64,000 nt of DNA from Arenibacter arenosicollis (lineage in GTDB: Bacteria > Bacteroidota > Bacteroidia > Flavobacteriales > Flavobacteriaceae), in the NCBI RefSeq assembly GCF_014397245.1, contig NZ_JACLHY010000010.1, forward strand, positions 1-64,000, read 5' to 3'. The stretch's first letter is position 1, and each line of letters opens with the position of its first letter. The notes below the pieces were generated by a model. That model made no database searches and was not told the origin of the DNA. It saw nothing but the letters and a program-made list of their open reading frames with translations. This document shows, in pieces, positions 1 to 64,000 of this stretch. A program made the translations under genes and the position numbers.

Positions 1-114
1 ATACTCTAATATTCCTTCTGGTAATATTAAACTTAACAAGGATAACTCAGTGCCTTTATTCATCAATGTAATTTAAAGCACAAAGAAAATTATTTTTCTC
101 TTTAGACCCAACTT

Positions 115-696
115 TTGAGATTGATCCATGTTTCCTTTCAAATTGGGAGTTCAATGCTTCATTTTGAATACAAGCAATCTGCCACTCCTTATCATTTTGC
201 TATAAACATTCCTGCCAATAAGGAGTTCGAGGCTTTAAAATGGTTAAAATCGCGATGTCCGATCTTAAAGGACGGAGAAGATGAAATTATAAACTTCACG
301 GCTTGGAATGCCAAAGCCATCTACTTTTATGATGAAGACAAAAATATTGTGGAACTCATAGCCCGAAAAAATCTTAAAAATGCCTCTGACCATAATTTTG
401 GGCCGGAGCATTTTCTGGAAATATCGGAAATTGGAGTCCCTACAACAGATATTGAAAGGGAATTCAACACCTTAAAACATGCTATGGATATCGCAATTTA
501 TGATGGGGGATTTGGAAACTTTTGTGCAATTGGCGATGAAAACGGATTGCTTATATGCATCAATAGGGAAAGAAAAGATTGGTACCCTACCCAGGATAAG
601 GCTTCTCCTTCAGAGTTTGAATTAAAATTATCACAGAATAGAAAAACCTACGGCATTGAATTTAAAAATGAAAAAATCATTGTAGGATTCCCTTAA
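115..696 (+). CDS. VOC (glyoxalase-like) family protein, N-terminus incomplete
   Basis: The product resembles flavobacterial vicinal-oxygen-chelate proteins. These have two beta-alpha-beta-beta-beta modules and usually bind a divalent metal; the substrate is unknown. A run containing PYHFAINIP near residue 26 and NAKAIYFYDEDKN near 64-76 matches the second half of the first module. The segment near residues 100-190 (ISEIGVPT, GDENGLL) matches the second module. The first strand and helix expected before FQIGSS (about 35-40 residues) are absent: the frame is closed by TAG at 103-105, and neither other frame encodes the missing part. The only upstream start is TTG at 115. This is either an N-terminally truncated remnant or a short variant. 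It stands alone on its strand, about 80 bp before the amidohydrolase. The family call is fairly sure; integrity is doubtful. Confidence 0.6.
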   Translation: MRLIHVSFQIGSSMLHFEYKQSATPYHFAINIPANKEFEALKWLKSRCPILKDGEDEIINFTAWNAKAIYFYDEDKNIVELIARKNLKNASDHNFGPEHFLEISEIGVPTTDIEREFNTLKHAMDIAIYDGGFGNFCAIGDENGLLICINRERKDWYPTQDKASPSEFELKLSQNRKTYGIEFKNEKIIVGFP

Positions 697-774
697 TTTT
701 TTCTTCCTCTATGCAATTTAAATGCCAAGTGTAAAAAAGCTTCCTTACTTTTACTGTAAACTAACTCCTTGTCC

Positions 775-1584
775 ATGATCATCGACGTCCACACACATAT
801 AAATAACTACCATGAAGACCGGGTAGTTTCCTTGGAAGAATGCTTAAATCTGCTCACTGATACCATGCAGGAAAACAAGGTAGACTATTCTTTGGTACTT
901 ACCTCCTACAAGGTCAACGAACATAGACCAAGCACAAAGAAGGTGGTCGAAGCCATAAGTGGCAGGGACAACTTAGGCGTGGTTGCCGGTATAAGTTATT
1001 TAAATTACAACCATAGGGACCTAAGGGAAATAAGCGAATTTCTTGATGAAGGCCTAATAAAAGGTTTAAAACTATACCCTGGTTATGAGCCCTTCTACCC
1101 CAATGATAAAAGGCTACAGGTAGTTTATGACATGGCGGTTGAATACAATATTCCCGTAATGTTTCATTCCGGGGACACCTATTCGCCAACGGGAAGGATA
1201 AAATACTCCCATCCCATTCATATAGACGACGTAGCCGTAGATTTTCCTGACCTTAAAATAGTCATCTGCCATGTTGGCAATCCCTGGATCAAAGACTGCA
1301 TGGAAGTAGTGTACAAAAACAAAAATGTCTATAGCGATGTCTCTGGCCTGGTGTTGGGTAATTTCTCATATAAGTTTGAGAGATTCATGAAAAATGAATT
1401 GGAGGAAATGATTACCTATGCTGGGAATCCGCAGTATCTTTTATACGGTACGGACTGGCCCATTTCCAATATGCATTCCTATCTCAATTTCATGAAACAA
1501 TTGGATCTGCCCGAAGAGAAGAAAGAACTTATTCTTTGGAAGAACGCGGCGGAACTTTTTAAGATTGATGTATCCAAGTTATAA
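775..1584 (+). CDS. Amidohydrolase family metal-dependent hydrolase (Amidohydro_2 type)
   Basis: A TIM-barrel metal-dependent hydrolase of about 269 residues. The metal-ligand pattern of the superfamily is visible: HTH near residue 6-8 of the mature frame, a lysine in GLKLYPGY, histidine in MFHSGD, histidine in CHVGNP and aspartate in YGTDWP. Such enzymes hydrolyse or decarboxylate small carbon-nitrogen or carbon-carbon substrates in the cytoplasm, and the substrate cannot be told from sequence. I chose the ATG at 775, which gives MIIDVHTH, over the TTG at 769 because the family normally starts directly at the first beta strand. No signal peptide is present. A 9-bp hairpin (1616-1643) lies just downstream. 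No linked pathway genes are nearby. Confidence 0.85.
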   Translation: MIIDVHTHINNYHEDRVVSLEECLNLLTDTMQENKVDYSLVLTSYKVNEHRPSTKKVVEAISGRDNLGVVAGISYLNYNHRDLREISEFLDEGLIKGLKLYPGYEPFYPNDKRLQVVYDMAVEYNIPVMFHSGDTYSPTGRIKYSHPIHIDDVAVDFPDLKIVICHVGNPWIKDCMEVVYKNKNVYSDVSGLVLGNFSYKFERFMKNELEEMITYAGNPQYLLYGTDWPISNMHSYLNFMKQLDLPEEKKELILWKNAAELFKIDVSKL

Positions 1585-2056
1585 AACGCATTATTAATTT
1601 ATTGGAGCCTGTGTAGTTGAACCTTTTACTTTGTAGGTTCAACATAGTGCTTAAATCCGTTTGCGTTGGTATATGCATCCCATTTCGTTGAGACAAATTT
1701 CAATTAAATCTAAAATATTCCCTTCTTTTCACAACTTCAGTCTTAAGCAAATCCCTACAGGGAATAGAAGGGAAGTAATTTACAAGCCAGCGCTATAGAC
1801 TTGGGTAGATCATAATTTGAACTCAAGGCCCATCACAATTCGTAGCCGAGGAAAATGTTAAAATGTATGGGCACACTTGGTGCTTAATCAAAAATAAATG
1901 AATATCTTAAAGGTGAGCAATTGCTGACTAAGGTAGCGCATTTAGTACCTGATAATCTGTGTATCCTTAACCAATAGGTACAAATTGAATGCTCCAACAA
2001 ACTATAACCAACAAAGTCCTATTTACATCCACCAAGGGCTTTTAAAAAAATAGGAT
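1585..2056. other. Intergenic stretch, 472 bp, with one hairpin
   Basis: No open frame of note is present on either strand. A perfect 9-bp hairpin, GTTGAACCT (1616-1624) and AGGTTCAAC (1635-1643) with a 10-base loop, follows the amidohydrolase stop by about 30 bp. It is not followed by a T run, so it is at best a weak terminator. The rest, up to the transporter start, shows no clear TAnnTTTG promoter and nothing recognisable. Confidence 0.5.
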
Positions 2057-4234
2057 ATGATCAAGAAGACCTTCGGTACATTTGCTGGGGTGTTTACACC
2101 AACCACCTTAACCATTCTGGGTGTCATCATGTATATCCGCCAGCCATGGGTTGTTGGTAATGCCGGGGTCTTAGGGGCTTTAGGCATAGTTCTATTATCG
2201 GTGGCCATTACGCTTACAACGGCCCTTAGCCTATCTTCTATAACCACCAACATAAGGATTGGCAGTGGTGGCGCTTTTAGTTTAATTTCCCAATCCCTAG
2301 GTCTGGAAATTGGGGGCGCCATAGGCATTCCATTTTATTTTGCCCAGTCCATTGCAGTTGCCATGTATATTTTCGGTTTCCGAGAAGGTCTGCAAACCCT
2401 AACTCCAGATGTCAATCCCCTGATACTTGACCTGTTGATTTTCGCAGTTGTCATGGGTATTGCTTTTATAAGTACCAGTTTTGCTTTTAAGATTCAATTT
2501 GTGATTTTGGGAATTATTGTTCTCTCTTTGGTGTCTATATATGGGGCGCTATTTGTCAACGAACTGGATTATAATATTCAATGGACGGGCACTTACCCTG
2601 GATCTATTGAAAACGATTTTAGCGGTTCCTCCTTTTGGATAGTATTTGCAGTCTTTTTCCCCGCAGTTACCGGGGTAATGGCCGGAGCCAATATGTCTGG
2701 AGACCTCGCAAATCCACGTAAAAGTATTCCTGTCGGCACCATTTCATCGGTAATAATTACGACCATAATTTATGTTAGTCTAATTTTTGTTGCCGCTGTT
2801 ATAGCCACTCCGGACGAACTGGCAAAAAATTACAATGTATTCATTGACAAATCCCTGTATGGTCCCATAGTGCTGGCAGGTCTGTTAGGGGCTACCCTTT
2901 CCTCCGCTCTGGGCTCGTTTGTGGGAGCTCCAAGAATATTATTGGCCTTGGGAGAAAAGAATATTCTTCCAAAAAGTCAGAAATTGGCAAAAAAATCTAA
3001 AAAAGGAGAGCCTGTCAATGCCATGTTGATCACCGCAGTACTTGTTCTCTTTGGCATATCGTTGAGAAATCTAAATACCATTGCCCCATTACTCACCATG
3101 TTTTTTATGATTACCTATGCCATGGTAAATGTAGTGGCCCTCGTGGAGCAGACCCTGGGTTTGCCCAGTTATAGACCAACCCTAAAAATTCCGATTATTG
3201 TCCCGGCCATTGGGGCCTTTGGCTCCATTGCCATTATGTTTGTACTGAACGTGATCATTGCCCTATTTTCATTGATATTTATAGTAATATTCTACCTGTA
3301 CCTTGTAAAAATGAATATTAAATCGGCCGCAGGGGACTCCCGAAGTGGTCTATTCACGGCCTTGGCGGAATGGGCTACAAAAAAAACAAACAGTTTGCGC
3401 CAAGAAAGGGAAGTTCGGTCCTGGCGTCCAGACCTTTTAATTCCCGTAACAATGCCCAAGGAGATCAGAAGTTCGTTTAAACTTATACATTCCATAATAT
3501 ATCCTAAAGGCTCAGTAAAGATATTGGCACTAAGAAATGAGAATGAGGTAGAACAGAGAAACATGGAGAACTTTCTAAAAAATGCTGTGAAAAAATTCAA
3601 GGAAAGTGATTTATCGGTTTCCTATACCGTAATAGATAACACCGACTTTAACACTACCGTAAATGTTAGCATGCAGTCGCTCAATGCTGCCTTCTTTAAG
3701 CCCAACATCATCTTTGCAAGTTTGGATTCGGCCACTTCCAATCTGGGATATTACAACCGATTAATATTGGATAGTAAAAAGAATAATTTTGGGATGATTA
3801 TTTACATTCCTTACGCCACCGCCAGTCTGGCCATAGAAAAAAGCATCAACCTGTGGATGACCAATATTCCCGTAGACTGGAAGGCAACATTTAGTGTTAA
3901 GGACAATAACCTGTCCGCCTTAATCTCGCTTTTAATTTGCCGTAACTGGAAAGGAAACATTGATGTTCATATTCTGAACAATAATCCTAAATTGATTTTC
4001 TCAGAAAGCGATATCGAAGACTTGAACACTATGGTCAGATTTCCCAAGAACACTTCAATAAATATACAACAGGGCGACTTGCTCGAGAATGTGATTCAAC
4101 AGAAGAACACCGACGTCAACATATTCAATATCGAGCCGGGGATGACTATTGACGACATGGTCAATATTGTAAATGAATCCCGTATATCAGCCGTTTTTTG
4201 TGCCGACTCCGATTTCGAAAATGTTTTGGTTTAA
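2057..4234 (+). CDS. Cation-chloride cotransporter-like permease (SLC12 / APC superfamily)
   Basis: A 725-residue integral membrane transporter. The N-terminal two thirds (about residues 1-430) hold roughly twelve hydrophobic helices. It begins with the family hallmark GVFTPTTLTILGVIMYIRQP and continues with the SGGAFSLIS and MAGANMSGDLANP segments typical of bacterial Na-K-Cl-cotransporter relatives. The remaining 290 residues or so form a soluble C-terminal region, as in other SLC12-like proteins, where it is cytosolic and regulatory. The expected role is symport of inorganic ions or amino acids across the inner membrane; the actual substrate is not readable. The gene stands alone, with a 294-bp untranslated stretch before doxX. 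The start ATG at 2057 gives a short N-terminal tail before helix 1, which fits the family. Confidence 0.85.
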   Translation: MIKKTFGTFAGVFTPTTLTILGVIMYIRQPWVVGNAGVLGALGIVLLSVAITLTTALSLSSITTNIRIGSGGAFSLISQSLGLEIGGAIGIPFYFAQSIAVAMYIFGFREGLQTLTPDVNPLILDLLIFAVVMGIAFISTSFAFKIQFVILGIIVLSLVSIYGALFVNELDYNIQWTGTYPGSIENDFSGSSFWIVFAVFFPAVTGVMAGANMSGDLANPRKSIPVGTISSVIITTIIYVSLIFVAAVIATPDELAKNYNVFIDKSLYGPIVLAGLLGATLSSALGSFVGAPRILLALGEKNILPKSQKLAKKSKKGEPVNAMLITAVLVLFGISLRNLNTIAPLLTMFFMITYAMVNVVALVEQTLGLPSYRPTLKIPIIVPAIGAFGSIAIMFVLNVIIALFSLIFIVIFYLYLVKMNIKSAAGDSRSGLFTALAEWATKKTNSLRQEREVRSWRPDLLIPVTMPKEIRSSFKLIHSIIYPKGSVKILALRNENEVEQRNMENFLKNAVKKFKESDLSVSYTVIDNTDFNTTVNVSMQSLNAAFFKPNIIFASLDSATSNLGYYNRLILDSKKNNFGMIIYIPYATASLAIEKSINLWMTNIPVDWKATFSVKDNNLSALISLLICRNWKGNIDVHILNNNPKLIFSESDIEDLNTMVRFPKNTSINIQQGDLLENVIQQKNTDVNIFNIEPGMTIDDMVNIVNESRISAVFCADSDFENVLV

Positions 4235-4528
4235 GAAATCAAACGACCATAGGCTTTCCATAACACAACATTCGTAAATACGGTTGGAAATAATAATCTT
4301 AGGTTTACCACAAAGTAATAGCGTAAAAATGGACGCACTTTAAAGCACAAACTGAAATACCGCGGTTTTAAGACTTGGACCGAAGTTTAAGTTTTCCTTT
4401 TTGAGTTATTGGTACCCACAAGCAAAATAACCGTGTTGGGTAAAATGGTTGTTAAATAGCATCTATTAAATCTTTTACATTTAGTTAAAAATGAGTATCT
4501 TAGGGTAAGTAACAAATAATCTTCAGTT

Positions 4529-4951
4529 ATGGCAACAATTAAATCTTTAAACAAATGGGCCAATGCACATACTTATTATCCCCTGGATTTATTAAGAGTT
4601 GCATTAGGTGTTTTTCTTTTTATGAAAGGTGTGGATTTTATGTCCAATCACCAACAAATGGCAGAAATCATTAAACCATTCCAAAATCTACCAGGAGGTA
4701 TGTTGATTATGCATTATGTGGCTCCTGCACATTTTGTAGGAGGATTTTTATTGGTAATCGGCTTGCTGACCCGTTGGGCGGTTTTTGCACAGCTACCAAT
4801 ACTTATTGGTGCCGTGCTAGCGAATTTCCTAGGAGTGATGAACACAAGTAACCTTGTTTTGGCCACTATTACCTTATTGGTATGTATTTTCTTTTTATTC
4901 TATGGTTCGGGTAAACATTCAGCGGATTATTATTTAAAAATGCAGAAATAA
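4529..4951 (+). CDS. DoxX family inner membrane protein
   Basis: A 140-residue protein with four predicted hydrophobic helices (about residues 20-35, 60-80, 85-105 and 110-128). It has the DoxX-type RVALGVFLFMKGVDF opening and the GGFLLVIGLLTRWA segment. DoxX proteins are small membrane proteins of uncertain role, linked in other bacteria to quinone and redox homeostasis. The gene appears monocistronic: about 60 bp separate it from the next gene, and a promoter-like TATCTTAG (4496-4503, one mismatch to TAnnTTTG) lies 25 bp upstream. The family is confident; the function is unknown. Confidence 0.85.
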   Translation: MATIKSLNKWANAHTYYPLDLLRVALGVFLFMKGVDFMSNHQQMAEIIKPFQNLPGGMLIMHYVAPAHFVGGFLLVIGLLTRWAVFAQLPILIGAVLANFLGVMNTSNLVLATITLLVCIFFLFYGSGKHSADYYLKMQK

Positions 4952-5011
4952 GGCCATTTATACCGTATTTAAATTATATTTAAATTTAATTCTACACGGT
5001 TAAATTTTATT

Positions 5012-5923
5012 ATGCCTTATTCCAATTCTAGCTTAAGATTCACGAAGTCCAGTAATAATTTCTGGATTTTATTGATGTTGACATTTCTCTTATGTTCATG
5101 TGGGGAAAACAAAAGTTCCGACTCCAATACAGATGAAGGACCAACGGAGGAAACCTCCCCTGTGTCCTTCACGGCAATTGGCGATGTTCCATACAATGAA
5201 GAACAGCGTCTTGGACTGATCGATATTATCTCCAAACACAATACTATCAATTCTTCTGAATTCGTTATCCATGTTGGCGACATTAAGCCAGGGGCCCGTG
5301 ATTGCGATGAAGACGTCTATCTGGATGTTGCCGATATATTAAAAACATTTAAGGTTCCCACCTTTATAGTTTTGGGGGACAATGAGTATAACGACTGTGA
5401 AGATCCAGCACTGGGCCTGGAATATTGGAATAAATATTTCCTGCATTTTAATGAAAATTGGTCCTTTGAACCTCACATCACTTATCAAACGGAACGTCCA
5501 GAAAATTTTAGTTGGATAGAGAATAAAGTTTTATTTATAGGTATTAATCTAGTGGGAAGTCAGGTTCACGATTCCATAGAATGGCAAGACAGATTAACAC
5601 AAAATGGCCAGTGGGTTAAAACGATGCTGGAAGAACATAAGAGCTCGGTGGAAGCAACGGTTGTTTTTGGTCATGCCAATATTGTGGAAGCAGACCCTGA
5701 TAAGTTTAAACCCTTTACAGATTTGTTCCGGGCTGCATCACTGTCTTTTGGGAAACCCGTTCTTATGGTTCAGGGCGATGGACATTTCTGGATCAAGAAT
5801 AATCCTTGGCCTGAACAAAATATTACCCGTTTACAAATAGATGGGCGGGACACTGCAGTACAGATAACGGTAAATACGAATCTTGATTATCCCTTTTTAT
5901 TCGATAGGAATTTTTTAAATTGA
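5012..5923 (+). CDS. Lipoprotein calcineurin-like metallophosphoesterase
   Basis: A 303-residue exported protein. A hydrophobic segment ends in the lipobox-like LLCSC near residue 29-31 and is followed by a Ser/Asp/Glu-rich linker, so it is probably anchored in the outer or inner membrane. The body carries the metallophosphoesterase motifs in order: GDVPYN, GDIKPG, LGDNEYND, FGHANI and GDGHFW. These supply the Asp, His and Asn ligands of a dinuclear metal site. It should hydrolyse a phosphomonoester or phosphodiester in the periplasm; the substrate is unknown. It is distinct from the PhoD-like enzyme at 55 kb. It is convergent with dps. Confidence 0.8.
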   Translation: MPYSNSSLRFTKSSNNFWILLMLTFLLCSCGENKSSDSNTDEGPTEETSPVSFTAIGDVPYNEEQRLGLIDIISKHNTINSSEFVIHVGDIKPGARDCDEDVYLDVADILKTFKVPTFIVLGDNEYNDCEDPALGLEYWNKYFLHFNENWSFEPHITYQTERPENFSWIENKVLFIGINLVGSQVHDSIEWQDRLTQNGQWVKTMLEEHKSSVEATVVFGHANIVEADPDKFKPFTDLFRAASLSFGKPVLMVQGDGHFWIKNNPWPEQNITRLQIDGRDTAVQITVNTNLDYPFLFDRNFLN

Positions 5924-5941
5924 TGTAGTAATATAAAGAAG

Positions 5942-5979
5942 CATCCCTAATTATGATTGCCATATCTCAACTAGGGATG
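5942..5979. terminator. Possible weak terminator between convergent genes
   Basis: An 8-bp perfect inverted repeat, CATCCCTA (5942-5949) and TAGGGATG (5972-5979), with a 22-base loop lies between the phosphoesterase stop and the dps stop. There is no good T run on either side, so terminator function is tentative. Confidence 0.35.
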
Positions 5980-6044
5980 ATCTGTAAACTTAATCTATTT
6001 GGCGCCCATTAATTTTAGCACCTAAAAGACTCCAACTATAAGGA

Positions 6045-6524
6045 TTAGATTTCTTCGGCCAACCATGCTTTCATCATCCAGACCGTCTTTTCCTGCTGGG
6101 TGATAAACTCGCTCATCATAGCATTGGTACCCTCGTCCGAAGCCTCATCCGAAGCATCCAAAATGGCCCTTTCAATTATAAGAAGTTGAGAAAGTGAATC
6201 TACAATTAAACGAATAGCATCTTCATCTTTGGTTATGTTTTTACCTACCGGCACCTTTGAGCTACTGATATAATCCTCAAAGGTATGTAAAGGCACACCT
6301 CCTAAGGTTAGAATACGTTCCGCTATTTCATCTACTTTTAGGTTGGCGTCGGTGTACAATTCCTCGAATTTCACGTGTAGATCAAAAAACCTTTTCCCTT
6401 TAATATTCCAATGAATTCCCCTTAGGTTTTGGTAGTAGCGTTGGAAATTTGCCAATAACTGATTTAAATCCTTACTTAACGATTTTGATTTGGTAATATC
6501 CAAACCTATACTGTTCAATTTCAT
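6045..6524 (-). CDS. dps: Dps family DNA-protection / ferritin-like protein
   Basis: A 159-residue four-helix protein. The Dps inter-subunit ferroxidase ligands are visible as H38 (in GIHWNIKG), H50, D65 and E69. Their spacing of 12, 15 and 4 equals that of the characterised Listeria protein (31, 43, 58, 62). The expected product is a dodecameric shell that oxidises ferrous iron with hydrogen peroxide and protects DNA. The lysine-rich N-terminal tail may bind DNA. It is transcribed alone, divergently from the efflux operon, across a 300-bp AT-rich region with no perfect TAnnTTTG element on this strand. oxyR lies 5 kb away, which fits peroxide control, but I see no operator I could defend. Confidence 0.92.
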   Translation of the reverse strand: MKLNSIGLDITKSKSLSKDLNQLLANFQRYYQNLRGIHWNIKGKRFFDLHVKFEELYTDANLKVDEIAERILTLGGVPLHTFEDYISSSKVPVGKNITKDEDAIRLIVDSLSQLLIIERAILDASDEASDEGTNAMMSEFITQQEKTVWMMKAWLAEEI

Positions 6525-6765
6525 AATTTATTCTTTTAATTATACTACTAAACTACAGCTTTCCCATTGCCATTGAAGCGTAAATTTATTGATAGATTTT
6601 ATGATTGTATAGTAATATACGATAGGTAAAACGTAAGCTTAGTCAATGGTATGATTATTGATGATATTTCTAAAATTTTAACTAAAAAATTTATAAAAAA
6701 TTAAAGAACGATTCTTAAGACATCAGTATTACGATAAATTAAGAAAATAATAACAAAATATCTTA

Positions 6766-6794
6766 TTGAATAATAAGGTACTAGCTTAAATTTG
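6766..6794 (+). promoter_or_regulatory. Predicted Bacteroidota-type promoter of the efflux operon
   Basis: TTG at 6766-6768 and TAAATTTG at 6787-6794 match the -33 TTG and -7 TAnnTTTG elements, with 18 bp between them. The -7 box ends 30 bp before the adaptor ATG. The remainder of the 300-bp dps-efflux gap (6525-6824) is AT-rich and shows nothing else I can name. Confidence 0.6.
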
Positions 6795-6824
6795 ATTCTC
6801 CCCCTTTAACTAAACCACCTAATA

Positions 6825-8069
6825 ATGACTAAAAAAAAACTACTCCTATTTGGTATCCCCATTGTTCTTGTTCTTGTAGGCTACACCTTGTTCGGGAATA
6901 CTTCGGATGAAGATGTAGCCATTACTACAAAGGTAGTCAAGGGCGATTTTCTAAATGAAGTGATTATTTCTGGAGAGGCCCAATCTACTAGTTTGAAAAA
7001 AATTAATGGTCCGGATGACATTCGGAAATTCAAGCTTCGGGATGTGAAAATTCAAGATTTAATTCCTGAAGGCTCTTTGGTCAAAGAAGGTGACTATGTG
7101 GGCAGATTAGATCCCTCAGAAGTGAATGAACAGATATTGGATGCCCAATTAAACTTGGAAACCGCTCAGTCAAAATACACCCAAGAGCAATTGGACACCA
7201 CCTTGACCCTGAAACAGGAACGGACTGCTATCAAGGATCTGTTATTTGATATTGAAGAAAATAGGCTGGAGCTTAAACAATCTATCTATGAACCTCCCGC
7301 CACTATTAAAAAGTTGGAAATAAGTATTGAGCGTCTGGAACGTGATCTAAAAGAAAAAACCGAGGATTATAAAATTAAAGAACAGAAAGCCATGGCCAAA
7401 ATGGTCGAGGTTGGTACGGAAGTCTCTAAAATAAGTAAAATGCTGGACGAGCTAAGGAATCTTCAAAAATCCTTTACCATACATTCGGACGCCAATGGAA
7501 TGGTAACCTATGCCAAGAACTGGGATGGCTCAAAAAGAAAGGTCGGGTCGTCCATTAGTATGTGGGATCCTGCTATTGCAACCTTACCAGACCTAACCAA
7601 AATGGAATCCAAAACCTACGCCAATGAGGTGGATATAAGAAAGATTAAAAAAGACCTTCCCGTAATAATAGGTTTCGATGCATTCCCGGACGTAACGGTA
7701 AAAGGAACCATAACCAACGTGGCCAATGTAGGGGAAGAAAAAAGAGGATCGGATATTAAACTCTTTCAAGTATTGGTGAATTTTGATGAAAATAATGATA
7801 ATGTTAGACCCGGGATGACCACTTCAAATAGGATACTGATACATAAGGAAGAAGAAGTACTTATGGTGCCTTTGGAAGCCGTATTTTCCCAAGATTCCAT
7901 AAGTTTTGTTTACGCCAAATCCGGCTTGTCCATCGATAAGAAAGAAATAGAGATGGGCGAATCCAATCTGGACGTGGTAATCATTAAAAAAGGTTTAAAT
8001 GAGAATGAAGTTGTATATCTGAGCAAACCGGAAGGAATGGAAGAAAAGAGTATACTGTCTTTAAATTAG
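6825..8069 (+). CDS. HlyD/MacA-like efflux periplasmic adaptor subunit
   Basis: A 414-residue membrane-fusion protein. An N-terminal membrane anchor (about residues 4-22) precedes the lipoyl-like barrel (VVKGDFLNEVIISGEA, SLVKEGDYVG). A long charged coiled-coil hairpin covers about residues 100-215, and beta-barrel and membrane-proximal domains follow (PGMTTSNRI, VPLEAVF). It would bridge the inner-membrane permease and the TolC-like channel encoded next, as in MacAB-TolC export of peptides, antibiotics or lipids. The downstream permease starts 4 bp after the stop, so the genes are co-transcribed from the promoter at 6766-6794. The substrate is unknown. Confidence 0.88.
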   Translation: MTKKKLLLFGIPIVLVLVGYTLFGNTSDEDVAITTKVVKGDFLNEVIISGEAQSTSLKKINGPDDIRKFKLRDVKIQDLIPEGSLVKEGDYVGRLDPSEVNEQILDAQLNLETAQSKYTQEQLDTTLTLKQERTAIKDLLFDIEENRLELKQSIYEPPATIKKLEISIERLERDLKEKTEDYKIKEQKAMAKMVEVGTEVSKISKMLDELRNLQKSFTIHSDANGMVTYAKNWDGSKRKVGSSISMWDPAIATLPDLTKMESKTYANEVDIRKIKKDLPVIIGFDAFPDVTVKGTITNVANVGEEKRGSDIKLFQVLVNFDENNDNVRPGMTTSNRILIHKEEEVLMVPLEAVFSQDSISFVYAKSGLSIDKKEIEMGESNLDVVIIKKGLNENEVVYLSKPEGMEEKSILSLN

Positions 8070-8073
8070 ATTC

Positions 8074-9444
8074 ATGATAGACAAGATACTTCTAGAACAG
8101 ATTATCTCTAATTTCAGAGAAGCCATCCGTGTGGTAACGATCAATAAGGTTAGAACCTTTTTAACAGCATTGGGAATCATTTTTGGTGTTGCAGCCGTAA
8201 TAACCATGTTGTCTATTGGAAATGGTGCGGAAAAGGAGATTTTGGCACAATTGGAACTCGTAGGTGTAAACAATATTGTGGTAACCCCCATACCGGACGA
8301 AGAAGATGAGAACGCCAGTGAAGATGATGAAGGTGCCAAAGAAACTACCAGATTTTCGAAAGGATTGGATCTATTGGATGTGGTCAGTATACAAAATAAT
8401 ATCCCCACCATTAAAGCCGTTAGTCCCGAAATAATCCTGGAAACTTATGTCATAAATAAGGGTAGGCAAAATTCGGTTAAATTAATAGGTGTCACTAATT
8501 CTTTTTTTCAAACTTCTAATATACATATAGGTAAAGGCAGCAATTTCTCGGAGGAGCATGCTGTAAATGCTGCTTCGGTATGTATTATCGGTGAAAAAGT
8601 AGAAAAAAAATTATTCCCGGGCGAGAGTGCCATAGGCAAGCAAATCAAGGTCAAAGACGTATGGCTTCAAGTGATTGGAATAATCGAGGAAAAACTTATT
8701 TCTGAAAAAGCCCAGGAAAACCTAGGTATCAGAGATCTTAACCAGGATATCTACATTCCTGTAAAGACTTTCTTGGTCCGCTATAAGGATAGAAAGATTA
8801 TATCCGATGAACCCCTAGATTTTAGTGGAGGAGGAATGATCATAATTGGTGGTGCCAACAATGGACCTAAAAAGAGAATACCCAGGGGCAATTATCATCA
8901 GTTGGACAAGCTAACGGTCCAGGTAAATAATTCCAACGAACTAAAATCGACCGCTGAAGTACTTAGCAAACTCCTTAAAAGAAAACATAATGATGTGTTG
9001 GATTTTGAAATAACCATCCCTATACAATTGCTAAAGCAGCAACAGAAAACGAAACAGATTTTTAATATAGTGCTTAGTGTAATTGCGGGTATATCCCTCC
9101 TTATTGGGGGTATCGGTATTATGAATATTATGTTGGCCTCTGTACTGGAGCGGACAAAGGAAATCGGTATCATGCGGGCCATAGGGGCTACCAAGCAGGA
9201 TGTTATCCTACAGTTTTTATCAGAGTCCGTCCTAATAAGCATAGGCGGTGGGATTATTGGAATAATATTGGGAATTGTGGCATCCTACGGATTGGAATTG
9301 GCAACGGGAATAGAAACCATACTTTCTTTAAACTCCATAATTTTATCCTTTTTTGTAGCCACTTTTATAGGGCTTGCATTTGGAGTTTTACCAGCTAAAT
9401 CCGCTGCGAATAAAAATCCAATAGAGGCCATTAGACGGGAATAA
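8074..9444 (+). CDS. MacB-like ABC transporter permease (FtsX domain), no ATPase domain
   Basis: A 456-residue permease with one helix near residues 23-45, a large periplasmic MacB_PCD-type region (about 50-325) and three C-terminal helices (about 335-360, 380-408 and 415-440). These form the FtsX domain with the signatures GGIGIMNIMLASVLERT and EIGIMRAIGA. Unlike canonical MacB it has no fused nucleotide-binding domain, and no ATPase gene lies in this operon, so the ATPase must be encoded elsewhere. The start ATG overlaps the adaptor context, with 4 bp of spacing. It is the mechanotransmission subunit of a tripartite exporter. Confidence 0.88.
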   Translation: MIDKILLEQIISNFREAIRVVTINKVRTFLTALGIIFGVAAVITMLSIGNGAEKEILAQLELVGVNNIVVTPIPDEEDENASEDDEGAKETTRFSKGLDLLDVVSIQNNIPTIKAVSPEIILETYVINKGRQNSVKLIGVTNSFFQTSNIHIGKGSNFSEEHAVNAASVCIIGEKVEKKLFPGESAIGKQIKVKDVWLQVIGIIEEKLISEKAQENLGIRDLNQDIYIPVKTFLVRYKDRKIISDEPLDFSGGGMIIIGGANNGPKKRIPRGNYHQLDKLTVQVNNSNELKSTAEVLSKLLKRKHNDVLDFEITIPIQLLKQQQKTKQIFNIVLSVIAGISLLIGGIGIMNIMLASVLERTKEIGIMRAIGATKQDVILQFLSESVLISIGGGIIGIILGIVASYGLELATGIETILSLNSIILSFFVATFIGLAFGVLPAKSAANKNPIEAIRRE

Positions 9445-9510
9445 AATAATATTCCGAATAACATATATCACAATTACCCTCCCCCATTATATCAATCAAA
9501 ACAGTCCAAA

Positions 9511-10971
9511 ATGAAAAAATGTATTTTGTTGTTGTTCCTTTGTTCAAACCTTAATGTACTGGGACAGACCAAAAAGCTTACGCTAACTGAGGCCATTGAA
9601 ATGGCAAAAAAAAACTCCCCTGAATACCAAGCCGTACTAAATCAATCACAAGCCAGTTATTGGAAATACAGAACTTATGTAGCACAATTTTTGCCCCAAT
9701 TTAGATTATCAGCGACTTTGCCGGATTATTCCAAATCCATTACAAGAATTACCAATGACGAGGGGCAGGATATTTTTGTAAATCAAAATCAATCCAGAGT
9801 AGATGGGACTTTATCCATAGACCAGCGGGTTCCTTTCACTGGAGGTAACCTCTCCCTTAATTCCCAAATCCAAAGAATTGATCGCTTTGGTGCAGATGAA
9901 AACAGCAATTACTCCCTCACCCCATTTTCCGTAAATTACTATCAAAATTCCTTGTTCTTTAATCCATATAAGTGGGACAGACAAATAGAACCATTAAAAT
10001 ACGAAGAATCCAAGCGCGAATTTATAGAGCGCATGGAAGATATTTCCCTTAGCAGTTGTCAACGGTATTTTGGATTATTGACCGCACAAATGAGATTGAA
10101 AAATTCCAAGAAAAATTTGGCCACCCAGGATACCTTATTACAAATTGCCAAAGGGAGGTTCGAAATTGGAAAGATTGCCGAAAATGAGCTATTGCAGATG
10201 GAACTTGGACATTTAAATTCGAAAAATGAAGTTACAACAAATACTATCCTACTTAAAAGGACATCTCAAAACCTAGCCCGTTATTTAGAATTGAAAACCG
10301 AGGACATAGAACTCTTCATTCCCGAGAAACTGGTAGATTTTGAGGTGAGTGTACAGACCGCTTTGGATGAAGCTACCAACAATAGAAAGTCTGTTATAGA
10401 ATTTAGAAGGAGACGTTTGGAGGCGGAAAGAAATCTAGCTCAAATAAAAGGCAACAATAGGTTGGAAATAAATGTTAATGCCAATTTTGGATTAAATAAA
10501 CGCGCCGAGGATTATGATGCCTTGTTCCAGGACTATGACAGACAACAAAGGGTATCTGTAAGGTTAGGTATTCCCATTTTTGATTGGGGGGTATCCAAAT
10601 CCGAAAGAAAGATGGGAGAGGCCGATCTAGGTTTGGTAGAAACCAACATTAAACAAGAACAGCAGGCCTTTGAACAGGAAATTTATCTACATATACTAAA
10701 TTGGTCCAGCAAGCGTGATTTTCTTTCCACCTCGGAAAAAGCCAAAGAGATCGCCATTAAACGCTATCAAATTACCAAAGAGAGATATATACTGGGCAAA
10801 ATTACCATTACCGATCTAAATCTGGCTCAACAGGAAAAAGATAAGGCCGAGATTGATTACCTTAATTCCTTGGAAAATTTTTGGACCGACTATTATACCT
10901 TGAGGAAACTAACACTTTACGATTTTATCAATGACAAAAAGATTGAAGCTGAAAATATAATTTTAGATTAA
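9511..10971 (+). CDS. TolC family outer membrane efflux protein
   Basis: A 486-residue outer-membrane factor. A signal peptide (about residues 1-18, ending LGQ) precedes two repeated OEP-type helical hairpins. Typical features are LTLTEAIEMAKKNSPEYQA at the start, SVRLGIPIFDWG near residue 345 and GKITITDLNLAQQEKDKA in the second alpha-barrel. It completes the adaptor-permease-channel operon as the exit duct. The gap from the permease is 66 bp without a terminator. Immediately after its stop begins the long inverted repeat 10979-11102. Confidence 0.88.
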   Translation: MKKCILLLFLCSNLNVLGQTKKLTLTEAIEMAKKNSPEYQAVLNQSQASYWKYRTYVAQFLPQFRLSATLPDYSKSITRITNDEGQDIFVNQNQSRVDGTLSIDQRVPFTGGNLSLNSQIQRIDRFGADENSNYSLTPFSVNYYQNSLFFNPYKWDRQIEPLKYEESKREFIERMEDISLSSCQRYFGLLTAQMRLKNSKKNLATQDTLLQIAKGRFEIGKIAENELLQMELGHLNSKNEVTTNTILLKRTSQNLARYLELKTEDIELFIPEKLVDFEVSVQTALDEATNNRKSVIEFRRRRLEAERNLAQIKGNNRLEINVNANFGLNKRAEDYDALFQDYDRQQRVSVRLGIPIFDWGVSKSERKMGEADLGLVETNIKQEQQAFEQEIYLHILNWSSKRDFLSTSEKAKEIAIKRYQITKERYILGKITITDLNLAQQEKDKAEIDYLNSLENFWTDYYTLRKLTLYDFINDKKIEAENIILD

Positions 10972-10978
10972 AGGCCTA

Positions 10979-11102
10979 TATTTTAAAGGATAAAACCTAA
11001 CAACCAATATCCCTATTTACGGTACAGAGAAAAGATTTTATAAGTAAGGCCCAAACAGTCTAGGTTTTGTTTTTAGTTTTCATAATTTTATCCTTTAAAA
11101 TA
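10979..11102. repeat. 124-bp inverted-repeat unit filling the tolC-oxyR gap
   Basis: TATTTTAAAGGATAAAA at 10979-10995 has its exact reverse complement at 11086-11102, a 17-bp perfect inverted repeat. The arms enclose nearly the whole 138-bp gap. If the outer TA pairs are target duplications, the unit looks like a 120-bp MITE with 15-bp terminal repeats and TA flanks, as made by IS630/mariner-type transposases. An internal pair, AAAACCTA (10992-10999) and TAGGTTTT (11061-11068), overlaps the left arm, so two alternative RNA folds are possible. It carries no ORF. A long hairpin terminator or an oxyR leader are alternatives. Confidence 0.55.
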
Positions 11103-11109
11103 ATACTGC

Positions 11110-12048
11110 ATGACCATTACACAATTGCAATATGTACTAGCCGTGGCCGAGTACCAAAATTTTACTTTGGCAGCCGAAAAAAGCTTCGTTACCCAACCTA
11201 CCCTAAGTATGCAAGTACAAAAATTGGAGGATGAATTGGACATATTGATTTTCGACAGAAGTAAAAAACCCATCACCATAACTGAAGTGGGAGCAAAAAT
11301 TGTAGCGCAGGCCAAAAATATTGTAAATGAAGCCAACCGTATCAAAGATATTGTTGACCAAGAAAAAGGGTTTATAGGTGGGGAGTTTACTCTAGGCATC
11401 ATTCCTACAATTATGCCCACCCTATTGCCAATGTTCCTAAGGACCTTTATCAAGAAATATCCCAAAGTAAACCTGATCATCAAGGAACAAAATACTGAAA
11501 ATTTGATTCGTAATCTACAAGATGGCCATATTGATGCGGCCATTGCAGCTACGCCTTTGGAGATCGAATATATAAAGGAACGCCCACTATATTATGAACC
11601 TTTCGTAGGCTATGTACCGCCTAACCATCGATTGGGGAAATTTTCCGAATTAACTCCGGAAGATCTGGAAATTTCAGATGTTCTGCTTTTGCGGGACGGA
11701 CACTGTTTTAGGGATGGGGTAATAAATTTGTGTAATGCTTCCAAAAATTATCAGGAAGAACACTTTCAATTGCAAAGTGGTAGTTTTGAAACACTGATCA
11801 ATCTATCCAACGAAGGTTTGGGAATGACCCTCCTACCCTTCCTAAATACTATTGAACTTGATGATAAAAAGAAGCAGAACCTCAAATTCTTTAAAAATCC
11901 ATCACCAGCAAGGGAAGTAAGTCTTATATATCATAAGAGTGAACTAAAAATTCAGATTACCGAAGCATTATATGATGTGATTGCCAGTGTAGTAAGAGGC
12001 GCTATTGCTTTCCAAGACGTAAAAATTATTAGTCCGTTAAACAAATAG
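11110..12048 (+). CDS. oxyR: OxyR-type LysR regulator of the peroxide response
   Basis: A 312-residue LysR-family regulator. The N-terminal winged helix-turn-helix (about residues 1-60: FTLAAEKSFVTQPTLSMQVQKLE) is followed by the substrate-binding-like domain. The redox pair is present as C199 in RDGHCFRDG and C208 in NLCNAS, the same numbering as E. coli OxyR. The protein should therefore sense hydrogen peroxide by disulfide formation and activate genes such as dps. It follows the efflux operon on the same strand, but the 124-bp inverted-repeat unit separates them. It abuts the convergent lipoprotein gene with no base between the two stop codons. Confidence 0.93.
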   Translation: MTITQLQYVLAVAEYQNFTLAAEKSFVTQPTLSMQVQKLEDELDILIFDRSKKPITITEVGAKIVAQAKNIVNEANRIKDIVDQEKGFIGGEFTLGIIPTIMPTLLPMFLRTFIKKYPKVNLIIKEQNTENLIRNLQDGHIDAAIAATPLEIEYIKERPLYYEPFVGYVPPNHRLGKFSELTPEDLEISDVLLLRDGHCFRDGVINLCNASKNYQEEHFQLQSGSFETLINLSNEGLGMTLLPFLNTIELDDKKKQNLKFFKNPSPAREVSLIYHKSELKIQITEALYDVIASVVRGAIAFQDVKIISPLNK

Positions 12049-12444
12049 TCATTCCATTTTTCGGTATTTATAGGAACATTCCTCAATACAGCCCACGTTT
12101 GATAAAATAAGATTTCCTTCCGAGAAATTCATATTGAAATTGGTCTCGATGGCATTGCTTTCACAGTGATATCTCAATGTTAATACTTGGTCATTTGTAC
12201 TGAAGATTCCATTGACAATACCTCCACAGGCCTTCTCGTTATGGGTATAGGACCCATTTGCCTTAAATTCGAAGATAGGTCCATTGGTTACTATTGTCCA
12301 ATTTTCAACAATATCGCCAGGACTTATTTTGGTAGCTTCCAATTGCCATTTCCCGAGAAGCTCGTTGGCAAATTTAGGTAAAGTATCTTCGTCCTTTCCG
12401 CAGCTCAAAACGATTAGAACAAATAGGTAGGTTAAATATTTCAC
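12049..12444 (-). CDS. Small lipocalin-like lipoprotein
   Basis: About 131 residues when started at the GTG at 12444, which gives MKYLTYLFVLIVLSCGKDED, a clean lipoprotein signal with its cysteine near residue 14. A longer TTG start at 12468 would spoil the signal. The mature part begins with a LLGKWQLEA motif and has repeated beta-strand patterns (IFEFKANGSYT, LTLRYHC, GNLILSNVGC). This is typical of the lipocalin-like lipoproteins common in Bacteroidota. Cysteines in the second half may form disulfides. The function is unknown. Confidence 0.7.
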   Translation of the reverse strand: MKYLTYLFVLIVLSCGKDEDTLPKFANELLGKWQLEATKISPGDIVENWTIVTNGPIFEFKANGSYTHNEKACGGIVNGIFSTNDQVLTLRYHCESNAIETNFNMNFSEGNLILSNVGCIEECSYKYRKME

Positions 12445-12554
12445 GTATATAAAATTGGGGGTCCGCAATTATATACGGTTGAATTAACCAAAAAAGTTGT
12501 TTTCGGAACAAAACAATTATTAAAATAACTGCCTCGTTGCCGCTCTAGAAGTCA

Positions 12555-12582
12555 TAAAAAAAGCCACCTTTTATGGGTGGCC
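12555..12582 (-). terminator. Intrinsic terminator of the 65-residue gene
   Basis: GCCACC (12563-12568) pairs with GGTGGC (12576-12581). Read on the minus strand, the stem is followed by a run of seven T. It lies 6 bp beyond the stop of the small gene at 12588-12785. Confidence 0.75.
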
Positions 12583-12587
12583 TGTAT

Positions 12588-12785
12588 CTAAGCTTTTAAA
12601 TAAAGTAAGCTTTGTTGTAGTTCTGGCTTATCAAAAATAAATTGTTTTAACCAGAGTTTTAATTCTTCTATTTCAAATGGTAATAGTCTTGTCACTGCTT
12701 TTTCTAGTTCTTTGCAAAATAACTTTGTATCAAAACTAACCTTTTGCAATACGGTTTTAGTGTACTCTAACATAGCTCTTGCCAT
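12588..12785 (-). CDS. Small conserved flavobacterial protein, 65 residues
   Basis: A short cytoplasmic, mostly helical protein opening MARAMLEYTKTVLQKVSFD. I recognise it as a type of small protein recurrent in Flavobacteriia and other Bacteroidota, but I know of no assigned function. No signal peptide or membrane helix is present; leucine-rich amphipathic segments lie near residues 40-63. It is monocistronic, with its own strong terminator and a divergent neighbour (PBP4-like gene), which argues that it is a real expressed gene. Confidence 0.7.
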   Translation of the reverse strand: MARAMLEYTKTVLQKVSFDTKLFCKELEKAVTRLLPFEIEELKLWLKQFIFDKPELQQSLLYLKA

Positions 12786-12875
12786 ATTTCAAAATAATTT
12801 TAGGTTGCTTGCACTAAGATAACCAATAAAAGGTATATATTATTGCCGTCTTTCCGTTAAATAATAGATAAAAGG

Positions 12876-14201
12876 ATGTTAAAGTCGATGAACGTACAAT
12901 TTCAAATGCCCTATTCTGGTAAAATAAGCATGCTTAAACCGTTAATTTTAATTTGTTTAGTGATGACTTTTACAGGTTGTAAAACATTACATAACAGTAA
13001 GTTATCCAAAGAAATAAATCAACAACTAAGTTCCGAAGCCGCTACTAATTACTTCCAAGGCGTTTTAATTTATGACCCTGTAAAAAAGGACACGGTGTAT
13101 AGCCATAATAGTCAGAAATATTTTACTCCCGCCAGTAATACCAAAATAATTACACTATTTTCATCACTTAAAACATTACCGGAAAATATTCCAGCGCTAA
13201 AATATGTTGTTAAAAATGACACCCTATATATGGAAGGCACAGGCGACCCAACTTTGTTGCACTCCTATTTTGCCGACAGTACCGCAATAAAATTTGCCCG
13301 GGACTACAATAACATATCCCTCTACTTGAATAATTTTAAGGAAAGTAGGTTTGGCCCCGGTTGGGCATGGGAGGATTATGAGCTGTATTTTAGTCCGGAA
13401 AGAAGCGGTTTGCCTTTATACGGCAATGTTGTAACCATTTCCACTAATGACAATCTACAGGTTATACCAAGCTATTTCCAAGATCAGGTTGTACCTATTA
13501 GTTATGGGGTAAACAGGGAATTGTACAGCAATACCTTTTATTTTGATACTCAAAGAAAAGATACTTTGGAGAGTCCTTATATGATAGATAGTACCCTTAC
13601 CAAAAAACTGCTGGAAGCAGTGCTTCTTAAAAAGGTGAATATTGTACAAAAAATGCCAGATACGAAAAAACAAATATTGTACAGCGTTCCTTCAGATTCC
13701 GTATATAAAAGAATGATGCAGGTAAGTGATAATTTTCTTGCGGAACAATTATTAATTTTAAGCTCCTCCACCCTATCTGACACCTTAAACAGTGCCAAGG
13801 CCAGAAAGTATATTTTGGATAATTATTTACAGGAACTTAAACAACCACCCCGATGGGTGGATGGTTCCGGTCTCTCCCGATATAATTTGTTCACACCAGA
13901 AACCATGGTATATGTACTAAATAAAATGTACCAAGAAATACCTCGGGAACGCCTTTTCAATTTTTTCCCTGTTGGTGGCTTATCAGGAACCTTAAAAGGC
14001 CGATTCAATGGTGATGACAGCCCCTATATTTACGCCAAGACAGGGTCGCTGGGCAATAATTACTGCCTTAGTGGATATCTGATAACCCGTTCAGGAAAAA
14101 CTTTGATATTTAGTTTTATGAACAATCATTTTACAAAGAGCAACGGGGAGGTAAAACAACAAATGCAATCCATTTTCGAAATGATTAGGGATAATTATTG
14201 A
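12876..14201 (+). CDS. dacB: PBP4-like D-alanyl-D-alanine carboxypeptidase (peptidase S13)
   Basis: A 441-residue serine-type penicillin-binding protein of class C. The three catalytic motifs are in order: SxxK as S87-N-T-K90, SDN in MQVSDNFLAEQ, and KTG in YAKTGSLGN. It should trim or cleave D-Ala cross-links of peptidoglycan in the periplasm. The N-terminal hydrophobic segment ends at a lipobox-like TFTGC (C35), so it is probably a lipoprotein. The ATG at 12930 is an alternative start that would give a more normal signal length. It overlaps the 3' end of msrA by 7 bp in convergent orientation. Confidence 0.88.
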   Translation: MLKSMNVQFQMPYSGKISMLKPLILICLVMTFTGCKTLHNSKLSKEINQQLSSEAATNYFQGVLIYDPVKKDTVYSHNSQKYFTPASNTKIITLFSSLKTLPENIPALKYVVKNDTLYMEGTGDPTLLHSYFADSTAIKFARDYNNISLYLNNFKESRFGPGWAWEDYELYFSPERSGLPLYGNVVTISTNDNLQVIPSYFQDQVVPISYGVNRELYSNTFYFDTQRKDTLESPYMIDSTLTKKLLEAVLLKKVNIVQKMPDTKKQILYSVPSDSVYKRMMQVSDNFLAEQLLILSSSTLSDTLNSAKARKYILDNYLQELKQPPRWVDGSGLSRYNLFTPETMVYVLNKMYQEIPRERLFNFFPVGGLSGTLKGRFNGDDSPYIYAKTGSLGNNYCLSGYLITRSGKTLIFSFMNNHFTKSNGEVKQQMQSIFEMIRDNY

Positions 14202-14704
14202 CCCAAGACCTTACTTTCATCAACATACTTCCCAAATTTTAATAACAAGAGTCTAAGTTTAGGGGCAATATAGGTCTCGCAAAAAGGCTTTTGTGGATTG
14301 TTAAAATAATAGTTTTGGAAAGCTTTGTCCGAAAGTTTAAAATCTCCAAACGGCAAGACCTTGGTTACCAAAGGTTTTTTAAAAAGCTCTTGAAAATTCT
14401 CTATTGCCGCTTTGGACTTTTCAACATCCAATGGGGTGAAAGTTTAAATGGCAGACCGATATTTATTCCGCATGCTGTGATCGGAAGTCGATTTATGGGT
14501 ATAAAGGTGTATTAAAATTAAGTCTTTGAGGGCGATGGATTTTGGATCGTAATGCACAATTACAGCCTCGGAAAAGAAAGATTCTTCCCCTTTTGAAGCA
14601 ACAAAGCCCTGTTCTACCACTTCAACCCCCTTCAAGGACTGGTACACCGCCTCAGTACACCAATGGCATCCACCTCCAAAAGCAATTTTCTGATTTGTTT
14701 CCAT
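14195..14704 (-). pseudogene. msrA: Peptide-methionine (S)-S-oxide reductase, interrupted by an in-frame TAA
   Basis: The first 86 codons encode the MsrA start with the catalytic site FGGGCHWC (C13) and end at KYRSAI. There a TAA (14444-14446) stands where relatives have a tyrosine codon (SAIYTF). The same frame then continues TFTPLDVEKSK and runs 78 more codons to PKLRLLLLKFGKYV, which matches the normal C-terminal half. This is therefore one nonsense substitution, not a frameshift; the full length would be 169 residues. The enzyme repairs oxidised methionine. The truncated product would lack the second half of the fold. It lies 21 bp behind the nudK-like gene, probably one operon. A sequencing error or recent decay are both possible. 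Confidence 0.85.
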
Positions 14705-14725
14705 AAAGCATTGGTCGCAAAACTA

Positions 14726-15310
14726 CTAGGAAAATAACCCGTTAATTTTAGCATATTGGAGTAGCATTATGGTCTTGGCGTCCTTTATTTCTCCCGAAGC
14801 TATCATAGCAAATGCATTGTCAAAAGGCAATTCCAACACTTCAATATTTTCAGTTTCGGATTCCGCTCCACCGCCATCGCTCACCTTCATTTTTTCTTCG
14901 TAAGATCCTATAAAAAAATACAGAATCTCGGTTACGGATCCAGGAGACATATAGGATTCGAATACCTTTTCCACATGATCTAATTTATATCCTGTTTCCT
15001 CCTCGGTTTCCTTTTTTATACAATCCTCCGGATGGTCACCGTCCAACAGTCCGGCACACACTTCTATCATCATGCCCGACTCGTTGCCGTTAATGTACGT
15101 TGGCATTCTAAACTGTCTTGTAAGGATGACACTTCCCTTCTTTTTGTTGTACAATAGGATAGCCGCACCATTACCCCTATCATAGGCTTCTCTGGACTGG
15201 GATTCCCAATTGCCATCCGATTTTAGATAATCAAAGGTTATCTTTTCAAGTTTATACCAGTTATCAGATAATAGTTCCCTCTTTATGTTTCTTACTTTAT
15301 TGCTTTTCAC
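14726..15310 (-). CDS. nudK: NUDIX hydrolase, NudK-like (GDP-mannose pyrophosphatase type)
   Basis: A 194-residue protein closely resembling E. coli NudK in length and landmarks: [13 protein letters not shown], the NUDIX box from GLLDGDH to [27 protein letters not shown] and [12 protein letters not shown]. NudK hydrolyses GDP-mannose and related nucleotide sugars to sugar phosphate and NMP. In the NUDIX box the residue after GLLDGD is H, where E. coli NudK has E; the downstream EE pair that binds metal is intact. The start is the GTG at 15310, with a -7 element at 15340-15347. It is followed closely by the broken msrA. Confidence 0.85.
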
Positions 15311-15339
15311 TTTGGGAAGTTTATTTTATTAATTTCATA

Positions 15340-15347
15340 CAAATCTA
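15340..15347 (-). promoter_or_regulatory. Predicted -7 promoter element of nudK-msrA
   Basis: On the minus strand this reads TAGATTTG, an exact TAnnTTTG match, 30 bp before the GTG start. No convincing -33 TTG is seen at the expected distance. Confidence 0.45.
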
Positions 15348-15443
15348 GGAATTTTAAATGCCCAGATAACGGTGAAGATAAAGTCTTTTTCTATGGAACC
15401 CATCATACCCATTATGATGCGCTATGCCGGACATTTATCACTT

Positions 15444-15510
15444 CAATGCGAGCCCTGCGAAGCAATCTGTTAAAGTCGGATAAGATAGCTTCGCCTCCAT
15501 CGCCTCCTGT
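15444..15510. repeat. REP-like palindrome of the GCGAAGCAATCT type
   Basis: The segment has a stem GCGAAGC-A-ATCT (15457-15468) pairing with AGAT-A-GCTTCGC (15483-15494), with one internal mismatch. It is flanked by AATGCGAG on the left and CATCGCC on the right. This resembles a degenerate copy of the dispersed palindrome family with the core ATTGCGAG...GAAGCAATCT that I know from many Bacteroidota genomes. It sits in the 280-bp gap between nudK and the DUF2461 gene and codes for nothing. Copy number in the genome is unknown from here. Confidence 0.55.
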
Positions 15511-15590
15511 ACAAACGGATTGGTTTAATCAACAGATATTCTCTATATAAACATTAATCCTTCAACATTAACTTTTTCAACAGCCTACCT

Positions 15591-16244
15591 TTACACCGTA
15601 ACTGCCTTGTTCAAATACCTTCTAAAGGGCAGCATTTCTAGATAAACCGAGATTACCTTCTCTTTAAAACCTGGCTGTAATATTTCTTCCTGGGTCAAGG
15701 GATGCATTACGGCAAAGGTTTTATTGCGCAAAAGATCTATATGTGGATGATCATTGGAAAATCCTTTGGGTGCTTTCTTCAAGGTTTCATTCAGCACCAA
15801 TTCCCCAAAAGTTTCTTTAAATGACTTTTTGTTGAGAATCTTTTTGAGTTCTTCTCCGTCATAATCAATGGCCTCACGAATACTGCGCAAGGTTTTAGGG
15901 TCTGGTCGCCAAATTCCTCCAGCCAACATAGACCTACTAAGTCCAATCTCAATATAAAAATCACCCGTATTGGGCGCCTTATCGAGGCCGGCCCCAAAAT
16001 GGTCCTTGTAAGTAGGTTTATTGGGATGAAACATCAAATTATTATTGATTCGATTTATGCCTTTTTTACCTGGTGTACTGTAGTATTCACTATCTACGGC
16101 CGCTAATGCAAGGTCCAAATCATTTAACCATCCTATATATTCATCCCTAATTTCTTTGTACCATTTTCGGTTTTTATCCATCCATTCCTTGGAATTGTTC
16201 TGGTTGAGCTCGGTTAGAAATTTAAACAGGGAATCAAAATTCAT
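15591..16244 (-). CDS. DUF2461 family protein
   Basis: A 217-residue soluble protein matching the DUF2461/TIGR02453 family. Landmarks are LTELNQNNSKEWMDKNRKWY at the start, NRINNNLMFHPNKPTYKDHFG, FYIEIGLSRSMLAGGIWRP in the middle, and LLRNKTFAVMHPLTQEE near the end. The biochemical role is unknown. No signal peptide or membrane helix is present. It lies 46 bp downstream of the TIGR00266 gene on the same strand and may be co-transcribed with it. Confidence 0.88.
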   Translation of the reverse strand: MNFDSLFKFLTELNQNNSKEWMDKNRKWYKEIRDEYIGWLNDLDLALAAVDSEYYSTPGKKGINRINNNLMFHPNKPTYKDHFGAGLDKAPNTGDFYIEIGLSRSMLAGGIWRPDPKTLRSIREAIDYDGEELKKILNKKSFKETFGELVLNETLKKAPKGFSNDHPHIDLLRNKTFAVMHPLTQEEILQPGFKEKVISVYLEMLPFRRYLNKAVTV

Positions 16245-16290
16245 TATTGGGATACGTTATTATGGATAATATAAGGGATTCTTAAATTCG

Positions 16291-17088
16291 TTAAAATCGG
16301 TTATCCCCGTCCAATAGGTCGCCCAAGCCACCTAAAATACTTCCCTCTCCCTTATCCTTACCTCCTCTAGGAATGGATGCCAAGACCCTTCCCGCCAATC
16401 GACTAAAAGGTAACGACTGAATATAAACGGTACCAGGCCCCCTTAAAGTGGCATAAAACAGACCTTCACCTCCAAAGATGGTATTTTTAATTCCGCCAAT
16501 AAATTCTATATCATAATCCACATCTTTTGTAAAGCCAATAATACAGCCCGTATCCACTTTTAGTGTTTCGCCTGGACCCAATATTTTCTGAGCGGTGGTA
16601 CCACCAGCATGTACAAAAACCATTCCGTCTCCCTCTAATTTTTGCATTATAAATCCTTCTCCCCCAAAAAGTCCACGGCCTAGTTTTTTTGAGAATTCAA
16701 TGCCTACGGAAACCCCTTTTGCTGCACATAAAAAAGCATCTTTCTGACAAATAAACTTACCTTGAAATTCAGAAAGGTCTATTGGAATAATTTTACCTGG
16801 ATACGGGGAAGCAAAACTCACTTGTTTTTTACCTTGACCTATATTTAAAAATGCCGTCATAAAGAGACTTTCCCCTGTCAGCAATCGCTTGCCCGCAGAG
16901 AACAATTTTCCCAGGACACTATTGTCCTGATTGGAACCATCCCCAAAAATTGTATCCATCTTAATGTCGGAATCCATCATCATAAAACTCCCAGCTTCCG
17001 CCACAACGGCCTCTTGGGGATCCAATTCTATTTCTACATATTGCATTTCCTCCCCATAAATCACATAGTCTATTTCGTGTGCATTCAT
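16291..17088 (-). CDS. TIGR00266 / AIM24 family protein
   Basis: A 265-residue beta-rich protein. Glycine-rich landmarks of the family are VVAEAGSFMMMD near residue 30, GEGFIMQKLEGDGMVFVHAGG near 145-165 and GGEGLFYATLRGPG near 205-220. Members relate to mitochondrial AIM24 and have a tryptophan-attenuator-like double beta-barrel; the function in bacteria is unknown. The C-terminal tail is Gly/Asp rich (GGKDKGEGSILGGLG). A -7-like TATTTTTG (minus strand, 17135-17142) lies 47 bp upstream. Confidence 0.87.
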   Translation of the reverse strand: MNAHEIDYVIYGEEMQYVEIELDPQEAVVAEAGSFMMMDSDIKMDTIFGDGSNQDNSVLGKLFSAGKRLLTGESLFMTAFLNIGQGKKQVSFASPYPGKIIPIDLSEFQGKFICQKDAFLCAAKGVSVGIEFSKKLGRGLFGGEGFIMQKLEGDGMVFVHAGGTTAQKILGPGETLKVDTGCIIGFTKDVDYDIEFIGGIKNTIFGGEGLFYATLRGPGTVYIQSLPFSRLAGRVLASIPRGGKDKGEGSILGGLGDLLDGDNRF

Positions 17089-17211
17089 TTTTTAAAGTTT
17101 ACTAGTTTTATTATTATTTCGGCCTATTGGTAACCAAAAATACCATTTTGTTACAATGGCGCACTACTTCCCTGATTCATAAATCCATTACCTAGACAAC
17201 ACATTGGAACA

Positions 17212-17667
17212 TTAACCCTTAACCTTAAGAGTCCATTCAAAATTAAAGGTGGAAACTACAATCCCCTCTTCATTAACCCCAACAGATTTCATCCAAACGG
17301 TCTGCCCCTCCCCTGTAGCAATTGTATTCTTAATGGCTTCGGCAATAAGATGACCATCTGTGCAGGTAAAGGTGATTTTACCAGTGGCTTTCTTGGAAAA
17401 ATTAGCATTATTGTTCGCCACTAACATGGAAATATTTCTTCTACTTTTCCTAATCTGGTTCATTACCATGGCTCCTGTCGTTAATTCCGCCGCCATTCCT
17501 TGAACTGCCCAAAACAAGGATTTAAAAGGATTTTGATTTATCCACCTATGTCTTACGGTTACAATGGCTTTTTGGTCATCAATATACCTTAAACGCACTC
17601 CTGTCCACCAAACGGCAGGCAGCTTAAAAAAGCTGAACATGTTAATTTTACTCGCATCTGATGCCAT
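17212..17667 (-). CDS. DUF4442 hotdog-fold protein (acyl-CoA thioesterase-like)
   Basis: A 151-residue cytoplasmic protein with the pattern of DUF4442/PaaI-like hotdog proteins: a charged N-terminal helix, RHRWINQNPFKSLFWAVQGM with the central hotdog helix, then strands such as GKITFTCTDG and VVSTFNFEWTLK. Thioesterase activity on a small acyl-CoA is a family-based guess. It has its own -7 element (17688-17695) and is followed by the TIGR00266 gene after 123 bp. Confidence 0.82.
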   Translation of the reverse strand: MASDASKINMFSFFKLPAVWWTGVRLRYIDDQKAIVTVRHRWINQNPFKSLFWAVQGMAAELTTGAMVMNQIRKSRRNISMLVANNNANFSKKATGKITFTCTDGHLIAEAIKNTIATGEGQTVWMKSVGVNEEGIVVSTFNFEWTLKVKG

Positions 17668-17687
17668 AGGTCTAGTTTAATTTAATT

Positions 17688-17695
17688 CAAAAGTA
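17688..17695 (-). promoter_or_regulatory. Predicted -7 promoter element of the DUF4442 gene
   Basis: On the minus strand this reads TACTTTTG, an exact TAnnTTTG match, about 21 bp before the ATG. The -33 region is not clear. Confidence 0.42.
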
Positions 17696-17932
17696 TGTAA
17701 AATGTACGAACTTATAAATGTTAATATGGTGTTAAATTTTAGTACTTTGTTTTGCATAGTACCTTCTTTTAGATATATATTTGCATAGAAAGTTATTATG
17801 TGTAGCAGATTTGACTTCCAAAATTAAATTGAACTGATCCATTTTTCAGGCCCTTTCAAAATTGGAAATCGTTCTTATTCCAGTTTAGAATTGAAAACAA
17901 ATAATAAAACTTTTGAACACTAATTAAAAGCC

Positions 17933-18409
17933 ATGACCTCAACACTAAGCAAACACGAAAAAAATTTGTCGGCGATAATACATGCCTCAACTTTTTCCAA
18001 GTACTTTATCCCCTTCGGGAACTTTCTCCTGCCCTTAATTCTTTGGACAGCTAAAAAGAAAGATCATGGATTTGTAGACCAAAATGGAAAACAGGCCTTA
18101 AATTTTCAGATTAGCCTTCTCCTGTATTCCGTTATACTAGGAATTTTCACTATTCCTTTCTTTATTGGAATTATTCCAGAAATTATTCATCAGGGAGATT
18201 TTGGTTTTGCGCAGTTCAATAATTTCAATGTATTTAATTTTGATTTTAACCCTCTTAAATTGGGCAAACTACTCTGGCCTTTGGGAATAGCAGGTGTTGC
18301 ACAGTTCGGTTTATTTTTAGTAAATATAGTCTACACCATCCTAGCTACCATTCGTACCAGTGAAGGACAAGATTTTAAATACCCCATAAGCATACCCTTT
18401 ATAAAATAA
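17933..18409 (+). CDS. DUF4870 domain membrane protein
   Basis: A 158-residue membrane protein of the DUF4870 type. Landmarks are HASTFSKYFIPFGNFLLPLILW, KKKDHGFVDQNGKQALNFQIS, two further hydrophobic stretches (about residues 62-88 and 118-140) and an ending near ATIRTSEGQDFKYPISIPFI. Such proteins have three or four helices and no known role. It is encoded 124 bp upstream of the PadR-PspC-DUF2807 cassette and may belong to that envelope-stress neighbourhood. Confidence 0.83.
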   Translation: MTSTLSKHEKNLSAIIHASTFSKYFIPFGNFLLPLILWTAKKKDHGFVDQNGKQALNFQISLLLYSVILGIFTIPFFIGIIPEIIHQGDFGFAQFNNFNVFNFDFNPLKLGKLLWPLGIAGVAQFGLFLVNIVYTILATIRTSEGQDFKYPISIPFIK

Positions 18410-18533
18410 CACCTTTTAAAATTAGTACTCATCAAACTAATTCCGGAGTTTATTCATCAAATCAGTTACAAGTGAAACACTAAAATGCGATCATCAAAAA
18501 AACGAACAGTTAAATTATTATAATCATGCAACT

Positions 18534-18869
18534 ATGAATATTGAAAATACAAAAGCACAGATGCGCAAGGGAGTCTTGGAGTACTGCATACTTTCCATTC
18601 TCAATGGAAAGGACAAGTATACCTCCGAAATTCTGGACACCTTAAAAGACGCCAAAATGCTGGTGGTGGAGGGTACTATTTATCCACTGCTCACAAGACT
18701 AAAAAATGCTGGACTTCTCAATTATCGTTGGGAAGAATCTACATCAGGTCCCCCAAGAAAATACTATACCCTAACTGAAACTGGTAAACTTTTTCTAAAA
18801 GAATTGGATACCACTTGGGATGAATTAAGAAATGCGACAAACCTCGTAACCAAAACAAAAAACAACTAA
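18534..18869 (+). CDS. PadR family transcriptional regulator
   Basis: A 111-residue winged-helix protein of the short PadR class. Landmarks are MRKGVLEYCILSIL, LVVEGTIYPLLTRLKNAGLL with the recognition helix, and SGPPRKYYTLTETGKLFL, the wing and the start of the dimerisation helix. It ends 3 bp before the PspC gene, so it is translated in the same operon and probably autoregulates it. The ligand is unknown. Confidence 0.92.
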   Translation: MNIENTKAQMRKGVLEYCILSILNGKDKYTSEILDTLKDAKMLVVEGTIYPLLTRLKNAGLLNYRWEESTSGPPRKYYTLTETGKLFLKELDTTWDELRNATNLVTKTKNN

Positions 18870-18872
18870 AAA

Positions 18873-20630
18873 ATGAACAAGACAATAAATATAAATCTGG
18901 CCAATTTATTCTTTCATATAGATGAAGTAGCCTATAGCAAACTTCAACGCTATTTAGAGGCCATAAAACGCTCTTTCGCCAATACCAATGGTAGTGACGA
19001 GATTATAGCGGACATAGAAGCCAGAATTGCCGAACTGTTCCATGAAAAAATGGAAAACGAAAGACAGGTAATTACCGAAAAGGAAGTGGACGAGATTATA
19101 GGCATAATGGGACAACCAGAAGATTATATGGTTGATGAGGACATTTTTGAGGATCAACCCAAAACTTCCAAAAACCCGGGACGTGTAAGGAAATTATATC
19201 GGGATATAGACAATAAGTATATTGGAGGTGTATCGGCTGGCCTAGGGCATTATTTTGGAATTGACGCCCTCTGGGTTAGATTGTTGTGGATCCTACTGAC
19301 CATTTTTAGCTGGGGAGGATTTGTATTTATCTACGGTCTACTGTGGATATTAATTCCCGAGGCCGTTACTACTGCCCAGAAGTTGGACATGCGCGGCGAA
19401 GCCGTTAACATAAGTAATATTGAAAAAAAAGTAAAGGAAGGTTTTGACGACGTAGCCGAAAAAGTAAAAAACGTGGACTATGAAAAAGTGGGAACCAAAG
19501 TAAAAGATAGTAGCAGGAGCTTCTTTAATGCCATTGCCGATATAATTATGTTTTTTTTTAAGATCATTGGCAAATTTATTGGGATTATCCTGATCATAAT
19601 CGGTGCTGCTGGAATTGTATCCTTGTTCGTAGGTCTTTTTACCGTAGGGATTTTGGATATCATACACCTTCCAGGAATAGATTTTTACTATATGGTAAAC
19701 TCAACCAATACCCCGGTTTGGCTAGTATCACTACTAGGCTTTTTCGCAATTGGAATTCCCTTTTTCTTTCTCATGTACCTAGGCTTAAAGATTTTGGTGA
19801 ACAACTTAAAATCGATTGGTAATATCGCAAAATTTACACTTTTGGGATTGTGGTTGATCGCTATTATTTTATTGGCCGTTTTTGGTATAAGACAAGCAGC
19901 TGCCCACGCCTACACAGGTAGCGTTTCCAATGAAACGGAACTGGCCTTCCAATTACCAGATCAACCCATAAAAATTAGTTTAAAATCATCTCCCCACCAA
20001 AATAATGGTAATAACATTGGCATAAACGGGGTTGTACTGGATTACACTGAAAACGGGGAAGAAGTACTGGTGTCAGAAGATTTTCGTATCAACTTAAAAA
20101 TGTCCAAAGATTCAATAGTGCGTTTGGAGGTACGCAAAAACGCGAATGGGAATACTTTTAAAAATGCCACTGAGACTGCGGAAAAAATCAATTATTATTA
20201 TGAGTTGCAAGGAAATACTTTAATATTGGACGATTTTTTGACTACCGCCAAAGAAAATAAATACAGGGACCAAGAAGTAAGAATCTATCTATATATACCC
20301 GAGGGTACCGTATTGGCTTATGAAAGCGACAATAATCATTGTTGGACAATGAGAGCCCCATTGGATCGGGACATGAATGGTTGTGAAATGACAAAATATC
20401 TATGGAAAATGAATGTAAATGGCAACCTAGTATGCCAAAATTGTCCTGATAATACAGAAGACCATGATGATGACGATAATAATGGTAAAATTATCATCAA
20501 TGAAGATGGAGTGGATATAGATATAAAAGGAGATGGAGATAATTTTAAACTAAAAATCGACGAAAAAGGCGTACAGTTCAACACAAAGGACAGTAAAAAA
20601 ACGGTAATAAAAAAAGAAACAGTTCAGTAG
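18873..20630 (+). CDS. PspC domain membrane protein with large C-terminal exported domain
   Basis: A 585-residue protein. An N-terminal cytosolic part (about residues 1-100, with a helix of the form ADIEARIAELFHEK) precedes a PspC domain (about 107-168: KLYRDIDNKYIGGVSAGLG, WVRLLWILLTIFSW, IYGLLWILIPEA). Further helices lie near residues 220-255, 275-305 and 312-340. The region after about 345 is predicted to be outside the inner membrane and contains beta structure and an Asp-rich patch with six acidic residues in a row. PspC proteins sense or buffer envelope stress. The PadR gene lies 3 bp upstream and a DUF2807 gene 128 bp downstream. Confidence 0.87.
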   Translation: MNKTININLANLFFHIDEVAYSKLQRYLEAIKRSFANTNGSDEIIADIEARIAELFHEKMENERQVITEKEVDEIIGIMGQPEDYMVDEDIFEDQPKTSKNPGRVRKLYRDIDNKYIGGVSAGLGHYFGIDALWVRLLWILLTIFSWGGFVFIYGLLWILIPEAVTTAQKLDMRGEAVNISNIEKKVKEGFDDVAEKVKNVDYEKVGTKVKDSSRSFFNAIADIIMFFFKIIGKFIGIILIIIGAAGIVSLFVGLFTVGILDIIHLPGIDFYYMVNSTNTPVWLVSLLGFFAIGIPFFFLMYLGLKILVNNLKSIGNIAKFTLLGLWLIAIILLAVFGIRQAAAHAYTGSVSNETELAFQLPDQPIKISLKSSPHQNNGNNIGINGVVLDYTENGEEVLVSEDFRINLKMSKDSIVRLEVRKNANGNTFKNATETAEKINYYYELQGNTLILDDFLTTAKENKYRDQEVRIYLYIPEGTVLAYESDNNHCWTMRAPLDRDMNGCEMTKYLWKMNVNGNLVCQNCPDNTEDHDDDDNNGKIIINEDGVDIDIKGDGDNFKLKIDEKGVQFNTKDSKKTVIKKETVQ

Positions 20631-20758
20631 CCTCTTGTAACAGCTCAGCAATTTATAGTGGGTTTAAAGAAACCTAATTAATATTTTTATTCAATCATTA
20701 ATCAATTCTTGAACACCTCTTTCCCCCAAGGTTTATTTCAGGCCAAAAAACAACAATC

Positions 20759-21484
20759 ATGACAACACTTGCAAGAATTACCATCACTCTTATCTTGGCT
20801 ATTTTGTTTTCTTCCTGCGGTTTCGATATTAATATTGGAAACGGTAAGAAGGGAAATGGAATTGTTGAAGAAGACCATCGTGCCGTTAACTCGGATTTTA
20901 CCTCTATTTCAGCCTCTGAGGGCTTGGATGTTTATGTTACCCAAGGCAATGATTTTGAAATTGTAGTAGAAGCGGACGAAAATGTAATAGACCTTATAGG
21001 TACCGATATCAAAAATGGAACTTTACGAATTCATGCCATCGAAAATATTGGCAGGGCTACCAAAAAAGTTTATGTTACATTACCAGTAATTACCAATTTG
21101 GAAACTTCCAGTGGCGCCGATATGATAACCAAAAATGCAATTAGTGCACAAAACATCGATTTAAGTGCCAGCAGTGGTTCCAGTCTACAAATTAAGAATT
21201 TAAAGGCCGAAAAAGTAACCGCGGATTCCAGTAGTGGTGCCGACATTAAGGTGGAGGGTGAAACAGAGTCCCTTTATAGCAATGCCAGCAGCGGGTCTGG
21301 TATTAAAGCAGAGCATTTAACCACGGCAAAATGCGAAGCCAGCGCCAGTAGTGGGGCGGGAATTACAGTAAACGTATCCGAATCCTTAATAGCAAAAGCT
21401 AGTAGTGGTGGAAATATACGCTATACCGGAAATGCCGAAGTAGAACATAAAAAATCGAGCTCTGGAAGCGTAAGTGCCTTGTAA
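20759..21484 (+). CDS. DUF2807 (putative auto-transporter adhesin head, GIN domain) lipoprotein
   Basis: A 241-residue exported protein. The signal ends at a lipobox LFSSC (C near residue 20), and the rest is a right-handed beta-helix-like fold typical of DUF2807. Six copies of an SSG-containing turn recur at roughly 20-residue spacing (TSSGAD, ASSGSS, SSSGAD, ASSGSG, ASSGAG, ASSGGN). It is third in the PadR-PspC-DUF2807 cassette and ends with a strong terminator (21531-21558). The role is probably at the cell envelope; the ligand is unknown. Confidence 0.85.
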   Translation: MTTLARITITLILAILFSSCGFDINIGNGKKGNGIVEEDHRAVNSDFTSISASEGLDVYVTQGNDFEIVVEADENVIDLIGTDIKNGTLRIHAIENIGRATKKVYVTLPVITNLETSSGADMITKNAISAQNIDLSASSGSSLQIKNLKAEKVTADSSSGADIKVEGETESLYSNASSGSGIKAEHLTTAKCEASASSGAGITVNVSESLIAKASSGGNIRYTGNAEVEHKKSSSGSVSAL

Positions 21485-21490
21485 ATTACT

Positions 21491-21504
21491 GTCAAGGCCT
21501 TGAC
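21491..21504. promoter_or_regulatory. 14-bp perfect palindrome
   Basis: GTCAAGGCCTTGAC is a loop-free perfect palindrome, 6 bp after the DUF2807 stop and before the terminator hairpin. It could be a protein-binding site; no function is assigned. Confidence 0.3.
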
Positions 21505-21530
21505 AACAACTGTATAGCACAAATGTTGAT

Positions 21531-21558
21531 AAAACCCATTGAGATTTCAATGGGTTTT
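21531..21558 (+). terminator. Intrinsic terminator of the PspC/DUF2807 operon
   Basis: AAAACCCATTGA (21531-21542) pairs perfectly with TCAATGGGTTTT (21547-21558) around a 4-base loop. The A and T ends provide the U tract in either direction. It lies before the true epimerase start. Confidence 0.8.
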
Positions 21559-21607
21559 GACTTTCCAATACGTCATCTTTCTTTATATTCGTTCTATAAA
21601 TTTTGGT

Positions 21608-22618
21608 ATGAAAATAAAGATTAAAAAATACGTACTCCCTTTAAAACACACTTTCAGTATTTCTAGGGAATCCCATGATTTTCAAGATTCCATGATCGTT
21701 TCTTTGGAACTGGATGGTAAAACGGGTTATGGGGAGGCAACTTCCAACCCCTATTACAAAATAACCTTTGAAACCATGCAGGCAGAGATTGAAAATGTTA
21801 GAAATGACATTGAGCAATTCAATTTTAAGGAACCGGAAGCATTCCATGCATTTTTGGTTTCTAAAAACCTGAGCAATTTTGCCATTTGTGCATTAGATTT
21901 AGCCGCCAATGATTTATATGGCAAAATACAAGGTAAACCCCTGCATGAATTATGGAATACGGACAACAGCACTTATCCGATAACCAATTATACCATAGGA
22001 TTGGACTCCATTGAAAAAATGGTGGATAAAATGAAAGAAATGCCCTGGCCCATTTATAAAATTAAACTTGGCACCGATAAAGATGTGGAAATTGTAAGGG
22101 CGTTGCGCAAACATACGGATGCTATTTTTAGGGTTGATGCCAATTGTGCCTGGACAGCTGAAGAAACTATCTTGAATGCACCATATTTAAAGGAATTGGG
22201 TGTAGAGTTTATAGAGCAACCCCTCAAAGCCGATGATTGGGAAGGCATGGAAAAGGTAATGCACCAAAGTGTTCTGCCCATTATAGCCGATGAAAGCTGT
22301 ATTGTGGAAACAGATGTGGAAAAATGTGGCCTTCATTTTACGGGAATCAACATAAAATTGACCAAATGCGGTGGACTTACCCCTGCACGACGTATGATTG
22401 CCAAGGCCAAGGAAATGGGACTTAAAGTAATGGTAGGTTGTATGACGGAATCTACTGTGGGCATATCGGCCATAGCCCAATTAATTCCACAATTGGATTA
22501 TGTAGATATGGACGGTGCCATGTTGTTAAAAGAGGATATTGCCGATGGGGTTGTCATACAGGACAATGGAAAAGTAATTTTTCCCTCCGAAGGCGGAAGT
22601 GGAATAAGCTTACGATAA
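21608..22618 (+). CDS. Dipeptide (L-Ala-D/L-Glu type) epimerase, enolase superfamily
   Basis: A 336-residue enzyme of the muconate-lactonising subgroup. The catalytic set is visible: the KxK motif in IYKIKLGT, metal ligands D in RVDANCAW, E in EQPL and D in ADESC, and the opposite lysine in KLTKCGG. It racemises the second residue of a dipeptide, classically L-Ala-D-Glu from murein recycling. I chose the ATG at 21608 (MKIKIKKYVLPLK) because the longer TTG frame from 21539 would begin inside the terminator hairpin. Its stop overlaps the start of the next gene (TAATG), so the two are translationally coupled. Confidence 0.9.
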   Translation: MKIKIKKYVLPLKHTFSISRESHDFQDSMIVSLELDGKTGYGEATSNPYYKITFETMQAEIENVRNDIEQFNFKEPEAFHAFLVSKNLSNFAICALDLAANDLYGKIQGKPLHELWNTDNSTYPITNYTIGLDSIEKMVDKMKEMPWPIYKIKLGTDKDVEIVRALRKHTDAIFRVDANCAWTAEETILNAPYLKELGVEFIEQPLKADDWEGMEKVMHQSVLPIIADESCIVETDVEKCGLHFTGINIKLTKCGGLTPARRMIAKAKEMGLKVMVGCMTESTVGISAIAQLIPQLDYVDMDGAMLLKEDIADGVVIQDNGKVIFPSEGGSGISLR

Positions 22619-23679
22619 TGACTTTTTATATCGATGGATTCCCGGGCAGGGAAATAGAGCTGGACAGGAAGAAATACTTGTATTTTGGAGGTACCTCCTA
22701 TCTAGGGCTTCAGACCGATGAAGCTTTCCAGGACATCTTTATCTCAAATATAAGGAAATACGGTACAAATTACGGAGCATCCAGAAAATCCAATATCCGA
22801 CTTTCAATTTATGAGAAGGCCGAACAGCATTTATCCCGTCTAGTGGGAAGCGAGGCCTGTATCAGTTTATCGTCCGGATATTTGGCAGGACAACTTATAA
22901 GACAAAGTTTGGATACCAAGGCAAATAGGCTATTCTATGCCCCAAATACCCATTCTGCACTCTATTCCCCTAACCGTGGCATATCCAAACTTAAACCATA
23001 CATAACCTTCACGGCTTTAAATATAGCCGTCAGAGATTATTTGGAAACCGATCAGGAAACCACTCCAGTGGTGTTTTTGGATGCCATTGATTTTTCCGGA
23101 TCTAACTATCCCGATTTTGAGGGGTTAAAAATGCTACCATTGGAAAATATCATTCTAGTGGTAGATGATTCGCACGGAATTGGAATTGTGGGCAACAACG
23201 GAGGTGGCGTTTTTCGCAACATACAGGATTTAAACCCAAAGGAATTGATTGTTTGTTGCTCATTGGGAAAGGGTTTTGGGATACAGGCAGGTACCATTTT
23301 TGGTTCTAGAATCCGTATGGAACAATTGGTGGATACTCCATTTTTTGGAGGTGCAAGTCCAGCGGCACCTGCTGCCATGGCCAGCATTATTGACGCCAGT
23401 GAAATTTTCAAAGAAAAAAGGACTGTCCTAAAAAATAATATTGGGTTATTCAGGTCCAATATAAAAGCGCTGGACAAGTTTAAGTTTATGGAAGAACATC
23501 CTGCCTTTAGTTTTAATGACGAGGACCTCACCAAATATCTGAAGGACCAAAAGGTAGTGGTGACCAGTTTTAGATACCCAGATGAAGATTCCACACTTAT
23601 GAGCAGAATTGTAATCAGCGCCCACCACACAAGGGAGGATATCCTTTTATTGTGTAATCTTATAAACTCATATTTCTAA
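22618..23679 (+). CDS. PLP-dependent aminotransferase-fold enzyme, alpha-oxoamine synthase-like
   Basis: A 353-residue fold-type I PLP enzyme resembling the KBL/BioF/SPT group: YLYFGGTSYLGL at the start, NYGASRKSN, LSSGYLAG, DDSHGIG with the PLP-binding Asp and His, and the Schiff-base lysine in CSLGKGFG. The group condenses an amino acid with an acyl thioester, but the glycine-rich active-site residues differ enough that the substrate is open. The ATG at 22618 shares one base with the epimerase stop, which indicates coupling. A dipeptide-derived amino acid may feed this enzyme; that is inference. The earlier frame from 22438 overlaps the epimerase and is rejected. Confidence 0.85.
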   Translation: MTFYIDGFPGREIELDRKKYLYFGGTSYLGLQTDEAFQDIFISNIRKYGTNYGASRKSNIRLSIYEKAEQHLSRLVGSEACISLSSGYLAGQLIRQSLDTKANRLFYAPNTHSALYSPNRGISKLKPYITFTALNIAVRDYLETDQETTPVVFLDAIDFSGSNYPDFEGLKMLPLENIILVVDDSHGIGIVGNNGGGVFRNIQDLNPKELIVCCSLGKGFGIQAGTIFGSRIRMEQLVDTPFFGGASPAAPAAMASIIDASEIFKEKRTVLKNNIGLFRSNIKALDKFKFMEEHPAFSFNDEDLTKYLKDQKVVVTSFRYPDEDSTLMSRIVISAHHTREDILLLCNLINSYF

Positions 23680-23684
23680 AAAGA

Positions 23685-23716
23685 AACGGCCATCCAAAAA
23701 AGGATGGCCGTTGTTT
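23685..23716. terminator. Bidirectional intrinsic terminator between convergent genes
   Basis: AACGGCCATCC (23685-23695) and GGATGGCCGTT (23702-23712) form an 11-bp perfect stem around six A. It is followed by GTTTT on the plus side and TTTCTTTTT on the minus side. It serves the PLP-enzyme gene and the SusD gene. Confidence 0.85.
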
Positions 23717-23736
23717 TAATAGTTCTCTATTAATTA

Positions 23737-25218
23737 CTAATTATCCCACCATACTGGGGTAACAGGAGATTGTTGATTTGCCAAAACATTGGCCTCATTT
23801 CGGCTCAATTCGGTTGAGGGATATATGGCCCTCCTAAACCACTGTCCAAAATACTCGCTGTCGTTACTTGATTCATCCAACCTGATTTGCAGACCGGTAA
23901 ATACATCATTGGAAAAATCATATCTTCTATAATCCACAAAAGTTTCAGGATTCAAAAAGTTATGGATGTATTTTTCCTTCATGATATGATGCAACATTAA
24001 ACCTGCTTCTCCAACTGCAATGGCACCGTCGGCTAAATAATCGGTTCCATCAACATCATACATATCCATACTGGCCTGGATACCTTCCACATAAGCCGTA
24101 TATGCCTCTGTAGTAGACCCTATACTGGTTGTATTGCCACCATTGGCCAAAAAGGCGGCCTCTGCCTCAATAAATTTGGCTTCGGCATAACTGATCAACA
24201 TTAAAGGTGAATCTACACTAGTATAATAACCATCTGTCTTAAATCGGGTATTGGCATCACTACCGTCCGGGGACTGCCCTTCTCCGCCACTAACAAAACC
24301 TTTCCATTCAGCTTCATCCCCGTTTTCTGCGAAAAGGGGCAGTCTTGGATCAATGCTAAGCGCAGCACTTTCAAAAGGATAGTAATCCCCGTTCATGGAA
24401 CTTACCAGCTGGCTGGCTATATCATTGCTAAGGTTACCTGTAGACCTTGCAAGTACTTCGACAGAATACCAAGGGTTGATGTTTTTCTCATTGTAGAACA
24501 TTTCAAAATTATCATCGTTTGAGGTGAAACCATTTGCAATCGAGGCCAAGACTTCATTGGCCGTAACGGTACCCTTATTTACCAAATGCAACTGATATCT
24601 TGCTTTTATAGAGTAAGCTGCCCTTAACCATTGATCCGAGTCTCCCCCGTAGATAAGGTCCGAGCTCCCTAAATTAAAGCCAGAGTTATCCGGACCTTCC
24701 AAGGCAGTGATCGCCGAATTTAACAGCGTGAATATTTCCGCATAAATCGATTCTTGGGTATCGAAAGTAGGGAAATTGTTGTCAGGGCCATCAGTAGCAT
24801 TCGAATAGGGTATATTATCCCAGGTATCCGTTGCTATTCCAAGATTTATTGCAATAAGAATATCCGAAATAGCTCCAATATGTGTGGCATTTGTCTCTGC
24901 AGCCTTTTCCTTGATTGCTTTAAGATTCGGCAATATATAAAGGTAAACCTGACTCCATAATCCACTGGCCTCCGTCTGTCCAGCAGCTCCTCCACCTGTA
25001 GAAACAAAGTTCTGCACATAATTCCCAAATGCCAATTCAGCAGAACGCTGACCCTCCATGGTACTATGTATTACCGGCGCCATTAAATCCTGCATCCTTA
25101 ACTCTTCCAAAGTTGCTGTATTGGAAGGGGTATTTACATCAAAATAATCATCACTACACGAAATCTGTGCAACCAATAACAGTGATAAAATTCCAGTTTT
25201 TATTATATTGTTTTTCAT
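23737..25218 (-). CDS. SusD/RagB-like nutrient-binding outer membrane lipoprotein
   Basis: About 493 residues, with a lipoprotein signal ending near QISCSDDYFDVN. The body is the TPR-rich SusD-like fold of the type seen with peptide or small-glycan SusC partners (APVIHSTMEGQRSAELAFGNYVQN near the start, WLRAAYSIKARYQLHL in the middle, EAKFIEAEAAFLANGG further on). It caps the SusC barrel encoded directly upstream: the SusC stop lies 11 bp before this start. No glycosidase, sulfatase, peptidase or regulator accompanies the pair. The ATG at 25218 is preferred over that at 25227 for a compact signal. Confidence 0.9.
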   Translation of the reverse strand: MKNNIIKTGILSLLLVAQISCSDDYFDVNTPSNTATLEELRMQDLMAPVIHSTMEGQRSAELAFGNYVQNFVSTGGGAAGQTEASGLWSQVYLYILPNLKAIKEKAAETNATHIGAISDILIAINLGIATDTWDNIPYSNATDGPDNNFPTFDTQESIYAEIFTLLNSAITALEGPDNSGFNLGSSDLIYGGDSDQWLRAAYSIKARYQLHLVNKGTVTANEVLASIANGFTSNDDNFEMFYNEKNINPWYSVEVLARSTGNLSNDIASQLVSSMNGDYYPFESAALSIDPRLPLFAENGDEAEWKGFVSGGEGQSPDGSDANTRFKTDGYYTSVDSPLMLISYAEAKFIEAEAAFLANGGNTTSIGSTTEAYTAYVEGIQASMDMYDVDGTDYLADGAIAVGEAGLMLHHIMKEKYIHNFLNPETFVDYRRYDFSNDVFTGLQIRLDESSNDSEYFGQWFRRAIYPSTELSRNEANVLANQQSPVTPVWWDN

Positions 25219-25229
25219 GTTTATCATAT

Positions 25230-28200
25230 TTAGAATGAAATATTTAGACCGAAAGAGTAGCTTTGGCTCACAGGTACACTAAGTCCTGTAAAGCCGTAAA
25301 CATTGCTACCAGCACTATACTGGTTCCCTTCAGGGTCATAACCATCAAACGGAGTCCATAAGAGTATATTCCCGGCACTAACGGACAGGCTTACTTTCTC
25401 CATATTCAAATCCCTTATAAATTTACTGTCCAAATCATAGCTTACACTAACATTACGAAGTTTAACCCAGGAAGCATCCTGAACCAATATTTCAGAAGCC
25501 CTATTGTAGACGTTAGAATTTCTATAGTAATCTTGATCAATTAAAGCTGGGGTAGTATTGGTTGTGAATCCGCCGCTTCCGTTGTCCATTACTCCCGACA
25601 ACACCACTTCTTCATCCCTGACCAAAGTACTCAAAGGATTACCATTTCTAATAGAATTTCTAAGCCCTGAATCATACAGATCTCCACCTTCCTTATATTC
25701 CACCAAGAAATTAAACCCAAGTCCCTTCCATTTGAAATTACTTCCCAAGGATGATATAAAGTCTGGAAAGGCATTACCTACCTTCACCCTTTCATCAGTT
25801 ACAATTTCCGGAAAACCATCGGCATCCAAATACCGCTGACCATCTTCATATTTCCATTTATATCCGTAAAGATTCCCCATTTTGTCTCCAGCTCTGATTT
25901 CGGAAGTTATTCCGGCAAACCCTGAATCCGCAAAAATAATAGATTCAATATCCTCTGGGATTTCCAGTACTTTCCCTTCGCTGGTAGACCAATTTAAAAT
26001 CAACTCCCACCTAAAATCATTACTTCTAATGATATCGGCACTAACCAACAATTCGTGTCCAAAAACCTCATAATCGCCAGCATTCCTTGTGATTCCTGAG
26101 AGTCCTGAAGAATATGCGGTTCCAACTGTAAATATTTGATCCTTAACACGAGTTTTATAATAGGCATAATCCAACCTAATCCTATCTTTCATAAACCTAA
26201 GGTCGGCACCAAATTCTGTTGATTGGTTACGTTCCGGAACTATCTCCAAATCTCCCAATAAGGTACTTCTTCTATATCCTCCGGCACCACCAAAAGGAAA
26301 ATCCCCATCAACAACAAAATACTGGCCTACATCACCAAATCCGGGACCCTTTCCAACCTCGGCCCAGGATGCCCTAAGTTTACCAAAAGTAAAGACATCA
26401 TTATCACCAAATACATCGGAAACATCATATGCCAAACTTGCAGATGGATAAAAGAACGAACGATTTTCTTTGGGTAAGGTAGATAACCAGTCATTTCTAC
26501 CTGTTACGGTCAGGAATAATTTGTCCTTATATCCTAACTTCAGTTCTCCAAATGCACCCACATTGCGCAATTGTGTAATACTGTTATCCACAAAATAATT
26601 AATCGTATTTCCAATTTCATTGATTCCGGGTACGTTCAATCCTTCACCCCTAGCCTGGGCATAATCCCTTTTTGAATCAGAAATCTGATGTCCCACTGTA
26701 AGATCTGTAGTGAAATCGTCCGACCAATCCTTAGTAAAGGCAACCAAAAGGTTCGATTCCAATCCGGTAAAATTTATATTTTGATTCAATACAAACCCAC
26801 CTACTTGTGATCCTCCGTCTAAATCCGGTCCCACATATCTGTTACGCTGATCCGAATAATTATCTATCTGGGCAGAATAGGTTACATTAACCCAATCTTT
26901 AGGTTTCCAATTTAATGTGGCATTACCTATCCATCTGTTCACGTTATCGATTAAACTACTTGTTTCCATTAAATACCTAGGGTTATCAATTATACCAAAA
27001 GAATAATCCCTTTCTGTACCATCGGCATTCTGATAATCATTTATTGGAAAGGTCCCAGAGTAATAAGACAATGCACTCATAACAGATTTATCTCCACCGT
27101 TGGCCCTACGTCCACCGGATTTGGTATATGCGATGGATGAATTTAGTGTTAATTGATCTGAAATCTTGTAACCTGCTTTTAACCTAAAATTATTTTTGGC
27201 GTAATCCGTGTTTGGCAGAACCCCATCTTCATTATCCTTTCCCATAGAAAAGAAATAGTCCAATTTCTCATTGGCCCCACTTAGGCTAAAATTTACCTGG
27301 GAATTAAAACCAGTTCTAAATATATCGTATGGACTGTAAAATTGGTCATTGGACAAATCAACCACCGTACCGTTGGACAATGTATAGGAATCATCTGAAT
27401 ATCTAGGACCCCAGCTATAAAAAGAGGTTGAATTTTGCACCCTATTAAACCCTGTTTCAGAATTTGGATCATATAACGTCCTAGGAGCACCGCTGAATCC
27501 TTCCCTATAGGTAGTTTGTAAGGAAGGCGTTTTTTGTATATCCCTAAAGGTTGTTGAAGCCGTCAATGTTATTTTGGCCTTTCCTTGTTTTCCTTTTTTT
27601 GTTGTGATAATGATTGCCCCGTTAGAAGCCCTTACACCGTACAATGCAGTTGCGGCAGCTCCTTTTAATACGTTGAAACTTTCAATGTCTTCAGGGTTAA
27701 TGTCACCGGCCCTATTGGAAAAGGCAAATTGTTCGGAACTATTTGGCGAATTGGAACCTGCACTAGGTCTTACTTCACCAGAAAAGGTATCGTTGTTCAA
27801 GGCAATTCCATCAACAACAATTAATGGTTGATTGCTTCTACTGGGATTTACTGAAGTTATACCCCTTATCAAGATATCGACTCCGCCACCAGATGATCCA
27901 GAGGTTCTGTTGATTTGAACCCCGGCAACCCTACCCTGCAAACTCTCCATAGGGTTCGATTGACCTGCTAGGTTTAAGTCTTCAGTGTTAACTTGGGTAA
28001 CTGAATAGCCTAGAGATTTTTGTTTTTTCTCAACACCAAAGGCCGTTACCACTACTTCGTCCAAAGCACTGGCATCTTCCAATAAAACGACACTTAATTC
28101 GGAATTTGACCTAACAGTAACATCCTGAGATTTCATCCCTAAATAGGAGAAGCGCAATGTGTCACCTTGATTGGCCGCAATGATAAAGTTACCATCAAAG

Positions 28201-28352
28201 TCTGTCGTGGTTCCTGTGTTGGTTCCTACAATCAAAACGGTAACGCCTGGAAGTGGTGCCCCACTTTCATCTTTAACGTTACCGGTAACATTTTGTGCAT
28301 AGCCATGCCATGTGAGCATGAACAAACACAACAATAAAAGTTTTTGTATCAT
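25230..28352 (-). CDS. SusC/RagA family TonB-dependent outer membrane transporter
   Basis: A 1040-residue TonB-linked importer. It has a signal peptide (to about residue 19), an N-terminal carboxypeptidase-regulatory-like domain (VTGNVKDESGAPLPGVTVLI, about residues 21-95) and a plug with LRGVRASNGAIIITTKKG-type features near 250. A long beta-barrel ends in YSFGLNISF with an aromatic C-terminus. It is the first gene of a two-gene operon with the SusD partner. The substrate is unknown; the pair is an orphan with no linked degradative enzymes. It is transcribed divergently from the small secreted protein at 28588. Confidence 0.93.
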   Translation of the reverse strand: MIQKLLLLCLFMLTWHGYAQNVTGNVKDESGAPLPGVTVLIVGTNTGTTTDFDGNFIIAANQGDTLRFSYLGMKSQDVTVRSNSELSVVLLEDASALDEVVVTAFGVEKKQKSLGYSVTQVNTEDLNLAGQSNPMESLQGRVAGVQINRTSGSSGGGVDILIRGITSVNPSRSNQPLIVVDGIALNNDTFSGEVRPSAGSNSPNSSEQFAFSNRAGDINPEDIESFNVLKGAAATALYGVRASNGAIIITTKKGKQGKAKITLTASTTFRDIQKTPSLQTTYREGFSGAPRTLYDPNSETGFNRVQNSTSFYSWGPRYSDDSYTLSNGTVVDLSNDQFYSPYDIFRTGFNSQVNFSLSGANEKLDYFFSMGKDNEDGVLPNTDYAKNNFRLKAGYKISDQLTLNSSIAYTKSGGRRANGGDKSVMSALSYYSGTFPINDYQNADGTERDYSFGIIDNPRYLMETSSLIDNVNRWIGNATLNWKPKDWVNVTYSAQIDNYSDQRNRYVGPDLDGGSQVGGFVLNQNINFTGLESNLLVAFTKDWSDDFTTDLTVGHQISDSKRDYAQARGEGLNVPGINEIGNTINYFVDNSITQLRNVGAFGELKLGYKDKLFLTVTGRNDWLSTLPKENRSFFYPSASLAYDVSDVFGDNDVFTFGKLRASWAEVGKGPGFGDVGQYFVVDGDFPFGGAGGYRRSTLLGDLEIVPERNQSTEFGADLRFMKDRIRLDYAYYKTRVKDQIFTVGTAYSSGLSGITRNAGDYEVFGHELLVSADIIRSNDFRWELILNWSTSEGKVLEIPEDIESIIFADSGFAGITSEIRAGDKMGNLYGYKWKYEDGQRYLDADGFPEIVTDERVKVGNAFPDFISSLGSNFKWKGLGFNFLVEYKEGGDLYDSGLRNSIRNGNPLSTLVRDEEVVLSGVMDNGSGGFTTNTTPALIDQDYYRNSNVYNRASEILVQDASWVKLRNVSVSYDLDSKFIRDLNMEKVSLSVSAGNILLWTPFDGYDPEGNQYSAGSNVYGFTGLSVPVSQSYSFGLNISF

Positions 28353-28587
28353 ATTTGTTTTTTTAATTAATCTATGCTAAAATCTTAAAAAAACCATAAA
28401 AATCAAACATTGGGCCTTCGAAATGTGATTTTTGTAAAAATCAACCTATTCTGAAGTGTATTTGTCACAGAATTAAGACGTAAAACCTCTTTTATTGAAT
28501 TCTTTTTTAACATAACCTTTGTTTAATATGTTAATAATCCAAAAAAGTTGTAACTTATTAGTATCTAAAATCATAAATACTATAATC

Positions 28588-29034
28588 ATGAAAAAAATAC
28601 TTGGAATAGTTTTCTTGATGCTTTTTTTGGTGTCCGCCACCCAAATTGCATCTACAAAAATTCAAAACCCCAATACCCTTGAAGGTACGTGGGAATTAGT
28701 AAGCTTTAACAATTACGATGGTAACGATGTGGTTAAAACCATACCTCCAACAGATGGCTACCGTCAAATTAAAATGTATTACAATGGAAAGGTGATGTGG
28801 ACAAGATATGTTCCTACAGACTCCATTGAATGGTTTGGGTACGGCTCTTATGTAGCAACAGATAGTACCTTGACAGAAAAATTGGAATACATGTCATCAT
28901 CTATGAGAAAAGTTGCCAATGAAAATATGGAATGGCATATGGAACTTCAATTGGAAGGTGACAAATACAGCCAAATCTTTACTGATGCCGATGGAAATCG
29001 CATTAATTCAGAGAACTATAAGCGTCTAAATTAA
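28588..29034 (+). CDS. Small secreted lipocalin-like protein (DUF4488-like)
   Basis: A 148-residue protein starting at the ATG at 28588, which yields a clean signal peptide (MKKILGIVFLMLFLVSATQ). Earlier in-frame starts would bury it. The mature part has the pattern LEGTWELVSFNNYDG, IKMYYNGKVMWTRY, WFGYGSYVA and WHMELQLEGDKYSQIF. It resembles the lipocalin-like or DUF4488 proteins common in Bacteroidota, with no known ligand. It is monocistronic and ends at the terminator at 29101-29146. Confidence 0.75.
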   Translation: MKKILGIVFLMLFLVSATQIASTKIQNPNTLEGTWELVSFNNYDGNDVVKTIPPTDGYRQIKMYYNGKVMWTRYVPTDSIEWFGYGSYVATDSTLTEKLEYMSSSMRKVANENMEWHMELQLEGDKYSQIFTDADGNRINSENYKRLN

Positions 29035-29100
29035 TATTGTAGTTTACAGCTATTTCAAAAAAGGAACTTAAATACACGGTACTCATGGTACCAAATAAAA

Positions 29101-29146
29101 AACAATCTGTACGTGGATAATAATTCCATATACAGATTGTTTTTGT
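29101..29146 (+). terminator. Intrinsic terminator downstream of the secreted lipocalin-like gene
   Basis: AACAATCTGTA (29101-29111) pairs with TACAGATTGTT (29131-29141), followed by TTTTG. An A run precedes the stem, so it can also stop trxB transcription coming from the other side. Confidence 0.7.
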
Positions 29147-29203
29147 TTCCCCTCAACCAATTTCGCAGTGAGTATTGAGTAATACCCTATAATTGATTTT
29201 AGA

Positions 29204-30166
29204 CTAGGCTTCTTGATGGGTTTCAATGGTAGCCAAATATCTTTCTGCATCCAAGGCGGCCATACAACCTGTACCGGCAGCTGTGACTGCCTGTCTATAT
29301 TCTTTATCCTGAACATCGCCACTGGCAAATACTCCGGGCCTACTTGTTTTGGTAGATTTACCTTGGGTAATTAAATACCCTGTTTCATCCATTTCCAATT
29401 GTCCTTTAAAAATATCCGTATTTGGTTTGTGACCAATGGCAATAAACAATCCTGTAATGGCAATATCCTCTTTTTCTCCGGTTACATTGTTCACCATTCT
29501 TAATCCCTCTACTACTTGATCGCCCAAAACGGTATCCACTTCGGTATTGTAACGGATTTCAATATTGTCCAAGCTGTTAACCCTATGTTGCATAGCTTTT
29601 GAAGCACGCATTTCATCTCTTCTTACCAACATGGTGACCTTCCTACAAATATTGGCCAAATAAGAGGCCTCTTCTGCAGCTGTATCCCCTGCCCCAACAA
29701 TTGCGACATCCTGTCCTTTGTAAAAGAATCCATCACAGACGGCACATGCAGATACTCCACCACCACGTAATTTTTGTTCACTAGGAATGCCCAAGTACTT
29801 TGCCGTAGCCCCAGTAGAAATAATTACTGTTTCTGCCTCAATAATCTTATTATCGTCTATGGTAACCTTATGTATGCCACCAACTTCATCACTAAAATCA
29901 ACAGCTGTAGCCATACCAATACGTACCTCGGTACCGAATCTTTCCGCCTGTTTCTGTAATTGCATCATCATCGTGGGTCCGTCTACCCCGTCAGGATAAC
30001 CAGGAAAGTTATCAACCTCCGTTGTGGTAGTCAATTGTCCCCCAGGTTCCATTCCAGTATACAGAACCGGTTTTAAATCTGCCCTAGACGCATATATTGC
30101 CGCAGTATAGCCTGCAGGTCCCGAACCTATGATCAACGTTTTTAAACGTTCTACTTTTTCTGCCAT
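29204..30166 (-). CDS. trxB: Thioredoxin-disulfide reductase
   Basis: A 320-residue NADPH-dependent flavoenzyme. The FAD-binding GSGPAGYTAAIYASRA lies near residue 14, the redox site CAVC at C141 and C144 within SACAVCDGFFY, the NADPH-binding VGAGDTAAEEA near 166, and the C-terminal FAD motif ASGDVQDKEYRQAVTAAGTG. It reduces thioredoxin in the cytosol and thereby feeds MsrA and peroxidases. The start ATG at 30166 fits the family better than the longer frame to 30181. A -7 element at 30196-30203 lies 30 bp upstream. Monocistronic. Confidence 0.95.
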   Translation of the reverse strand: MAEKVERLKTLIIGSGPAGYTAAIYASRADLKPVLYTGMEPGGQLTTTTEVDNFPGYPDGVDGPTMMMQLQKQAERFGTEVRIGMATAVDFSDEVGGIHKVTIDDNKIIEAETVIISTGATAKYLGIPSEQKLRGGGVSACAVCDGFFYKGQDVAIVGAGDTAAEEASYLANICRKVTMLVRRDEMRASKAMQHRVNSLDNIEIRYNTEVDTVLGDQVVEGLRMVNNVTGEKEDIAITGLFIAIGHKPNTDIFKGQLEMDETGYLITQGKSTKTSRPGVFASGDVQDKEYRQAVTAAGTGCMAALDAERYLATIETHQEA

Positions 30167-30195
30167 AATCAAAATCTTCATTACTTATTAGAAAA

Positions 30196-30203
30196 CAAAA
30201 GTA
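30196..30203 (-). promoter_or_regulatory. Predicted -7 promoter element of trxB
   Basis: On the minus strand this is TACTTTTG, an exact TAnnTTTG match. A TTTTG lies 24 bp further upstream (30228-30232), slightly beyond the usual -33 spacing. Confidence 0.45.
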
Positions 30204-30361
30204 GGATTTTCAATAAAAAACTTACATCAAAAGTTATAAAAAGTTATTATAAAAGAAGAGGCTTAAACTATGGGCTGTTACACCATATGCCTTAATGTTA
30301 GGTTTTTGTTGTAAAATTGGATTTTTTCTTAAATGAGAATACTTTGTAGTTGCCCGACAAC

Positions 30362-31210
30362 CTATTCCAATAATTGATAGGGCAAAACTAAAAATGGTAT
30401 ACTTGTATGGAAACCAATTTGGTTTATGACCGGTTTTAAGAAGAGGTTTTCGAGAAAACTATGCTTATTCTTTACCATTACCAGTAGTTGGGCATGCTGC
30501 TCCGATTGAGTACTATTGATTGCATCAATGATTCCTTGATCTGGCAGTTCATGAAACTTATGTTTAATTTCCACAAGTAAATGATCCAATTTATTCTTGT
30601 TCGTTTTCTCCTTCTCGTTAAGTTCATAACTAGTACAGACATGCATAATATCTATGGTAGATTTATGAATGGCGGCAATAAACAATACTTCCTTGAGTAA
30701 GGTTAAACTATAATCAATTTCGTAGTCCGTTGGAAATAGGATGTTTTTTGGAATTTCAAAATTATAATCAAAAGGGATGGCCAATACTGGACATTTAGCC
30801 CTTTTAATGGTATGTACGGTACTACTGCCCAAAAATATTTCCTTTGCACCCGTAGCTCCTTGGGTCCCCATAATTATAAGGTCTATTTTCTTACTTTCCA
30901 CAAGTTCATCAATCGCCTCCATTAATACACTGAAGGCACTATAGGTTATAAAATTATGTTTGGGGTTATTATAATCTGTAACGATTTTCAATTTTAACTC
31001 TTCCAATCTTTTTTCAGAATCGGTCCGGTAGATATCTCCCAATCCCAATTGTCCAGGACTATGTAATAAATACTCAGACTGATATATGGCCGGTGTATAG
31101 GTATGTAGCAGATAAAAAGTGCAATCCTCACTCTTAAGCAAACGTACCGCATAGGAAATTGCCCTGTAGGCATTATCAGAAAAATCTGTGGGTATTAATA
31201 TATTTTTCAT
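30362..31210 (-). CDS. Universal stress protein with two Usp domains
   Basis: A 282-residue tandem UspA protein. Domain 1 (about residues 1-145) starts KNILIPTDFSDNAYRAI and contains the ATP-binding signature MGTQGATGAKEIFLGSS. Domain 2 (about 150-282) starts PKNILFPTDYEIDYSL and lacks a clear copy of the glycine signature, so only the first site probably binds nucleotide. It is cytosolic and has a stress or stationary-phase role in the family. A palindromic operator-like site (31247-31263) precedes it. Confidence 0.9.
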   Translation of the reverse strand: MKNILIPTDFSDNAYRAISYAVRLLKSEDCTFYLLHTYTPAIYQSEYLLHSPGQLGLGDIYRTDSEKRLEELKLKIVTDYNNPKHNFITYSAFSVLMEAIDELVESKKIDLIIMGTQGATGAKEIFLGSSTVHTIKRAKCPVLAIPFDYNFEIPKNILFPTDYEIDYSLTLLKEVLFIAAIHKSTIDIMHVCTSYELNEKEKTNKNKLDHLLVEIKHKFHELPDQGIIDAINSTQSEQHAQLLVMVKNKHSFLENLFLKPVINQIGFHTSIPFLVLPYQLLE

Positions 31211-31246
31211 CTGTGTATTTTTGGTTTATAAAAAGTAAATTGAAAC

Positions 31247-31263
31247 ATAGGTTTATAACCTAT
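31247..31263. promoter_or_regulatory. Operator-like palindrome upstream of usp
   Basis: ATAGGTT-TAT-AACCTAT, with perfect 7-bp arms, is centred about 45 bp before the usp ATG. On the minus strand its end overlaps TATGTTTC, a one-mismatch -7 box, the geometry expected for a repressor site. Confidence 0.4.
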
Positions 31264-31547
31264 ATACCCTACATTCTTAAAATACGCTTTGGAATGAATT
31301 AATGATTATCTTAATCAAGATACTCTCCAATTGCGCATTTATGTAAGTTTCTATTAAATTTAAGGAATAATATGGAACGAGATATGATTTTCATCAGTTG
31401 AATCAACGATGGATTTAAATAATTTTGCGCCATGCAATTGGTCCAATTGAAATTTCCAGAATTGGAGAAGAAAGTATTTCAATTGCACATGCTTTTGATA
31501 TGATTGGTTGAACAAGCAATAAAATGTAAAGTAAAAATAACGGACAG
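31264..31547 (+). promoter_or_regulatory. usp-cbpA divergent gap with nested inverted repeats
   Basis: The 337-bp gap between usp and cbpA has no ORF. Besides the usp palindrome it holds nested inverted repeats. The outer arms are TGCAATTG (31433-31440) and CAATTGCA (31480-31487). The inner arms are TCCAATT (31442-31448) and AATTGGA (31460-31466). They lie about 60 bp before the cbpA start and could form a leader stem or operator. No clear TAnnTTTG box was found. Confidence 0.35.
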
Positions 31548-32441
31548 GTGAATTTTATAGACTACTACAAAATATTGGGTTTGGACAAAAGTGCCAGCCA
31601 AAGCGACATTAAAAAGGCGTATCGGAAATTAGCCCGAAAACACCATCCTGATGTTAATCCAAACGATAAAGAGGCTGAAAAGAAATTTAAGGAAATTAAT
31701 GAAGCCAACGAGGTATTGAGCGACCCGGAAAAGCGTAAAAAGTATGATAAATACGGAAAGGATTGGCAACATGCAGAAGAGTTTGAAAAGGCGCGATCCT
31801 CACAGGGCTCCAGCCAAAGTAGAGGCAGGAGAACTTCTTCACAAAATTATGGAGAACATGATTTCTCGGATTTTTTCGAATCTATGTTTGGAGGATCCGG
31901 TAATTTTTCTGGGAGAGGACAGACACGTTTTCGAGGGCAGGATTTAAATGCGGAATTAAAATTACATCTTAGGGATGTTTTTAAGACCCATAAGCAGACC
32001 CTCACTGTAAATGGTAAGAATATCAGAATTACGGTCCCTGCCGGTATTGAAAATGGGCAAACCATAAAGATTACCGGACATGGGGGACCTGGTCATCAAG
32101 GAGGGCCAAATGGCGACCTGTATATTACCTTTGGAATCATAAATGACACACCCTTTAAACGGGACGGTAACGACCTGTATACTTCTGTAAACTTAGACTT
32201 ATATACTGCATTATTGGGAGGTGAAATAATGGTGAATACTTTTGACGGACAGGTAAAACTAAATGTTAAACCGGAAACGCAGAACGGCACCAAAATTAAA
32301 TTAAAAGGCAAAGGCTTCCCCGTGTATAAAAAAAATGACGTTTATGGAAATCTATATATTACCTATAACCTGGTTACCCCTACCAATTTAACGCAAAAGG
32401 AAAAAGATTTATTTAAGAAACTGGCGGAGCTAAGAAAATAA
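31548..32441 (+). CDS. cbpA: CbpA-like DnaJ family co-chaperone
   Basis: A 297-residue class B J-protein. The J domain (about residues 4-70) carries the HPD motif in KHHPDVNP. A Gly/Ser/Phe-rich linker follows (about 80-130: [19 protein letters not shown]), then the two-lobed C-terminal peptide-binding domain without zinc fingers. It stimulates DnaK and in E. coli also binds curved DNA. The start is GTG at 31548, because no in-frame ATG lies upstream before a stop. The modulator gene cbpM follows 67 bp downstream, which confirms the CbpA identity. Confidence 0.92.
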
Positions 32442-32508
32442 TAATGTATACGGATAGAGAAACTGGCCCCGAGGCATTAAGGATTCCCTATCCCCCAAAT
32501 TTAATCTT

Positions 32509-32796
32509 ATGGAAAAGGAATATATATTAATTACCGACTTCTGTTTAAGTCACAATATTGAAACCCATTTTGTAATGGAACTTTATGAATTTGGACTAGT
32601 GGACCTTGTTGTTAAAGAAGATGTACGTTATCTCCCCATTCAGCAATTGCCAAAAGCCGAAAAAATAATTAGGCTCTATTCCGACCTCGACATTAATTTG
32701 GAAGGCATAGCCGTTATTACCCAACTACTCAACAAAATTGAAAAAATGCAGGATGAAATTACCCATCTAAAAAACAGACTGGACCTCTATGAATAA
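32509..32796 (+). CDS. cbpM: CbpM-like chaperone modulator
   Basis: A 95-residue MerR-like small protein with a YILITDFCLSHNIE start, a central helix (VRYLPIQQLPKAEKIIRLYSD) and a C-terminal coiled coil (LLNKIEKMQDEITHLKNRLDLYE-like heptads). In E. coli CbpM binds the J domain of CbpA and blocks its DnaK and DNA interactions. The position directly behind cbpA supports the call. Confidence 0.9.
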   Translation: MEKEYILITDFCLSHNIETHFVMELYEFGLVDLVVKEDVRYLPIQQLPKAEKIIRLYSDLDINLEGIAVITQLLNKIEKMQDEITHLKNRLDLYE

Positions 32797-32974
32797 GCCT
32801 AATTCCAAAAATGGTGTAAGTTTCAATCCGTTAACTAACGCAATATAAATTCTCCCAAATACCTAAGCGTTCAAAAGATATAATTTTAAAACAATTACCA
32901 CAACTGATTTAAATCATTTTACATGAAGTGTTGGATATCTAATTTTGAAATCAGTAATCCAAAAACAAGATTCC

Positions 32975-33190
32975 ATGACAACCTTGATTAAAGTAGAACA
33001 ACTTATTTCTGAAGAAAATAAAAGCATAATAACAAGAAATCTAAGTCGGATTTTGGATTTGAGAATTTTGGACATTGATATTATAAACAAAACAATCTCC
33101 CTTGTCTACAACAACCCTTTTGTGTTGGACAAAGCAAAAAAAGAATTGGGCCGAGTAGGCTTTTCATTTCAAAATACTCCCTACCTTTAA
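32975..33190 (+). CDS. Small HMA-like (ferredoxin-fold) protein without the CxxC metal site
   Basis: About 71 residues from the ATG at 32975 (MTTLIKVEQLISEENK). The strand-helix-strand-strand-helix pattern and phrases like VEQLISEENKSIITRNLSRI, ILDIDIINKTISLVYNN and AKKELGRVGF resemble heavy-metal-associated domains, but the metal-binding CxxC loop is absent and no cysteine remains. It therefore cannot be a classic copper chaperone. The longer TTG frame from 32945 is less likely. It follows cbpM by 178 bp on the same strand. The function is unknown. Confidence 0.65.
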   Translation: MTTLIKVEQLISEENKSIITRNLSRILDLRILDIDIINKTISLVYNNPFVLDKAKKELGRVGFSFQNTPYL

Positions 33191-33210
33191 ATCCATTGGT
33201 ACTAAAACCG

Positions 33211-33224
33211 TTGAACCTGTTCAA
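33211..33224. terminator. Small hairpin between convergent HMA-like gene and galT
   Basis: TTGAAC-CT-GTTCAA forms a short stem 21 bp after the HMA-like stop, and TATTTTTG follows within 12 bp. It may act as a weak terminator. Confidence 0.35.
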
Positions 33225-33254
33225 TAGTCTATTTTTGTCTAAACTTTGAGAAAG

Positions 33255-34298
33255 TTATTCCTCCTGACTATAATGTCTTTTGGATAATGACTTCATTGTT
33301 TCTGCTGCTTGTTCCGCCGTAATGTCGCGTTGTGGATTTGCAAACATTTCGTAACCTACCATAAACTTTTTTATAGTCGCCGATCGCAGTAACGGCGGAT
33401 AAAAAGACATATGAAAATGCCATTCCGGATGGTCCATACCATCTGTTGGTGCCTGATGTATGCCTGCGGAATAAGGAAAAGAAGTGTTGAATATATTATC
33501 GTATTTAATAGTAAGTTGTTTCAGGATTTCAGCGTAGGAACGCTTTTCACTTTCTGAAAGCAAACCTATATGTGCCAATTTTCTCTTAGGAAGGATCATA
33601 GTCTCATAAGGCCATACTGCCCAATAGGGAATCAGCGCTACAAAATGCTCGTTTTCGACTATAATACGTTCATCCAACTTCAATTCCTGTTCAATATAAT
33701 CCTCTAAAATGCTTCTTTTGTTCTTTTCCCAATAAGCCTTTAAATTGCTAATTTTCTTTTGTACCTCCTGCGGTATTTTATTTTGGGCCCAAATTTGCCC
33801 ATGTGGATGGGGGTTACTACACCCCATTATACCACCTTTATTTTCGAAAATCTGAACGTGATTGATGGCTTCATTACTCCCCAATTCTATATATTCTTTC
33901 TGCCAAAGTGAAATTATCTCTGTAATATCCGATACGGACATTAATGGTAAGGTAAGGGCATGGTTAGGGGAAAAACAAACTACCTTGCAAATACCGGATT
34001 CGGCTTCTGCATATAGCAGACCATTTTCGTATGTCTCTTCTTCAACATCCGGTAGTAGGGCCGAGAAGTCGTTGACAAAAGAATAAGGCTTATCGTAACC
34101 GGGATTAAACTCCCCTCCCATCCTTTCATTGGTCGGACAGAGGTAACAGGAAGGGTCATACTCGGGCAGGTCCGTAGTAGCACTTTTTTCGGTCTTTCCC
34201 TGCCATGGTCTTTTGGTTCTATGTGGAGATACCAAAATCCATTCTCCTGTTAGGATATTTAACCTTCTATGTGGATTGTTATTAAAATTATTTGCCAT
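33255..34298 (-). CDS. galT: Galactose-1-phosphate uridylyltransferase
   Basis: A 347-residue Leloir-pathway enzyme that exchanges UMP between UDP-glucose and galactose-1-phosphate. The active-site HxH is in SNPHPHGQIWA. Other family landmarks are RRLNILTGEWILVSPHRTKRPWQG near the N-terminus, CYLCPTNERMGGEFNPGY with the zinc-site cysteines, and EWHFHMSFYPPLLRS near the end. It starts 5 bp after the galK stop, so the two form one operon, order galK-galT. Confidence 0.95.
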   Translation of the reverse strand: MANNFNNNPHRRLNILTGEWILVSPHRTKRPWQGKTEKSATTDLPEYDPSCYLCPTNERMGGEFNPGYDKPYSFVNDFSALLPDVEEETYENGLLYAEAESGICKVVCFSPNHALTLPLMSVSDITEIISLWQKEYIELGSNEAINHVQIFENKGGIMGCSNPHPHGQIWAQNKIPQEVQKKISNLKAYWEKNKRSILEDYIEQELKLDERIIVENEHFVALIPYWAVWPYETMILPKRKLAHIGLLSESEKRSYAEILKQLTIKYDNIFNTSFPYSAGIHQAPTDGMDHPEWHFHMSFYPPLLRSATIKKFMVGYEMFANPQRDITAEQAAETMKSLSKRHYSQEE

Positions 34299-34303
34299 TA
34301 CGA

Positions 34304-35434
34304 TTAATTTTGTATGTAGGTTCCTGCACTGGGTTTTACCTCAAATGCGTCCAATTCTATATTGAAAGCTGCTTTGTATGCCTTGGTGGCCGCTTCCACA
34401 AAATCATCTACCTTGTCCTGATGTACTATATTTAAGGTACAACCTCCAAATCCACCACCTGTTTGTCTTGCTCCCAACACGGCATCGTATTGCTTGGAAA
34501 AATCGACCAAGAAATCCGATTCCGGACAGCTCACTTCGTAAGATTTACTAATTCCGTCGTGAGCCTCATATAACAACTCACCAAATAGTTTTAAATCATT
34601 GTCCTTCAATGCCTTTGCCGTTGTTAATACCCTTTCATTTTCATTGATGATAAAAGAACATCTTTTATAAATAGTGGCACCCATTTCATTTTTACAAACT
34701 TCCAGCATTTCGTTATTGGCGTTTCTCAAGGAAGTTACTTCTGGATAATGTCCTTGTAGAATTGCAACACCCTCTTCACATTCTTTTTTTCTGGTATTGT
34801 ATTCGCTGGATGCCAAATTATGTGAGACTTTGGTATTGAGCATTATCATTTTATATGGATCTATTTGGATAGGAATTTGTTGATGTTCCAAAGACTGGCA
34901 ATCCAATAAGATCACGTGCCCTTTTTCGCTCATTACAGAAGCAAATTGATCCATAATACCACATTGCGTTCCTACATAGGTATGTTCCGCTTTTTGCGAA
35001 AGCAGCACAATATCCATTTTGGAGAGCCCAAGATCAAACAGTTCATTAAGACCGTAAGCCAGTCCACATTCCAAGGCCGCAGAAGAACTTAGACCGGAAC
35101 CCATTGGCAATTTACTTTCAATGGTACAGTCAAAACCCCTTAATTTATCGGTCCTTAATAATATCTCATTTAAAACACCAAGAATATAATTTTCCCATTC
35201 TACATTGCTTTTGGCTATTTTATCCAAAGACAGGGTAAAACCAGTATTGTATCCCAAACTATAAAGATTACACTCCGTTTTGGAATTATTCTTTTTGAAT
35301 TTAAAGGTTATTTTTTTTTCAATGGCCGTAGGCAATACATAACCAAGGTTATAGTCCGTATGCTCCCCTATTAAATTGATCCTTCCTGGGGATTCAATAA
35401 CAAGCTCTGGGATAAATTTTTCTGGAAAAATCAT
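34304..35434 (-). CDS. galK: Galactokinase
   Basis: A 376-residue GHMP kinase that phosphorylates alpha-D-galactose in the cytosol. Motifs are ESPGRINLIGEHTDYN with the galactose-binding signature, PMGSGLSSSAALE for the phosphate loop, and GARQTGGGFGGC near the C-terminus. The ATG at 35434 is chosen because the longer GTG frame from 35458 begins inside the -7 promoter box. The N-terminal lead before PGRINLIGEH is short for the family, about 20 residues. It has its own promoter and lies just downstream of the PUL enzyme operon terminator. No galM, galE or transporter accompanies it here. Confidence 0.94.
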   Translation of the reverse strand: MIFPEKFIPELVIESPGRINLIGEHTDYNLGYVLPTAIEKKITFKFKKNNSKTECNLYSLGYNTGFTLSLDKIAKSNVEWENYILGVLNEILLRTDKLRGFDCTIESKLPMGSGLSSSAALECGLAYGLNELFDLGLSKMDIVLLSQKAEHTYVGTQCGIMDQFASVMSEKGHVILLDCQSLEHQQIPIQIDPYKMIMLNTKVSHNLASSEYNTRKKECEEGVAILQGHYPEVTSLRNANNEMLEVCKNEMGATIYKRCSFIINENERVLTTAKALKDNDLKLFGELLYEAHDGISKSYEVSCPESDFLVDFSKQYDAVLGARQTGGGFGGCTLNIVHQDKVDDFVEAATKAYKAAFNIELDAFEVKPSAGTYIQN

Positions 35435-35457
35435 AAATAAAAATGTTATTAAGATCA

Positions 35458-35465
35458 CAAATATA
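35458..35465 (-). promoter_or_regulatory. Predicted -7 promoter element of galK-galT
   Basis: On the minus strand this reads TATATTTG, an exact TAnnTTTG match, 24 bp before the galK ATG. The -33 box is weak (TTTA). The element decides the galK start. Confidence 0.5.
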
Positions 35466-35546
35466 GCAAAAATTCCTTATAAACGTAAAATTTACATTTA
35501 TAAAGCGAGGCCTATTACTTTCATGGTAAAACTGGAAAATTATGAC

Positions 35547-35581
35547 AAAAAAAAATCCTCCAGACAAAAGCCTAGAGGATT
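35547..35581 (-). terminator. Intrinsic terminator of the PUL enzyme operon
   Basis: On the minus strand a 12-bp stem (two G-U pairs) is formed by 35570-35581 and 35554-35565 around a 4-base loop. It is followed by a run of T (A 35547-35555 on the plus strand). It lies 26 bp beyond the FGE stop and separates it from galK. Confidence 0.8.
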
Positions 35582-35606
35582 GTATGAGAAACAGTAAAAA
35601 TAAGTA

Positions 35607-36746
35607 TTATTTATCTTCTTTAAGCATAGATACCGTTGCTACGGTCCTAAATCCTAAATGCTCCAATGAGGAATCCAGACTGGAAGCCATTCTAGAGGAT
35701 ATCCTATAACTGGCGCAATAAGAAGCATTGCAAAGAAAAGAACCGCCTCTCATTACCTTCTCCCTTGCATAGGGCATATTTGGATTATAAGGATTGGTTG
35801 CCCCCTGAGGATTTACAACAGGACCGTTTATTGCATTTAATTCGTTATAATAATTGGTATTGTACCAATCACTGGTCCATTCCCAAACATTACCGGCCAT
35901 ATCATATAGTCCAAAATCGTTTGGAGGGTACGATTTTACCCTTGCGCGTTGTTCAAAACCGTCCGCTTTACTATTATTAACAGGAAATTCTCCTTCCCAT
36001 GTATTAGCCATTTGCGACAAAACAGTATCGTCATCTCCCCAAAAGTATATACTTTCCGGCTTATTGCCCCTTGCGGCTCTTTCCCATTCTGCCTCTGTGG
36101 GCAATCTTCTACCTGCCCATTGGCAATATGCCAAGGCATCTTCATAGGCCACTTGGACAACTGGGTCGTTATCTTTGCCTTTAATAGAACTTCCTGGGCC
36201 ATTAGGTTGCTTCCAGTTAGCTCCAATGGTCCAGTTCCACCATTGAGAAAAGTCATAAAGGTTGGGAACCGAGGTCTTAGTCTTCTTAAACGTTAATGAG
36301 CCAGGTTGTAAAATTGAATCGTGCGGTTTAGGCGTTCCTTCAGGAACTTGGGTTTTCATTTCCTCCCAATCTATGGCGCGCTCAGCAATAGTAATATATC
36401 CTGTTTCCTTTACGAATTTTGCAAATTGTGCATTGGTTACCTCTGTAATATCCATAAAAAAACCATCGACCTTTACCTTGTGGGCCGGCTTTTCATGATC
36501 CATGGCCATTTTATCCTGGGGTACTGCACCCTGTATAAACTCCCCTCCCGGGATCCACACCATTCCTTCCGGAGCCTTTATATTTTCCGGTTTTTCAACC
36601 AAAATGGGGGTAGTATCAATTTTGGATTCCACGACCTCCGACATGGGGGCATTAACGTCTTTTTCGTCGGATGACTTTTTTTCCTCCTTACACTGAATCA
36701 ACAATCCCACTAAAAGAAGGGCACTTAATAGCTTATAATATTGCAT
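35607..36746 (-). CDS. Formylglycine-generating enzyme (SUMF1-type) lipoprotein
   Basis: A 379-residue protein with a lipobox LIQC (C19) and an acidic/Ser linker to about residue 57. The FGE-sulfatase domain follows: GMVWIPGGEF, ITEVTNAQFAKFV, GRRLPTEAEWERAARG and YDMAGNVWEW. Both catalytic cysteines of true FGE are present, C339 and C344 in RGGSFLCNASYCASYR, with the same 5-residue spacing as human FGE C336/C341. It should oxidise the CxPxR cysteine of sulfatases to formylglycine outside the cytosol. It is the last gene of the PUL enzyme operon, which also encodes such a sulfatase. A fatty anchor is unusual relative to the cytosolic anSME system. Confidence 0.9.
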   Translation of the reverse strand: MQYYKLLSALLLVGLLIQCKEEKKSSDEKDVNAPMSEVVESKIDTTPILVEKPENIKAPEGMVWIPGGEFIQGAVPQDKMAMDHEKPAHKVKVDGFFMDITEVTNAQFAKFVKETGYITIAERAIDWEEMKTQVPEGTPKPHDSILQPGSLTFKKTKTSVPNLYDFSQWWNWTIGANWKQPNGPGSSIKGKDNDPVVQVAYEDALAYCQWAGRRLPTEAEWERAARGNKPESIYFWGDDDTVLSQMANTWEGEFPVNNSKADGFEQRARVKSYPPNDFGLYDMAGNVWEWTSDWYNTNYYNELNAINGPVVNPQGATNPYNPNMPYAREKVMRGGSFLCNASYCASYRISSRMASSLDSSLEHLGFRTVATVSMLKEDK

Positions 36747-36791
36747 TCTAATTTATTTATGATTCTGCAAATGTAAAGAACGAAAATCATT

Positions 36792-37751
36792 CTATTCCCC
36801 TTGTGGAATAAATTTCATATCATAAGTGGTTGAAGCCACTTTCATAATCGCATTGTATATATAGTCGCAGACTTGTTTCTGACCTTCAAAATTAATAAGG
36901 TCTACCGTATCTTCGGGGGTGTGATACTGTGGATGACCACCAGTATGGATACCTAGAACAGAAATATTCTTTTTATAGAAAGAGACATGGTCTGAACCTC
37001 CCACCGAACCTGCATGAATTACAGGTGACAGCCCCAAAGGCGGTCCCAATTCCTTCATCAATTCCACTCCCCCAGGAAAGGTTCCCGCTCCCCCCATATA
37101 AACCTGTTTGGCTTCGTTTAACCTGCCTACCATATCCATATTTATCATTAGTTTGATGTTAGATAAGGGTACAACCGGATTATCGGCAAAATATTTACTG
37201 CCCAATAGCCCTTGTTCCTCGGCTCCAAAGGCAACCAACAAAACACTTCTTTTTAACTCTGCCCTATGCGCCCATAATTTCTCCCCTATTTCCAATAGGG
37301 CCGAAGTGCCACTTGCATTGTCGTCCGCACCATGATGGATGTCTATCCTTTCGGATTTTGAGGAGGGGCCACCACCCATACCTAAATGGTCGTAATGGGC
37401 TCCAAGTACAATATATTCATTCTTTAAATTGGGGTCATTTCCTACAATAACACCTATAACATTCCAAGTTTTAGCTTCCTTTTTGGGCATCAGCCCTTTC
37501 TTTACCCTTAATTGGGCCATAAAAGGTTGTTTATAAGATTTCAAATAGGAAGGAATATTGGATCCCTTAAAATCCTTTTTAATATAGTTTACAATCCTTT
37601 TATTGACCTTTCCTCCAGGATAACGACCTGAATTTTTATCAGAGGTTAAATAGGTAATATGTTCTTTCAGTTCATCGGTAGTAATATCTTCCTGTGCGAT
37701 GCAAATATTGAACCAACTGCCCAACAAGAAAATTGCAATAATTAATTTCAT
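36792..37751 (-). CDS. Secreted M28 family metallopeptidase
   Basis: A 319-residue di-zinc peptidase with an N-terminal signal peptide (to about residue 20, CIAQ). The metal ligands and catalytic residues are in place: H119 in GAHYDH, D143 in HHGADDNASG, E178/E179 in FGAEEQG, D206 in NMDMVG and H277 in QYHTPED. It should remove N-terminal residues from peptides in the periplasm. The ATG at 37751 avoids overlap with the GH20 gene; a longer frame to 37796 would mask the signal peptide. Its place between FGE and GH20 suggests that the glycan substrate carries peptide. That is inference. Confidence 0.9.
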   Translation of the reverse strand: MKLIIAIFLLGSWFNICIAQEDITTDELKEHITYLTSDKNSGRYPGGKVNKRIVNYIKKDFKGSNIPSYLKSYKQPFMAQLRVKKGLMPKKEAKTWNVIGVIVGNDPNLKNEYIVLGAHYDHLGMGGGPSSKSERIDIHHGADDNASGTSALLEIGEKLWAHRAELKRSVLLVAFGAEEQGLLGSKYFADNPVVPLSNIKLMINMDMVGRLNEAKQVYMGGAGTFPGGVELMKELGPPLGLSPVIHAGSVGGSDHVSFYKKNISVLGIHTGGHPQYHTPEDTVDLINFEGQKQVCDYIYNAIMKVASTTYDMKFIPQGE

Positions 37752-37764
37752 ATATCGATGTTCT

Positions 37765-39396
37765 TTACTTCTTTTCTTCAAATTTTGCCTTTTCAAAATT
37801 CATCGGCAAACTTATGCCCTGACCTCTCCATCTAATCAACAATCGGTCTAAATTGGAACGGAAAACACTATAATCTTTTCTAGTTTTGGATGTCCAACCC
37901 ACTTCTGCATAAGCGGCCAACCTAGGAAAAACCATTTTGTCCATGTCAATGGCTTCAGGAATCCATTCTCCCCACATTTGGCACCCGCTCCCAATAACTT
38001 TGTCGTGAAATCTTTCTTCCAATCCTTCAGGAATGGGGTCAAAACTATAGGACTTTTCCAATGGGATAGATTTATAGGAATAGTCCAAATAGGTATATTC
38101 ATGATATGAATTTACTATATCATATCCGTCGTGAACCGCTTTAGATATCAAATCCAAATTCCCTTTCCAAAAATGGACCAAGGTATTTTTGGCTAAGCTT
38201 TTTTTGACCTCCATGTCCGTAGCTTCCTGCCATTCATGTACATTTTCTCCAAGAATTTCATTCCAGCCCATCATTCGGTGCCCATTCTGATTTAAATAAT
38301 TCGAGATTTTGTTTGTGAAAAAAATATGCAAGTCAGCTGGAGATGTCAATCCGTTTTCTTTAATGAAATTTTGAATTTCCACTGAAGATTTCCATGCATC
38401 AAATTTTACTTCATCACCGCCAATATGGATTATATTACTAGGAAATAATTCCATAACCTCTGAAAGTACATTTTCAAGAAACTCGTACACCCGTGGATCG
38501 GACACATTAAAAGAATCTGGGAGCTTCCCAAAAACGGTAGGTACCTCCTTGATTTCCCCAATAGTTCCCAACCAAGGATATGCGGCAATAGCTGCAGATG
38601 CATGACCGGGCATTTCGATTTCAGGAATAATAGTAATTTGTCTTTCGTTGGCGTATGCAATAATATCCTTAATCTCTTCCTGGGTATAATATCCGGAATG
38701 AGGGGTGTTAGACCTTTCTGCGCTATCCCAACCCCCTATTTGGGAATTGTTCCTGAAAGATCCAATTTCCGTCAATTTGGGATACTTTTTTATTTCCAAT
38801 CGCCATCCTTGATCATCGGTCAAATGCCAGTGGAACACATTCATTTTTAGAAGTGCCATCTGATCTAATAGTTTTTTTACCTGTTCAGTCCCTTTAAAAT
38901 ATCGACTTTCATCCAACATAAATGCACGCCAGCTAAATCTTGGACCATCTTCGATGCTGATCCCGGAAATTGAAAGGTTCCCATTATCACTATCCTCCCC
39001 AATTAACTGCCTAAGGGACATTATACCATAAAAAACTCCAGTAGATGTTCCAGCTGAAATTGATATGGCACTATTAGCAACCTTTAAGACATATCCCTCT
39101 TCCCCTAATTTCTGGGCTAATCCAGGGTCGAGGGTAAGGATGATTCCTTTTCCCCCTTTTCTTTTGATTTTCAGTTCTTTCTGATATTCAACTTTCAATA
39201 ATTCTTGTAGATAGCTTGCATTTTGTTGGTTGGGACTGTCAGCTATTATAGGCGTATTGGAAGTAATAATATACTTCCCTTCTTTCAAATCCACACTCAA
39301 AGGTTGTGGAATTATTCCAGTGTTTTGTCCGATACTAGATATAGCCCAAAATAAAACCAAAGGCAAAACAATTCTAATGTTCTTCATTTTTTTCAA
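37765..39396 (-). CDS. Beta-N-acetylhexosaminidase, GH20
   Basis: A 543-residue secreted glycosidase. The signal peptide runs to about residue 24. A GH20b-type domain covers about 26-150, and the catalytic barrel starts at GPRFSWRAFMLDESRYF. The catalytic Asp-Glu pair is D328-E329 in HIGGDEV. Other landmarks are HWHLTDDQGWRLEI and PEIEMPGHASAA. GH20 enzymes release terminal beta-linked GlcNAc or GalNAc by substrate-assisted catalysis. The gene sits 13 bp from the peptidase and 60 bp from the sulfatase in one operon. Periplasmic location is expected. Confidence 0.94.
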   Translation of the reverse strand: MKKMKNIRIVLPLVLFWAISSIGQNTGIIPQPLSVDLKEGKYIITSNTPIIADSPNQQNASYLQELLKVEYQKELKIKRKGGKGIILTLDPGLAQKLGEEGYVLKVANSAISISAGTSTGVFYGIMSLRQLIGEDSDNGNLSISGISIEDGPRFSWRAFMLDESRYFKGTEQVKKLLDQMALLKMNVFHWHLTDDQGWRLEIKKYPKLTEIGSFRNNSQIGGWDSAERSNTPHSGYYTQEEIKDIIAYANERQITIIPEIEMPGHASAAIAAYPWLGTIGEIKEVPTVFGKLPDSFNVSDPRVYEFLENVLSEVMELFPSNIIHIGGDEVKFDAWKSSVEIQNFIKENGLTSPADLHIFFTNKISNYLNQNGHRMMGWNEILGENVHEWQEATDMEVKKSLAKNTLVHFWKGNLDLISKAVHDGYDIVNSYHEYTYLDYSYKSIPLEKSYSFDPIPEGLEERFHDKVIGSGCQMWGEWIPEAIDMDKMVFPRLAAYAEVGWTSKTRKDYSVFRSNLDRLLIRWRGQGISLPMNFEKAKFEEKK

Positions 39397-39456
39397 TAAT
39401 TGCTATTTAAAATCATTTAACAGGAAGTTCTTTGCAGATAATATAATTCCATTTCT

Positions 39457-41013
39457 TCACAGACCTTCACTAAGGGCCGGAATCCTAAACTTTTCAATAG
39501 TGGGTTCCGTATGCTGACTTTTTAATATTTTGGCAGCTCTCTCCAGAATCTCTGGATGTTGATCCGCGACGTTTGTAGTTTCTTTTAAATCTTTCTTCAG
39601 GTTGAATAATTCCAGTTTTGGTTCATTTTTTTTGTCCTTCAAATGGGATTTCACCACTTTCCAATCGCCCATTCGGATGGCCAATTGCCCCCCATATTCT
39701 GGAAACTCCCAATACAGGAAGTCGTGATCCTTTTGATCCTCCCTAGAAAGCAAGGTAGGTAGAAAACTTACTCCATCGGTATAACCTGGTTTTTCATAAC
39801 CTGCTACATCAGCCAATGTGGCCATAACATCATAGTGTACGGAAATATGATCGGTTGTGGTTCCAGGCTTTATGTTTCCGGGCCATGAAGCTATCATGGG
39901 CACCCGAATTCCACCTTCGTATACAAATCCCTTTCCTCGCCCCTGCTCGCTCCTAAAAGGTTTGGCACTATCAAACCATGGCGAGTCCGAACCTCCATTA
40001 AAAGTAGGACCATTGTCCGAGGTAAAAATAATCAAGGTGTTTTCGTATAGACCGTCGGCCTTCAACTTCGCTACTAATTTGCCTACATTTTCATCCAAAT
40101 AGGAAACCATGGCAGCGTAACCGGCATGGGGATTTTGATGTGGGAAATAACCTCTTTCTCCCAAATATGGTTCTTCTTTCCCAAACTTGTTCTTATAATA
40201 GTCTACCCATTTTTGGGGAGCTTGGATAGCCGCATGTGGAATTGGGGTAGCCCAATAAATAAAAAATGGTTTTTCCTTGTTCCTATCTACAAACCCTTTT
40301 AGCTCCTCAAACATAAGATCGGGCGCATAATCGTTCAAGGTAAAGGGTGCATAACTTTCTGGTTCATTTATATCCGCCCCTTTGGCCAATTTAGTATTAG
40401 GTGCAATGGTATCATTATTCAAATGCACTCTATTTTCATTTTTATAAAGATGCAACGGGTAGTAGGTGTGGGCTTGTCGTTGGCAGTTATACCCGAAAAA
40501 ATAATCAAAGCCCATTTTTGTAGGAATGGATTGGGTATGAGGTGCTCCAAGTCCCCATTTCCCAAATATGGCCGTGTTATATCCAACTCCTTTCAGCTTT
40601 TTAGCAATTGTCATGGTACTATCCGGCATAGGTCGTTGTCCTTCCAAAACGGAATCCTTGGCCATTGCTTTGTAATTCCAAACCTCACCCCGTTCTCCCC
40701 ATTCTTCATTGCCTCGAATATAGGCATGTCCAGAATGTGTCCCGGTAAGCAACATGTAACGTGCTGGGGCGCAAACAGGGGCACTGGTATAGTGCTGGGT
40801 AAACAACATACCCTCCTTTGCCAGGGCGTCTATATTAGGGGTTTCTATTTTTTCCTGTCCGTAGGCACCCAATTCGGCGTACCCCAGATCATCGGCCAAA
40901 ATGTAGATGATATTTGGTTTTACTGATGGAGTACTACTAACATCTTTTTTAGCTTCATCCTTACAGCTTAATAAGGCAAATGGAATTAAAATTAGAGCAA
41001 TTAATTTATTCAT
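39457..41013 (-). CDS. Type I sulfatase, Cys-type, lipoprotein
   Basis: A 518-residue arylsulfatase-family enzyme with a lipobox ALLSC (C17). Metal ligands D41-D42 lie in ILADDLGY. The formylglycine site is C81 in the CxPxR consensus VCAPARYMLLTG, K152 is in FGKWGLG, and the later Asp-Asn pair is in FTSDNGPTF. Cys-type sites require FGE, which this operon encodes. The phrases GHAYIRGN and CQRQAHTYYP remind me of SulfAtlas S1_16-like exo-sulfatases acting on 4-sulfated Gal or GalNAc; that subfamily assignment is memory-based and unverified. Periplasmic desulfation of an oligosaccharide is the likely role. Confidence 0.93.
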   Translation of the reverse strand: MNKLIALILIPFALLSCKDEAKKDVSSTPSVKPNIIYILADDLGYAELGAYGQEKIETPNIDALAKEGMLFTQHYTSAPVCAPARYMLLTGTHSGHAYIRGNEEWGERGEVWNYKAMAKDSVLEGQRPMPDSTMTIAKKLKGVGYNTAIFGKWGLGAPHTQSIPTKMGFDYFFGYNCQRQAHTYYPLHLYKNENRVHLNNDTIAPNTKLAKGADINEPESYAPFTLNDYAPDLMFEELKGFVDRNKEKPFFIYWATPIPHAAIQAPQKWVDYYKNKFGKEEPYLGERGYFPHQNPHAGYAAMVSYLDENVGKLVAKLKADGLYENTLIIFTSDNGPTFNGGSDSPWFDSAKPFRSEQGRGKGFVYEGGIRVPMIASWPGNIKPGTTTDHISVHYDVMATLADVAGYEKPGYTDGVSFLPTLLSREDQKDHDFLYWEFPEYGGQLAIRMGDWKVVKSHLKDKKNEPKLELFNLKKDLKETTNVADQHPEILERAAKILKSQHTEPTIEKFRIPALSEGL

Positions 41014-41208
41014 AACAGTTTTTTCTGGTTTGTGGCTTGGCGCCTTTTTTATCTAATAACTAAAGTCTTGATTCTATTTTCTTTTCTCTTTTTTTAAGGC
41101 TTATGGCTCTGAGCAATCAATATTATTTTATTATCTATTCCTCGCTTTCCATTCCCTTTAGCTTATTTACCAATTTTCAAAATAACACATTTCCAAATCA
41201 TTAAATTT

Positions 41209-42606
41209 CTATTGCATTGGTTTTTCCAATAATGAAAATTCTATATCCGGAGCTATTCCGTTGGCCGTCCTTTCATGGAAAGTGTCCATTGTAGTTTTTT
41301 CATCAAAAAAACCACAGTTCTTCATAAAAAATTTGTTCCCAATGGCACCCCCTGCATAATCTTCCCTTGATCCCTTTCTTGCCGTGGCGTCCGCCGTAAA
41401 TTTAGCACTGGTAAGTTCGTGCCAATTGCCCTTGGTATCGTAAATCCATTGATTGGTATATTCCCCCATTCTGGATAAATGGCCCACTTCGGTCCGGAAA
41501 TTCTCTAGAAATGAATGTGGCCTGGTTAAATAGGTACTGGTATGTGGTCTTCTAAAACCGGCAATCAAATTCCATTTATCAGTTTCCGGGTCAAAGAAAT
41601 ATGCCGTATAATCCGTTGAATTGTTCACCGAAGGCTCCCCTTTCAATAAAAATTTATACGTGTTTCCGGCCTTCCAATTAAACACTTTATAACTTTGTCC
41701 ACCTGAACCTTCATTCCCAAATTCGCCCGTAGTTACTCCCTCCCCCTTTCCTAACATAATTATTTTATAATCGTCCGGGATATTTTTAGGGTCTTGGGTT
41801 TCGAACGGACTCCATGCGGAAAAAAGAACTCTTCTTTCAGTTTCCGAATTTACTTGCATTCCAAAATAACCTTCACCAAAGCCATTGGCCATATAATAGG
41901 ATCCTATTACGTCCTCATTTTCGGGTACCGTTATTTCATTATAAAACCACAGAATTTCCGTGTTGGCCGGAGTGGTATAGGACAAATGGACCGATGGGCC
42001 CCTTCTTCCCCAATAAAAATCCTCCTTTACGTAGGTAAGGCTGCCATTTGCTGCTTGCCCACCAATTAGTACCTCACTAACTTCCGCAAAAGTGTTTCCT
42101 GTTTTTTCCAAACCTTGCAGTTCCAAAAAATGGTACCCCGGTTCGCTAATCTTAAAGGTTCCCACCTCCACTATTTCAATATCCCTGTTGGAAACTTCAA
42201 CTTCTTTGACCGTTCCATCCAATGAGACTTTTAGTTTGGAGTTGCCAGTGGACACCTTAAGCTTTAGTCCAACATTCAATGAACCAATTTGGTCGGTCTT
42301 AAAATAGGTTCGAATAGTAGTATTCCCATCATTCCAATTGCGTATCCCCTTATCGGAAATAAGCTCTTGATTTTCTTCCACATTATTTACTACCCAACTA
42401 TTACCCCCAGGATTTATTGCTTCGGTAAAAATTAATTTTTCCTGAATATTTTCTTCCGGAACATCTTGCTTGGACAATGTGGTACATGACCAAACACATA
42501 GCAGCAAGGTAATTACAATACTATTTTTATATCCAATAAAAGGTGTTGCAACAATCTTGGTAAATGTATTTGAGACGGTAGTTCCAATATTTGTTTTTTC
42601 TTTCAT
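41209..42606 (-). CDS. DUF5077 plus DUF3472 domain protein, exported
   Basis: A 465-residue protein. From the ATG at 42606 it has an N-terminal hydrophobic stretch ending VWSCTT, a probable lipoprotein signal, although some 20 residues precede it. A DUF5077-like beta domain (about residues 60-190: AINPGGNSWVVNN, YHFLELQGLEKTG) and a DUF3472 domain (about 195-450: DFYWGRRGPSVHLSY, GYFGMQVNSETERRVLFSAW, FLLKGEP, FMKNCGFFDE) follow. Both are carbohydrate-locus domains of unknown activity, possibly lectin-like. The longer frame to 42654 would touch the HTCS stop and is rejected. It is the first structural gene after the HTCS regulator. Confidence 0.82.
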   Translation of the reverse strand: MKEKTNIGTTVSNTFTKIVATPFIGYKNSIVITLLLCVWSCTTLSKQDVPEENIQEKLIFTEAINPGGNSWVVNNVEENQELISDKGIRNWNDGNTTIRTYFKTDQIGSLNVGLKLKVSTGNSKLKVSLDGTVKEVEVSNRDIEIVEVGTFKISEPGYHFLELQGLEKTGNTFAEVSEVLIGGQAANGSLTYVKEDFYWGRRGPSVHLSYTTPANTEILWFYNEITVPENEDVIGSYYMANGFGEGYFGMQVNSETERRVLFSAWSPFETQDPKNIPDDYKIIMLGKGEGVTTGEFGNEGSGGQSYKVFNWKAGNTYKFLLKGEPSVNNSTDYTAYFFDPETDKWNLIAGFRRPHTSTYLTRPHSFLENFRTEVGHLSRMGEYTNQWIYDTKGNWHELTSAKFTADATARKGSREDYAGGAIGNKFFMKNCGFFDEKTTMDTFHERTANGIAPDIEFSLLEKPMQ

Positions 42607-42653
42607 TATAATTATTATGGTTGTTTCAATTTTTATATCCCTAAATCCAATCA

Positions 42654-45600
42654 CTATAAATCCGATACTTCAATACTATCTACCCTCCCCTTTAACTTTC
42701 TAGGATTTTTGCCAAATTCCTTTTTAAAACATTTTGAAAAATATTTAGGGTCGTTGAAGCCTACCAAAAATGCTGCCTCGGATACGGAATAATTGCAATC
42801 GGAGATCAAAATAGCCGCCTTTTTTAGGCGCATAGTCCTCACAAAATCGACAATTTTCTTTCCTGTCAAGGCCTGAAATTTTCTGTAAATCGCGGAATAA
42901 CTCATGTTTAATTCGCTCGACAAATCTTCCAGCTTAAAATCAGGGTTGCTCATCTGATTCTCAACAAGACCAACCAACTTTTCCAGAAAAACTTCATCTT
43001 GCGACCTGCCTGACCCACTCTTTGGCGCAGTTATTAAGTCGTTCTTATACTTTAAAATAATCCGATCGCTACGGGTAATTATATTATTTACCTTTAATAC
43101 GAGCTCGTTTATGTTAAATGGTTTACTAATATATTCCAGGGCACCAGTTCGTAACCCCAATATCTTATTTTTCGATGTTTTTTTGGCGGTAAGTAAAATA
43201 ATGGGAATATGGGTAGTGAGTTCATTTTTTTGAAGCATGCCACTCATTTCAATACCGTCCATTTTTGGCATCATAATATCACTAATGATCAAATCTGGGT
43301 TATGCTCCAGAGCTAAGGCATAGCCTTCTTCCCCATTTTCAGCCAAGAGAACATTATAGTAGTCACTAAAGATATCCTTAAGGGATATTTGCAGTTCATA
43401 GTTATCCTCTACAACTAGGATAGTTTTGGCTAATTTGGGATACCCTTTCCCATTGGTTTCCTCCTTCAATTCATGGTCAACATCTTCAACTTCAATTATA
43501 GTATCCTCAACCATTAATTCCCCTTGCAAGCTATCATTCCTATTTCCATCTATTGGAAATCTAACACTAAAACAGGTGCCTTTTATCGGGTCCGATTTTA
43601 CATCTATTTTACCGCTGTGTAAGTCAATCAGTTCTTTGGTAAGTGCTAGACCTATTCCTGTACCTACTTTCTGTTTACCTGAATCGGCCTGATAAAACAG
43701 TTGAAAAATATTCTCCAACTCCTCCTTTGGGATTCCCGGACCGGAATCGGTTACGGATATTTTTACATTTCTTTCCCAATCTTCCACTATAACATCCAAA
43801 GTTATTGCTCCTCCTTTGGGGGTAAATTTGAAGGCATTGGACAACAGATTAAAGAAAACATGTTCCATTTTATCTTTGTCGTACCACATTTTAAGCTCTT
43901 CATTAGGGTAGCTACATTTAAAATTGATACCCTTAAAAGTGGCCTGCTCCTCAAAAGAACTTGTAATTTCCTTTAAATCGCCTATAATATTGTGCTCTGA
44001 AGCGCGTAATACCAGTTTCTCCAATTCCTTATCTCGCAACGAGGTTAGCTCAAAGACAATTCGTGATAACCTGTTGGCATTATTGGAAATTAAACGAAGC
44101 CTCTGCTGCAATAGCACATTACCGCTTTTTGTGGCCCTGTCCAGCATATTTTCCAACGGAATCAGAATCAAGGTCAAAGGTGTTTGGATCTCATGGGACA
44201 TCTTCGCGAAAAAGTTCATTTTTAAGGCATATAATTCCCTTTCATGCTTGTGCTCCAGCTCATCGGCGATTACTCTGTTTCTAAGTCGTATCCAAATTAC
44301 GATACCGTATAGCAGGCCAATGAACAATAAAGTATAAAAAACTTTAGCCAATGAAGATTTCCAAAATGGCTGTAGTATGGTAATGGCTACCGATTTTTGT
44401 TCAATGTCCCATTCCCCATTCCCAGAACTGGCCTTTACTTCGAAAACATATCTCCCCGGAGGTATATTGGTATAGGTAGCCAAACGTTCCTTTTCTGATA
44501 AAATCCAATTATCATTAAAACCTCTAAGCCGATATGCATAGTTGTAATTGGAAAAAAGTACATTGTCTATAGCTAAAAATCGAAAGAAAAATGAGGATTG
44601 GTCATGATCCAGTTTCAATACATCTATCCTTTCTACCCCTTCTTTAATTTGTTCCGGAATAACCGAAATAGAAGGTTGATTTAATATGTCTATATCCTCA
44701 ATAAATAATTTTGCTACCGATTCTTCCTTTTTTATATGATTGGGTTTAAAGTAATTCACCCCATTTAACCCCCCAAAATAAAAATTCCCATCTGTCCCGT
44801 TATGAGCACTTCTTTGCATAAAGGAATCATCCTGTAACCCGTCACTTTTCTGAAAAACCCTTGATATTGAATCCCTTACATTTAAATGCCAGATACCATT
44901 GGTTGAACCCAGCCATAAATTATCCTTGTTTTCCAATAGTACGGACCTAAAAGTGGTATTTTCATAAGTTCCTTTTATTTTTACGGGTTCAAATTGCTGT
45001 TTGGAAATATTAAACTTGATCAAATCACCATTTACCAAAACCAGCCATAAAACTTCATCTCCACTTGCAGCCATAGACCAAATGTGATAATTTTTATTGG
45101 GGATAAGTTGGTTATCAACATGCAGATACCGAGTGAAATTGGATTTTAATATATTATCAATATTTTCATTAAACCTAAATAATCCACCCCCGTTATATGC
45201 GAGCCAGACTGTCCCAGAGGAATCCTCTACAACGGACTGGGAAATTCCACCGAATAAGCCTGCATTATCATTTTCAAAATGGGCCAATAAAGTGTTTCGT
45301 TCCGAAAATAAATATATCCCCAGGTCTGTTGTGACCCATAATCTGTGTTTGGAATCCTTAAAAATAAATCGGACATCCATCACCATATTGTTTTTGGAAT
45401 TCCTTAGGGGAACTTTAGAAAATTTATGGCTTCGCGTATTGTACTTCCATAATCCGTTCTTATAGGTCGCTACCAATACATTGCTCTCACTATCCTCATT
45501 AATGGAGTGGATATAGAATCCTTTGCTTCCTGGCGTATTATTAAAAAATTGCTCTTCCTCACCATTGGCCGAAACCTTGGTTATACCGTCCCCATCGGTC

Positions 45601-46751
45601 CCTATCCAAAGAGTACCATCTTTTGCCTTAAAGGAAGACAACACCCTTGCAGGTCTGCCCTGAACTGAACCGGAATGGTAATTTATCTGACTATTCCTAT
45701 TCCGAAGAATGTTGATATCCCCATAATTGGTGAGGACCCATAAATTATTCTTTAAGTCCTCATTTATACCTATTACGGTATTGGTGCTCAATGAAAATCC
45801 ATTTAAATCATTGTGTTTATAAATTCCCAAATCACCGGTTTCCGGGTCTAGACGGTAAAGTCCGTTCCCATCCGTTCCCAACCATATAACTCCATTTACA
45901 TCACAATACATAGAAGTGAACAATTCACTTAATTGCCCCCTCCATCGTTCTTGTATAATCTCGTCCTGAACAAAAGATTCTTTACTAAAATCATAAACCA
46001 TTAGCCCGTGGCCCGCATAAGAAGAACCAATCCATAGTCTATTTTTTTTGTCCAACAGTAGGAGGTTGTTGTCCGCCAAGGTATAATCGTAGGGCACCTC
46101 CAATCTTTCCAAGAGCTTGGTTTCCAAATAAAAAATATAGTGTGGTCCCTTATATGTACTTACAATGAGCTGATTGGATTTTCTAACCACCAAAGAATTA
46201 ACTTCGTTTAAACCTATAGAATTAGCAGGTATAGTTGTAATACTATCGACAACACCTATACTATGGTCATAGGAAAAAATAGATCCCTTATTCGTGGCCA
46301 TCCAAACAATTCCATTGTCCTCATGTATTATGTTGACCTTGTATTCTTTTTGGAAATCCTTTATAGAATTATCAATAGATAAAAACCTACCATTTTTCTG
46401 CAAATAGGAAATTTGTCCGTTCATAGATAATGCCCAAATAACCCCTTTGGCATCTCTAAAAATCTTCTTCACCTCGTCTGAAGTAGTATCCTCCTTAAAA
46501 ATTAAATCTTTAGGCGTGAATTCGTAATTATAACCGTCGTATTTGGAGATTCCTTCAGCGTGCGCTAACCAAACAAAACCAAGACTGTCCTGAACGGAAT
46601 GGGTAACCTTAATATTATGGTTATCCAATTTAAAGGGAAGGTGGATAAAATTGGTGGAATGTTGACCAAACAAAAAAGAACCTAAAAACAGCCCAAAAAC
46701 TAGCGTGCCATATATTTTGTTCCTATTAAATTCCTTTTTCAACAAATGCAT
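42654..46751 (-). CDS. Hybrid two-component system regulator (HTCS) of the PUL
   Basis: A 1365-residue one-protein two-component system. Signal/anchor at residues 1-30; periplasmic two-propeller sensor of Reg_prop repeats about 40-690; Y_Y_Y domain about 715-795; transmembrane helix about 803-822. HisKA has H853 (MSHEIQTPL, Q where R is usual). The HATPase has N-box NLLSNAFKF and G boxes DSGPGIP and GTGIGL (1030-1035). The receiver has phospho-acceptor D1158 (SDIMMPKMDG), and an AraC-type HTH occupies about 1265-1355. HTCS proteins bind an oligosaccharide in the periplasm and activate their PUL. It is transcribed divergently from the GH109/SusCD arm, with a -7 box at 46786-46793. Confidence 0.95.
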   Translation of the reverse strand: MHLLKKEFNRNKIYGTLVFGLFLGSFLFGQHSTNFIHLPFKLDNHNIKVTHSVQDSLGFVWLAHAEGISKYDGYNYEFTPKDLIFKEDTTSDEVKKIFRDAKGVIWALSMNGQISYLQKNGRFLSIDNSIKDFQKEYKVNIIHEDNGIVWMATNKGSIFSYDHSIGVVDSITTIPANSIGLNEVNSLVVRKSNQLIVSTYKGPHYIFYLETKLLERLEVPYDYTLADNNLLLLDKKNRLWIGSSYAGHGLMVYDFSKESFVQDEIIQERWRGQLSELFTSMYCDVNGVIWLGTDGNGLYRLDPETGDLGIYKHNDLNGFSLSTNTVIGINEDLKNNLWVLTNYGDINILRNRNSQINYHSGSVQGRPARVLSSFKAKDGTLWIGTDGDGITKVSANGEEEQFFNNTPGSKGFYIHSINEDSESNVLVATYKNGLWKYNTRSHKFSKVPLRNSKNNMVMDVRFIFKDSKHRLWVTTDLGIYLFSERNTLLAHFENDNAGLFGGISQSVVEDSSGTVWLAYNGGGLFRFNENIDNILKSNFTRYLHVDNQLIPNKNYHIWSMAASGDEVLWLVLVNGDLIKFNISKQQFEPVKIKGTYENTTFRSVLLENKDNLWLGSTNGIWHLNVRDSISRVFQKSDGLQDDSFMQRSAHNGTDGNFYFGGLNGVNYFKPNHIKKEESVAKLFIEDIDILNQPSISVIPEQIKEGVERIDVLKLDHDQSSFFFRFLAIDNVLFSNYNYAYRLRGFNDNWILSEKERLATYTNIPPGRYVFEVKASSGNGEWDIEQKSVAITILQPFWKSSLAKVFYTLLFIGLLYGIVIWIRLRNRVIADELEHKHERELYALKMNFFAKMSHEIQTPLTLILIPLENMLDRATKSGNVLLQQRLRLISNNANRLSRIVFELTSLRDKELEKLVLRASEHNIIGDLKEITSSFEEQATFKGINFKCSYPNEELKMWYDKDKMEHVFFNLLSNAFKFTPKGGAITLDVIVEDWERNVKISVTDSGPGIPKEELENIFQLFYQADSGKQKVGTGIGLALTKELIDLHSGKIDVKSDPIKGTCFSVRFPIDGNRNDSLQGELMVEDTIIEVEDVDHELKEETNGKGYPKLAKTILVVEDNYELQISLKDIFSDYYNVLLAENGEEGYALALEHNPDLIISDIMMPKMDGIEMSGMLQKNELTTHIPIILLTAKKTSKNKILGLRTGALEYISKPFNINELVLKVNNIITRSDRIILKYKNDLITAPKSGSGRSQDEVFLEKLVGLVENQMSNPDFKLEDLSSELNMSYSAIYRKFQALTGKKIVDFVRTMRLKKAAILISDCNYSVSEAAFLVGFNDPKYFSKCFKKEFGKNPRKLKGRVDSIEVSDL

Positions 46752-46785
46752 TTCATTGGGTTAAACCCCTCATTTTTCTTCCAAA

Positions 46786-46793
46786 CAAATGTA
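46786..46793 (-). promoter_or_regulatory. Predicted -7 promoter element of the HTCS operon
   Basis: On the minus strand this reads TACATTTG, an exact TAnnTTTG match, 35 bp before the HTCS ATG. A TTTCGG-TTG region lies 14-20 bp further upstream as a possible -33. Confidence 0.5.
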
Positions 46794-46860
46794 CCTATTA
46801 TTCACTACAACCGAAAGGAGGTATTTTCTTCAAAAAGGTGGAAAATAATCACAAATGGCC

Positions 46861-46879
46861 GTAAAATCCAAAATTTTAC
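46861..46879. promoter_or_regulatory. Operator-like inverted repeat in the divergent PUL promoter region
   Basis: GTAAAAT (46861-46867) and ATTTTAC (46873-46879) are perfect arms around a 5-base spacer, near the middle of the 217-bp HTCS-GH109 gap. This is a candidate binding site for the AraC-type output domain of the HTCS or another regulator. On the plus strand AATATTTG (46925-46932), one mismatch from the -7 consensus, could serve the GH109 gene. Confidence 0.4.
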
Positions 46880-46968
46880 CCCTACAAAGCAGAAAAATTA
46901 CACTTTTATATTTAACACTATTTTAATATTTGCGGACACTACCTATTGAAACATAATATTAAGTTAAC

Positions 46969-48333
46969 ATGAACCACAGAAGAGATTTTATTAAAAAAAC
47001 AGCCCTCACTGGTGCCGGTATTGCCCTATTACCCAACCTAGGTTTGGCAACTAATTTAACCAAAGACCCGCAAAAATTAAGAGTAGGTGTAATTGGTGTT
47101 GGTCTAAGAGGTACAAATCATCTCGATAACCTGCTAAAGAGAAATGATGTTGTTGTAGCTGCCATTTGTGACATAGACCCAAACCGCATTGATATTGCCC
47201 AGGACCATATAGTAAAAGCAGGTGGAAAGAAGGCAAAAGTTTTCGGGAAGAATGAACAGGATTATAAGAATCTATTGGCTCTACAGGATATAGACGCAGT
47301 AGTTATTGCCACCCCTTGGCTATGGCATACCAAAATGGCGGTAGATTCAATGAAAGCGGGTAAATATACGGGACTTGAGGTATCGGCCGCCAATACCCTG
47401 GAGGAATGCTGGGATCTTGTAAATACCCATGAGCAAACTGGTTCCCATCTAATGATATTGGAAAATGTAAACTATAGAAGGGATGTGCTTGCTGTATTGA
47501 ATATGGTAAAACAGAACGTGTTCGGCGAGCTATTACATTTCAGATGTGGTTATCAACACGATTTACGAGGTGTAAAATTTAATGACGGTAAAACAGCTTA
47601 CGGAAAAGGTGCCGAATTTGGAGCTAAAGGAATTTCCGAATCGGCATGGAGAACGCAACATTCTTTGTTAAGAAATGCAGATGTCTATCCTACCCATGGT
47701 TTGGGACCAATAGCTGTTATGGCAGATATAAACCGCGGTAATCGTTTTTTATCCCTAACATCACATGCCACAAAAGGCGTTGGACTGCATAAATATATTG
47801 TAGAAACCGCTGGTGAAAACCATCCCAATGCCAAATTGAAGTTTAAACAGGGAGATATTATTACTTCTACCATAGAAACTTCCAACGGGGAAACCATCAT
47901 TGTTACCCATAATGTAAATAACCCCCACCCCTATTCCTTAGGGTTTAAAGTTCAGGGTGCACAAGGGCTTACCGATTTTGACTACCACACCCAACGAATT
48001 CATATTGAAGGTGTTACTGAAGGACATGGTTGGGAAAACATGGATACCTGGCTCGAAAAATACGATCATCCCTTATGGAAAAAATTTGGCAACAGTGCTA
48101 CGGAAGCAGGACATGGTGGAATAGATTTCTATGTTATGAACGCCTTTATAGAATCTGCCAAAGAAAATATAGCACCGCCAATGGATGCGTATGATGCTGC
48201 AGCCTGGAGCGCAGTTACGCCACTCTCCGAACTTTCCATTGAAAATAATGGTGAACCACAAGATTTCCCGGATTTCACCAGAGGTACCTGGATTAAGAGA
48301 AAACCTTATAACTGGATTAAGGATACGTATTAA
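46969..48333 (+). CDS. GH109-like Gfo/Idh/MocA glycosidase (putative alpha-N-acetylgalactosaminidase), Tat-exported
   Basis: A 454-residue protein with a Tat signal (NHRRDFIKKTALTGAG) and a Rossmann NAD site (VGVIGVGLRGTNH, about residues 39-51). I place it in or near GH109 because of YPTHGLGPIAV (241-251), AGHGGIDFYVM (380-390) and DAYDAAAWSAVTPLSELS (406-423), which match the family of Elizabethkingia alpha-N-acetylgalactosaminidase. GH109 enzymes use bound NAD in an oxidation-elimination-reduction cycle to cleave alpha-GalNAc. Tat export fits a cofactor-loaded periplasmic enzyme. It is the first gene right of the divergent promoter, 216 bp before susC. A plain oxidoreductase is the alternative. 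Confidence 0.85.
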   Translation: MNHRRDFIKKTALTGAGIALLPNLGLATNLTKDPQKLRVGVIGVGLRGTNHLDNLLKRNDVVVAAICDIDPNRIDIAQDHIVKAGGKKAKVFGKNEQDYKNLLALQDIDAVVIATPWLWHTKMAVDSMKAGKYTGLEVSAANTLEECWDLVNTHEQTGSHLMILENVNYRRDVLAVLNMVKQNVFGELLHFRCGYQHDLRGVKFNDGKTAYGKGAEFGAKGISESAWRTQHSLLRNADVYPTHGLGPIAVMADINRGNRFLSLTSHATKGVGLHKYIVETAGENHPNAKLKFKQGDIITSTIETSNGETIIVTHNVNNPHPYSLGFKVQGAQGLTDFDYHTQRIHIEGVTEGHGWENMDTWLEKYDHPLWKKFGNSATEAGHGGIDFYVMNAFIESAKENIAPPMDAYDAAAWSAVTPLSELSIENNGEPQDFPDFTRGTWIKRKPYNWIKDTY

Positions 48334-48393
48334 ATACCAGCTAATACATCACATAAAGACATTTTGAGTTGTTTGAGTAAGTTGTTTTTTAAG

Positions 48394-48434
48394 ACCCATT
48401 TCATGAAAATGGAATGGGTTAAAAAAAGTAACCC
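48394..48434 (+). promoter_or_regulatory. Two mutually exclusive hairpins in the susC leader
   Basis: Hairpin A pairs ACCCATT (48394-48400) with AATGGGT (48413-48419). Hairpin B pairs GGGTTA (48416-48421) with TAACCC (48429-48434). They share GGGT, so only one can form at a time. Neither is followed by a T run. It may be a read-through control point between the GH109 gene and susC, or an mRNA processing site. Confidence 0.4.
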
Positions 48435-48549
48435 GCTCCTCTCCAATTTAACCCTTGAAATAATATGAACGGAAGTATTTAAACGATTTTAAAACGACAA
48501 GAATTTTTCAAATTTTAACATCAACCGATTACTAATTTAAACTAGATCA

Positions 48550-51500
48550 ATGAAAAAACCACTTATTTGTTTATTAACTCTAATTTTGAGTATAGTGCAC
48601 TTGGCCCAGGCTCAGAATATAACGGTCCAAGGAACCGTTTACGACGACAATGGAGTTCCATTACCCGGCGCTTCCGTGGTAGTCAAGGGAACCTCTACAG
48701 GTACTCAATCCGATTTTGATGGTAACTTTTATATAGACATTAAGGGACCAGAATCTATTTTAGCTGTTTCCTACCTTGGCTTTAAACCACAGGAAATCCA
48801 AGTTGGAAACCAAACACAGATCAACATCACCTTGGCTCCTGATGCTACCCAATTGGACGATGTAGTTTTAATTGGTTACCAAAAAGTATTTAAAAGAGAT
48901 GTCACCAGTGCTGTTTCCAGTATTAAGAGCGACGATATTGAAGGAATACCGGTTTTGGATGTATCAGGATTGATCGCTACCCAGGCAACTGGAATCCAAA
49001 GCGTAAATATGACTGGTGCACCAGCAGGTAGAGGAGCCCTAATTATTCGTGGTAATACCAGTATAGGTGGAGATATCGATGCAGATTTGGCCTATAGTAG
49101 CCCCTTATACGTTATTGATGGGGTACAGACCAGTCTTGAGGATTTGGCCGGTTACGGTGTCTCCAACGTAGATTTTTTGGCCTCGCTTAACCCTAACGAC
49201 ATAGCGAGCATAGATGTTCTAAAAGATGCTTCGGCCGCAGCAATTTACGGATCTAGGGGTGCTAATGGAGTTATCATCATTGAAACAAAAAAAGGTGCAG
49301 CTCTGGACAAACCGGAATTCTCTTTTTCCACCAGCTTAGGATTGCAACCAAAACCAAACTTGGTCCCGATCTTGGTAGGGGGGGCAGAACGCCGTACCAA
49401 AATGGAAATGATCCAAAGATGGTGGCATACCGACGAATTGCAAAGTGGACAAACTCCAATGGTCTTGACCGATAGTATAAACCCCGCGTTTAACAACAAT
49501 GTTGATTATCAAGGTTTGTTCTACAAGACCGGTATTGACCAACAATACGACTTTAGTGTTAGGGGTGGAAGTGAAAAAACCAACTACAGAATGTCCTTGG
49601 GTTATGATAACCAGGAAGGTGTCATAAAAGGAACCGGGGTTGACAGGGTAACTTTTTCCTCTAATCTTAATTTTAAGGCAGGTGAAAAATTCAGGAATCA
49701 ATTAATTACCAGATTCACCCATACCGATCTGCAAACAGGCCAGGGAAATCCTTATCAAGGAAGTTTTAACCTTAACTCGTCCCTGCCTGTAAATCCGGCC
49801 GGACTTCAATCTTCCCTATTCTATCTTACCGATGAAAGAAGGCAGTCCTTAAGCGGGGAACTGGAAGGCAAGTTGAACGAGGATAAGACTGTAAACTTTA
49901 CTATTTCCAACTTTGCCACCTATGATCTATTGGACGGTCTTAGCCTAAATTCACAACTAAGTTTCGTCTACGATAGTAATAAAAAGAACTTCTATGAGCC
50001 TTCCACTATACGGACAGAAAGAGATGGTTTTGCCAGTTATGCCTTATATAATCGTAAGAACTTGACGGCCGAGACCTATTTAAGCCTATTTAAAAACCTT
50101 GGGGCAAATAATGACCATGAGGTTACTGGAGTATTGGGAAATAGGATAGATTACAACAAATACGAGGATATGGCCTTGACCGCCTTTGGATTTGGAAGTG
50201 ATGCCATACAAACCATCAACAATAGATATACCCAAGACCAGATAGGCGGATATACGGATATCAGTGCCAATGCCTTAGTATCTTATTTTGGTCGTGTAAG
50301 TTATAAATTCAAGAATCGTTATATGGTAGGAGGAAACTTCAGTATCGATGGTTCTTCCAGGTTTGGTAAAGATGTACGTTGGGCCAAGTTCCCTTCCTTT
50401 AATGCGGGTTGGGTTATTTCCGATGAGCCTTTTCTTAAACCTCATATTTCCAATTTTATAGATTATTTAAAAATTAGAGGTAGCTGGGGTATCAACGGGA
50501 AGCAATTTCCAGAAAACTACCTTCGTTTTGGAAAATACAATCTAGGTTACGGTGGTAATGTACATTGGGCAAACCAAATGAATGTTTCCAGTTATGGCGG
50601 GGTAACCGGCGTTATTCCAAATTATGACCAAATTGGCAATGCGTCCCTTTCTTGGGAGGAAACCAAACAATGGAATATCGGTTTTGACCTGGATATGTTC
50701 AACAGAAGGGTAAGTTTGGCATTTGATGCCTATAACAAGAGTACGGATAAGCTATTTTTTGACGTTGCCTTCCCTGCCTATTCCGGGTACAACTCAGCCC
50801 CTACCAACGTAGCAGGTGTATTAAACTACGGTTGGGAGTCTATGCTTCGTTACCATGTTTTTCCACGAACCAATGACCTGAGGTTGGAATTGTCCGCAGG
50901 TTTTGCGCAAAACAAAAATTACATTTCCAAATTGCCTAATGGCAACCAGGATTACATTGGAGGAGATTACGGTTATGTTGTAGGTCGCCCTATAAACCTC
51001 TATAAAATGTTTATTAATGATTATATCATTGATGATCTAGATCAATTGCCTGTAAACCCATTTACTGGAGAACCTTTACAAGGTAAATCCGCTTGGGCCA
51101 ACATCCGACCAGGTTTTCCAATATGGCAGGATCTTAACGGGGATTATTTACTTAATGAGGAGCACGATCTAAAATTAACGACAGACTATTCTCCTATTCC
51201 CGATATTACAGGTTCCTTCAATATTAACTTACAGTATAAAAAATGGTACTTCCAGGCCTACAGCCAATTCTCCTTCGGAGCTGATATAAAGAATACTGTT
51301 CTTAACAGTTATATGGATAGCTATGATAGAGGTGGTGATTCCTGGGCAAGAAACGGACTTGCGGACCTCAGTGAATATACATTCTGGCAACAACCCGGTG
51401 ATGGTGCTGCTGGTGTAGACTTTCCTGCACTATATCCACAGAGTCCAACACTTGGAGCATTTTACGGCTTCAGGGGCAATCAGACCCTTTGGATAGAAAG

Positions 51501-51741
51501 TGGCGATTATTGGAAAGTTAACAATGCTTCAATTGGATACACCTTTGACCAGAACGATAACTTCATGAAGAACATTGGACTATCTCGATTAAGAATCTAC
51601 GGAGCAATGTTAAACCCATACCAATGGCAGAGATCTAAAAAGGTTGTAGATGCCTCCATGGTAGATGCCAAAGGACATACCTATGGTAACGGATATCCAC
51701 AGGCAAGGACAATCACTATTGGAATTGACACAAAATTTTAA
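48550..51741 (+). CDS. SusC/RagA family TonB-dependent transporter of the PUL
   Basis: A 1063-residue outer-membrane importer. The signal peptide runs to about residue 21 (AQAQ), with a carboxypeptidase-regulatory-like domain (TVQGTVYDDNGVPLPGASVV, about 24-95). The plug has the family hallmark IYGSRGANGVIIIETKKG near 234-251, and the beta-barrel ends ARTITIGIDTKF. It imports the PUL oligosaccharide, with its SusD lid encoded 10 bp downstream. The operon continues with fasciclin and DUF5007-like lipoprotein genes and ends at the terminator at 55115-55164. Confidence 0.95.
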   Translation: MKKPLICLLTLILSIVHLAQAQNITVQGTVYDDNGVPLPGASVVVKGTSTGTQSDFDGNFYIDIKGPESILAVSYLGFKPQEIQVGNQTQINITLAPDATQLDDVVLIGYQKVFKRDVTSAVSSIKSDDIEGIPVLDVSGLIATQATGIQSVNMTGAPAGRGALIIRGNTSIGGDIDADLAYSSPLYVIDGVQTSLEDLAGYGVSNVDFLASLNPNDIASIDVLKDASAAAIYGSRGANGVIIIETKKGAALDKPEFSFSTSLGLQPKPNLVPILVGGAERRTKMEMIQRWWHTDELQSGQTPMVLTDSINPAFNNNVDYQGLFYKTGIDQQYDFSVRGGSEKTNYRMSLGYDNQEGVIKGTGVDRVTFSSNLNFKAGEKFRNQLITRFTHTDLQTGQGNPYQGSFNLNSSLPVNPAGLQSSLFYLTDERRQSLSGELEGKLNEDKTVNFTISNFATYDLLDGLSLNSQLSFVYDSNKKNFYEPSTIRTERDGFASYALYNRKNLTAETYLSLFKNLGANNDHEVTGVLGNRIDYNKYEDMALTAFGFGSDAIQTINNRYTQDQIGGYTDISANALVSYFGRVSYKFKNRYMVGGNFSIDGSSRFGKDVRWAKFPSFNAGWVISDEPFLKPHISNFIDYLKIRGSWGINGKQFPENYLRFGKYNLGYGGNVHWANQMNVSSYGGVTGVIPNYDQIGNASLSWEETKQWNIGFDLDMFNRRVSLAFDAYNKSTDKLFFDVAFPAYSGYNSAPTNVAGVLNYGWESMLRYHVFPRTNDLRLELSAGFAQNKNYISKLPNGNQDYIGGDYGYVVGRPINLYKMFINDYIIDDLDQLPVNPFTGEPLQGKSAWANIRPGFPIWQDLNGDYLLNEEHDLKLTTDYSPIPDITGSFNINLQYKKWYFQAYSQFSFGADIKNTVLNSYMDSYDRGGDSWARNGLADLSEYTFWQQPGDGAAGVDFPALYPQSPTLGAFYGFRGNQTLWIESGDYWKVNNASIGYTFDQNDNFMKNIGLSRLRIYGAMLNPYQWQRSKKVVDASMVDAKGHTYGNGYPQARTITIGIDTKF

Positions 51742-51751
51742 TAATAAAACT

Positions 51752-53296
51752 ATGAAACAGATGAAGAGTTTTAAAATATATATCATGGTCCTGTGCCTAC
51801 TTGGCGCTGTGAGTTGTACAGATTTGCTGGACCAGGAGCCGATAAGCATTACCCATCCCGATGTATTTTGGGATAGCCAAGCCAATGCAGAGCAAGCCGT
51901 AGCAGGAGCTTATGGTCTTTTTAAGGAAGCCATTATGACCCAATCCAATTTCCTTTATTGGGGAGAGTGGACCGGGATGACCTTTATGAACAGTCGTAAC
52001 TGGATCGTAAACTATATTGAAGGTAGTGGTAATTACGTCTTGGCATATAGAGATGCATCCATCAACTGGAAAAACTTCTATAGAGCAGCTAACTGGGCCT
52101 ATACTATAGAACAATATGTGAACGATATGCCTGTGGAAATGTTCGATTCCAAGACCGAAAAAGATAGGATTTTAGGAGAAGCAGCGTTCATTAGATCACT
52201 GACCTATTTCTATATGGCCCGTATCTGGGGAGATGTACCTGTCGTGGAGCAATCCATTGAAAGTTCTGACCAACTTATCAGTGAAGATGGATATATCGTT
52301 GAGACTCCAAGGGTGGACGAGCTGGAAGTGTTGGATTATGCGCTTGAAGCTGTTAACAAATCCATTGGATTATTACAGTACTCAACTCCTGGTGCCTCCA
52401 ATTGGGCCATAACTGCCAACAAGGCAAGTGCAGAAGCATTAAAAGCCCATATTACCCTTTGGTATGCGAGCAGGGATAACGATAATGTGGAGATGATACA
52501 GCAATCCATAGACGCCACTACAGCGGTAATCAACAATAGCGGTGCTAGTTTAATAGATTATTTAAATGAAGGTAAGGATGGTTTTGATGAAATGTGTATA
52601 GGTCAATCCAAGACAGGTTTATTCGAAATTAATATCAGCGCGGAGATGAACGAATCCTTTAGGTTGTTACAATATGACGATAACCATACCGGGCTTACCC
52701 TGAATTACCCTGTTTGGCAGAGCGTAAATACTGGTATTAGCCCTTATATTGATCCTGATTTTTATGGGAATGAGATGATGGCCACAGATGCAGATAGGTC
52801 CAACGATGTTCGTAAAGATCTTTTCTTTTATGAATATGGGACCAATGCAGATTACTCCTATCTTCAGAAATATTCGCATTCTGAACAAGATCCAGCTTCC
52901 GAAGATGCCTATGCGCAATTTTCAGAATCCAATATTCTAATTTTCAGATTGGCAGATATGTACTTACTAAGAGCAGAGGCCAATGCCCGAAAAGGGGTAT
53001 CAGGTCCTGCAATTTCAGATCTAAATACCATAAGAAGTAAGGCCAATGTACCTGATTACACCGGAGGAACAGACCGCGAATCCCTAATGAAAGCCATTTT
53101 TGACGAACGCGCTATAGAGTTTGTTGGTGAAGCTCAATCGGGTTATGACAGAATTAGGATGGATTATTATGACGGAGTGCCATGGGTAAATCAAGCAAGA
53201 AATGCCAAAAAAGGATATTTCTGGCCTGTCCATCCATCGGTTATATCCAGGAATCCTTCCATTATTCAAACCGAATATTGGAGAGGTAAATTGTAG
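51752..53296 (+). CDS. SusD/RagB family glycan-binding lipoprotein of the PUL
   Basis: A 514-residue SusD homologue starting at the ATG at 51752 (MKQMKSFKIY); the longer frame from 51665 lies within susC. The lipobox is AVSC (C near residue 21), followed by TDLLDQEPISITHPDVFW, the typical SusD opening. TPR-like repeats follow (AEQAVAGAYGLFKEA, ILGEAAFIRSLTYFYMARIWGDVP) and the C-terminal DERAIEFVGEAQSGYDRIRM segment. It is the surface lid that captures oligosaccharides for the SusC barrel encoded just before it. Confidence 0.94.
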   Translation: MKQMKSFKIYIMVLCLLGAVSCTDLLDQEPISITHPDVFWDSQANAEQAVAGAYGLFKEAIMTQSNFLYWGEWTGMTFMNSRNWIVNYIEGSGNYVLAYRDASINWKNFYRAANWAYTIEQYVNDMPVEMFDSKTEKDRILGEAAFIRSLTYFYMARIWGDVPVVEQSIESSDQLISEDGYIVETPRVDELEVLDYALEAVNKSIGLLQYSTPGASNWAITANKASAEALKAHITLWYASRDNDNVEMIQQSIDATTAVINNSGASLIDYLNEGKDGFDEMCIGQSKTGLFEINISAEMNESFRLLQYDDNHTGLTLNYPVWQSVNTGISPYIDPDFYGNEMMATDADRSNDVRKDLFFYEYGTNADYSYLQKYSHSEQDPASEDAYAQFSESNILIFRLADMYLLRAEANARKGVSGPAISDLNTIRSKANVPDYTGGTDRESLMKAIFDERAIEFVGEAQSGYDRIRMDYYDGVPWVNQARNAKKGYFWPVHPSVISRNPSIIQTEYWRGKL

Positions 53297-53326
53297 GCTA
53301 ATTTTAAGAATAAAAAAACAATAACG

Positions 53327-53971
53327 ATGAAAAAAATAATAATCATATTAACCGCCGTCGTAGTTCTTTACTCCTGTGATAAGGATGGAAACTACCTCAT
53401 AGACGGTGGCATCAGTAGTTCTGAAGTCGGAACAACCACCATGGAATTTTTCAAATCTCATAGTCAATTGGATACTTTGGCAATTTTAATCGAAAAAGCG
53501 GGAATGGCAGATTTGGTGAATGGAAACAACACCATCTTTGCTCCCAATAACCTTTCCATTAAGAATTACGTCAATAGTGTTTTGGCCGATATGAGGGAGA
53601 CAGATCCAGAAGCGGAATATACCGTAAACGATATTCCTTTAGACACTCTAACCAAATATATGGGAGGTTACATTTTTTCCGGAAAAATTAAAAGGGAAAA
53701 CATGACCAAAGAACAAGGGAAAATCTATACTGCCGAGAATGGTGAAGAAAGAAGAATTTCTTTGGAACCAACAGATCAATATAATAATGAGTTGGATTCC
53801 AAACCCGAATATGTTTATTTCACTTATAAACAAGGGGATGATTGGGACGAATGGGATAACATTGATGATGACGATAAGGTGGTGGTAAAAACCTCCAATT
53901 TAATCTCTACCAATGGAGTGATACATGTCCTTCAGGGAAACCATACTTTATTCAATTTCGAAAGGGACTAA
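53327..53971 (+). CDS. Fasciclin domain surface lipoprotein
   Basis: A 214-residue lipoprotein (lipobox VLYSC, C17) with a FAS1-like domain over most of its length: FFKSHSQLDTLAILIEKAGMADLVNG, the H1-like NNTIFAPNN, and an ending with TNGVIHVLQGN. FAS1 domains mediate binding to other proteins or glycans. It lies 30 bp after susD in the SusCD operon, the position of SusE/F-type accessory surface proteins, so it may help hold the substrate. An Asp-rich insert near residues 167-187 is specific to this protein. Confidence 0.85.
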   Translation: MKKIIIILTAVVVLYSCDKDGNYLIDGGISSSEVGTTTMEFFKSHSQLDTLAILIEKAGMADLVNGNNTIFAPNNLSIKNYVNSVLADMRETDPEAEYTVNDIPLDTLTKYMGGYIFSGKIKRENMTKEQGKIYTAENGEERRISLEPTDQYNNELDSKPEYVYFTYKQGDDWDEWDNIDDDDKVVVKTSNLISTNGVIHVLQGNHTLFNFERD

Positions 53972-53993
53972 TAAAAACCATAAAAACAAAAAG

Positions 53994-55085
53994 ATGAAAA
54001 ACATATTATATTCCATACTGATCATTATCGTAATGGTTGCATCTTGTCAGCCGCCGGAAGTGGGCTATATCAGTGACAATATACATGCCTTGGAAGATAC
54101 CATTGCCGTTCCACGCGGGGTGTTTAAAGTTGGGGCTGCCCCAGCCATAGAAGGATCTACCTATCCTTTAAAATGGGAGATTACCAGTATAACGGATGCC
54201 CAGGGCAACCCTACCAATGACCTGTACGACGAGTACGAGCTTTTAACTTGGAAATCCGCTTTTAATGCGGAGACCGACACTACTTTGGCCTTGGTAGAAG
54301 AAAAGTTGGAATTAGGGGATTATCCAACTATTATGATCAATGAAGTGAGTGGACAATTGGCCTTTACCCAGGCCAGTAAGTTTGTAACCAATAATGACAT
54401 TTTCAAAATAAACGTAAAAGCCAGCAATGTAAGGGGTGAGCGTCAATTGGATGACTTTGTTATTGTAAAATTGGATGATTTTCAACCGGTTGAATTCCCA
54501 ACAGAAATGCGTTCAAGACTACAGTTGGGCAAAGGTGGTGGAGCATATGACATTGCCTATACCTCTACCATTATGAACGATTTTGACGACGGAGTACCCA
54601 GTGTTTTGGATGGTACACACCCATACATCACTGTAACCAAAGTAAGCGAGGAGCCCGCTTTGGGCGTAAAGGTAAAAATGATTATTGCCGACAGTTATGA
54701 TAAACCCTTAAATCCTGAAAAGGTTGTCTTCTATCCCTCCGGATCAACCTACCTTCAAAACTATCATGACAATTCCATTGACACGGAAATAGATGCAACT
54801 GGTTCTACATTCTCGTTACCTGCACCACCGTTTCCTCAGTACGGAAGAACGTATACTACAGGGACCAACTCCTATTTAATGTATTACCTGACCACGGATG
54901 ATGCCTTTACAGTAGATACGGAAGCCTTCGAAGCCGATAATGGACCCAAGGACTGGACTCCATATTTAGATCCAGAAACGGGAGAGATAATGAATAGAGC
55001 CTATATCCGATGGGGAATAAAAATAAACGATTCCGGTACCTGGGAGATTAAAATGAAAATCCCATACACAAAAGTTAAGGAATAA
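53994..55085 (+). CDS. DUF5007-like surface lipoprotein
   Basis: A 363-residue lipoprotein from the ATG at 53994 (MKNILYSILIIIVMVASCQ, cysteine about 18). The mature protein starts PPEVGYISDNIHALEDTI and is beta-rich, with GVFKVGAAPAIEGSTYPLKWEI and NAYIRWGIKIND-like strands. It resembles the DUF5007 family that I associate with fasciclin-containing SusCD operons; this is recalled, not searched. A cell-surface glycan-binding role is plausible from position only. The gap to the fasciclin gene is 22 bp. It is the last gene before the terminator at 55115-55164. Confidence 0.7.
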   Translation: MKNILYSILIIIVMVASCQPPEVGYISDNIHALEDTIAVPRGVFKVGAAPAIEGSTYPLKWEITSITDAQGNPTNDLYDEYELLTWKSAFNAETDTTLALVEEKLELGDYPTIMINEVSGQLAFTQASKFVTNNDIFKINVKASNVRGERQLDDFVIVKLDDFQPVEFPTEMRSRLQLGKGGGAYDIAYTSTIMNDFDDGVPSVLDGTHPYITVTKVSEEPALGVKVKMIIADSYDKPLNPEKVVFYPSGSTYLQNYHDNSIDTEIDATGSTFSLPAPPFPQYGRTYTTGTNSYLMYYLTTDDAFTVDTEAFEADNGPKDWTPYLDPETGEIMNRAYIRWGIKINDSGTWEIKMKIPYTKVKE

Positions 55086-55114
55086 TTTAATCTAAAAAAT
55101 AAGTAGAATCTAAG

Positions 55115-55164
55115 AATGGTTTGTAATGGCGCAACTTTAGCTCCCATTTCAAACCATTTTTTTT
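55115..55164 (+). terminator. Intrinsic terminator of the SusCD operon
   Basis: AATGGTTTG (55115-55123) pairs with CAAACCATT (55150-55158), with further inner pairing, followed by TTTTTT. It lies 30 bp after the DUF5007-like stop, so the PhoD-like gene is probably transcribed separately. Confidence 0.8.
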
Positions 55165-55222
55165 ATCTATTTTTAGCCTAGGATGCAGTAATAATGCTTA
55201 CCCCCAACAGAATAAATACAGC

Positions 55223-57841
55223 ATGAACAGAAGAAAATATATAAAGACCATTGCCCTGGGAACCCTATTGCCCAGCTTTTCCGCTTCGGCATTCCCATTT
55301 GGATCAGTTGGCCAAATAAAATCGTTGGAAGAAATACAGTTTAAGAGCAATTGGCACAACTGGCCAGATATGAAATGGGTAGGTCCCGAATATTGGGGAA
55401 ACCGATTGCAGGATTGGCGACTTACAAATGGGACCGTTGTTTGCAACATTAGTGCTGAAAATAGAAACCTTCAATTATTGACCGTTCAAAAAACGGATTA
55501 CCTGTCTCCATTGACGGTAAGCGTGGACATAAACTTAATGAATAAAAATATTTCACCAGCCGATGAAGGTTGCTTGGGAATGCGATTGGGATGTAAAGGT
55601 CCCTTTGAGGATTACAGGTCAGCTGCCGTTTTTGGCAAGGGATTAAATATAGGACTTAACCCCAGTGGTACCCTACAGGTAGCAGATCAAACCTTCGAAA
55701 CTAACCTGAAACAAATAGCGAATAACTACAAATTGGTGGCAGAGTTTAGGCCTTCAGAAAATAAATACCAATTAAAAGTTTTGATACTGGATGCCGTAAC
55801 CGATCAACTTATACATGCCCAGGAAAACATAGCCATTGATGCTACCAGTGTTGTAGGTAATTTTGCCCTGCTCTCTGATTTAAAAACGGCTAAGAGCCAC
55901 GTATCCCAACCTTCTGCAGCATTTTCCAATTGGAGTATAGCTGCGGATAATCTTGTTTCAAACAACGACCAATTATACGGTCCTATTTGTTTTGCACAAT
56001 ATACCCTACACGGAAATAAATTGAAACTCACGGCACAATTAGCTCCTATTGAAGAGATTGATGGCCACTCCGTTATCCTACAATTCAAGGAACAAGGAAT
56101 TTGGAAAAACAGAAAAAACACCAAATTGGAGCATATTGGCAGGGCAGTGAACTTTGTAATTGAAGATTGGAACGCCAACACGGATATTCCGTATCGTATT
56201 TTGGTAGAAATTCCTTTAAAAAACGAAACCCACCAATACACTTACGACGGAACCATAGCCCAAGAACCAATGGACAAGGATGCAGTTTCTGCCGCTGTTT
56301 TTAGCTGTAATTTTCACTATGGTTTTCCAGATAACGACGTCCAAGAAAATGTATCCAAATTAAATTCTGATATTGTACTTTTCCTAGGTGATCAGTTTTA
56401 CGAGGGCACCGGTGGATATGGAGCAGAACGCAGTGGTGACCTGGACGACCTATGTTTGGATTACTTGCGAAAATGGATGATGTTCGGTTGGTCTTACCGG
56501 GAATTGTTTAGGCACAAACCCTGCGCCATTATCCCTGATGATCATGATGTATATCACGGCAATGTTTGGGGTGAGAGTGGAAAAAAGGCCGATACCAGTG
56601 AAGGACATGGAATGTTGGCACAGGATTCGGGTGGATATAAAATGCCTGCCGAATGGGTTAATATGGTCCAATTTACACAAACCAGTCATTTACCGGATCC
56701 CTACGACCCTACCCCAGTACAACAGAATATCGGTGTTTATTATACAACTTGGAACTACGGCGGACTTAGTTTTGCCATCTTGGAGGACCGAAAATTCAAA
56801 TCGGCACCCAAGCATGTTTTGCCACCTGAGGCCAAGGTTAGAAATGGATGGATACAAAACAAAGAATTCGATATAAAACAACACCGGAACCTGGATGCTG
56901 TACTTTTGGGAAAACGACAGCACAATTTTATTGATCATTGGACCCAAGATTGGAACAATAGTGTAGAAATGAAAGTGGTACTTTCCCAGACCAATTTTGC
57001 CACTGTGGCGACCTTACCAAAAACTGCCCTTAATGATGATGTGGTTCCCTCCTTGCCGATTCCCAAAAAAGGGGAATACGTTTTGGGCGATGTTCCTACC
57101 GTGGACATGGATTCCAATGGTTGGCCGGCAAACGAAAGGGATAAAGCAGTAAAGGCCATTCGGAAATGTTTTGCCTTTCAGATTGCCGGAGATCAGCATT
57201 TAGGAAGTTTTATCCAATACGGCATTGATCAACATGGCGACAGTGGTTACGCTTTTGCTGGGCCAGCATTAAACAATATTTGGCCACGTAGATTCTGGCC
57301 AGAAGTAAAAAGCGATCAACACACCTACGAAAATCCCTCCTATGTGGGTAATCATGAGGACGGATTTGGGAATAAAATATCTGTCCATGCCGTAGGCAAT
57401 CCTTTCAATACGGGGATTGAGCCTGCCATGGTTCACAATAGGGCCACAGGATATGGCTTGGTAACCTTCAATAAAAAAGAAAGAACCATAACTACGGCCT
57501 GTTGGCCTAGATATGCCGACCCCATAAGCGATAAAAATGAGCAATTCCCAGGATGGCCAATCACTATAAAACAAGAGGACAATTATGGTCGTAAAGCTGT
57601 TGCTTGGTTACCAAAAATAAAAGTTGCAGGAAAGCTTAAACCGGTGATTTCGGTTTTTGATCAAAATAACCGGCTGGTTTATTCAATAAGAATGGCAACA
57701 AACACCTTTGCCCCCAAAGTCTTCGATGGAGGAAAATATACCATCGTTATCCAGGATGTGGAAAACGATAAAAGTAGGACCTTAAAAAATATCAGGGCTA
57801 AAAGAGTAAATAAAAAGGTTATTGAAATTGACCTTATTTAA
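55223..57841 (+). CDS. Tat-exported PhoD-like metallophosphatase with N-terminal beta domain
   Basis: An 872-residue protein. The twin-arginine signal NRRKYIKT is followed by a beta-rich N-terminal part of about 220 residues (lamin-G-like in rhythm) and an Ig-like linker (about 250-345). The PhoD/metallophosphatase catalytic region then has SCNFHYGF (361-368), LGDQFYEG (388-395), IPDDHDVYHGN (437-447) and AGDQHLGS further on. PhoD enzymes are periplasmic phosphodiesterases or phosphomonoesterases that need Fe and Ca; Bacillus PhoD attacks teichoic acid. Its place beside the PUL hints at a phosphorylated substrate moiety, though its own transcription unit leaves this open. It is much longer than typical PhoD. 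Confidence 0.85.
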   Translation: MNRRKYIKTIALGTLLPSFSASAFPFGSVGQIKSLEEIQFKSNWHNWPDMKWVGPEYWGNRLQDWRLTNGTVVCNISAENRNLQLLTVQKTDYLSPLTVSVDINLMNKNISPADEGCLGMRLGCKGPFEDYRSAAVFGKGLNIGLNPSGTLQVADQTFETNLKQIANNYKLVAEFRPSENKYQLKVLILDAVTDQLIHAQENIAIDATSVVGNFALLSDLKTAKSHVSQPSAAFSNWSIAADNLVSNNDQLYGPICFAQYTLHGNKLKLTAQLAPIEEIDGHSVILQFKEQGIWKNRKNTKLEHIGRAVNFVIEDWNANTDIPYRILVEIPLKNETHQYTYDGTIAQEPMDKDAVSAAVFSCNFHYGFPDNDVQENVSKLNSDIVLFLGDQFYEGTGGYGAERSGDLDDLCLDYLRKWMMFGWSYRELFRHKPCAIIPDDHDVYHGNVWGESGKKADTSEGHGMLAQDSGGYKMPAEWVNMVQFTQTSHLPDPYDPTPVQQNIGVYYTTWNYGGLSFAILEDRKFKSAPKHVLPPEAKVRNGWIQNKEFDIKQHRNLDAVLLGKRQHNFIDHWTQDWNNSVEMKVVLSQTNFATVATLPKTALNDDVVPSLPIPKKGEYVLGDVPTVDMDSNGWPANERDKAVKAIRKCFAFQIAGDQHLGSFIQYGIDQHGDSGYAFAGPALNNIWPRRFWPEVKSDQHTYENPSYVGNHEDGFGNKISVHAVGNPFNTGIEPAMVHNRATGYGLVTFNKKERTITTACWPRYADPISDKNEQFPGWPITIKQEDNYGRKAVAWLPKIKVAGKLKPVISVFDQNNRLVYSIRMATNTFAPKVFDGGKYTIVIQDVENDKSRTLKNIRAKRVNKKVIEIDLI

Positions 57842-57870
57842 TAAATAGCTATTTGAGCAACAGAAAAAAT

Positions 57871-57908
57871 CCCAATTTTTCTTAAATACTTAAGAAAAAT
57901 TGGGGTTT
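57871..57908. terminator. Strong bidirectional terminator between convergent genes
   Basis: A 15-bp perfect stem, CCCAATTTTTCTTAA (57871-57885) and TTAAGAAAAATTGGG (57890-57904), with loop ATAC. It has GTTTT after it and AAAAAAT before it. It separates the PhoD-like gene and the convergent Gfo/Idh gene. Confidence 0.9.
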
Positions 57909-57929
57909 TATATTAACTGAACCTACTTT

Positions 57930-59246
57930 TTAGATCACGACCGTCTTGCCTGGAATTGGTATGTTATAAGTACCATCCGCATTAGGCTGAACCGGTGCCG
58001 GTGAATCCCAAGTTAAGTTATCCGGTGCAAGATCAATATTGGAAGTCATTGCCTCCTCCCATTTAATTACTTGGCCGGAATAGGTGGCCATTCTACCAAT
58101 AATGGCACTCATAGTACTCATAGCGCCATTCTCCGCATCTGTGATAACTCCCTTGTTTCTGATAGATTCGAAAAGTTTAATATGCTCCACTTGGTAAGGG
58201 TTTGGATCATCTTTACCACGATGTGTAAATATTTCCCCTCCATCGTAATTCTTAATAAAAGTATTGTCCCCGTAAGTTTCAATAGTCCCTTTGGTTCCTT
58301 GGAAAGTTTCCGCTACCCTACTCATGGTCTCTGGCATATGACGACATTGACTGGCGATTACAGCACCACTTGGGTAGGTGTATTCTACAAAATGATGATC
58401 AAAAATTTCACCATGGTCTTTTCCAGTTCTTACTTGTCTACCTCCAAATCCTTGAGCTGAAATTGGATACTCTCCAATAAACCAGTTGGCAACATCTATG
58501 TTATGAATGTGTTGTTCCAAAATATGGTCACCACACAACCAATTAAAATAATACCAGTTACGCATCTGGTATTCCAACTCGGATTGTCCAGGTTGTCTCT
58601 CTCTAACCCATACTCCCCCACTGTTCCAATAAACCTGGCCAGATACTATTTTTCCAATTTTGTTATCCTTTATTTGTTGCAACCCAGCTAAATAGTTGTC
58701 CTGATAATGTCTTTGAAGACCTACAACCACATTTAACTTTTTATCCTTAGCTACTTGCGCTGCTGCCAATACCTTCCTTACTCCAGGTATATCTGTAGCT
58801 ACAGGCTTTTCCATAAACACATGTTTACCAGCATTAACTGCATATTCAAAGTGTTGTGGTCTAAATCCAGGAGGAGTGGCCAAGATAACCACGTCTGCCA
58901 GGTTTATTGCTTTTTCAGCCCCATCAAAACCTACGAATTGATTTGCCTTGGGCACATTTACTTTTTTAGTGTCTTTGAATTCCTTTTGCAAATTCATTAG
59001 ACTGCCTTGTAATCTATCTTCAAAAGCATCGGCCATAGCCACCAATTCCACGTTGGGATCTGCCCGCAATGCCTGTTGGGCAGCACCGGTACCACGACCA
59101 CCACAACCAATTAAGGCAATCTTTAATTTTTTATCATTGGCTACATTTACCATAGCATCCATCTGCATGGTAGGTAAAATCATTGCCCCTGTTACCAAGG
59201 CACTGCTTTTAACAAAATCTCTTCTACTATTTTTAATATTGGTCAT
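57930..59246 (-). CDS. Tat-exported Gfo/Idh/MocA family oxidoreductase (not GH109)
   Basis: A 438-residue protein with Tat signal SRRDFVKSSALV and Rossmann motif IALIGCGGRGTGAA. The family dinucleotide-domain end EKPVATDIPG lies near residue 150. An extended C-terminal domain (WYYFNWLCGDHILEQHIHNIDVANW, GMATYSG-like end) follows. It lacks the AGHGG(I/M)D and YPTHGLGP motifs of the GH109-like neighbour, so it is a distinct subfamily, probably an NAD(P)-dependent sugar or polyol oxidoreductase in the periplasm; the substrate is unknown. Monocistronic, with no close partner on its strand. Confidence 0.88.
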   Translation of the reverse strand: MTNIKNSRRDFVKSSALVTGAMILPTMQMDAMVNVANDKKLKIALIGCGGRGTGAAQQALRADPNVELVAMADAFEDRLQGSLMNLQKEFKDTKKVNVPKANQFVGFDGAEKAINLADVVILATPPGFRPQHFEYAVNAGKHVFMEKPVATDIPGVRKVLAAAQVAKDKKLNVVVGLQRHYQDNYLAGLQQIKDNKIGKIVSGQVYWNSGGVWVRERQPGQSELEYQMRNWYYFNWLCGDHILEQHIHNIDVANWFIGEYPISAQGFGGRQVRTGKDHGEIFDHHFVEYTYPSGAVIASQCRHMPETMSRVAETFQGTKGTIETYGDNTFIKNYDGGEIFTHRGKDDPNPYQVEHIKLFESIRNKGVITDAENGAMSTMSAIIGRMATYSGQVIKWEEAMTSNIDLAPDNLTWDSPAPVQPNADGTYNIPIPGKTVVI

Positions 59247-59489
59247 GGCTTTTTTAATTTGTTTAGTTTTTACAGTTAAAAATTAAATGTGCTGTGACTC
59301 GCCCCAAAATTTTAAGGACAAGTACGGGTGGTCAAGATAGAGATTAATTTGGAAACGTACAATGTACATTTTTACAGAATGGTATGAATTATGTTAAATA
59401 TTCATTATTATCTTAAAATAGCAGAGATTAATTTACTTTACATCAAAAAATAGCCTCTATATATTCTTTCCAATAAGACGGGAGCTTTC

Positions 59490-59999
59490 CTATATTTTGG
59501 ATTTACTTTTGGTTTCATCCGGCACAAAATTCCTGTGTTTCTCCATCATCATATTCTGAAGGGAATCCATTTGTTGGAATAATTGCCGCATATCCGAAAA
59601 ATTATTGGTTCGTTGTCTTTCAAAAAAATCATCAAAAAATTGGTTTCCGTTCATCAGGGAATCCTGATCAAAAAACCGACCTAAATCACGGTCCTCAAAA
59701 AACGATGATAAATTGCCTTGGGGAAAAAACTTCATTGAATTCATAATACTATCCAGATTCATCTCCTTGGGCAAGTTGCCAAGATTGTCATAGGAGAAGG
59801 AATAAATGGAGTCATAGCCTATAACGTTTCCTTCCTCGTCATATTTTTTATCCACCTTCCAGCTTATTTTCGGTTTATCTATAGAAAGACTGTCCGTATT
59901 TTTTTCTGCCAAATCAGCTTTAGATTTGTTCCTGTCGTTCTGTGCTTGGCCTCCAACCACCATAAAGCCCAACAAAAGGGCGAACACAAATTTTTTCAT
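59490..59999 (-). CDS. Small exported protein, unknown function
   Basis: A 169-residue protein with a clear signal peptide (MKKFVFALLLGFMVVGGQAQ). The mature part is polar and rich in Asp, Asn, Phe and Met, with low-complexity stretches such as FFEDRDLGRFFDQDSL and FFDDFFERQRTNNFSDM, and helical character toward the C-terminus. I do not recognise the family. It is probably periplasmic. It is encoded alone, divergent from the channel-like/NDH-2 pair. Confidence 0.6.
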   Translation of the reverse strand: MKKFVFALLLGFMVVGGQAQNDRNKSKADLAEKNTDSLSIDKPKISWKVDKKYDEEGNVIGYDSIYSFSYDNLGNLPKEMNLDSIMNSMKFFPQGNLSSFFEDRDLGRFFDQDSLMNGNQFFDDFFERQRTNNFSDMRQLFQQMDSLQNMMMEKHRNFVPDETKSKSKI

Positions 60000-60230
60000 T
60001 TTAAAAATTTTTAATTGAACTTCCTTTTTTTTAGATAATTAGCCACAAAAAAAATGCCAATAGAACTGATATCCAGAACCTTGTCTGGTTAAAAATGTGT
60101 TAAACGATAGCGGACCATATTTTAATAAAAAATTCCAAATTCCATTAATGATATTTCATGCGCGACACTCAAAATTAAAGTATAAGCAGTACTTTTAAAG
60201 TAACCCTATAAAATTGAAAACACGAATAGA

Positions 60231-60581
60231 ATGTCTGTACATCTTGAACATAAATCAAACCCAATATTGCCTTTTGGCAAATTTATAATTAGGGTCTTGA
60301 CCTACTTTCTTTTCTCCTTCATATTAATTGTTTTTTCTTTGGGCATAGGGACCATTGGCTATAATTATTTTGGCGGTTTGTCTATAATAGATTCGTTCTA
60401 CAATGCCTCAATGATTCTGACAGGTATGGGACCTGTGAACGAAATGAAAACTGACGGGGCCAAACTGTTTTCATCCTTCTTCGCTCTGTATAGTGGAATA
60501 GCATTTCTAGGTTTTTTTGCCGTTATTTTTGCCCCGATCGCACACCGATTACTTCATATTTTACATCTGCAGGATACATGA
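60231..60581 (+). CDS. Two-helix membrane protein resembling an ion-channel pore module
   Basis: A 116-residue membrane protein with two hydrophobic helices (about residues 20-48 and 82-108). Between them is a re-entrant-like segment SIIDSFYNASMILTGMGPV followed by an acidic stretch, similar in layout to the helix-P-loop-helix of K+ channels. The filter TVGYG is replaced by LTGMGP, so ion selectivity is not assured. A conserved Bacteroidota family of this layout is familiar to me, but its function is not known to me. Its stop overlaps the NDH-2 start (ATGA), which implies translational coupling. Confidence 0.7.
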   Translation: MSVHLEHKSNPILPFGKFIIRVLTYFLFSFILIVFSLGIGTIGYNYFGGLSIIDSFYNASMILTGMGPVNEMKTDGAKLFSSFFALYSGIAFLGFFAVIFAPIAHRLLHILHLQDT

Positions 60582-61846
60582 AAAATAAAAATATACCCAA
60601 AATAATAATTATTGGAGCTGGTTTTGGTGGAATAGCCATGGCCAAATCCTTTAAAAATAGAAAAGTAAATGTCCTATTGATCGATAAACACAACTATCAC
60701 AACTTTCAGCCCCTTATGTACCAAGTGGCGACCGGAGGTTTGGAACCGGATAGTATTGCCTATCCCGTACGAAGGATCTTTAGAAAACACAAGCATATTG
60801 CCTTTAGGATGGCAGAAGTAACCTCTATAGACCAAAAGAAAAATCAATTATCTACTTCAATAGGACCAGTGTATTATGATTTCTTAGTTATTGCCACTGG
60901 CAGTGAAAACAATTTTTTCAATTTTGAACCAGTTAAGGATAAATTATTGACTTTAAAATCAATTCCTGATGCCCTGAACATGAGAAGTTTTATTTTTCAA
61001 AATCTGGAAAAAGCTATGGCCAACACTGATGGGGATCCGCTTGAAGAAATTATGAATATTGCCATTATCGGAGGTGGTCCAGCAGGCTTGGAATTGGCTG
61101 GTGCACTCGCAGAAATGAAACGCTATGTTTTGCCTAAGGACTTTCCTGATCTTAACCTAAGCAAAATGTCGATCAACCTGTATGAAGCAGAACCAAAACT
61201 GCTTTCGGCCATGTCCGAACAGGCCTCGGCCAAAAGTTTGGAGTATTTACAGAATTTGGGGGTGAATGTACATCTTAAAACCATGGTAAATGGGTATGAT
61301 GGCAGTAATATCCAATTGGCCGATGGCACTTCTTTTTTGACAAAAACCGTAATTTGGACTGCTGGAGTATAAGGTGCACTTGTTGAGGGAATAACCAAAG
61401 AAAATATTCTGCGCGGGAATCGGATTTCCGTGGATGAATTTAATAGGGTATTAAATACCACAAATATTTTTGCAATTGGTGATGTCGCCGCACATATTGA
61501 TTCGAAAAACCCCAAAGGCCTTCCTATGCTGGCGCCTGTAGCACAACGGCAAGGTGAACATTTGGCAAGGAACATTTTAAACATATACAACAACAAACCC
61601 CTACAGCCTTTTGTTTATCATGACAAAGGCGTTATGGCAACTGTGGGAAGAAAGAAGGCAGTAGTAGATTTGCCCAAATGGAAGTTTCACGGAACATTTG
61701 CCTGGATAGTATGGATGCTAATTCATATTATGTCCTTGGTTGGTTATAGAAACAAGGTTGTCGCCTTCCTTGATTGGATGTCCAACTACTTTACCTATGA
61801 CAGACCTTTGGGACTCATAATACGACCCTACAATAGAAAGGAGTAA
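60578..61846 (+). pseudogene. ndh: Type II NADH:quinone dehydrogenase (NDH-2), interrupted by an in-frame TAA
   Basis: Codons 1-264 encode the FAD and NADH halves of NDH-2 (IIIIGAGFGGIAMAKSF near residue 8, IAIIGGGPAGLELAGALAE near 163) and end at VIWTAGV. There a TAA (61370-61372) stands where relatives have Gln or Lys. The same frame continues GALVEGITKENILRGN, FAIGDVAAHID (FAD-binding) and the C-terminal membrane-anchoring region YRNKVVAFLDWM, to a total of 422 codons. One base change explains the interruption. The intact enzyme oxidises NADH to reduce quinone without pumping protons. It is coupled by a 4-base overlap to the channel-like gene. Confidence 0.87.
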
Positions 61847-62147
61847 TTATAGGTTATTCTGAAAAGATAAGAGATCCCTGCCCATGCATAATCCTTAAGT
61901 TGAATAAGCCAATAACCTGTTGTACCTACTATTCATCTTAAGGCATTTTGTTAATACTGCATATGCATTTCCCCAACATAAAAAGACAGATCGCAAATCT
62001 GTCTACCTTAAAATAATTTACAAATCGATAACCTGTAGTTGGTAATTATGTCTCCAACATATACTATCTTTAATTGTAGGTTTAAGGTTCATATTATAAT
62101 ACCTCTTTTGATCAACAACCTTGAACTTTTTATACGGCAATAATTGA
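61847..62147. other. Intergenic stretch, 301 bp, with orphan hairpin
   Basis: No ORF is visible. An 8-bp perfect hairpin AGACAGAT (61984-61991) and ATCTGTCT (61997-62004) has its T run on the minus-strand side, so it would stop leftward transcription although both neighbours point right. Two further weak inverted repeats occur: AGGTTATT (61851-61858) with AATAACCT (61911-61918), and CCTTAAG (61893-61899) with CTTAAGG (61937-61943). They may form the ndh 3' end. Confidence 0.45.
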
Positions 62148-64000
62148 ATGACTAAAAATAAAACAACCAAGGAACAAAAGCGATTGGACGATTCCCGATC
62201 GAAAGCGAAGGATTGGCATAAATGGGGTCCCTATTTAAGCGAGCGACAATGGGGGACGGTTAGGGAAGATTACAGTCCGGATGGAGATGCCTGGAACTAC
62301 TTTTCTCACGAAGATTCCCGGAGTAGGGCTTATAGATGGGGAGAAGATGGGATTGCCGGAATCTCTGACCGATATTGCAATATATGCTTTGGAATAGCCC
62401 TCTGGAACGGTAAGGATGGTATTTTAAAGGAGCGACTTTTTGGTTTAACTGGACCCCAGGGAAACCACGGGGAGGATGTTAAGGAATTGTATTACTATTT
62501 AGAGAATACTCCTACCCATTCCTATATGAAGCATTTGTACAAATATCCGCAGAATGAATTTCCATATGTACAATTGGTAGAAGAAAACAGGAAGCGGGGG
62601 AAAAACGAATTTGAATACGAGCTTTTGGATACCGGTATTCTAGACAACAATGAATATTTTGATGTAATTACAGAATATGCCAAGGCTGACAACGAAGACA
62701 TTCTCATAAAAATATCCATTAGCAATAGAAGTTCAAAGTCTGCTCCCATACATGTTCTACCCACCCTTTGGACCAGGAACTTATGGAGTTTTGTGGGGAT
62801 GCCCAAAAAACCACTTATTAAAAAACAAAGTCATAAAGGTCAAACCTATGTTTCCATTAATCATATTTATGTAGGTAACTATAACCTTTATTTTGAAGAG
62901 CCTTCCCGTTTATTATTTACCGAGAATGAGACCAATATGGAAAAGGTCTACGCGCAACCCAATGATCACCCCTTTAAAAAGGATCTTTTTCACACCTCTG
63001 TGGTGAACAATGATTATTCCATAATTTCCAAAAATAACCAAGGCACCAAATTTGCTCCCTTGTACGAGATGAACCTTAAGGGCGGGGAAACAAAAACAAT
63101 TAAATTGAGGCTGACCGCCTCCTCTTCGGAAGACCCATTCGATAACAGATTTGATATCGCCTTTGCAAAAAGAATCCAAGAATCCCAAGAATTCCTTGAT
63201 GCCACTTTTAAAACGGCATCCAAAGAAGCTAAAGAAACACAAAGGCAGGCTATTGCCGGACTTTTATGGTCCAAACAATATTACAATTATGAAGTGGAAA
63301 AGTGGCTGAACGGAGACCATAAGGAAATGCCTCCCCCACAAAATAGATTTAAAGGTAGAAACAAGGAATGGAAAACACTGAGGAACCACGATATCCTCGC
63401 TATGCCGGACAAATGGGAATATCCCTGGTTCGCAGCATGGGACACCGCATTCCATTGTGTTAGCCTAGCTTTGGTTGATTCCAGTTTTGCCAAGGATCAA
63501 CTGTTGTTATTCACCAAAGAATGGTATATGGCACCCAACGGACAGATACCTGCATATGAGTGGAATTTCAGCGATGTTAATCCACCTGTCCAAGCCTGGG
63601 CCTCCCTACAGGTTTATCAAATGGAAAAAAAGAGGACCGGCAAAGGAGATCTTATCTTTTTAAAACGAATGTTCAACAAATTGGCCCTAAATTTTACTTG
63701 GTGGGTAAACAGGGAAGATAGTCTTGAAAACAATGTTTTTGAAGGAGGATTTCTAGGGTTGGATAATATAGGTGTCTTCGATCGTAGTCGGGATATTCCC
63801 GGAGGCGGAGTCTTGGAGCAGGTTGATGGAACCTCATGGATGGCCTTATACTGCCTAAATATGTTGGAGATGGCCCTTGAAATAGCATTGCAAGACATAT
63901 CTTTTGAGGATATGACCATGAAGTACTTTGGCCATTTTGTCTTTATCGCAGAAGCATTGAATAACATAAGTCAGGATTATAACGGGTCATGGGATGAAAG
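62148..64000 (+). CDS. GH63-like (MGH1-type) glucosidase, 3' end beyond the window
   Basis: The frame from the ATG at 62148 stays open to the window end, about 617 codons. It starts MTKNKTTKEQKRLDDSRSK and WHKWGPYLSERQWGTVREDYS, the typical opening of bacterial MGH1-type proteins related to eukaryotic mannosyl-oligosaccharide glucosidase. Later landmarks are HVLPTLWTRNLWSF, WEYPWFAAWDTAFHCVSLAL with the (alpha/alpha)6 catalytic Asp region, PAYEWNFSDVNPPVQAWA, and DRSRDIPGGGVLEQVDGTSW. No signal peptide is present, so it is cytosolic. It probably hydrolyses alpha-glucosides, for example trehalose- or glucosylglycerate-type compounds. It lies at the edge, so its partners are unseen. Confidence 0.85.
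   Translation, partial: MTKNKTTKEQKRLDDSRSKAKDWHKWGPYLSERQWGTVREDYSPDGDAWNYFSHEDSRSRAYRWGEDGIAGISDRYCNICFGIALWNGKDGILKERLFGLTGPQGNHGEDVKELYYYLENTPTHSYMKHLYKYPQNEFPYVQLVEENRKRGKNEFEYELLDTGILDNNEYFDVITEYAKADNEDILIKISISNRSSKSAPIHVLPTLWTRNLWSFVGMPKKPLIKKQSHKGQTYVSINHIYVGNYNLYFEEPSRLLFTENETNMEKVYAQPNDHPFKKDLFHTSVVNNDYSIISKNNQGTKFAPLYEMNLKGGETKTIKLRLTASSSEDPFDNRFDIAFAKRIQESQEFLDATFKTASKEAKETQRQAIAGLLWSKQYYNYEVEKWLNGDHKEMPPPQNRFKGRNKEWKTLRNHDILAMPDKWEYPWFAAWDTAFHCVSLALVDSSFAKDQLLLFTKEWYMAPNGQIPAYEWNFSDVNPPVQAWASLQVYQMEKKRTGKGDLIFLKRMFNKLALNFTWWVNREDSLENNVFEGGFLGLDNIGVFDRSRDIPGGGVLEQVDGTSWMALYCLNMLEMALEIALQDISFEDMTMKYFGHFVFIAEALNNISQDYNGSWDE

What the first reader, a model, noticed from the sequence alone, without database searches (positions are those of the whole stretch)
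35607..57841. Large PUL predicted to target a sulfated amino-sugar glycan, with its own sulfatase maturation
Around one divergent control region lie HTCS, DUF5077/DUF3472, Cys-type sulfatase, GH20, M28 peptidase and FGE on the left, and GH109-like, SusC, SusD, fasciclin, DUF5007-like and PhoD-like on the right. GH20 plus GH109 plus sulfatase points to N-acetylhexosamines bearing sulfate. The peptidase suggests a glycoprotein or glycopeptide, and galK-galT next door suggests galactose release. No endo-acting lyase or hydrolase is present, so the cell would import and trim oligosaccharides. The combination is not one I can match to a described PUL.
Basis: partly seen in the sequence, partly recalled or inferred. 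Interest (0 to 1): 0.72.

Follow-up and report, generated by a model that had tools for sequence, protein, structure and literature searches.

The report
Gene cluster for sulfated GalNAc glycans
A marine bacterium carries a gene cluster that probably removes a sulfate from one exact position of the sugar N-acetylgalactosamine so that a second enzyme, which is expected to need that position free, can cut the sugar off; next to them sits an uncharacterised protein that is predicted to fold like a known mucin-cutting protease.

Summary
The gene list is right. The sulfatase is nearest BT1622, an S1_20 enzyme that prefers 3-O-sulfated GalNAc and whose biological substrate is unidentified; it keeps the galacto-reading His and lacks the Glu/Arg pair of the 3S-Gal enzyme BT1636. 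GH109 BT4243 needs a free 3-OH, so sulfatase and GH109 look like an ordered pair. Outside Arenibacter, GH109 lies within 20 kb of DUF3472 in 14 of 30 copies (0.3 expected) and of S1_20 in 5 of 64 (0.4 expected). Corrections: FGE is not PUL-private; it is the only one of six FGE-family proteins in the genome with both catalytic Cys, and no anSME was found; M28-FGE-galK is a genus-wide block. The importer is swappable: six SusC types at one position in 15 Arenibacter genomes. Best reading: a PUL for 3-O-sulfated GalNAc glycans, perhaps glycoprotein-borne; every activity is inferred.

The parts
39457..41013 (-). S1 sulfatase, BT1622-like (S1_20), lipobox by eye; predicted 3-O-sulfo-GalNAc sulfatase
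   Evidence: PDB search best hit 7ana/7anb E 2.8e-184, listed as BT1622; 55% to BT1622, 40% to BT1636; His kept, Glu/Arg replaced by N/G
46969..48333 (+). GH109 N-acetylgalactosaminidase; twin-arginine-like signal by eye
   Evidence: GH109_C 265.9 bits; 2ixa E 1.7e-147, 52% identity over 429 residues; NCBIfam matches all below their cut-offs
41209..42654 (-). DUF5077 + DUF3472, lipobox by eye; predicted glutamic-peptidase-like fold; candidate endo-acting O-glycopeptidase
   Evidence: Pfam; model pLDDT 87.9; Foldseek: 4qhw, then HC7 mucinase 8.5e-14, then neprosin
42654..46751 (-). hybrid two-component sensor/regulator (HTCS)
   Evidence: Pfam
37765..39396 (-). GH20 beta-N-acetylhexosaminidase; present in 8 of 17 genus loci
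   Evidence: Pfam 358 bits; nearest PDB 8pxu 2.3e-139; genus survey
48550..51741 (+). SusC-like importer, cassette type B
   Evidence: TIGR04056 708 bits; six SusC types at this position in 15 genus genomes
51665..53296 (+). SusD-like lipoprotein
   Evidence: Pfam PF07980, PF14322
53327..53971 (+). fasciclin-domain lipoprotein, probable surface glycan-binding protein of the cassette
   Evidence: Pfam; travels with SusC type B in G203, G250, G021, G115
53925..55085 (+). DUF5007-like lipoprotein, probable surface glycan-binding protein
   Evidence: Pfam 21.1 bits, below cut-off 25; travels with SusC type B
55223..57841 (+). PhoD-like phosphodiesterase/phosphatase, twin-arginine-like signal by eye; role unknown
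   Evidence: Pfam 37.7 bits; no PDB sequence match; in 10 of 12 genus loci read through to its place
36792..37796 (-). M28 peptidase; genus-wide neighbour of FGE, membership of the PUL uncertain
   Evidence: Pfam; beside FGE in 18 of 18 genomes
35607..36746 (-). formylglycine-generating enzyme, lipobox by eye; probably the genome-wide sulfatase maturase rather than PUL-private
   Evidence: 40% to human FGE with both Cys kept; five other family members lack both; anSME 0
33255..35458 (-). galT and galK, part of the flanking FGE-galK block, not of the PUL proper
   Evidence: Pfam
57930..59246 (-). GFO/IDH/MocA oxidoreductase bounding the locus
   Evidence: Pfam; a relative lies directly upstream of S1 in 11 of 40 loci of other genera, and one gene further in one more

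Best explanation
A HTCS-controlled PUL for glycans that carry 3-O-sulfated GalNAc. DUF5077/DUF3472 makes the first cut outside the cell (inferred), a SusCD cassette imports the fragments (family knowledge), the S1_20-type sulfatase removes the 3-O-sulfate (inferred from residues and nearest relative), and this frees the C3 hydroxyl that the NAD-dependent GH109 needs to release GalNAc (inferred from the published requirement of GH109 BT4243). GH20 takes beta-linked HexNAc where present. The carrier is probably a glycoprotein: mucin-like O-glycans, or beta-linked 3S-GalNAc as on sulfated LacdiNAc. FGE serves the whole genome. Shown here: gene content, homology, residues, conserved linkage, predicted-fold similarity. 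Inferred: every activity, the order, and the carrier.
For: S1: best PDB match is BT1622, 55% against 40% to BT1636; His177 equivalent kept, Glu334/Arg353 equivalents are N and G. BT1622 prefers 3S-GalNAc over 3S-Gal, and GH109 BT4243 needs a free 3-OH. BT4243 frees GalNAc from Tn and is blocked by a 3-linked Gal until a GH2 removes it; two Arenibacter loci carry a GH2 in the slot of sulfatase and GH20. Linkage outside the genus: DUF3472-GH109 14 of 30 (0.32 expected), S1_20-GH109 5 of 64 (0.36), DUF3472-S1_20 4 of 30 (0.23). Amino-sugar genes near DUF3472-SusCD in other genera: an AgaS-like SIS protein with class II aldolase and amidohydrolase in G030 and G142, the SIS protein in G250; the SIS protein in 3 and an APH-family kinase (the family of GalNAc kinase BT4240) in 4 of 80 named loci. 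Fold: the 11 Foldseek hits under 1e-3 are 4qhw, eight HC7 chains, neprosin and protease CPAVM1.
Against: No activity, expression or localisation data. BT1622 prefers beta over alpha 3S-GalNAc 14-fold, which fits O-linked alpha-GalNAc poorly. 26 of 30 DUF3472 copies outside the genus have no S1_20 within 20 kb, so sulfate is an optional part. [quoted passage not shown] The window's genome has no AgaS-like match (best 22%) and its kinase-like gene lies on another contig. DUF3472 shares only 16% identity with HC7, its catalytic Glu could not be mapped, and glycan-active enzymes follow just above 1e-3 (3wno, TM 0.16; CBM6 and CBM35 structures weaker). PhoD is not explained. The linkage counts include genomes of one genus (G013/G244, G250/G021, G006/G240), so the p-values are too small.
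Confidence: 0.5

Rival explanations
1. The target is a sulfated marine polysaccharide or bacterial glycan with terminal 3S-GalNAc or 3S-Gal, not a glycoprotein. DUF3472 is a glycoside hydrolase or lyase that cuts the backbone; import and desulfation are as in the best explanation.
For: 4qhw was deposited as a putative two-domain sugar hydrolase; [quoted passage not shown] BT1622 prefers beta-3S-GalNAc; GalNAc occurs in bacterial polysaccharides, for example A. palladensis LPS.
Against: The nearest characterised fold after 4qhw is a mucinase solved with glycopeptides, then neprosin. No such polysaccharide was met in the passages read, but no search was made for polysaccharides as such.
Confidence: 0.3
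2. The locus is a composite without one substrate: an older GFO2-S1-FGE-galK-galT block in which the sulfatase acts on 3S-Gal for the galactose pathway, into which a GH109-HTCS-DUF3472-SusCD PUL was inserted.
For: In 40 S1 loci of other genera FGE is near S1 in 17, galK in 12, and GFO2 directly upstream in 11.
Against: S1_20 sits with GH109 or DUF3472 in other genera without FGE nearby. The Arenibacter S1 does not fall inside the FGE-adjacent clade (quick tree, order unresolved). Residues disfavour 3S-Gal.
Confidence: 0.15
3. Chondroitin-, keratan- or colonic-mucin-type PUL of a described kind.
For: GH20, sulfatase and SusCD are found in such PULs (family knowledge).
Against: No lyase or GH88 family matched any of the 19 proteins of the region scanned against Pfam, and there is one sulfatase only, nearest S1_20; no M60 peptidase in the genome.
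Confidence: 0.05

Closest known systems
B. thetaiotaomicron PUL BT4240-50 (PMC11992087; abstract, sections 6, 11 and 16, and passages read)
   Same: GH109 and SusCD in one PUL with a glycopeptidase (here a candidate); GH109 acts only after the O3 position is uncapped; GalNAc is the product
   Different: O3 is uncapped by GH2 there, by an S1_20-type sulfatase here (predicted); M60 peptidase there, DUF3472 here and no M60 in the genome; sigma/anti-sigma factors there, HTCS here; the GalNAc kinase is not in this locus
BT1622 S1_20 sulfatase (PMC10154612 section 6 and passages; PMC13383068 section 7 and passages)
   Same: 55% identity, same loss of the O2-binding Glu/Arg pair
   Different: BT1622 has Ser at the catalytic position, this one Cys; the natural substrate of BT1622 is not known
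Elizabethkingia GH109 (2ixa)
   Same: 52% identity over 429 residues
   Different: known for blood group A (recalled); not known from a locus with S1_20
HC7 di-glutamate mucinase (PDB titles; passages of PMC13003899; Nat Catal 2024 title only)
   Same: predicted fold; possibly a sugar-binding domain attached (DUF5077, weak CBM-like signals)
   Different: 16% identity; not the same sequence family; catalytic residues not mapped
Arenibacter latericius alpha-AlNaGal, GH109 (PMC4410403, PMC3721217; passages)
   Same: same genus and family; activity on pNP-alpha-GalNAc and A antigen published
   Different: reported 37% to the Elizabethkingia enzyme, where the window's is 52%, so another GH109 subgroup

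Membership tests
Polysaccharide utilization locus | tandem susC and susD with CAZymes and a regulator | tested here: met
Polysaccharide utilization locus | co-induction by one glycan | not testable with these tools
   needs transcriptomics
S1_20 sulfatase, 3S-GalNAc type | formylglycine motif C-x-P-x-R | tested here: met
   CAPARYMLLTG at residue 81; Cys aligned
S1_20 sulfatase, 3S-GalNAc type | nearest to BT1622, His kept, Glu/Arg absent | tested here: met
   residue numbers recalled, register fixed by S77C
S1_20 sulfatase, 3S-GalNAc type | SulfAtlas subfamily profile | not tested
   library not available
S1_20 sulfatase, 3S-GalNAc type | activity on 3S-GalNAc | not testable with these tools
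   needs assay
GH109 | GH109 C-terminal domain and NAD-binding fold | tested here: met
FGE (true sulfatase maturase) | two catalytic Cys of human FGE | tested here: met
FGE dedicated to this PUL | linkage to the PUL across genera and another maturase for the rest of the genome | tested here: not met
HC7-type di-glutamate mucinase | fold | tested here: met
   predicted model against 8pn5: E 8.5e-14, TM 0.61 on the target, 0.44 on the query
HC7-type di-glutamate mucinase | sequence relationship | tested here: not met
   16% identity; profile search of the PDB does not find HC7 at E 10
HC7-type di-glutamate mucinase | two catalytic Glu | tested here: inconclusive
   four invariant Glu (240, 273, 315, 384) in 58 sequences, not mapped to HC7
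BT4240-50-type mucin PUL | M60 O-glycopeptidase | tested here: not met
   0 in the genome
BT4240-50-type mucin PUL | GH109 plus SusCD | tested here: met

The most novel reading that the evidence does not exclude
DUF3472 is a new family of glutamic-type O-glycopeptidases, and this locus is a complete pathway for 3-O-sulfated GalNAc-capped glycoproteins: peptide cut, import, 3-O-desulfation, then GH109. It would give BT1622-type sulfatases their missing natural context and give a function to a domain that also occurs in centipede venoms and in segments of a Drosophila virus.
Probability: 0.25. Interest if true: 0.8.

Novelty: new variant of a known kind. Interest (0 to 1): 0.58.

Why it matters
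[quoted passage not shown] A PUL that pairs a BT1622-like sulfatase with a glycosidase family whose published member needs the desulfated position makes that question testable with assays already in print. DUF3472 is a domain of unknown function; among 7 papers found by its name, Pfam number or PDB codes none is titled as a functional study, and the passages read in three give no function; the HC7 paper is not held and may speak of it. A predicted fold next to mucinase HC7 is a concrete hypothesis for it.

Tried and rejected
Sensor-cassette matching: tested whether the HTCS sensor follows the SusC type. Not supported: permutation p 0.08, and G309/G314 have 94% identical sensors with 27% identical SusC, G304/G307 89% and 25%. 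PUL-private FGE: rejected. Resident sulfatase: whether the Arenibacter S1 is the old FGE-linked copy or came with the PUL is unresolved in a quick tree. AgaS-like route for GalNAc in this genome: not found. Mapping HC7 Glu200 by a profile search of the PDB: HC7 not found. PhoD: no sequence match in the PDB. Promoter and repeat scans of the divergent region gave nothing decisive. The Arenibacter latericius GH109 was considered as the characterised orthologue and rejected. c6, a 440-residue protein near DUF3472 in 6 of the 20 loci first fetched but absent here, modelled poorly (pLDDT 65) and has beta-propeller structures among its weak matches.
Full report
Observation. DUF5007 is below its cut-off. 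The ten best named DUF3472 relatives are Arenibacter, 70-89% identical, so the window is from that genus or one very close; 17 further genomes of its genus were searched.

The sulfatase. The best match among solved structures is 7ana/7anb (E 2.8e-184), which a review lists as BT1622, subfamily S1_20, active on 3S-Gal and preferring 3S-GalNAc (passages). Identity is 55% to BT1622 and 40% to BT1636. BT1636 reads the axial O4 with a His well conserved in S1_20, and O2 with Glu and Arg; BT1622 lacks these two, has a more open pocket and takes GalNAc. In the window's enzyme the His is kept and the two positions are Asn and Gly. The 40 further S1 proteins surveyed keep the His, and none of them has the Glu or the Arg; they were picked by similarity to the window's enzyme, so this is a property of the group and not a test of it. 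A more distant sulfatase beside one of them, 31% identical, does not align there (G203_11).

The ordered pair. [quoted passage not shown] The window's GH109 is 52% identical to the Elizabethkingia enzyme 2ixa. If it shares the requirement, a 3-O-sulfate blocks it and the neighbouring sulfatase frees it. This is inference. In B. thetaiotaomicron PUL BT4240-50 the same position is freed by a GH2 that removes a beta-1,3-Gal before GH109 acts on Tn. In two Arenibacter genomes, G312 and G308, a GH2 takes the place of sulfatase and GH20 between M28 and DUF3472; what that GH2 cleaves is unknown.

The preference of BT1622 for the beta anomer matters. It fits O-linked alpha-GalNAc less well than a beta-linked cap. 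One paper reports that cells can make 3-O-sulfated GalNAc on engineered LacdiNAc, GalNAc-beta-GlcNAc (passage). Sulfatase, then GH109 or GH20, then GH20 would dismantle such a cap. [quoted passage not shown] The natural carrier is thus open.

Linkage in other genera. Three searches of the same 299 family genomes gave 32 DUF3472, 66 S1_20 and 84 GH109 matches at cut-offs of 1e-40, 1e-150 and 1e-120. With the two Arenibacter genomes left out, GH109 lies within 20 kb of DUF3472 in 14 of 30 copies (0.32 expected for random placement), of S1_20 in 5 of 64 (0.36), and S1_20 within 20 kb of DUF3472 in 4 of 30 (0.23) (genome sizes not entered were taken as 3.5 Mb). Some genomes share a genus (G013/G244, G250/G021, G006/G240), so independent events are fewer. 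Amino-sugar genes stand near DUF3472 and SusCD in some genera: a SIS-domain protein that I read as AgaS with class II aldolase and amidohydrolase (Pfam) and two proteins that look like sugar kinases by eye in G030 and G142, and the SIS protein in G250, at the edge of the stretch. Among 80 named loci the SIS protein is in 3 and an APH-family kinase in 4; GalNAc kinase BT4240 is of that Pfam family, but its sequence was not compared. The window's own genome has no such SIS protein and one APH-type kinase gene, 39%, on another contig. 26 of 30 DUF3472 copies have no S1_20 within 20 kb, so sulfate is an optional part of the target.

DUF5077/DUF3472. A model from 58 sequences has pLDDT 87.9. The first match in the PDB is 4qhw from B. 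caccae, uncharacterised and titled putative two-domain sugar hydrolase; the next eight are chains of HC7 (best E 8.5e-14), then neprosin and the protease CPAVM1; no other match is under 1e-3. A cycloisomaltooligosaccharide glucanotransferase follows at 1.1e-3 with TM 0.16, and CBM6 and CBM35 structures at 0.04-0.08, as expected if DUF5077 is CBM-like. HC7 is described as a di-glutamate mucinase of Bacillus cereus acting on Tn and T mucins (passages); its primary paper is known to me by title only. Four Glu are invariant in the 58 sequences. I could not map them on HC7, and sequence profiles do not link the two. DUF3472 as an O-glycopeptidase is thus a hypothesis from predicted fold and gene context. 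The window's genome has no M60 peptidase.

FGE, M28, galK, galT. FGE keeps the Cys pair of human FGE; the five other FGE-family proteins of the genome lack both. No anSME was found. 50 of 52 matches to the Pfam sulfatase family pass the cut-off; one protein is matched twice, the family includes enzymes that are not sulfatases, and I did not check the motif in each. The FGE is in 18 of 18 genus genomes, with M28 beside it in 18 and galK in 17, the other being at a contig end; G304 has a second, 61% copy elsewhere. In 16 genomes of other genera with DUF3472, 14 have an FGE match and only in G142 is it near DUF3472. The FGE therefore most likely serves the whole genome. In 40 S1 loci of other genera FGE is close by in 17, galK in 12, and a GFO2-like oxidoreductase directly upstream of S1 in 11, with one gene between in one more. 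In the window GFO2, S1, M28, FGE, galK and galT are all on the minus strand, with DUF3472, HTCS, GH109, SusCD and PhoD between GFO2 and S1. An insertion of the PUL into an older block is the simplest reading; a quick tree does not settle whether the sulfatase is resident or incoming.

Swappable importer. In 15 genus genomes where SusC after GH109 can be read, six SusC types occur (35% identity or less between types, 87-99% within the commonest, which is the window's and is in 8 of 15), while GH109 stays at 86% or more. Two of the SusC frames are short (745 residues in G303, 962 in G310). G304 and G307 have 96% identical GH109 and 25% identical SusC. HTCS sensors do not follow the type. Whether this reflects other glycans or escape from phages is open.

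Verdict. The sulfated amino sugar is most likely 3-O-sulfo-GalNAc, the maturation is not private, and the supposed lack of an endo-acting enzyme is doubtful. I saw no description of this PUL in the listings of the searches that bear on it in one open library; of the 10 papers listed I read passages in two, and of the 9 in one. Subscription papers are mostly not held.

Noticed in passing
window:48550-55085 and L177-L201: The SusCD cassette after GH109 has been exchanged repeatedly within the genus: six SusC types in 15 genomes at one position, with conserved enzymes around it.
   Followed up: partly
L035:12979-14301 and five more of the 20 loci first fetched: A 440-residue protein without a significant Pfam match (c6) lies near DUF3472 in six loci; model of low confidence, with beta-propellers among its matches. 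Absent in the window.
   Followed up: partly
L247-L286: GFO2-S1_20-FGE-galK is a recurrent block in Flavobacteriaceae, independent of this PUL.
   Followed up: partly
window:55223-57841: A PhoD-like protein is in 10 of 12 genus loci and near DUF3472 in some other genera; a phosphorylated or phosphonate-bearing glycan would explain it, untested.
   Followed up: no
window:25230-28352: A second SusC-like gene (1040 aa, minus strand) lies about 5 kb beyond galT; not part of this locus.
   Followed up: no
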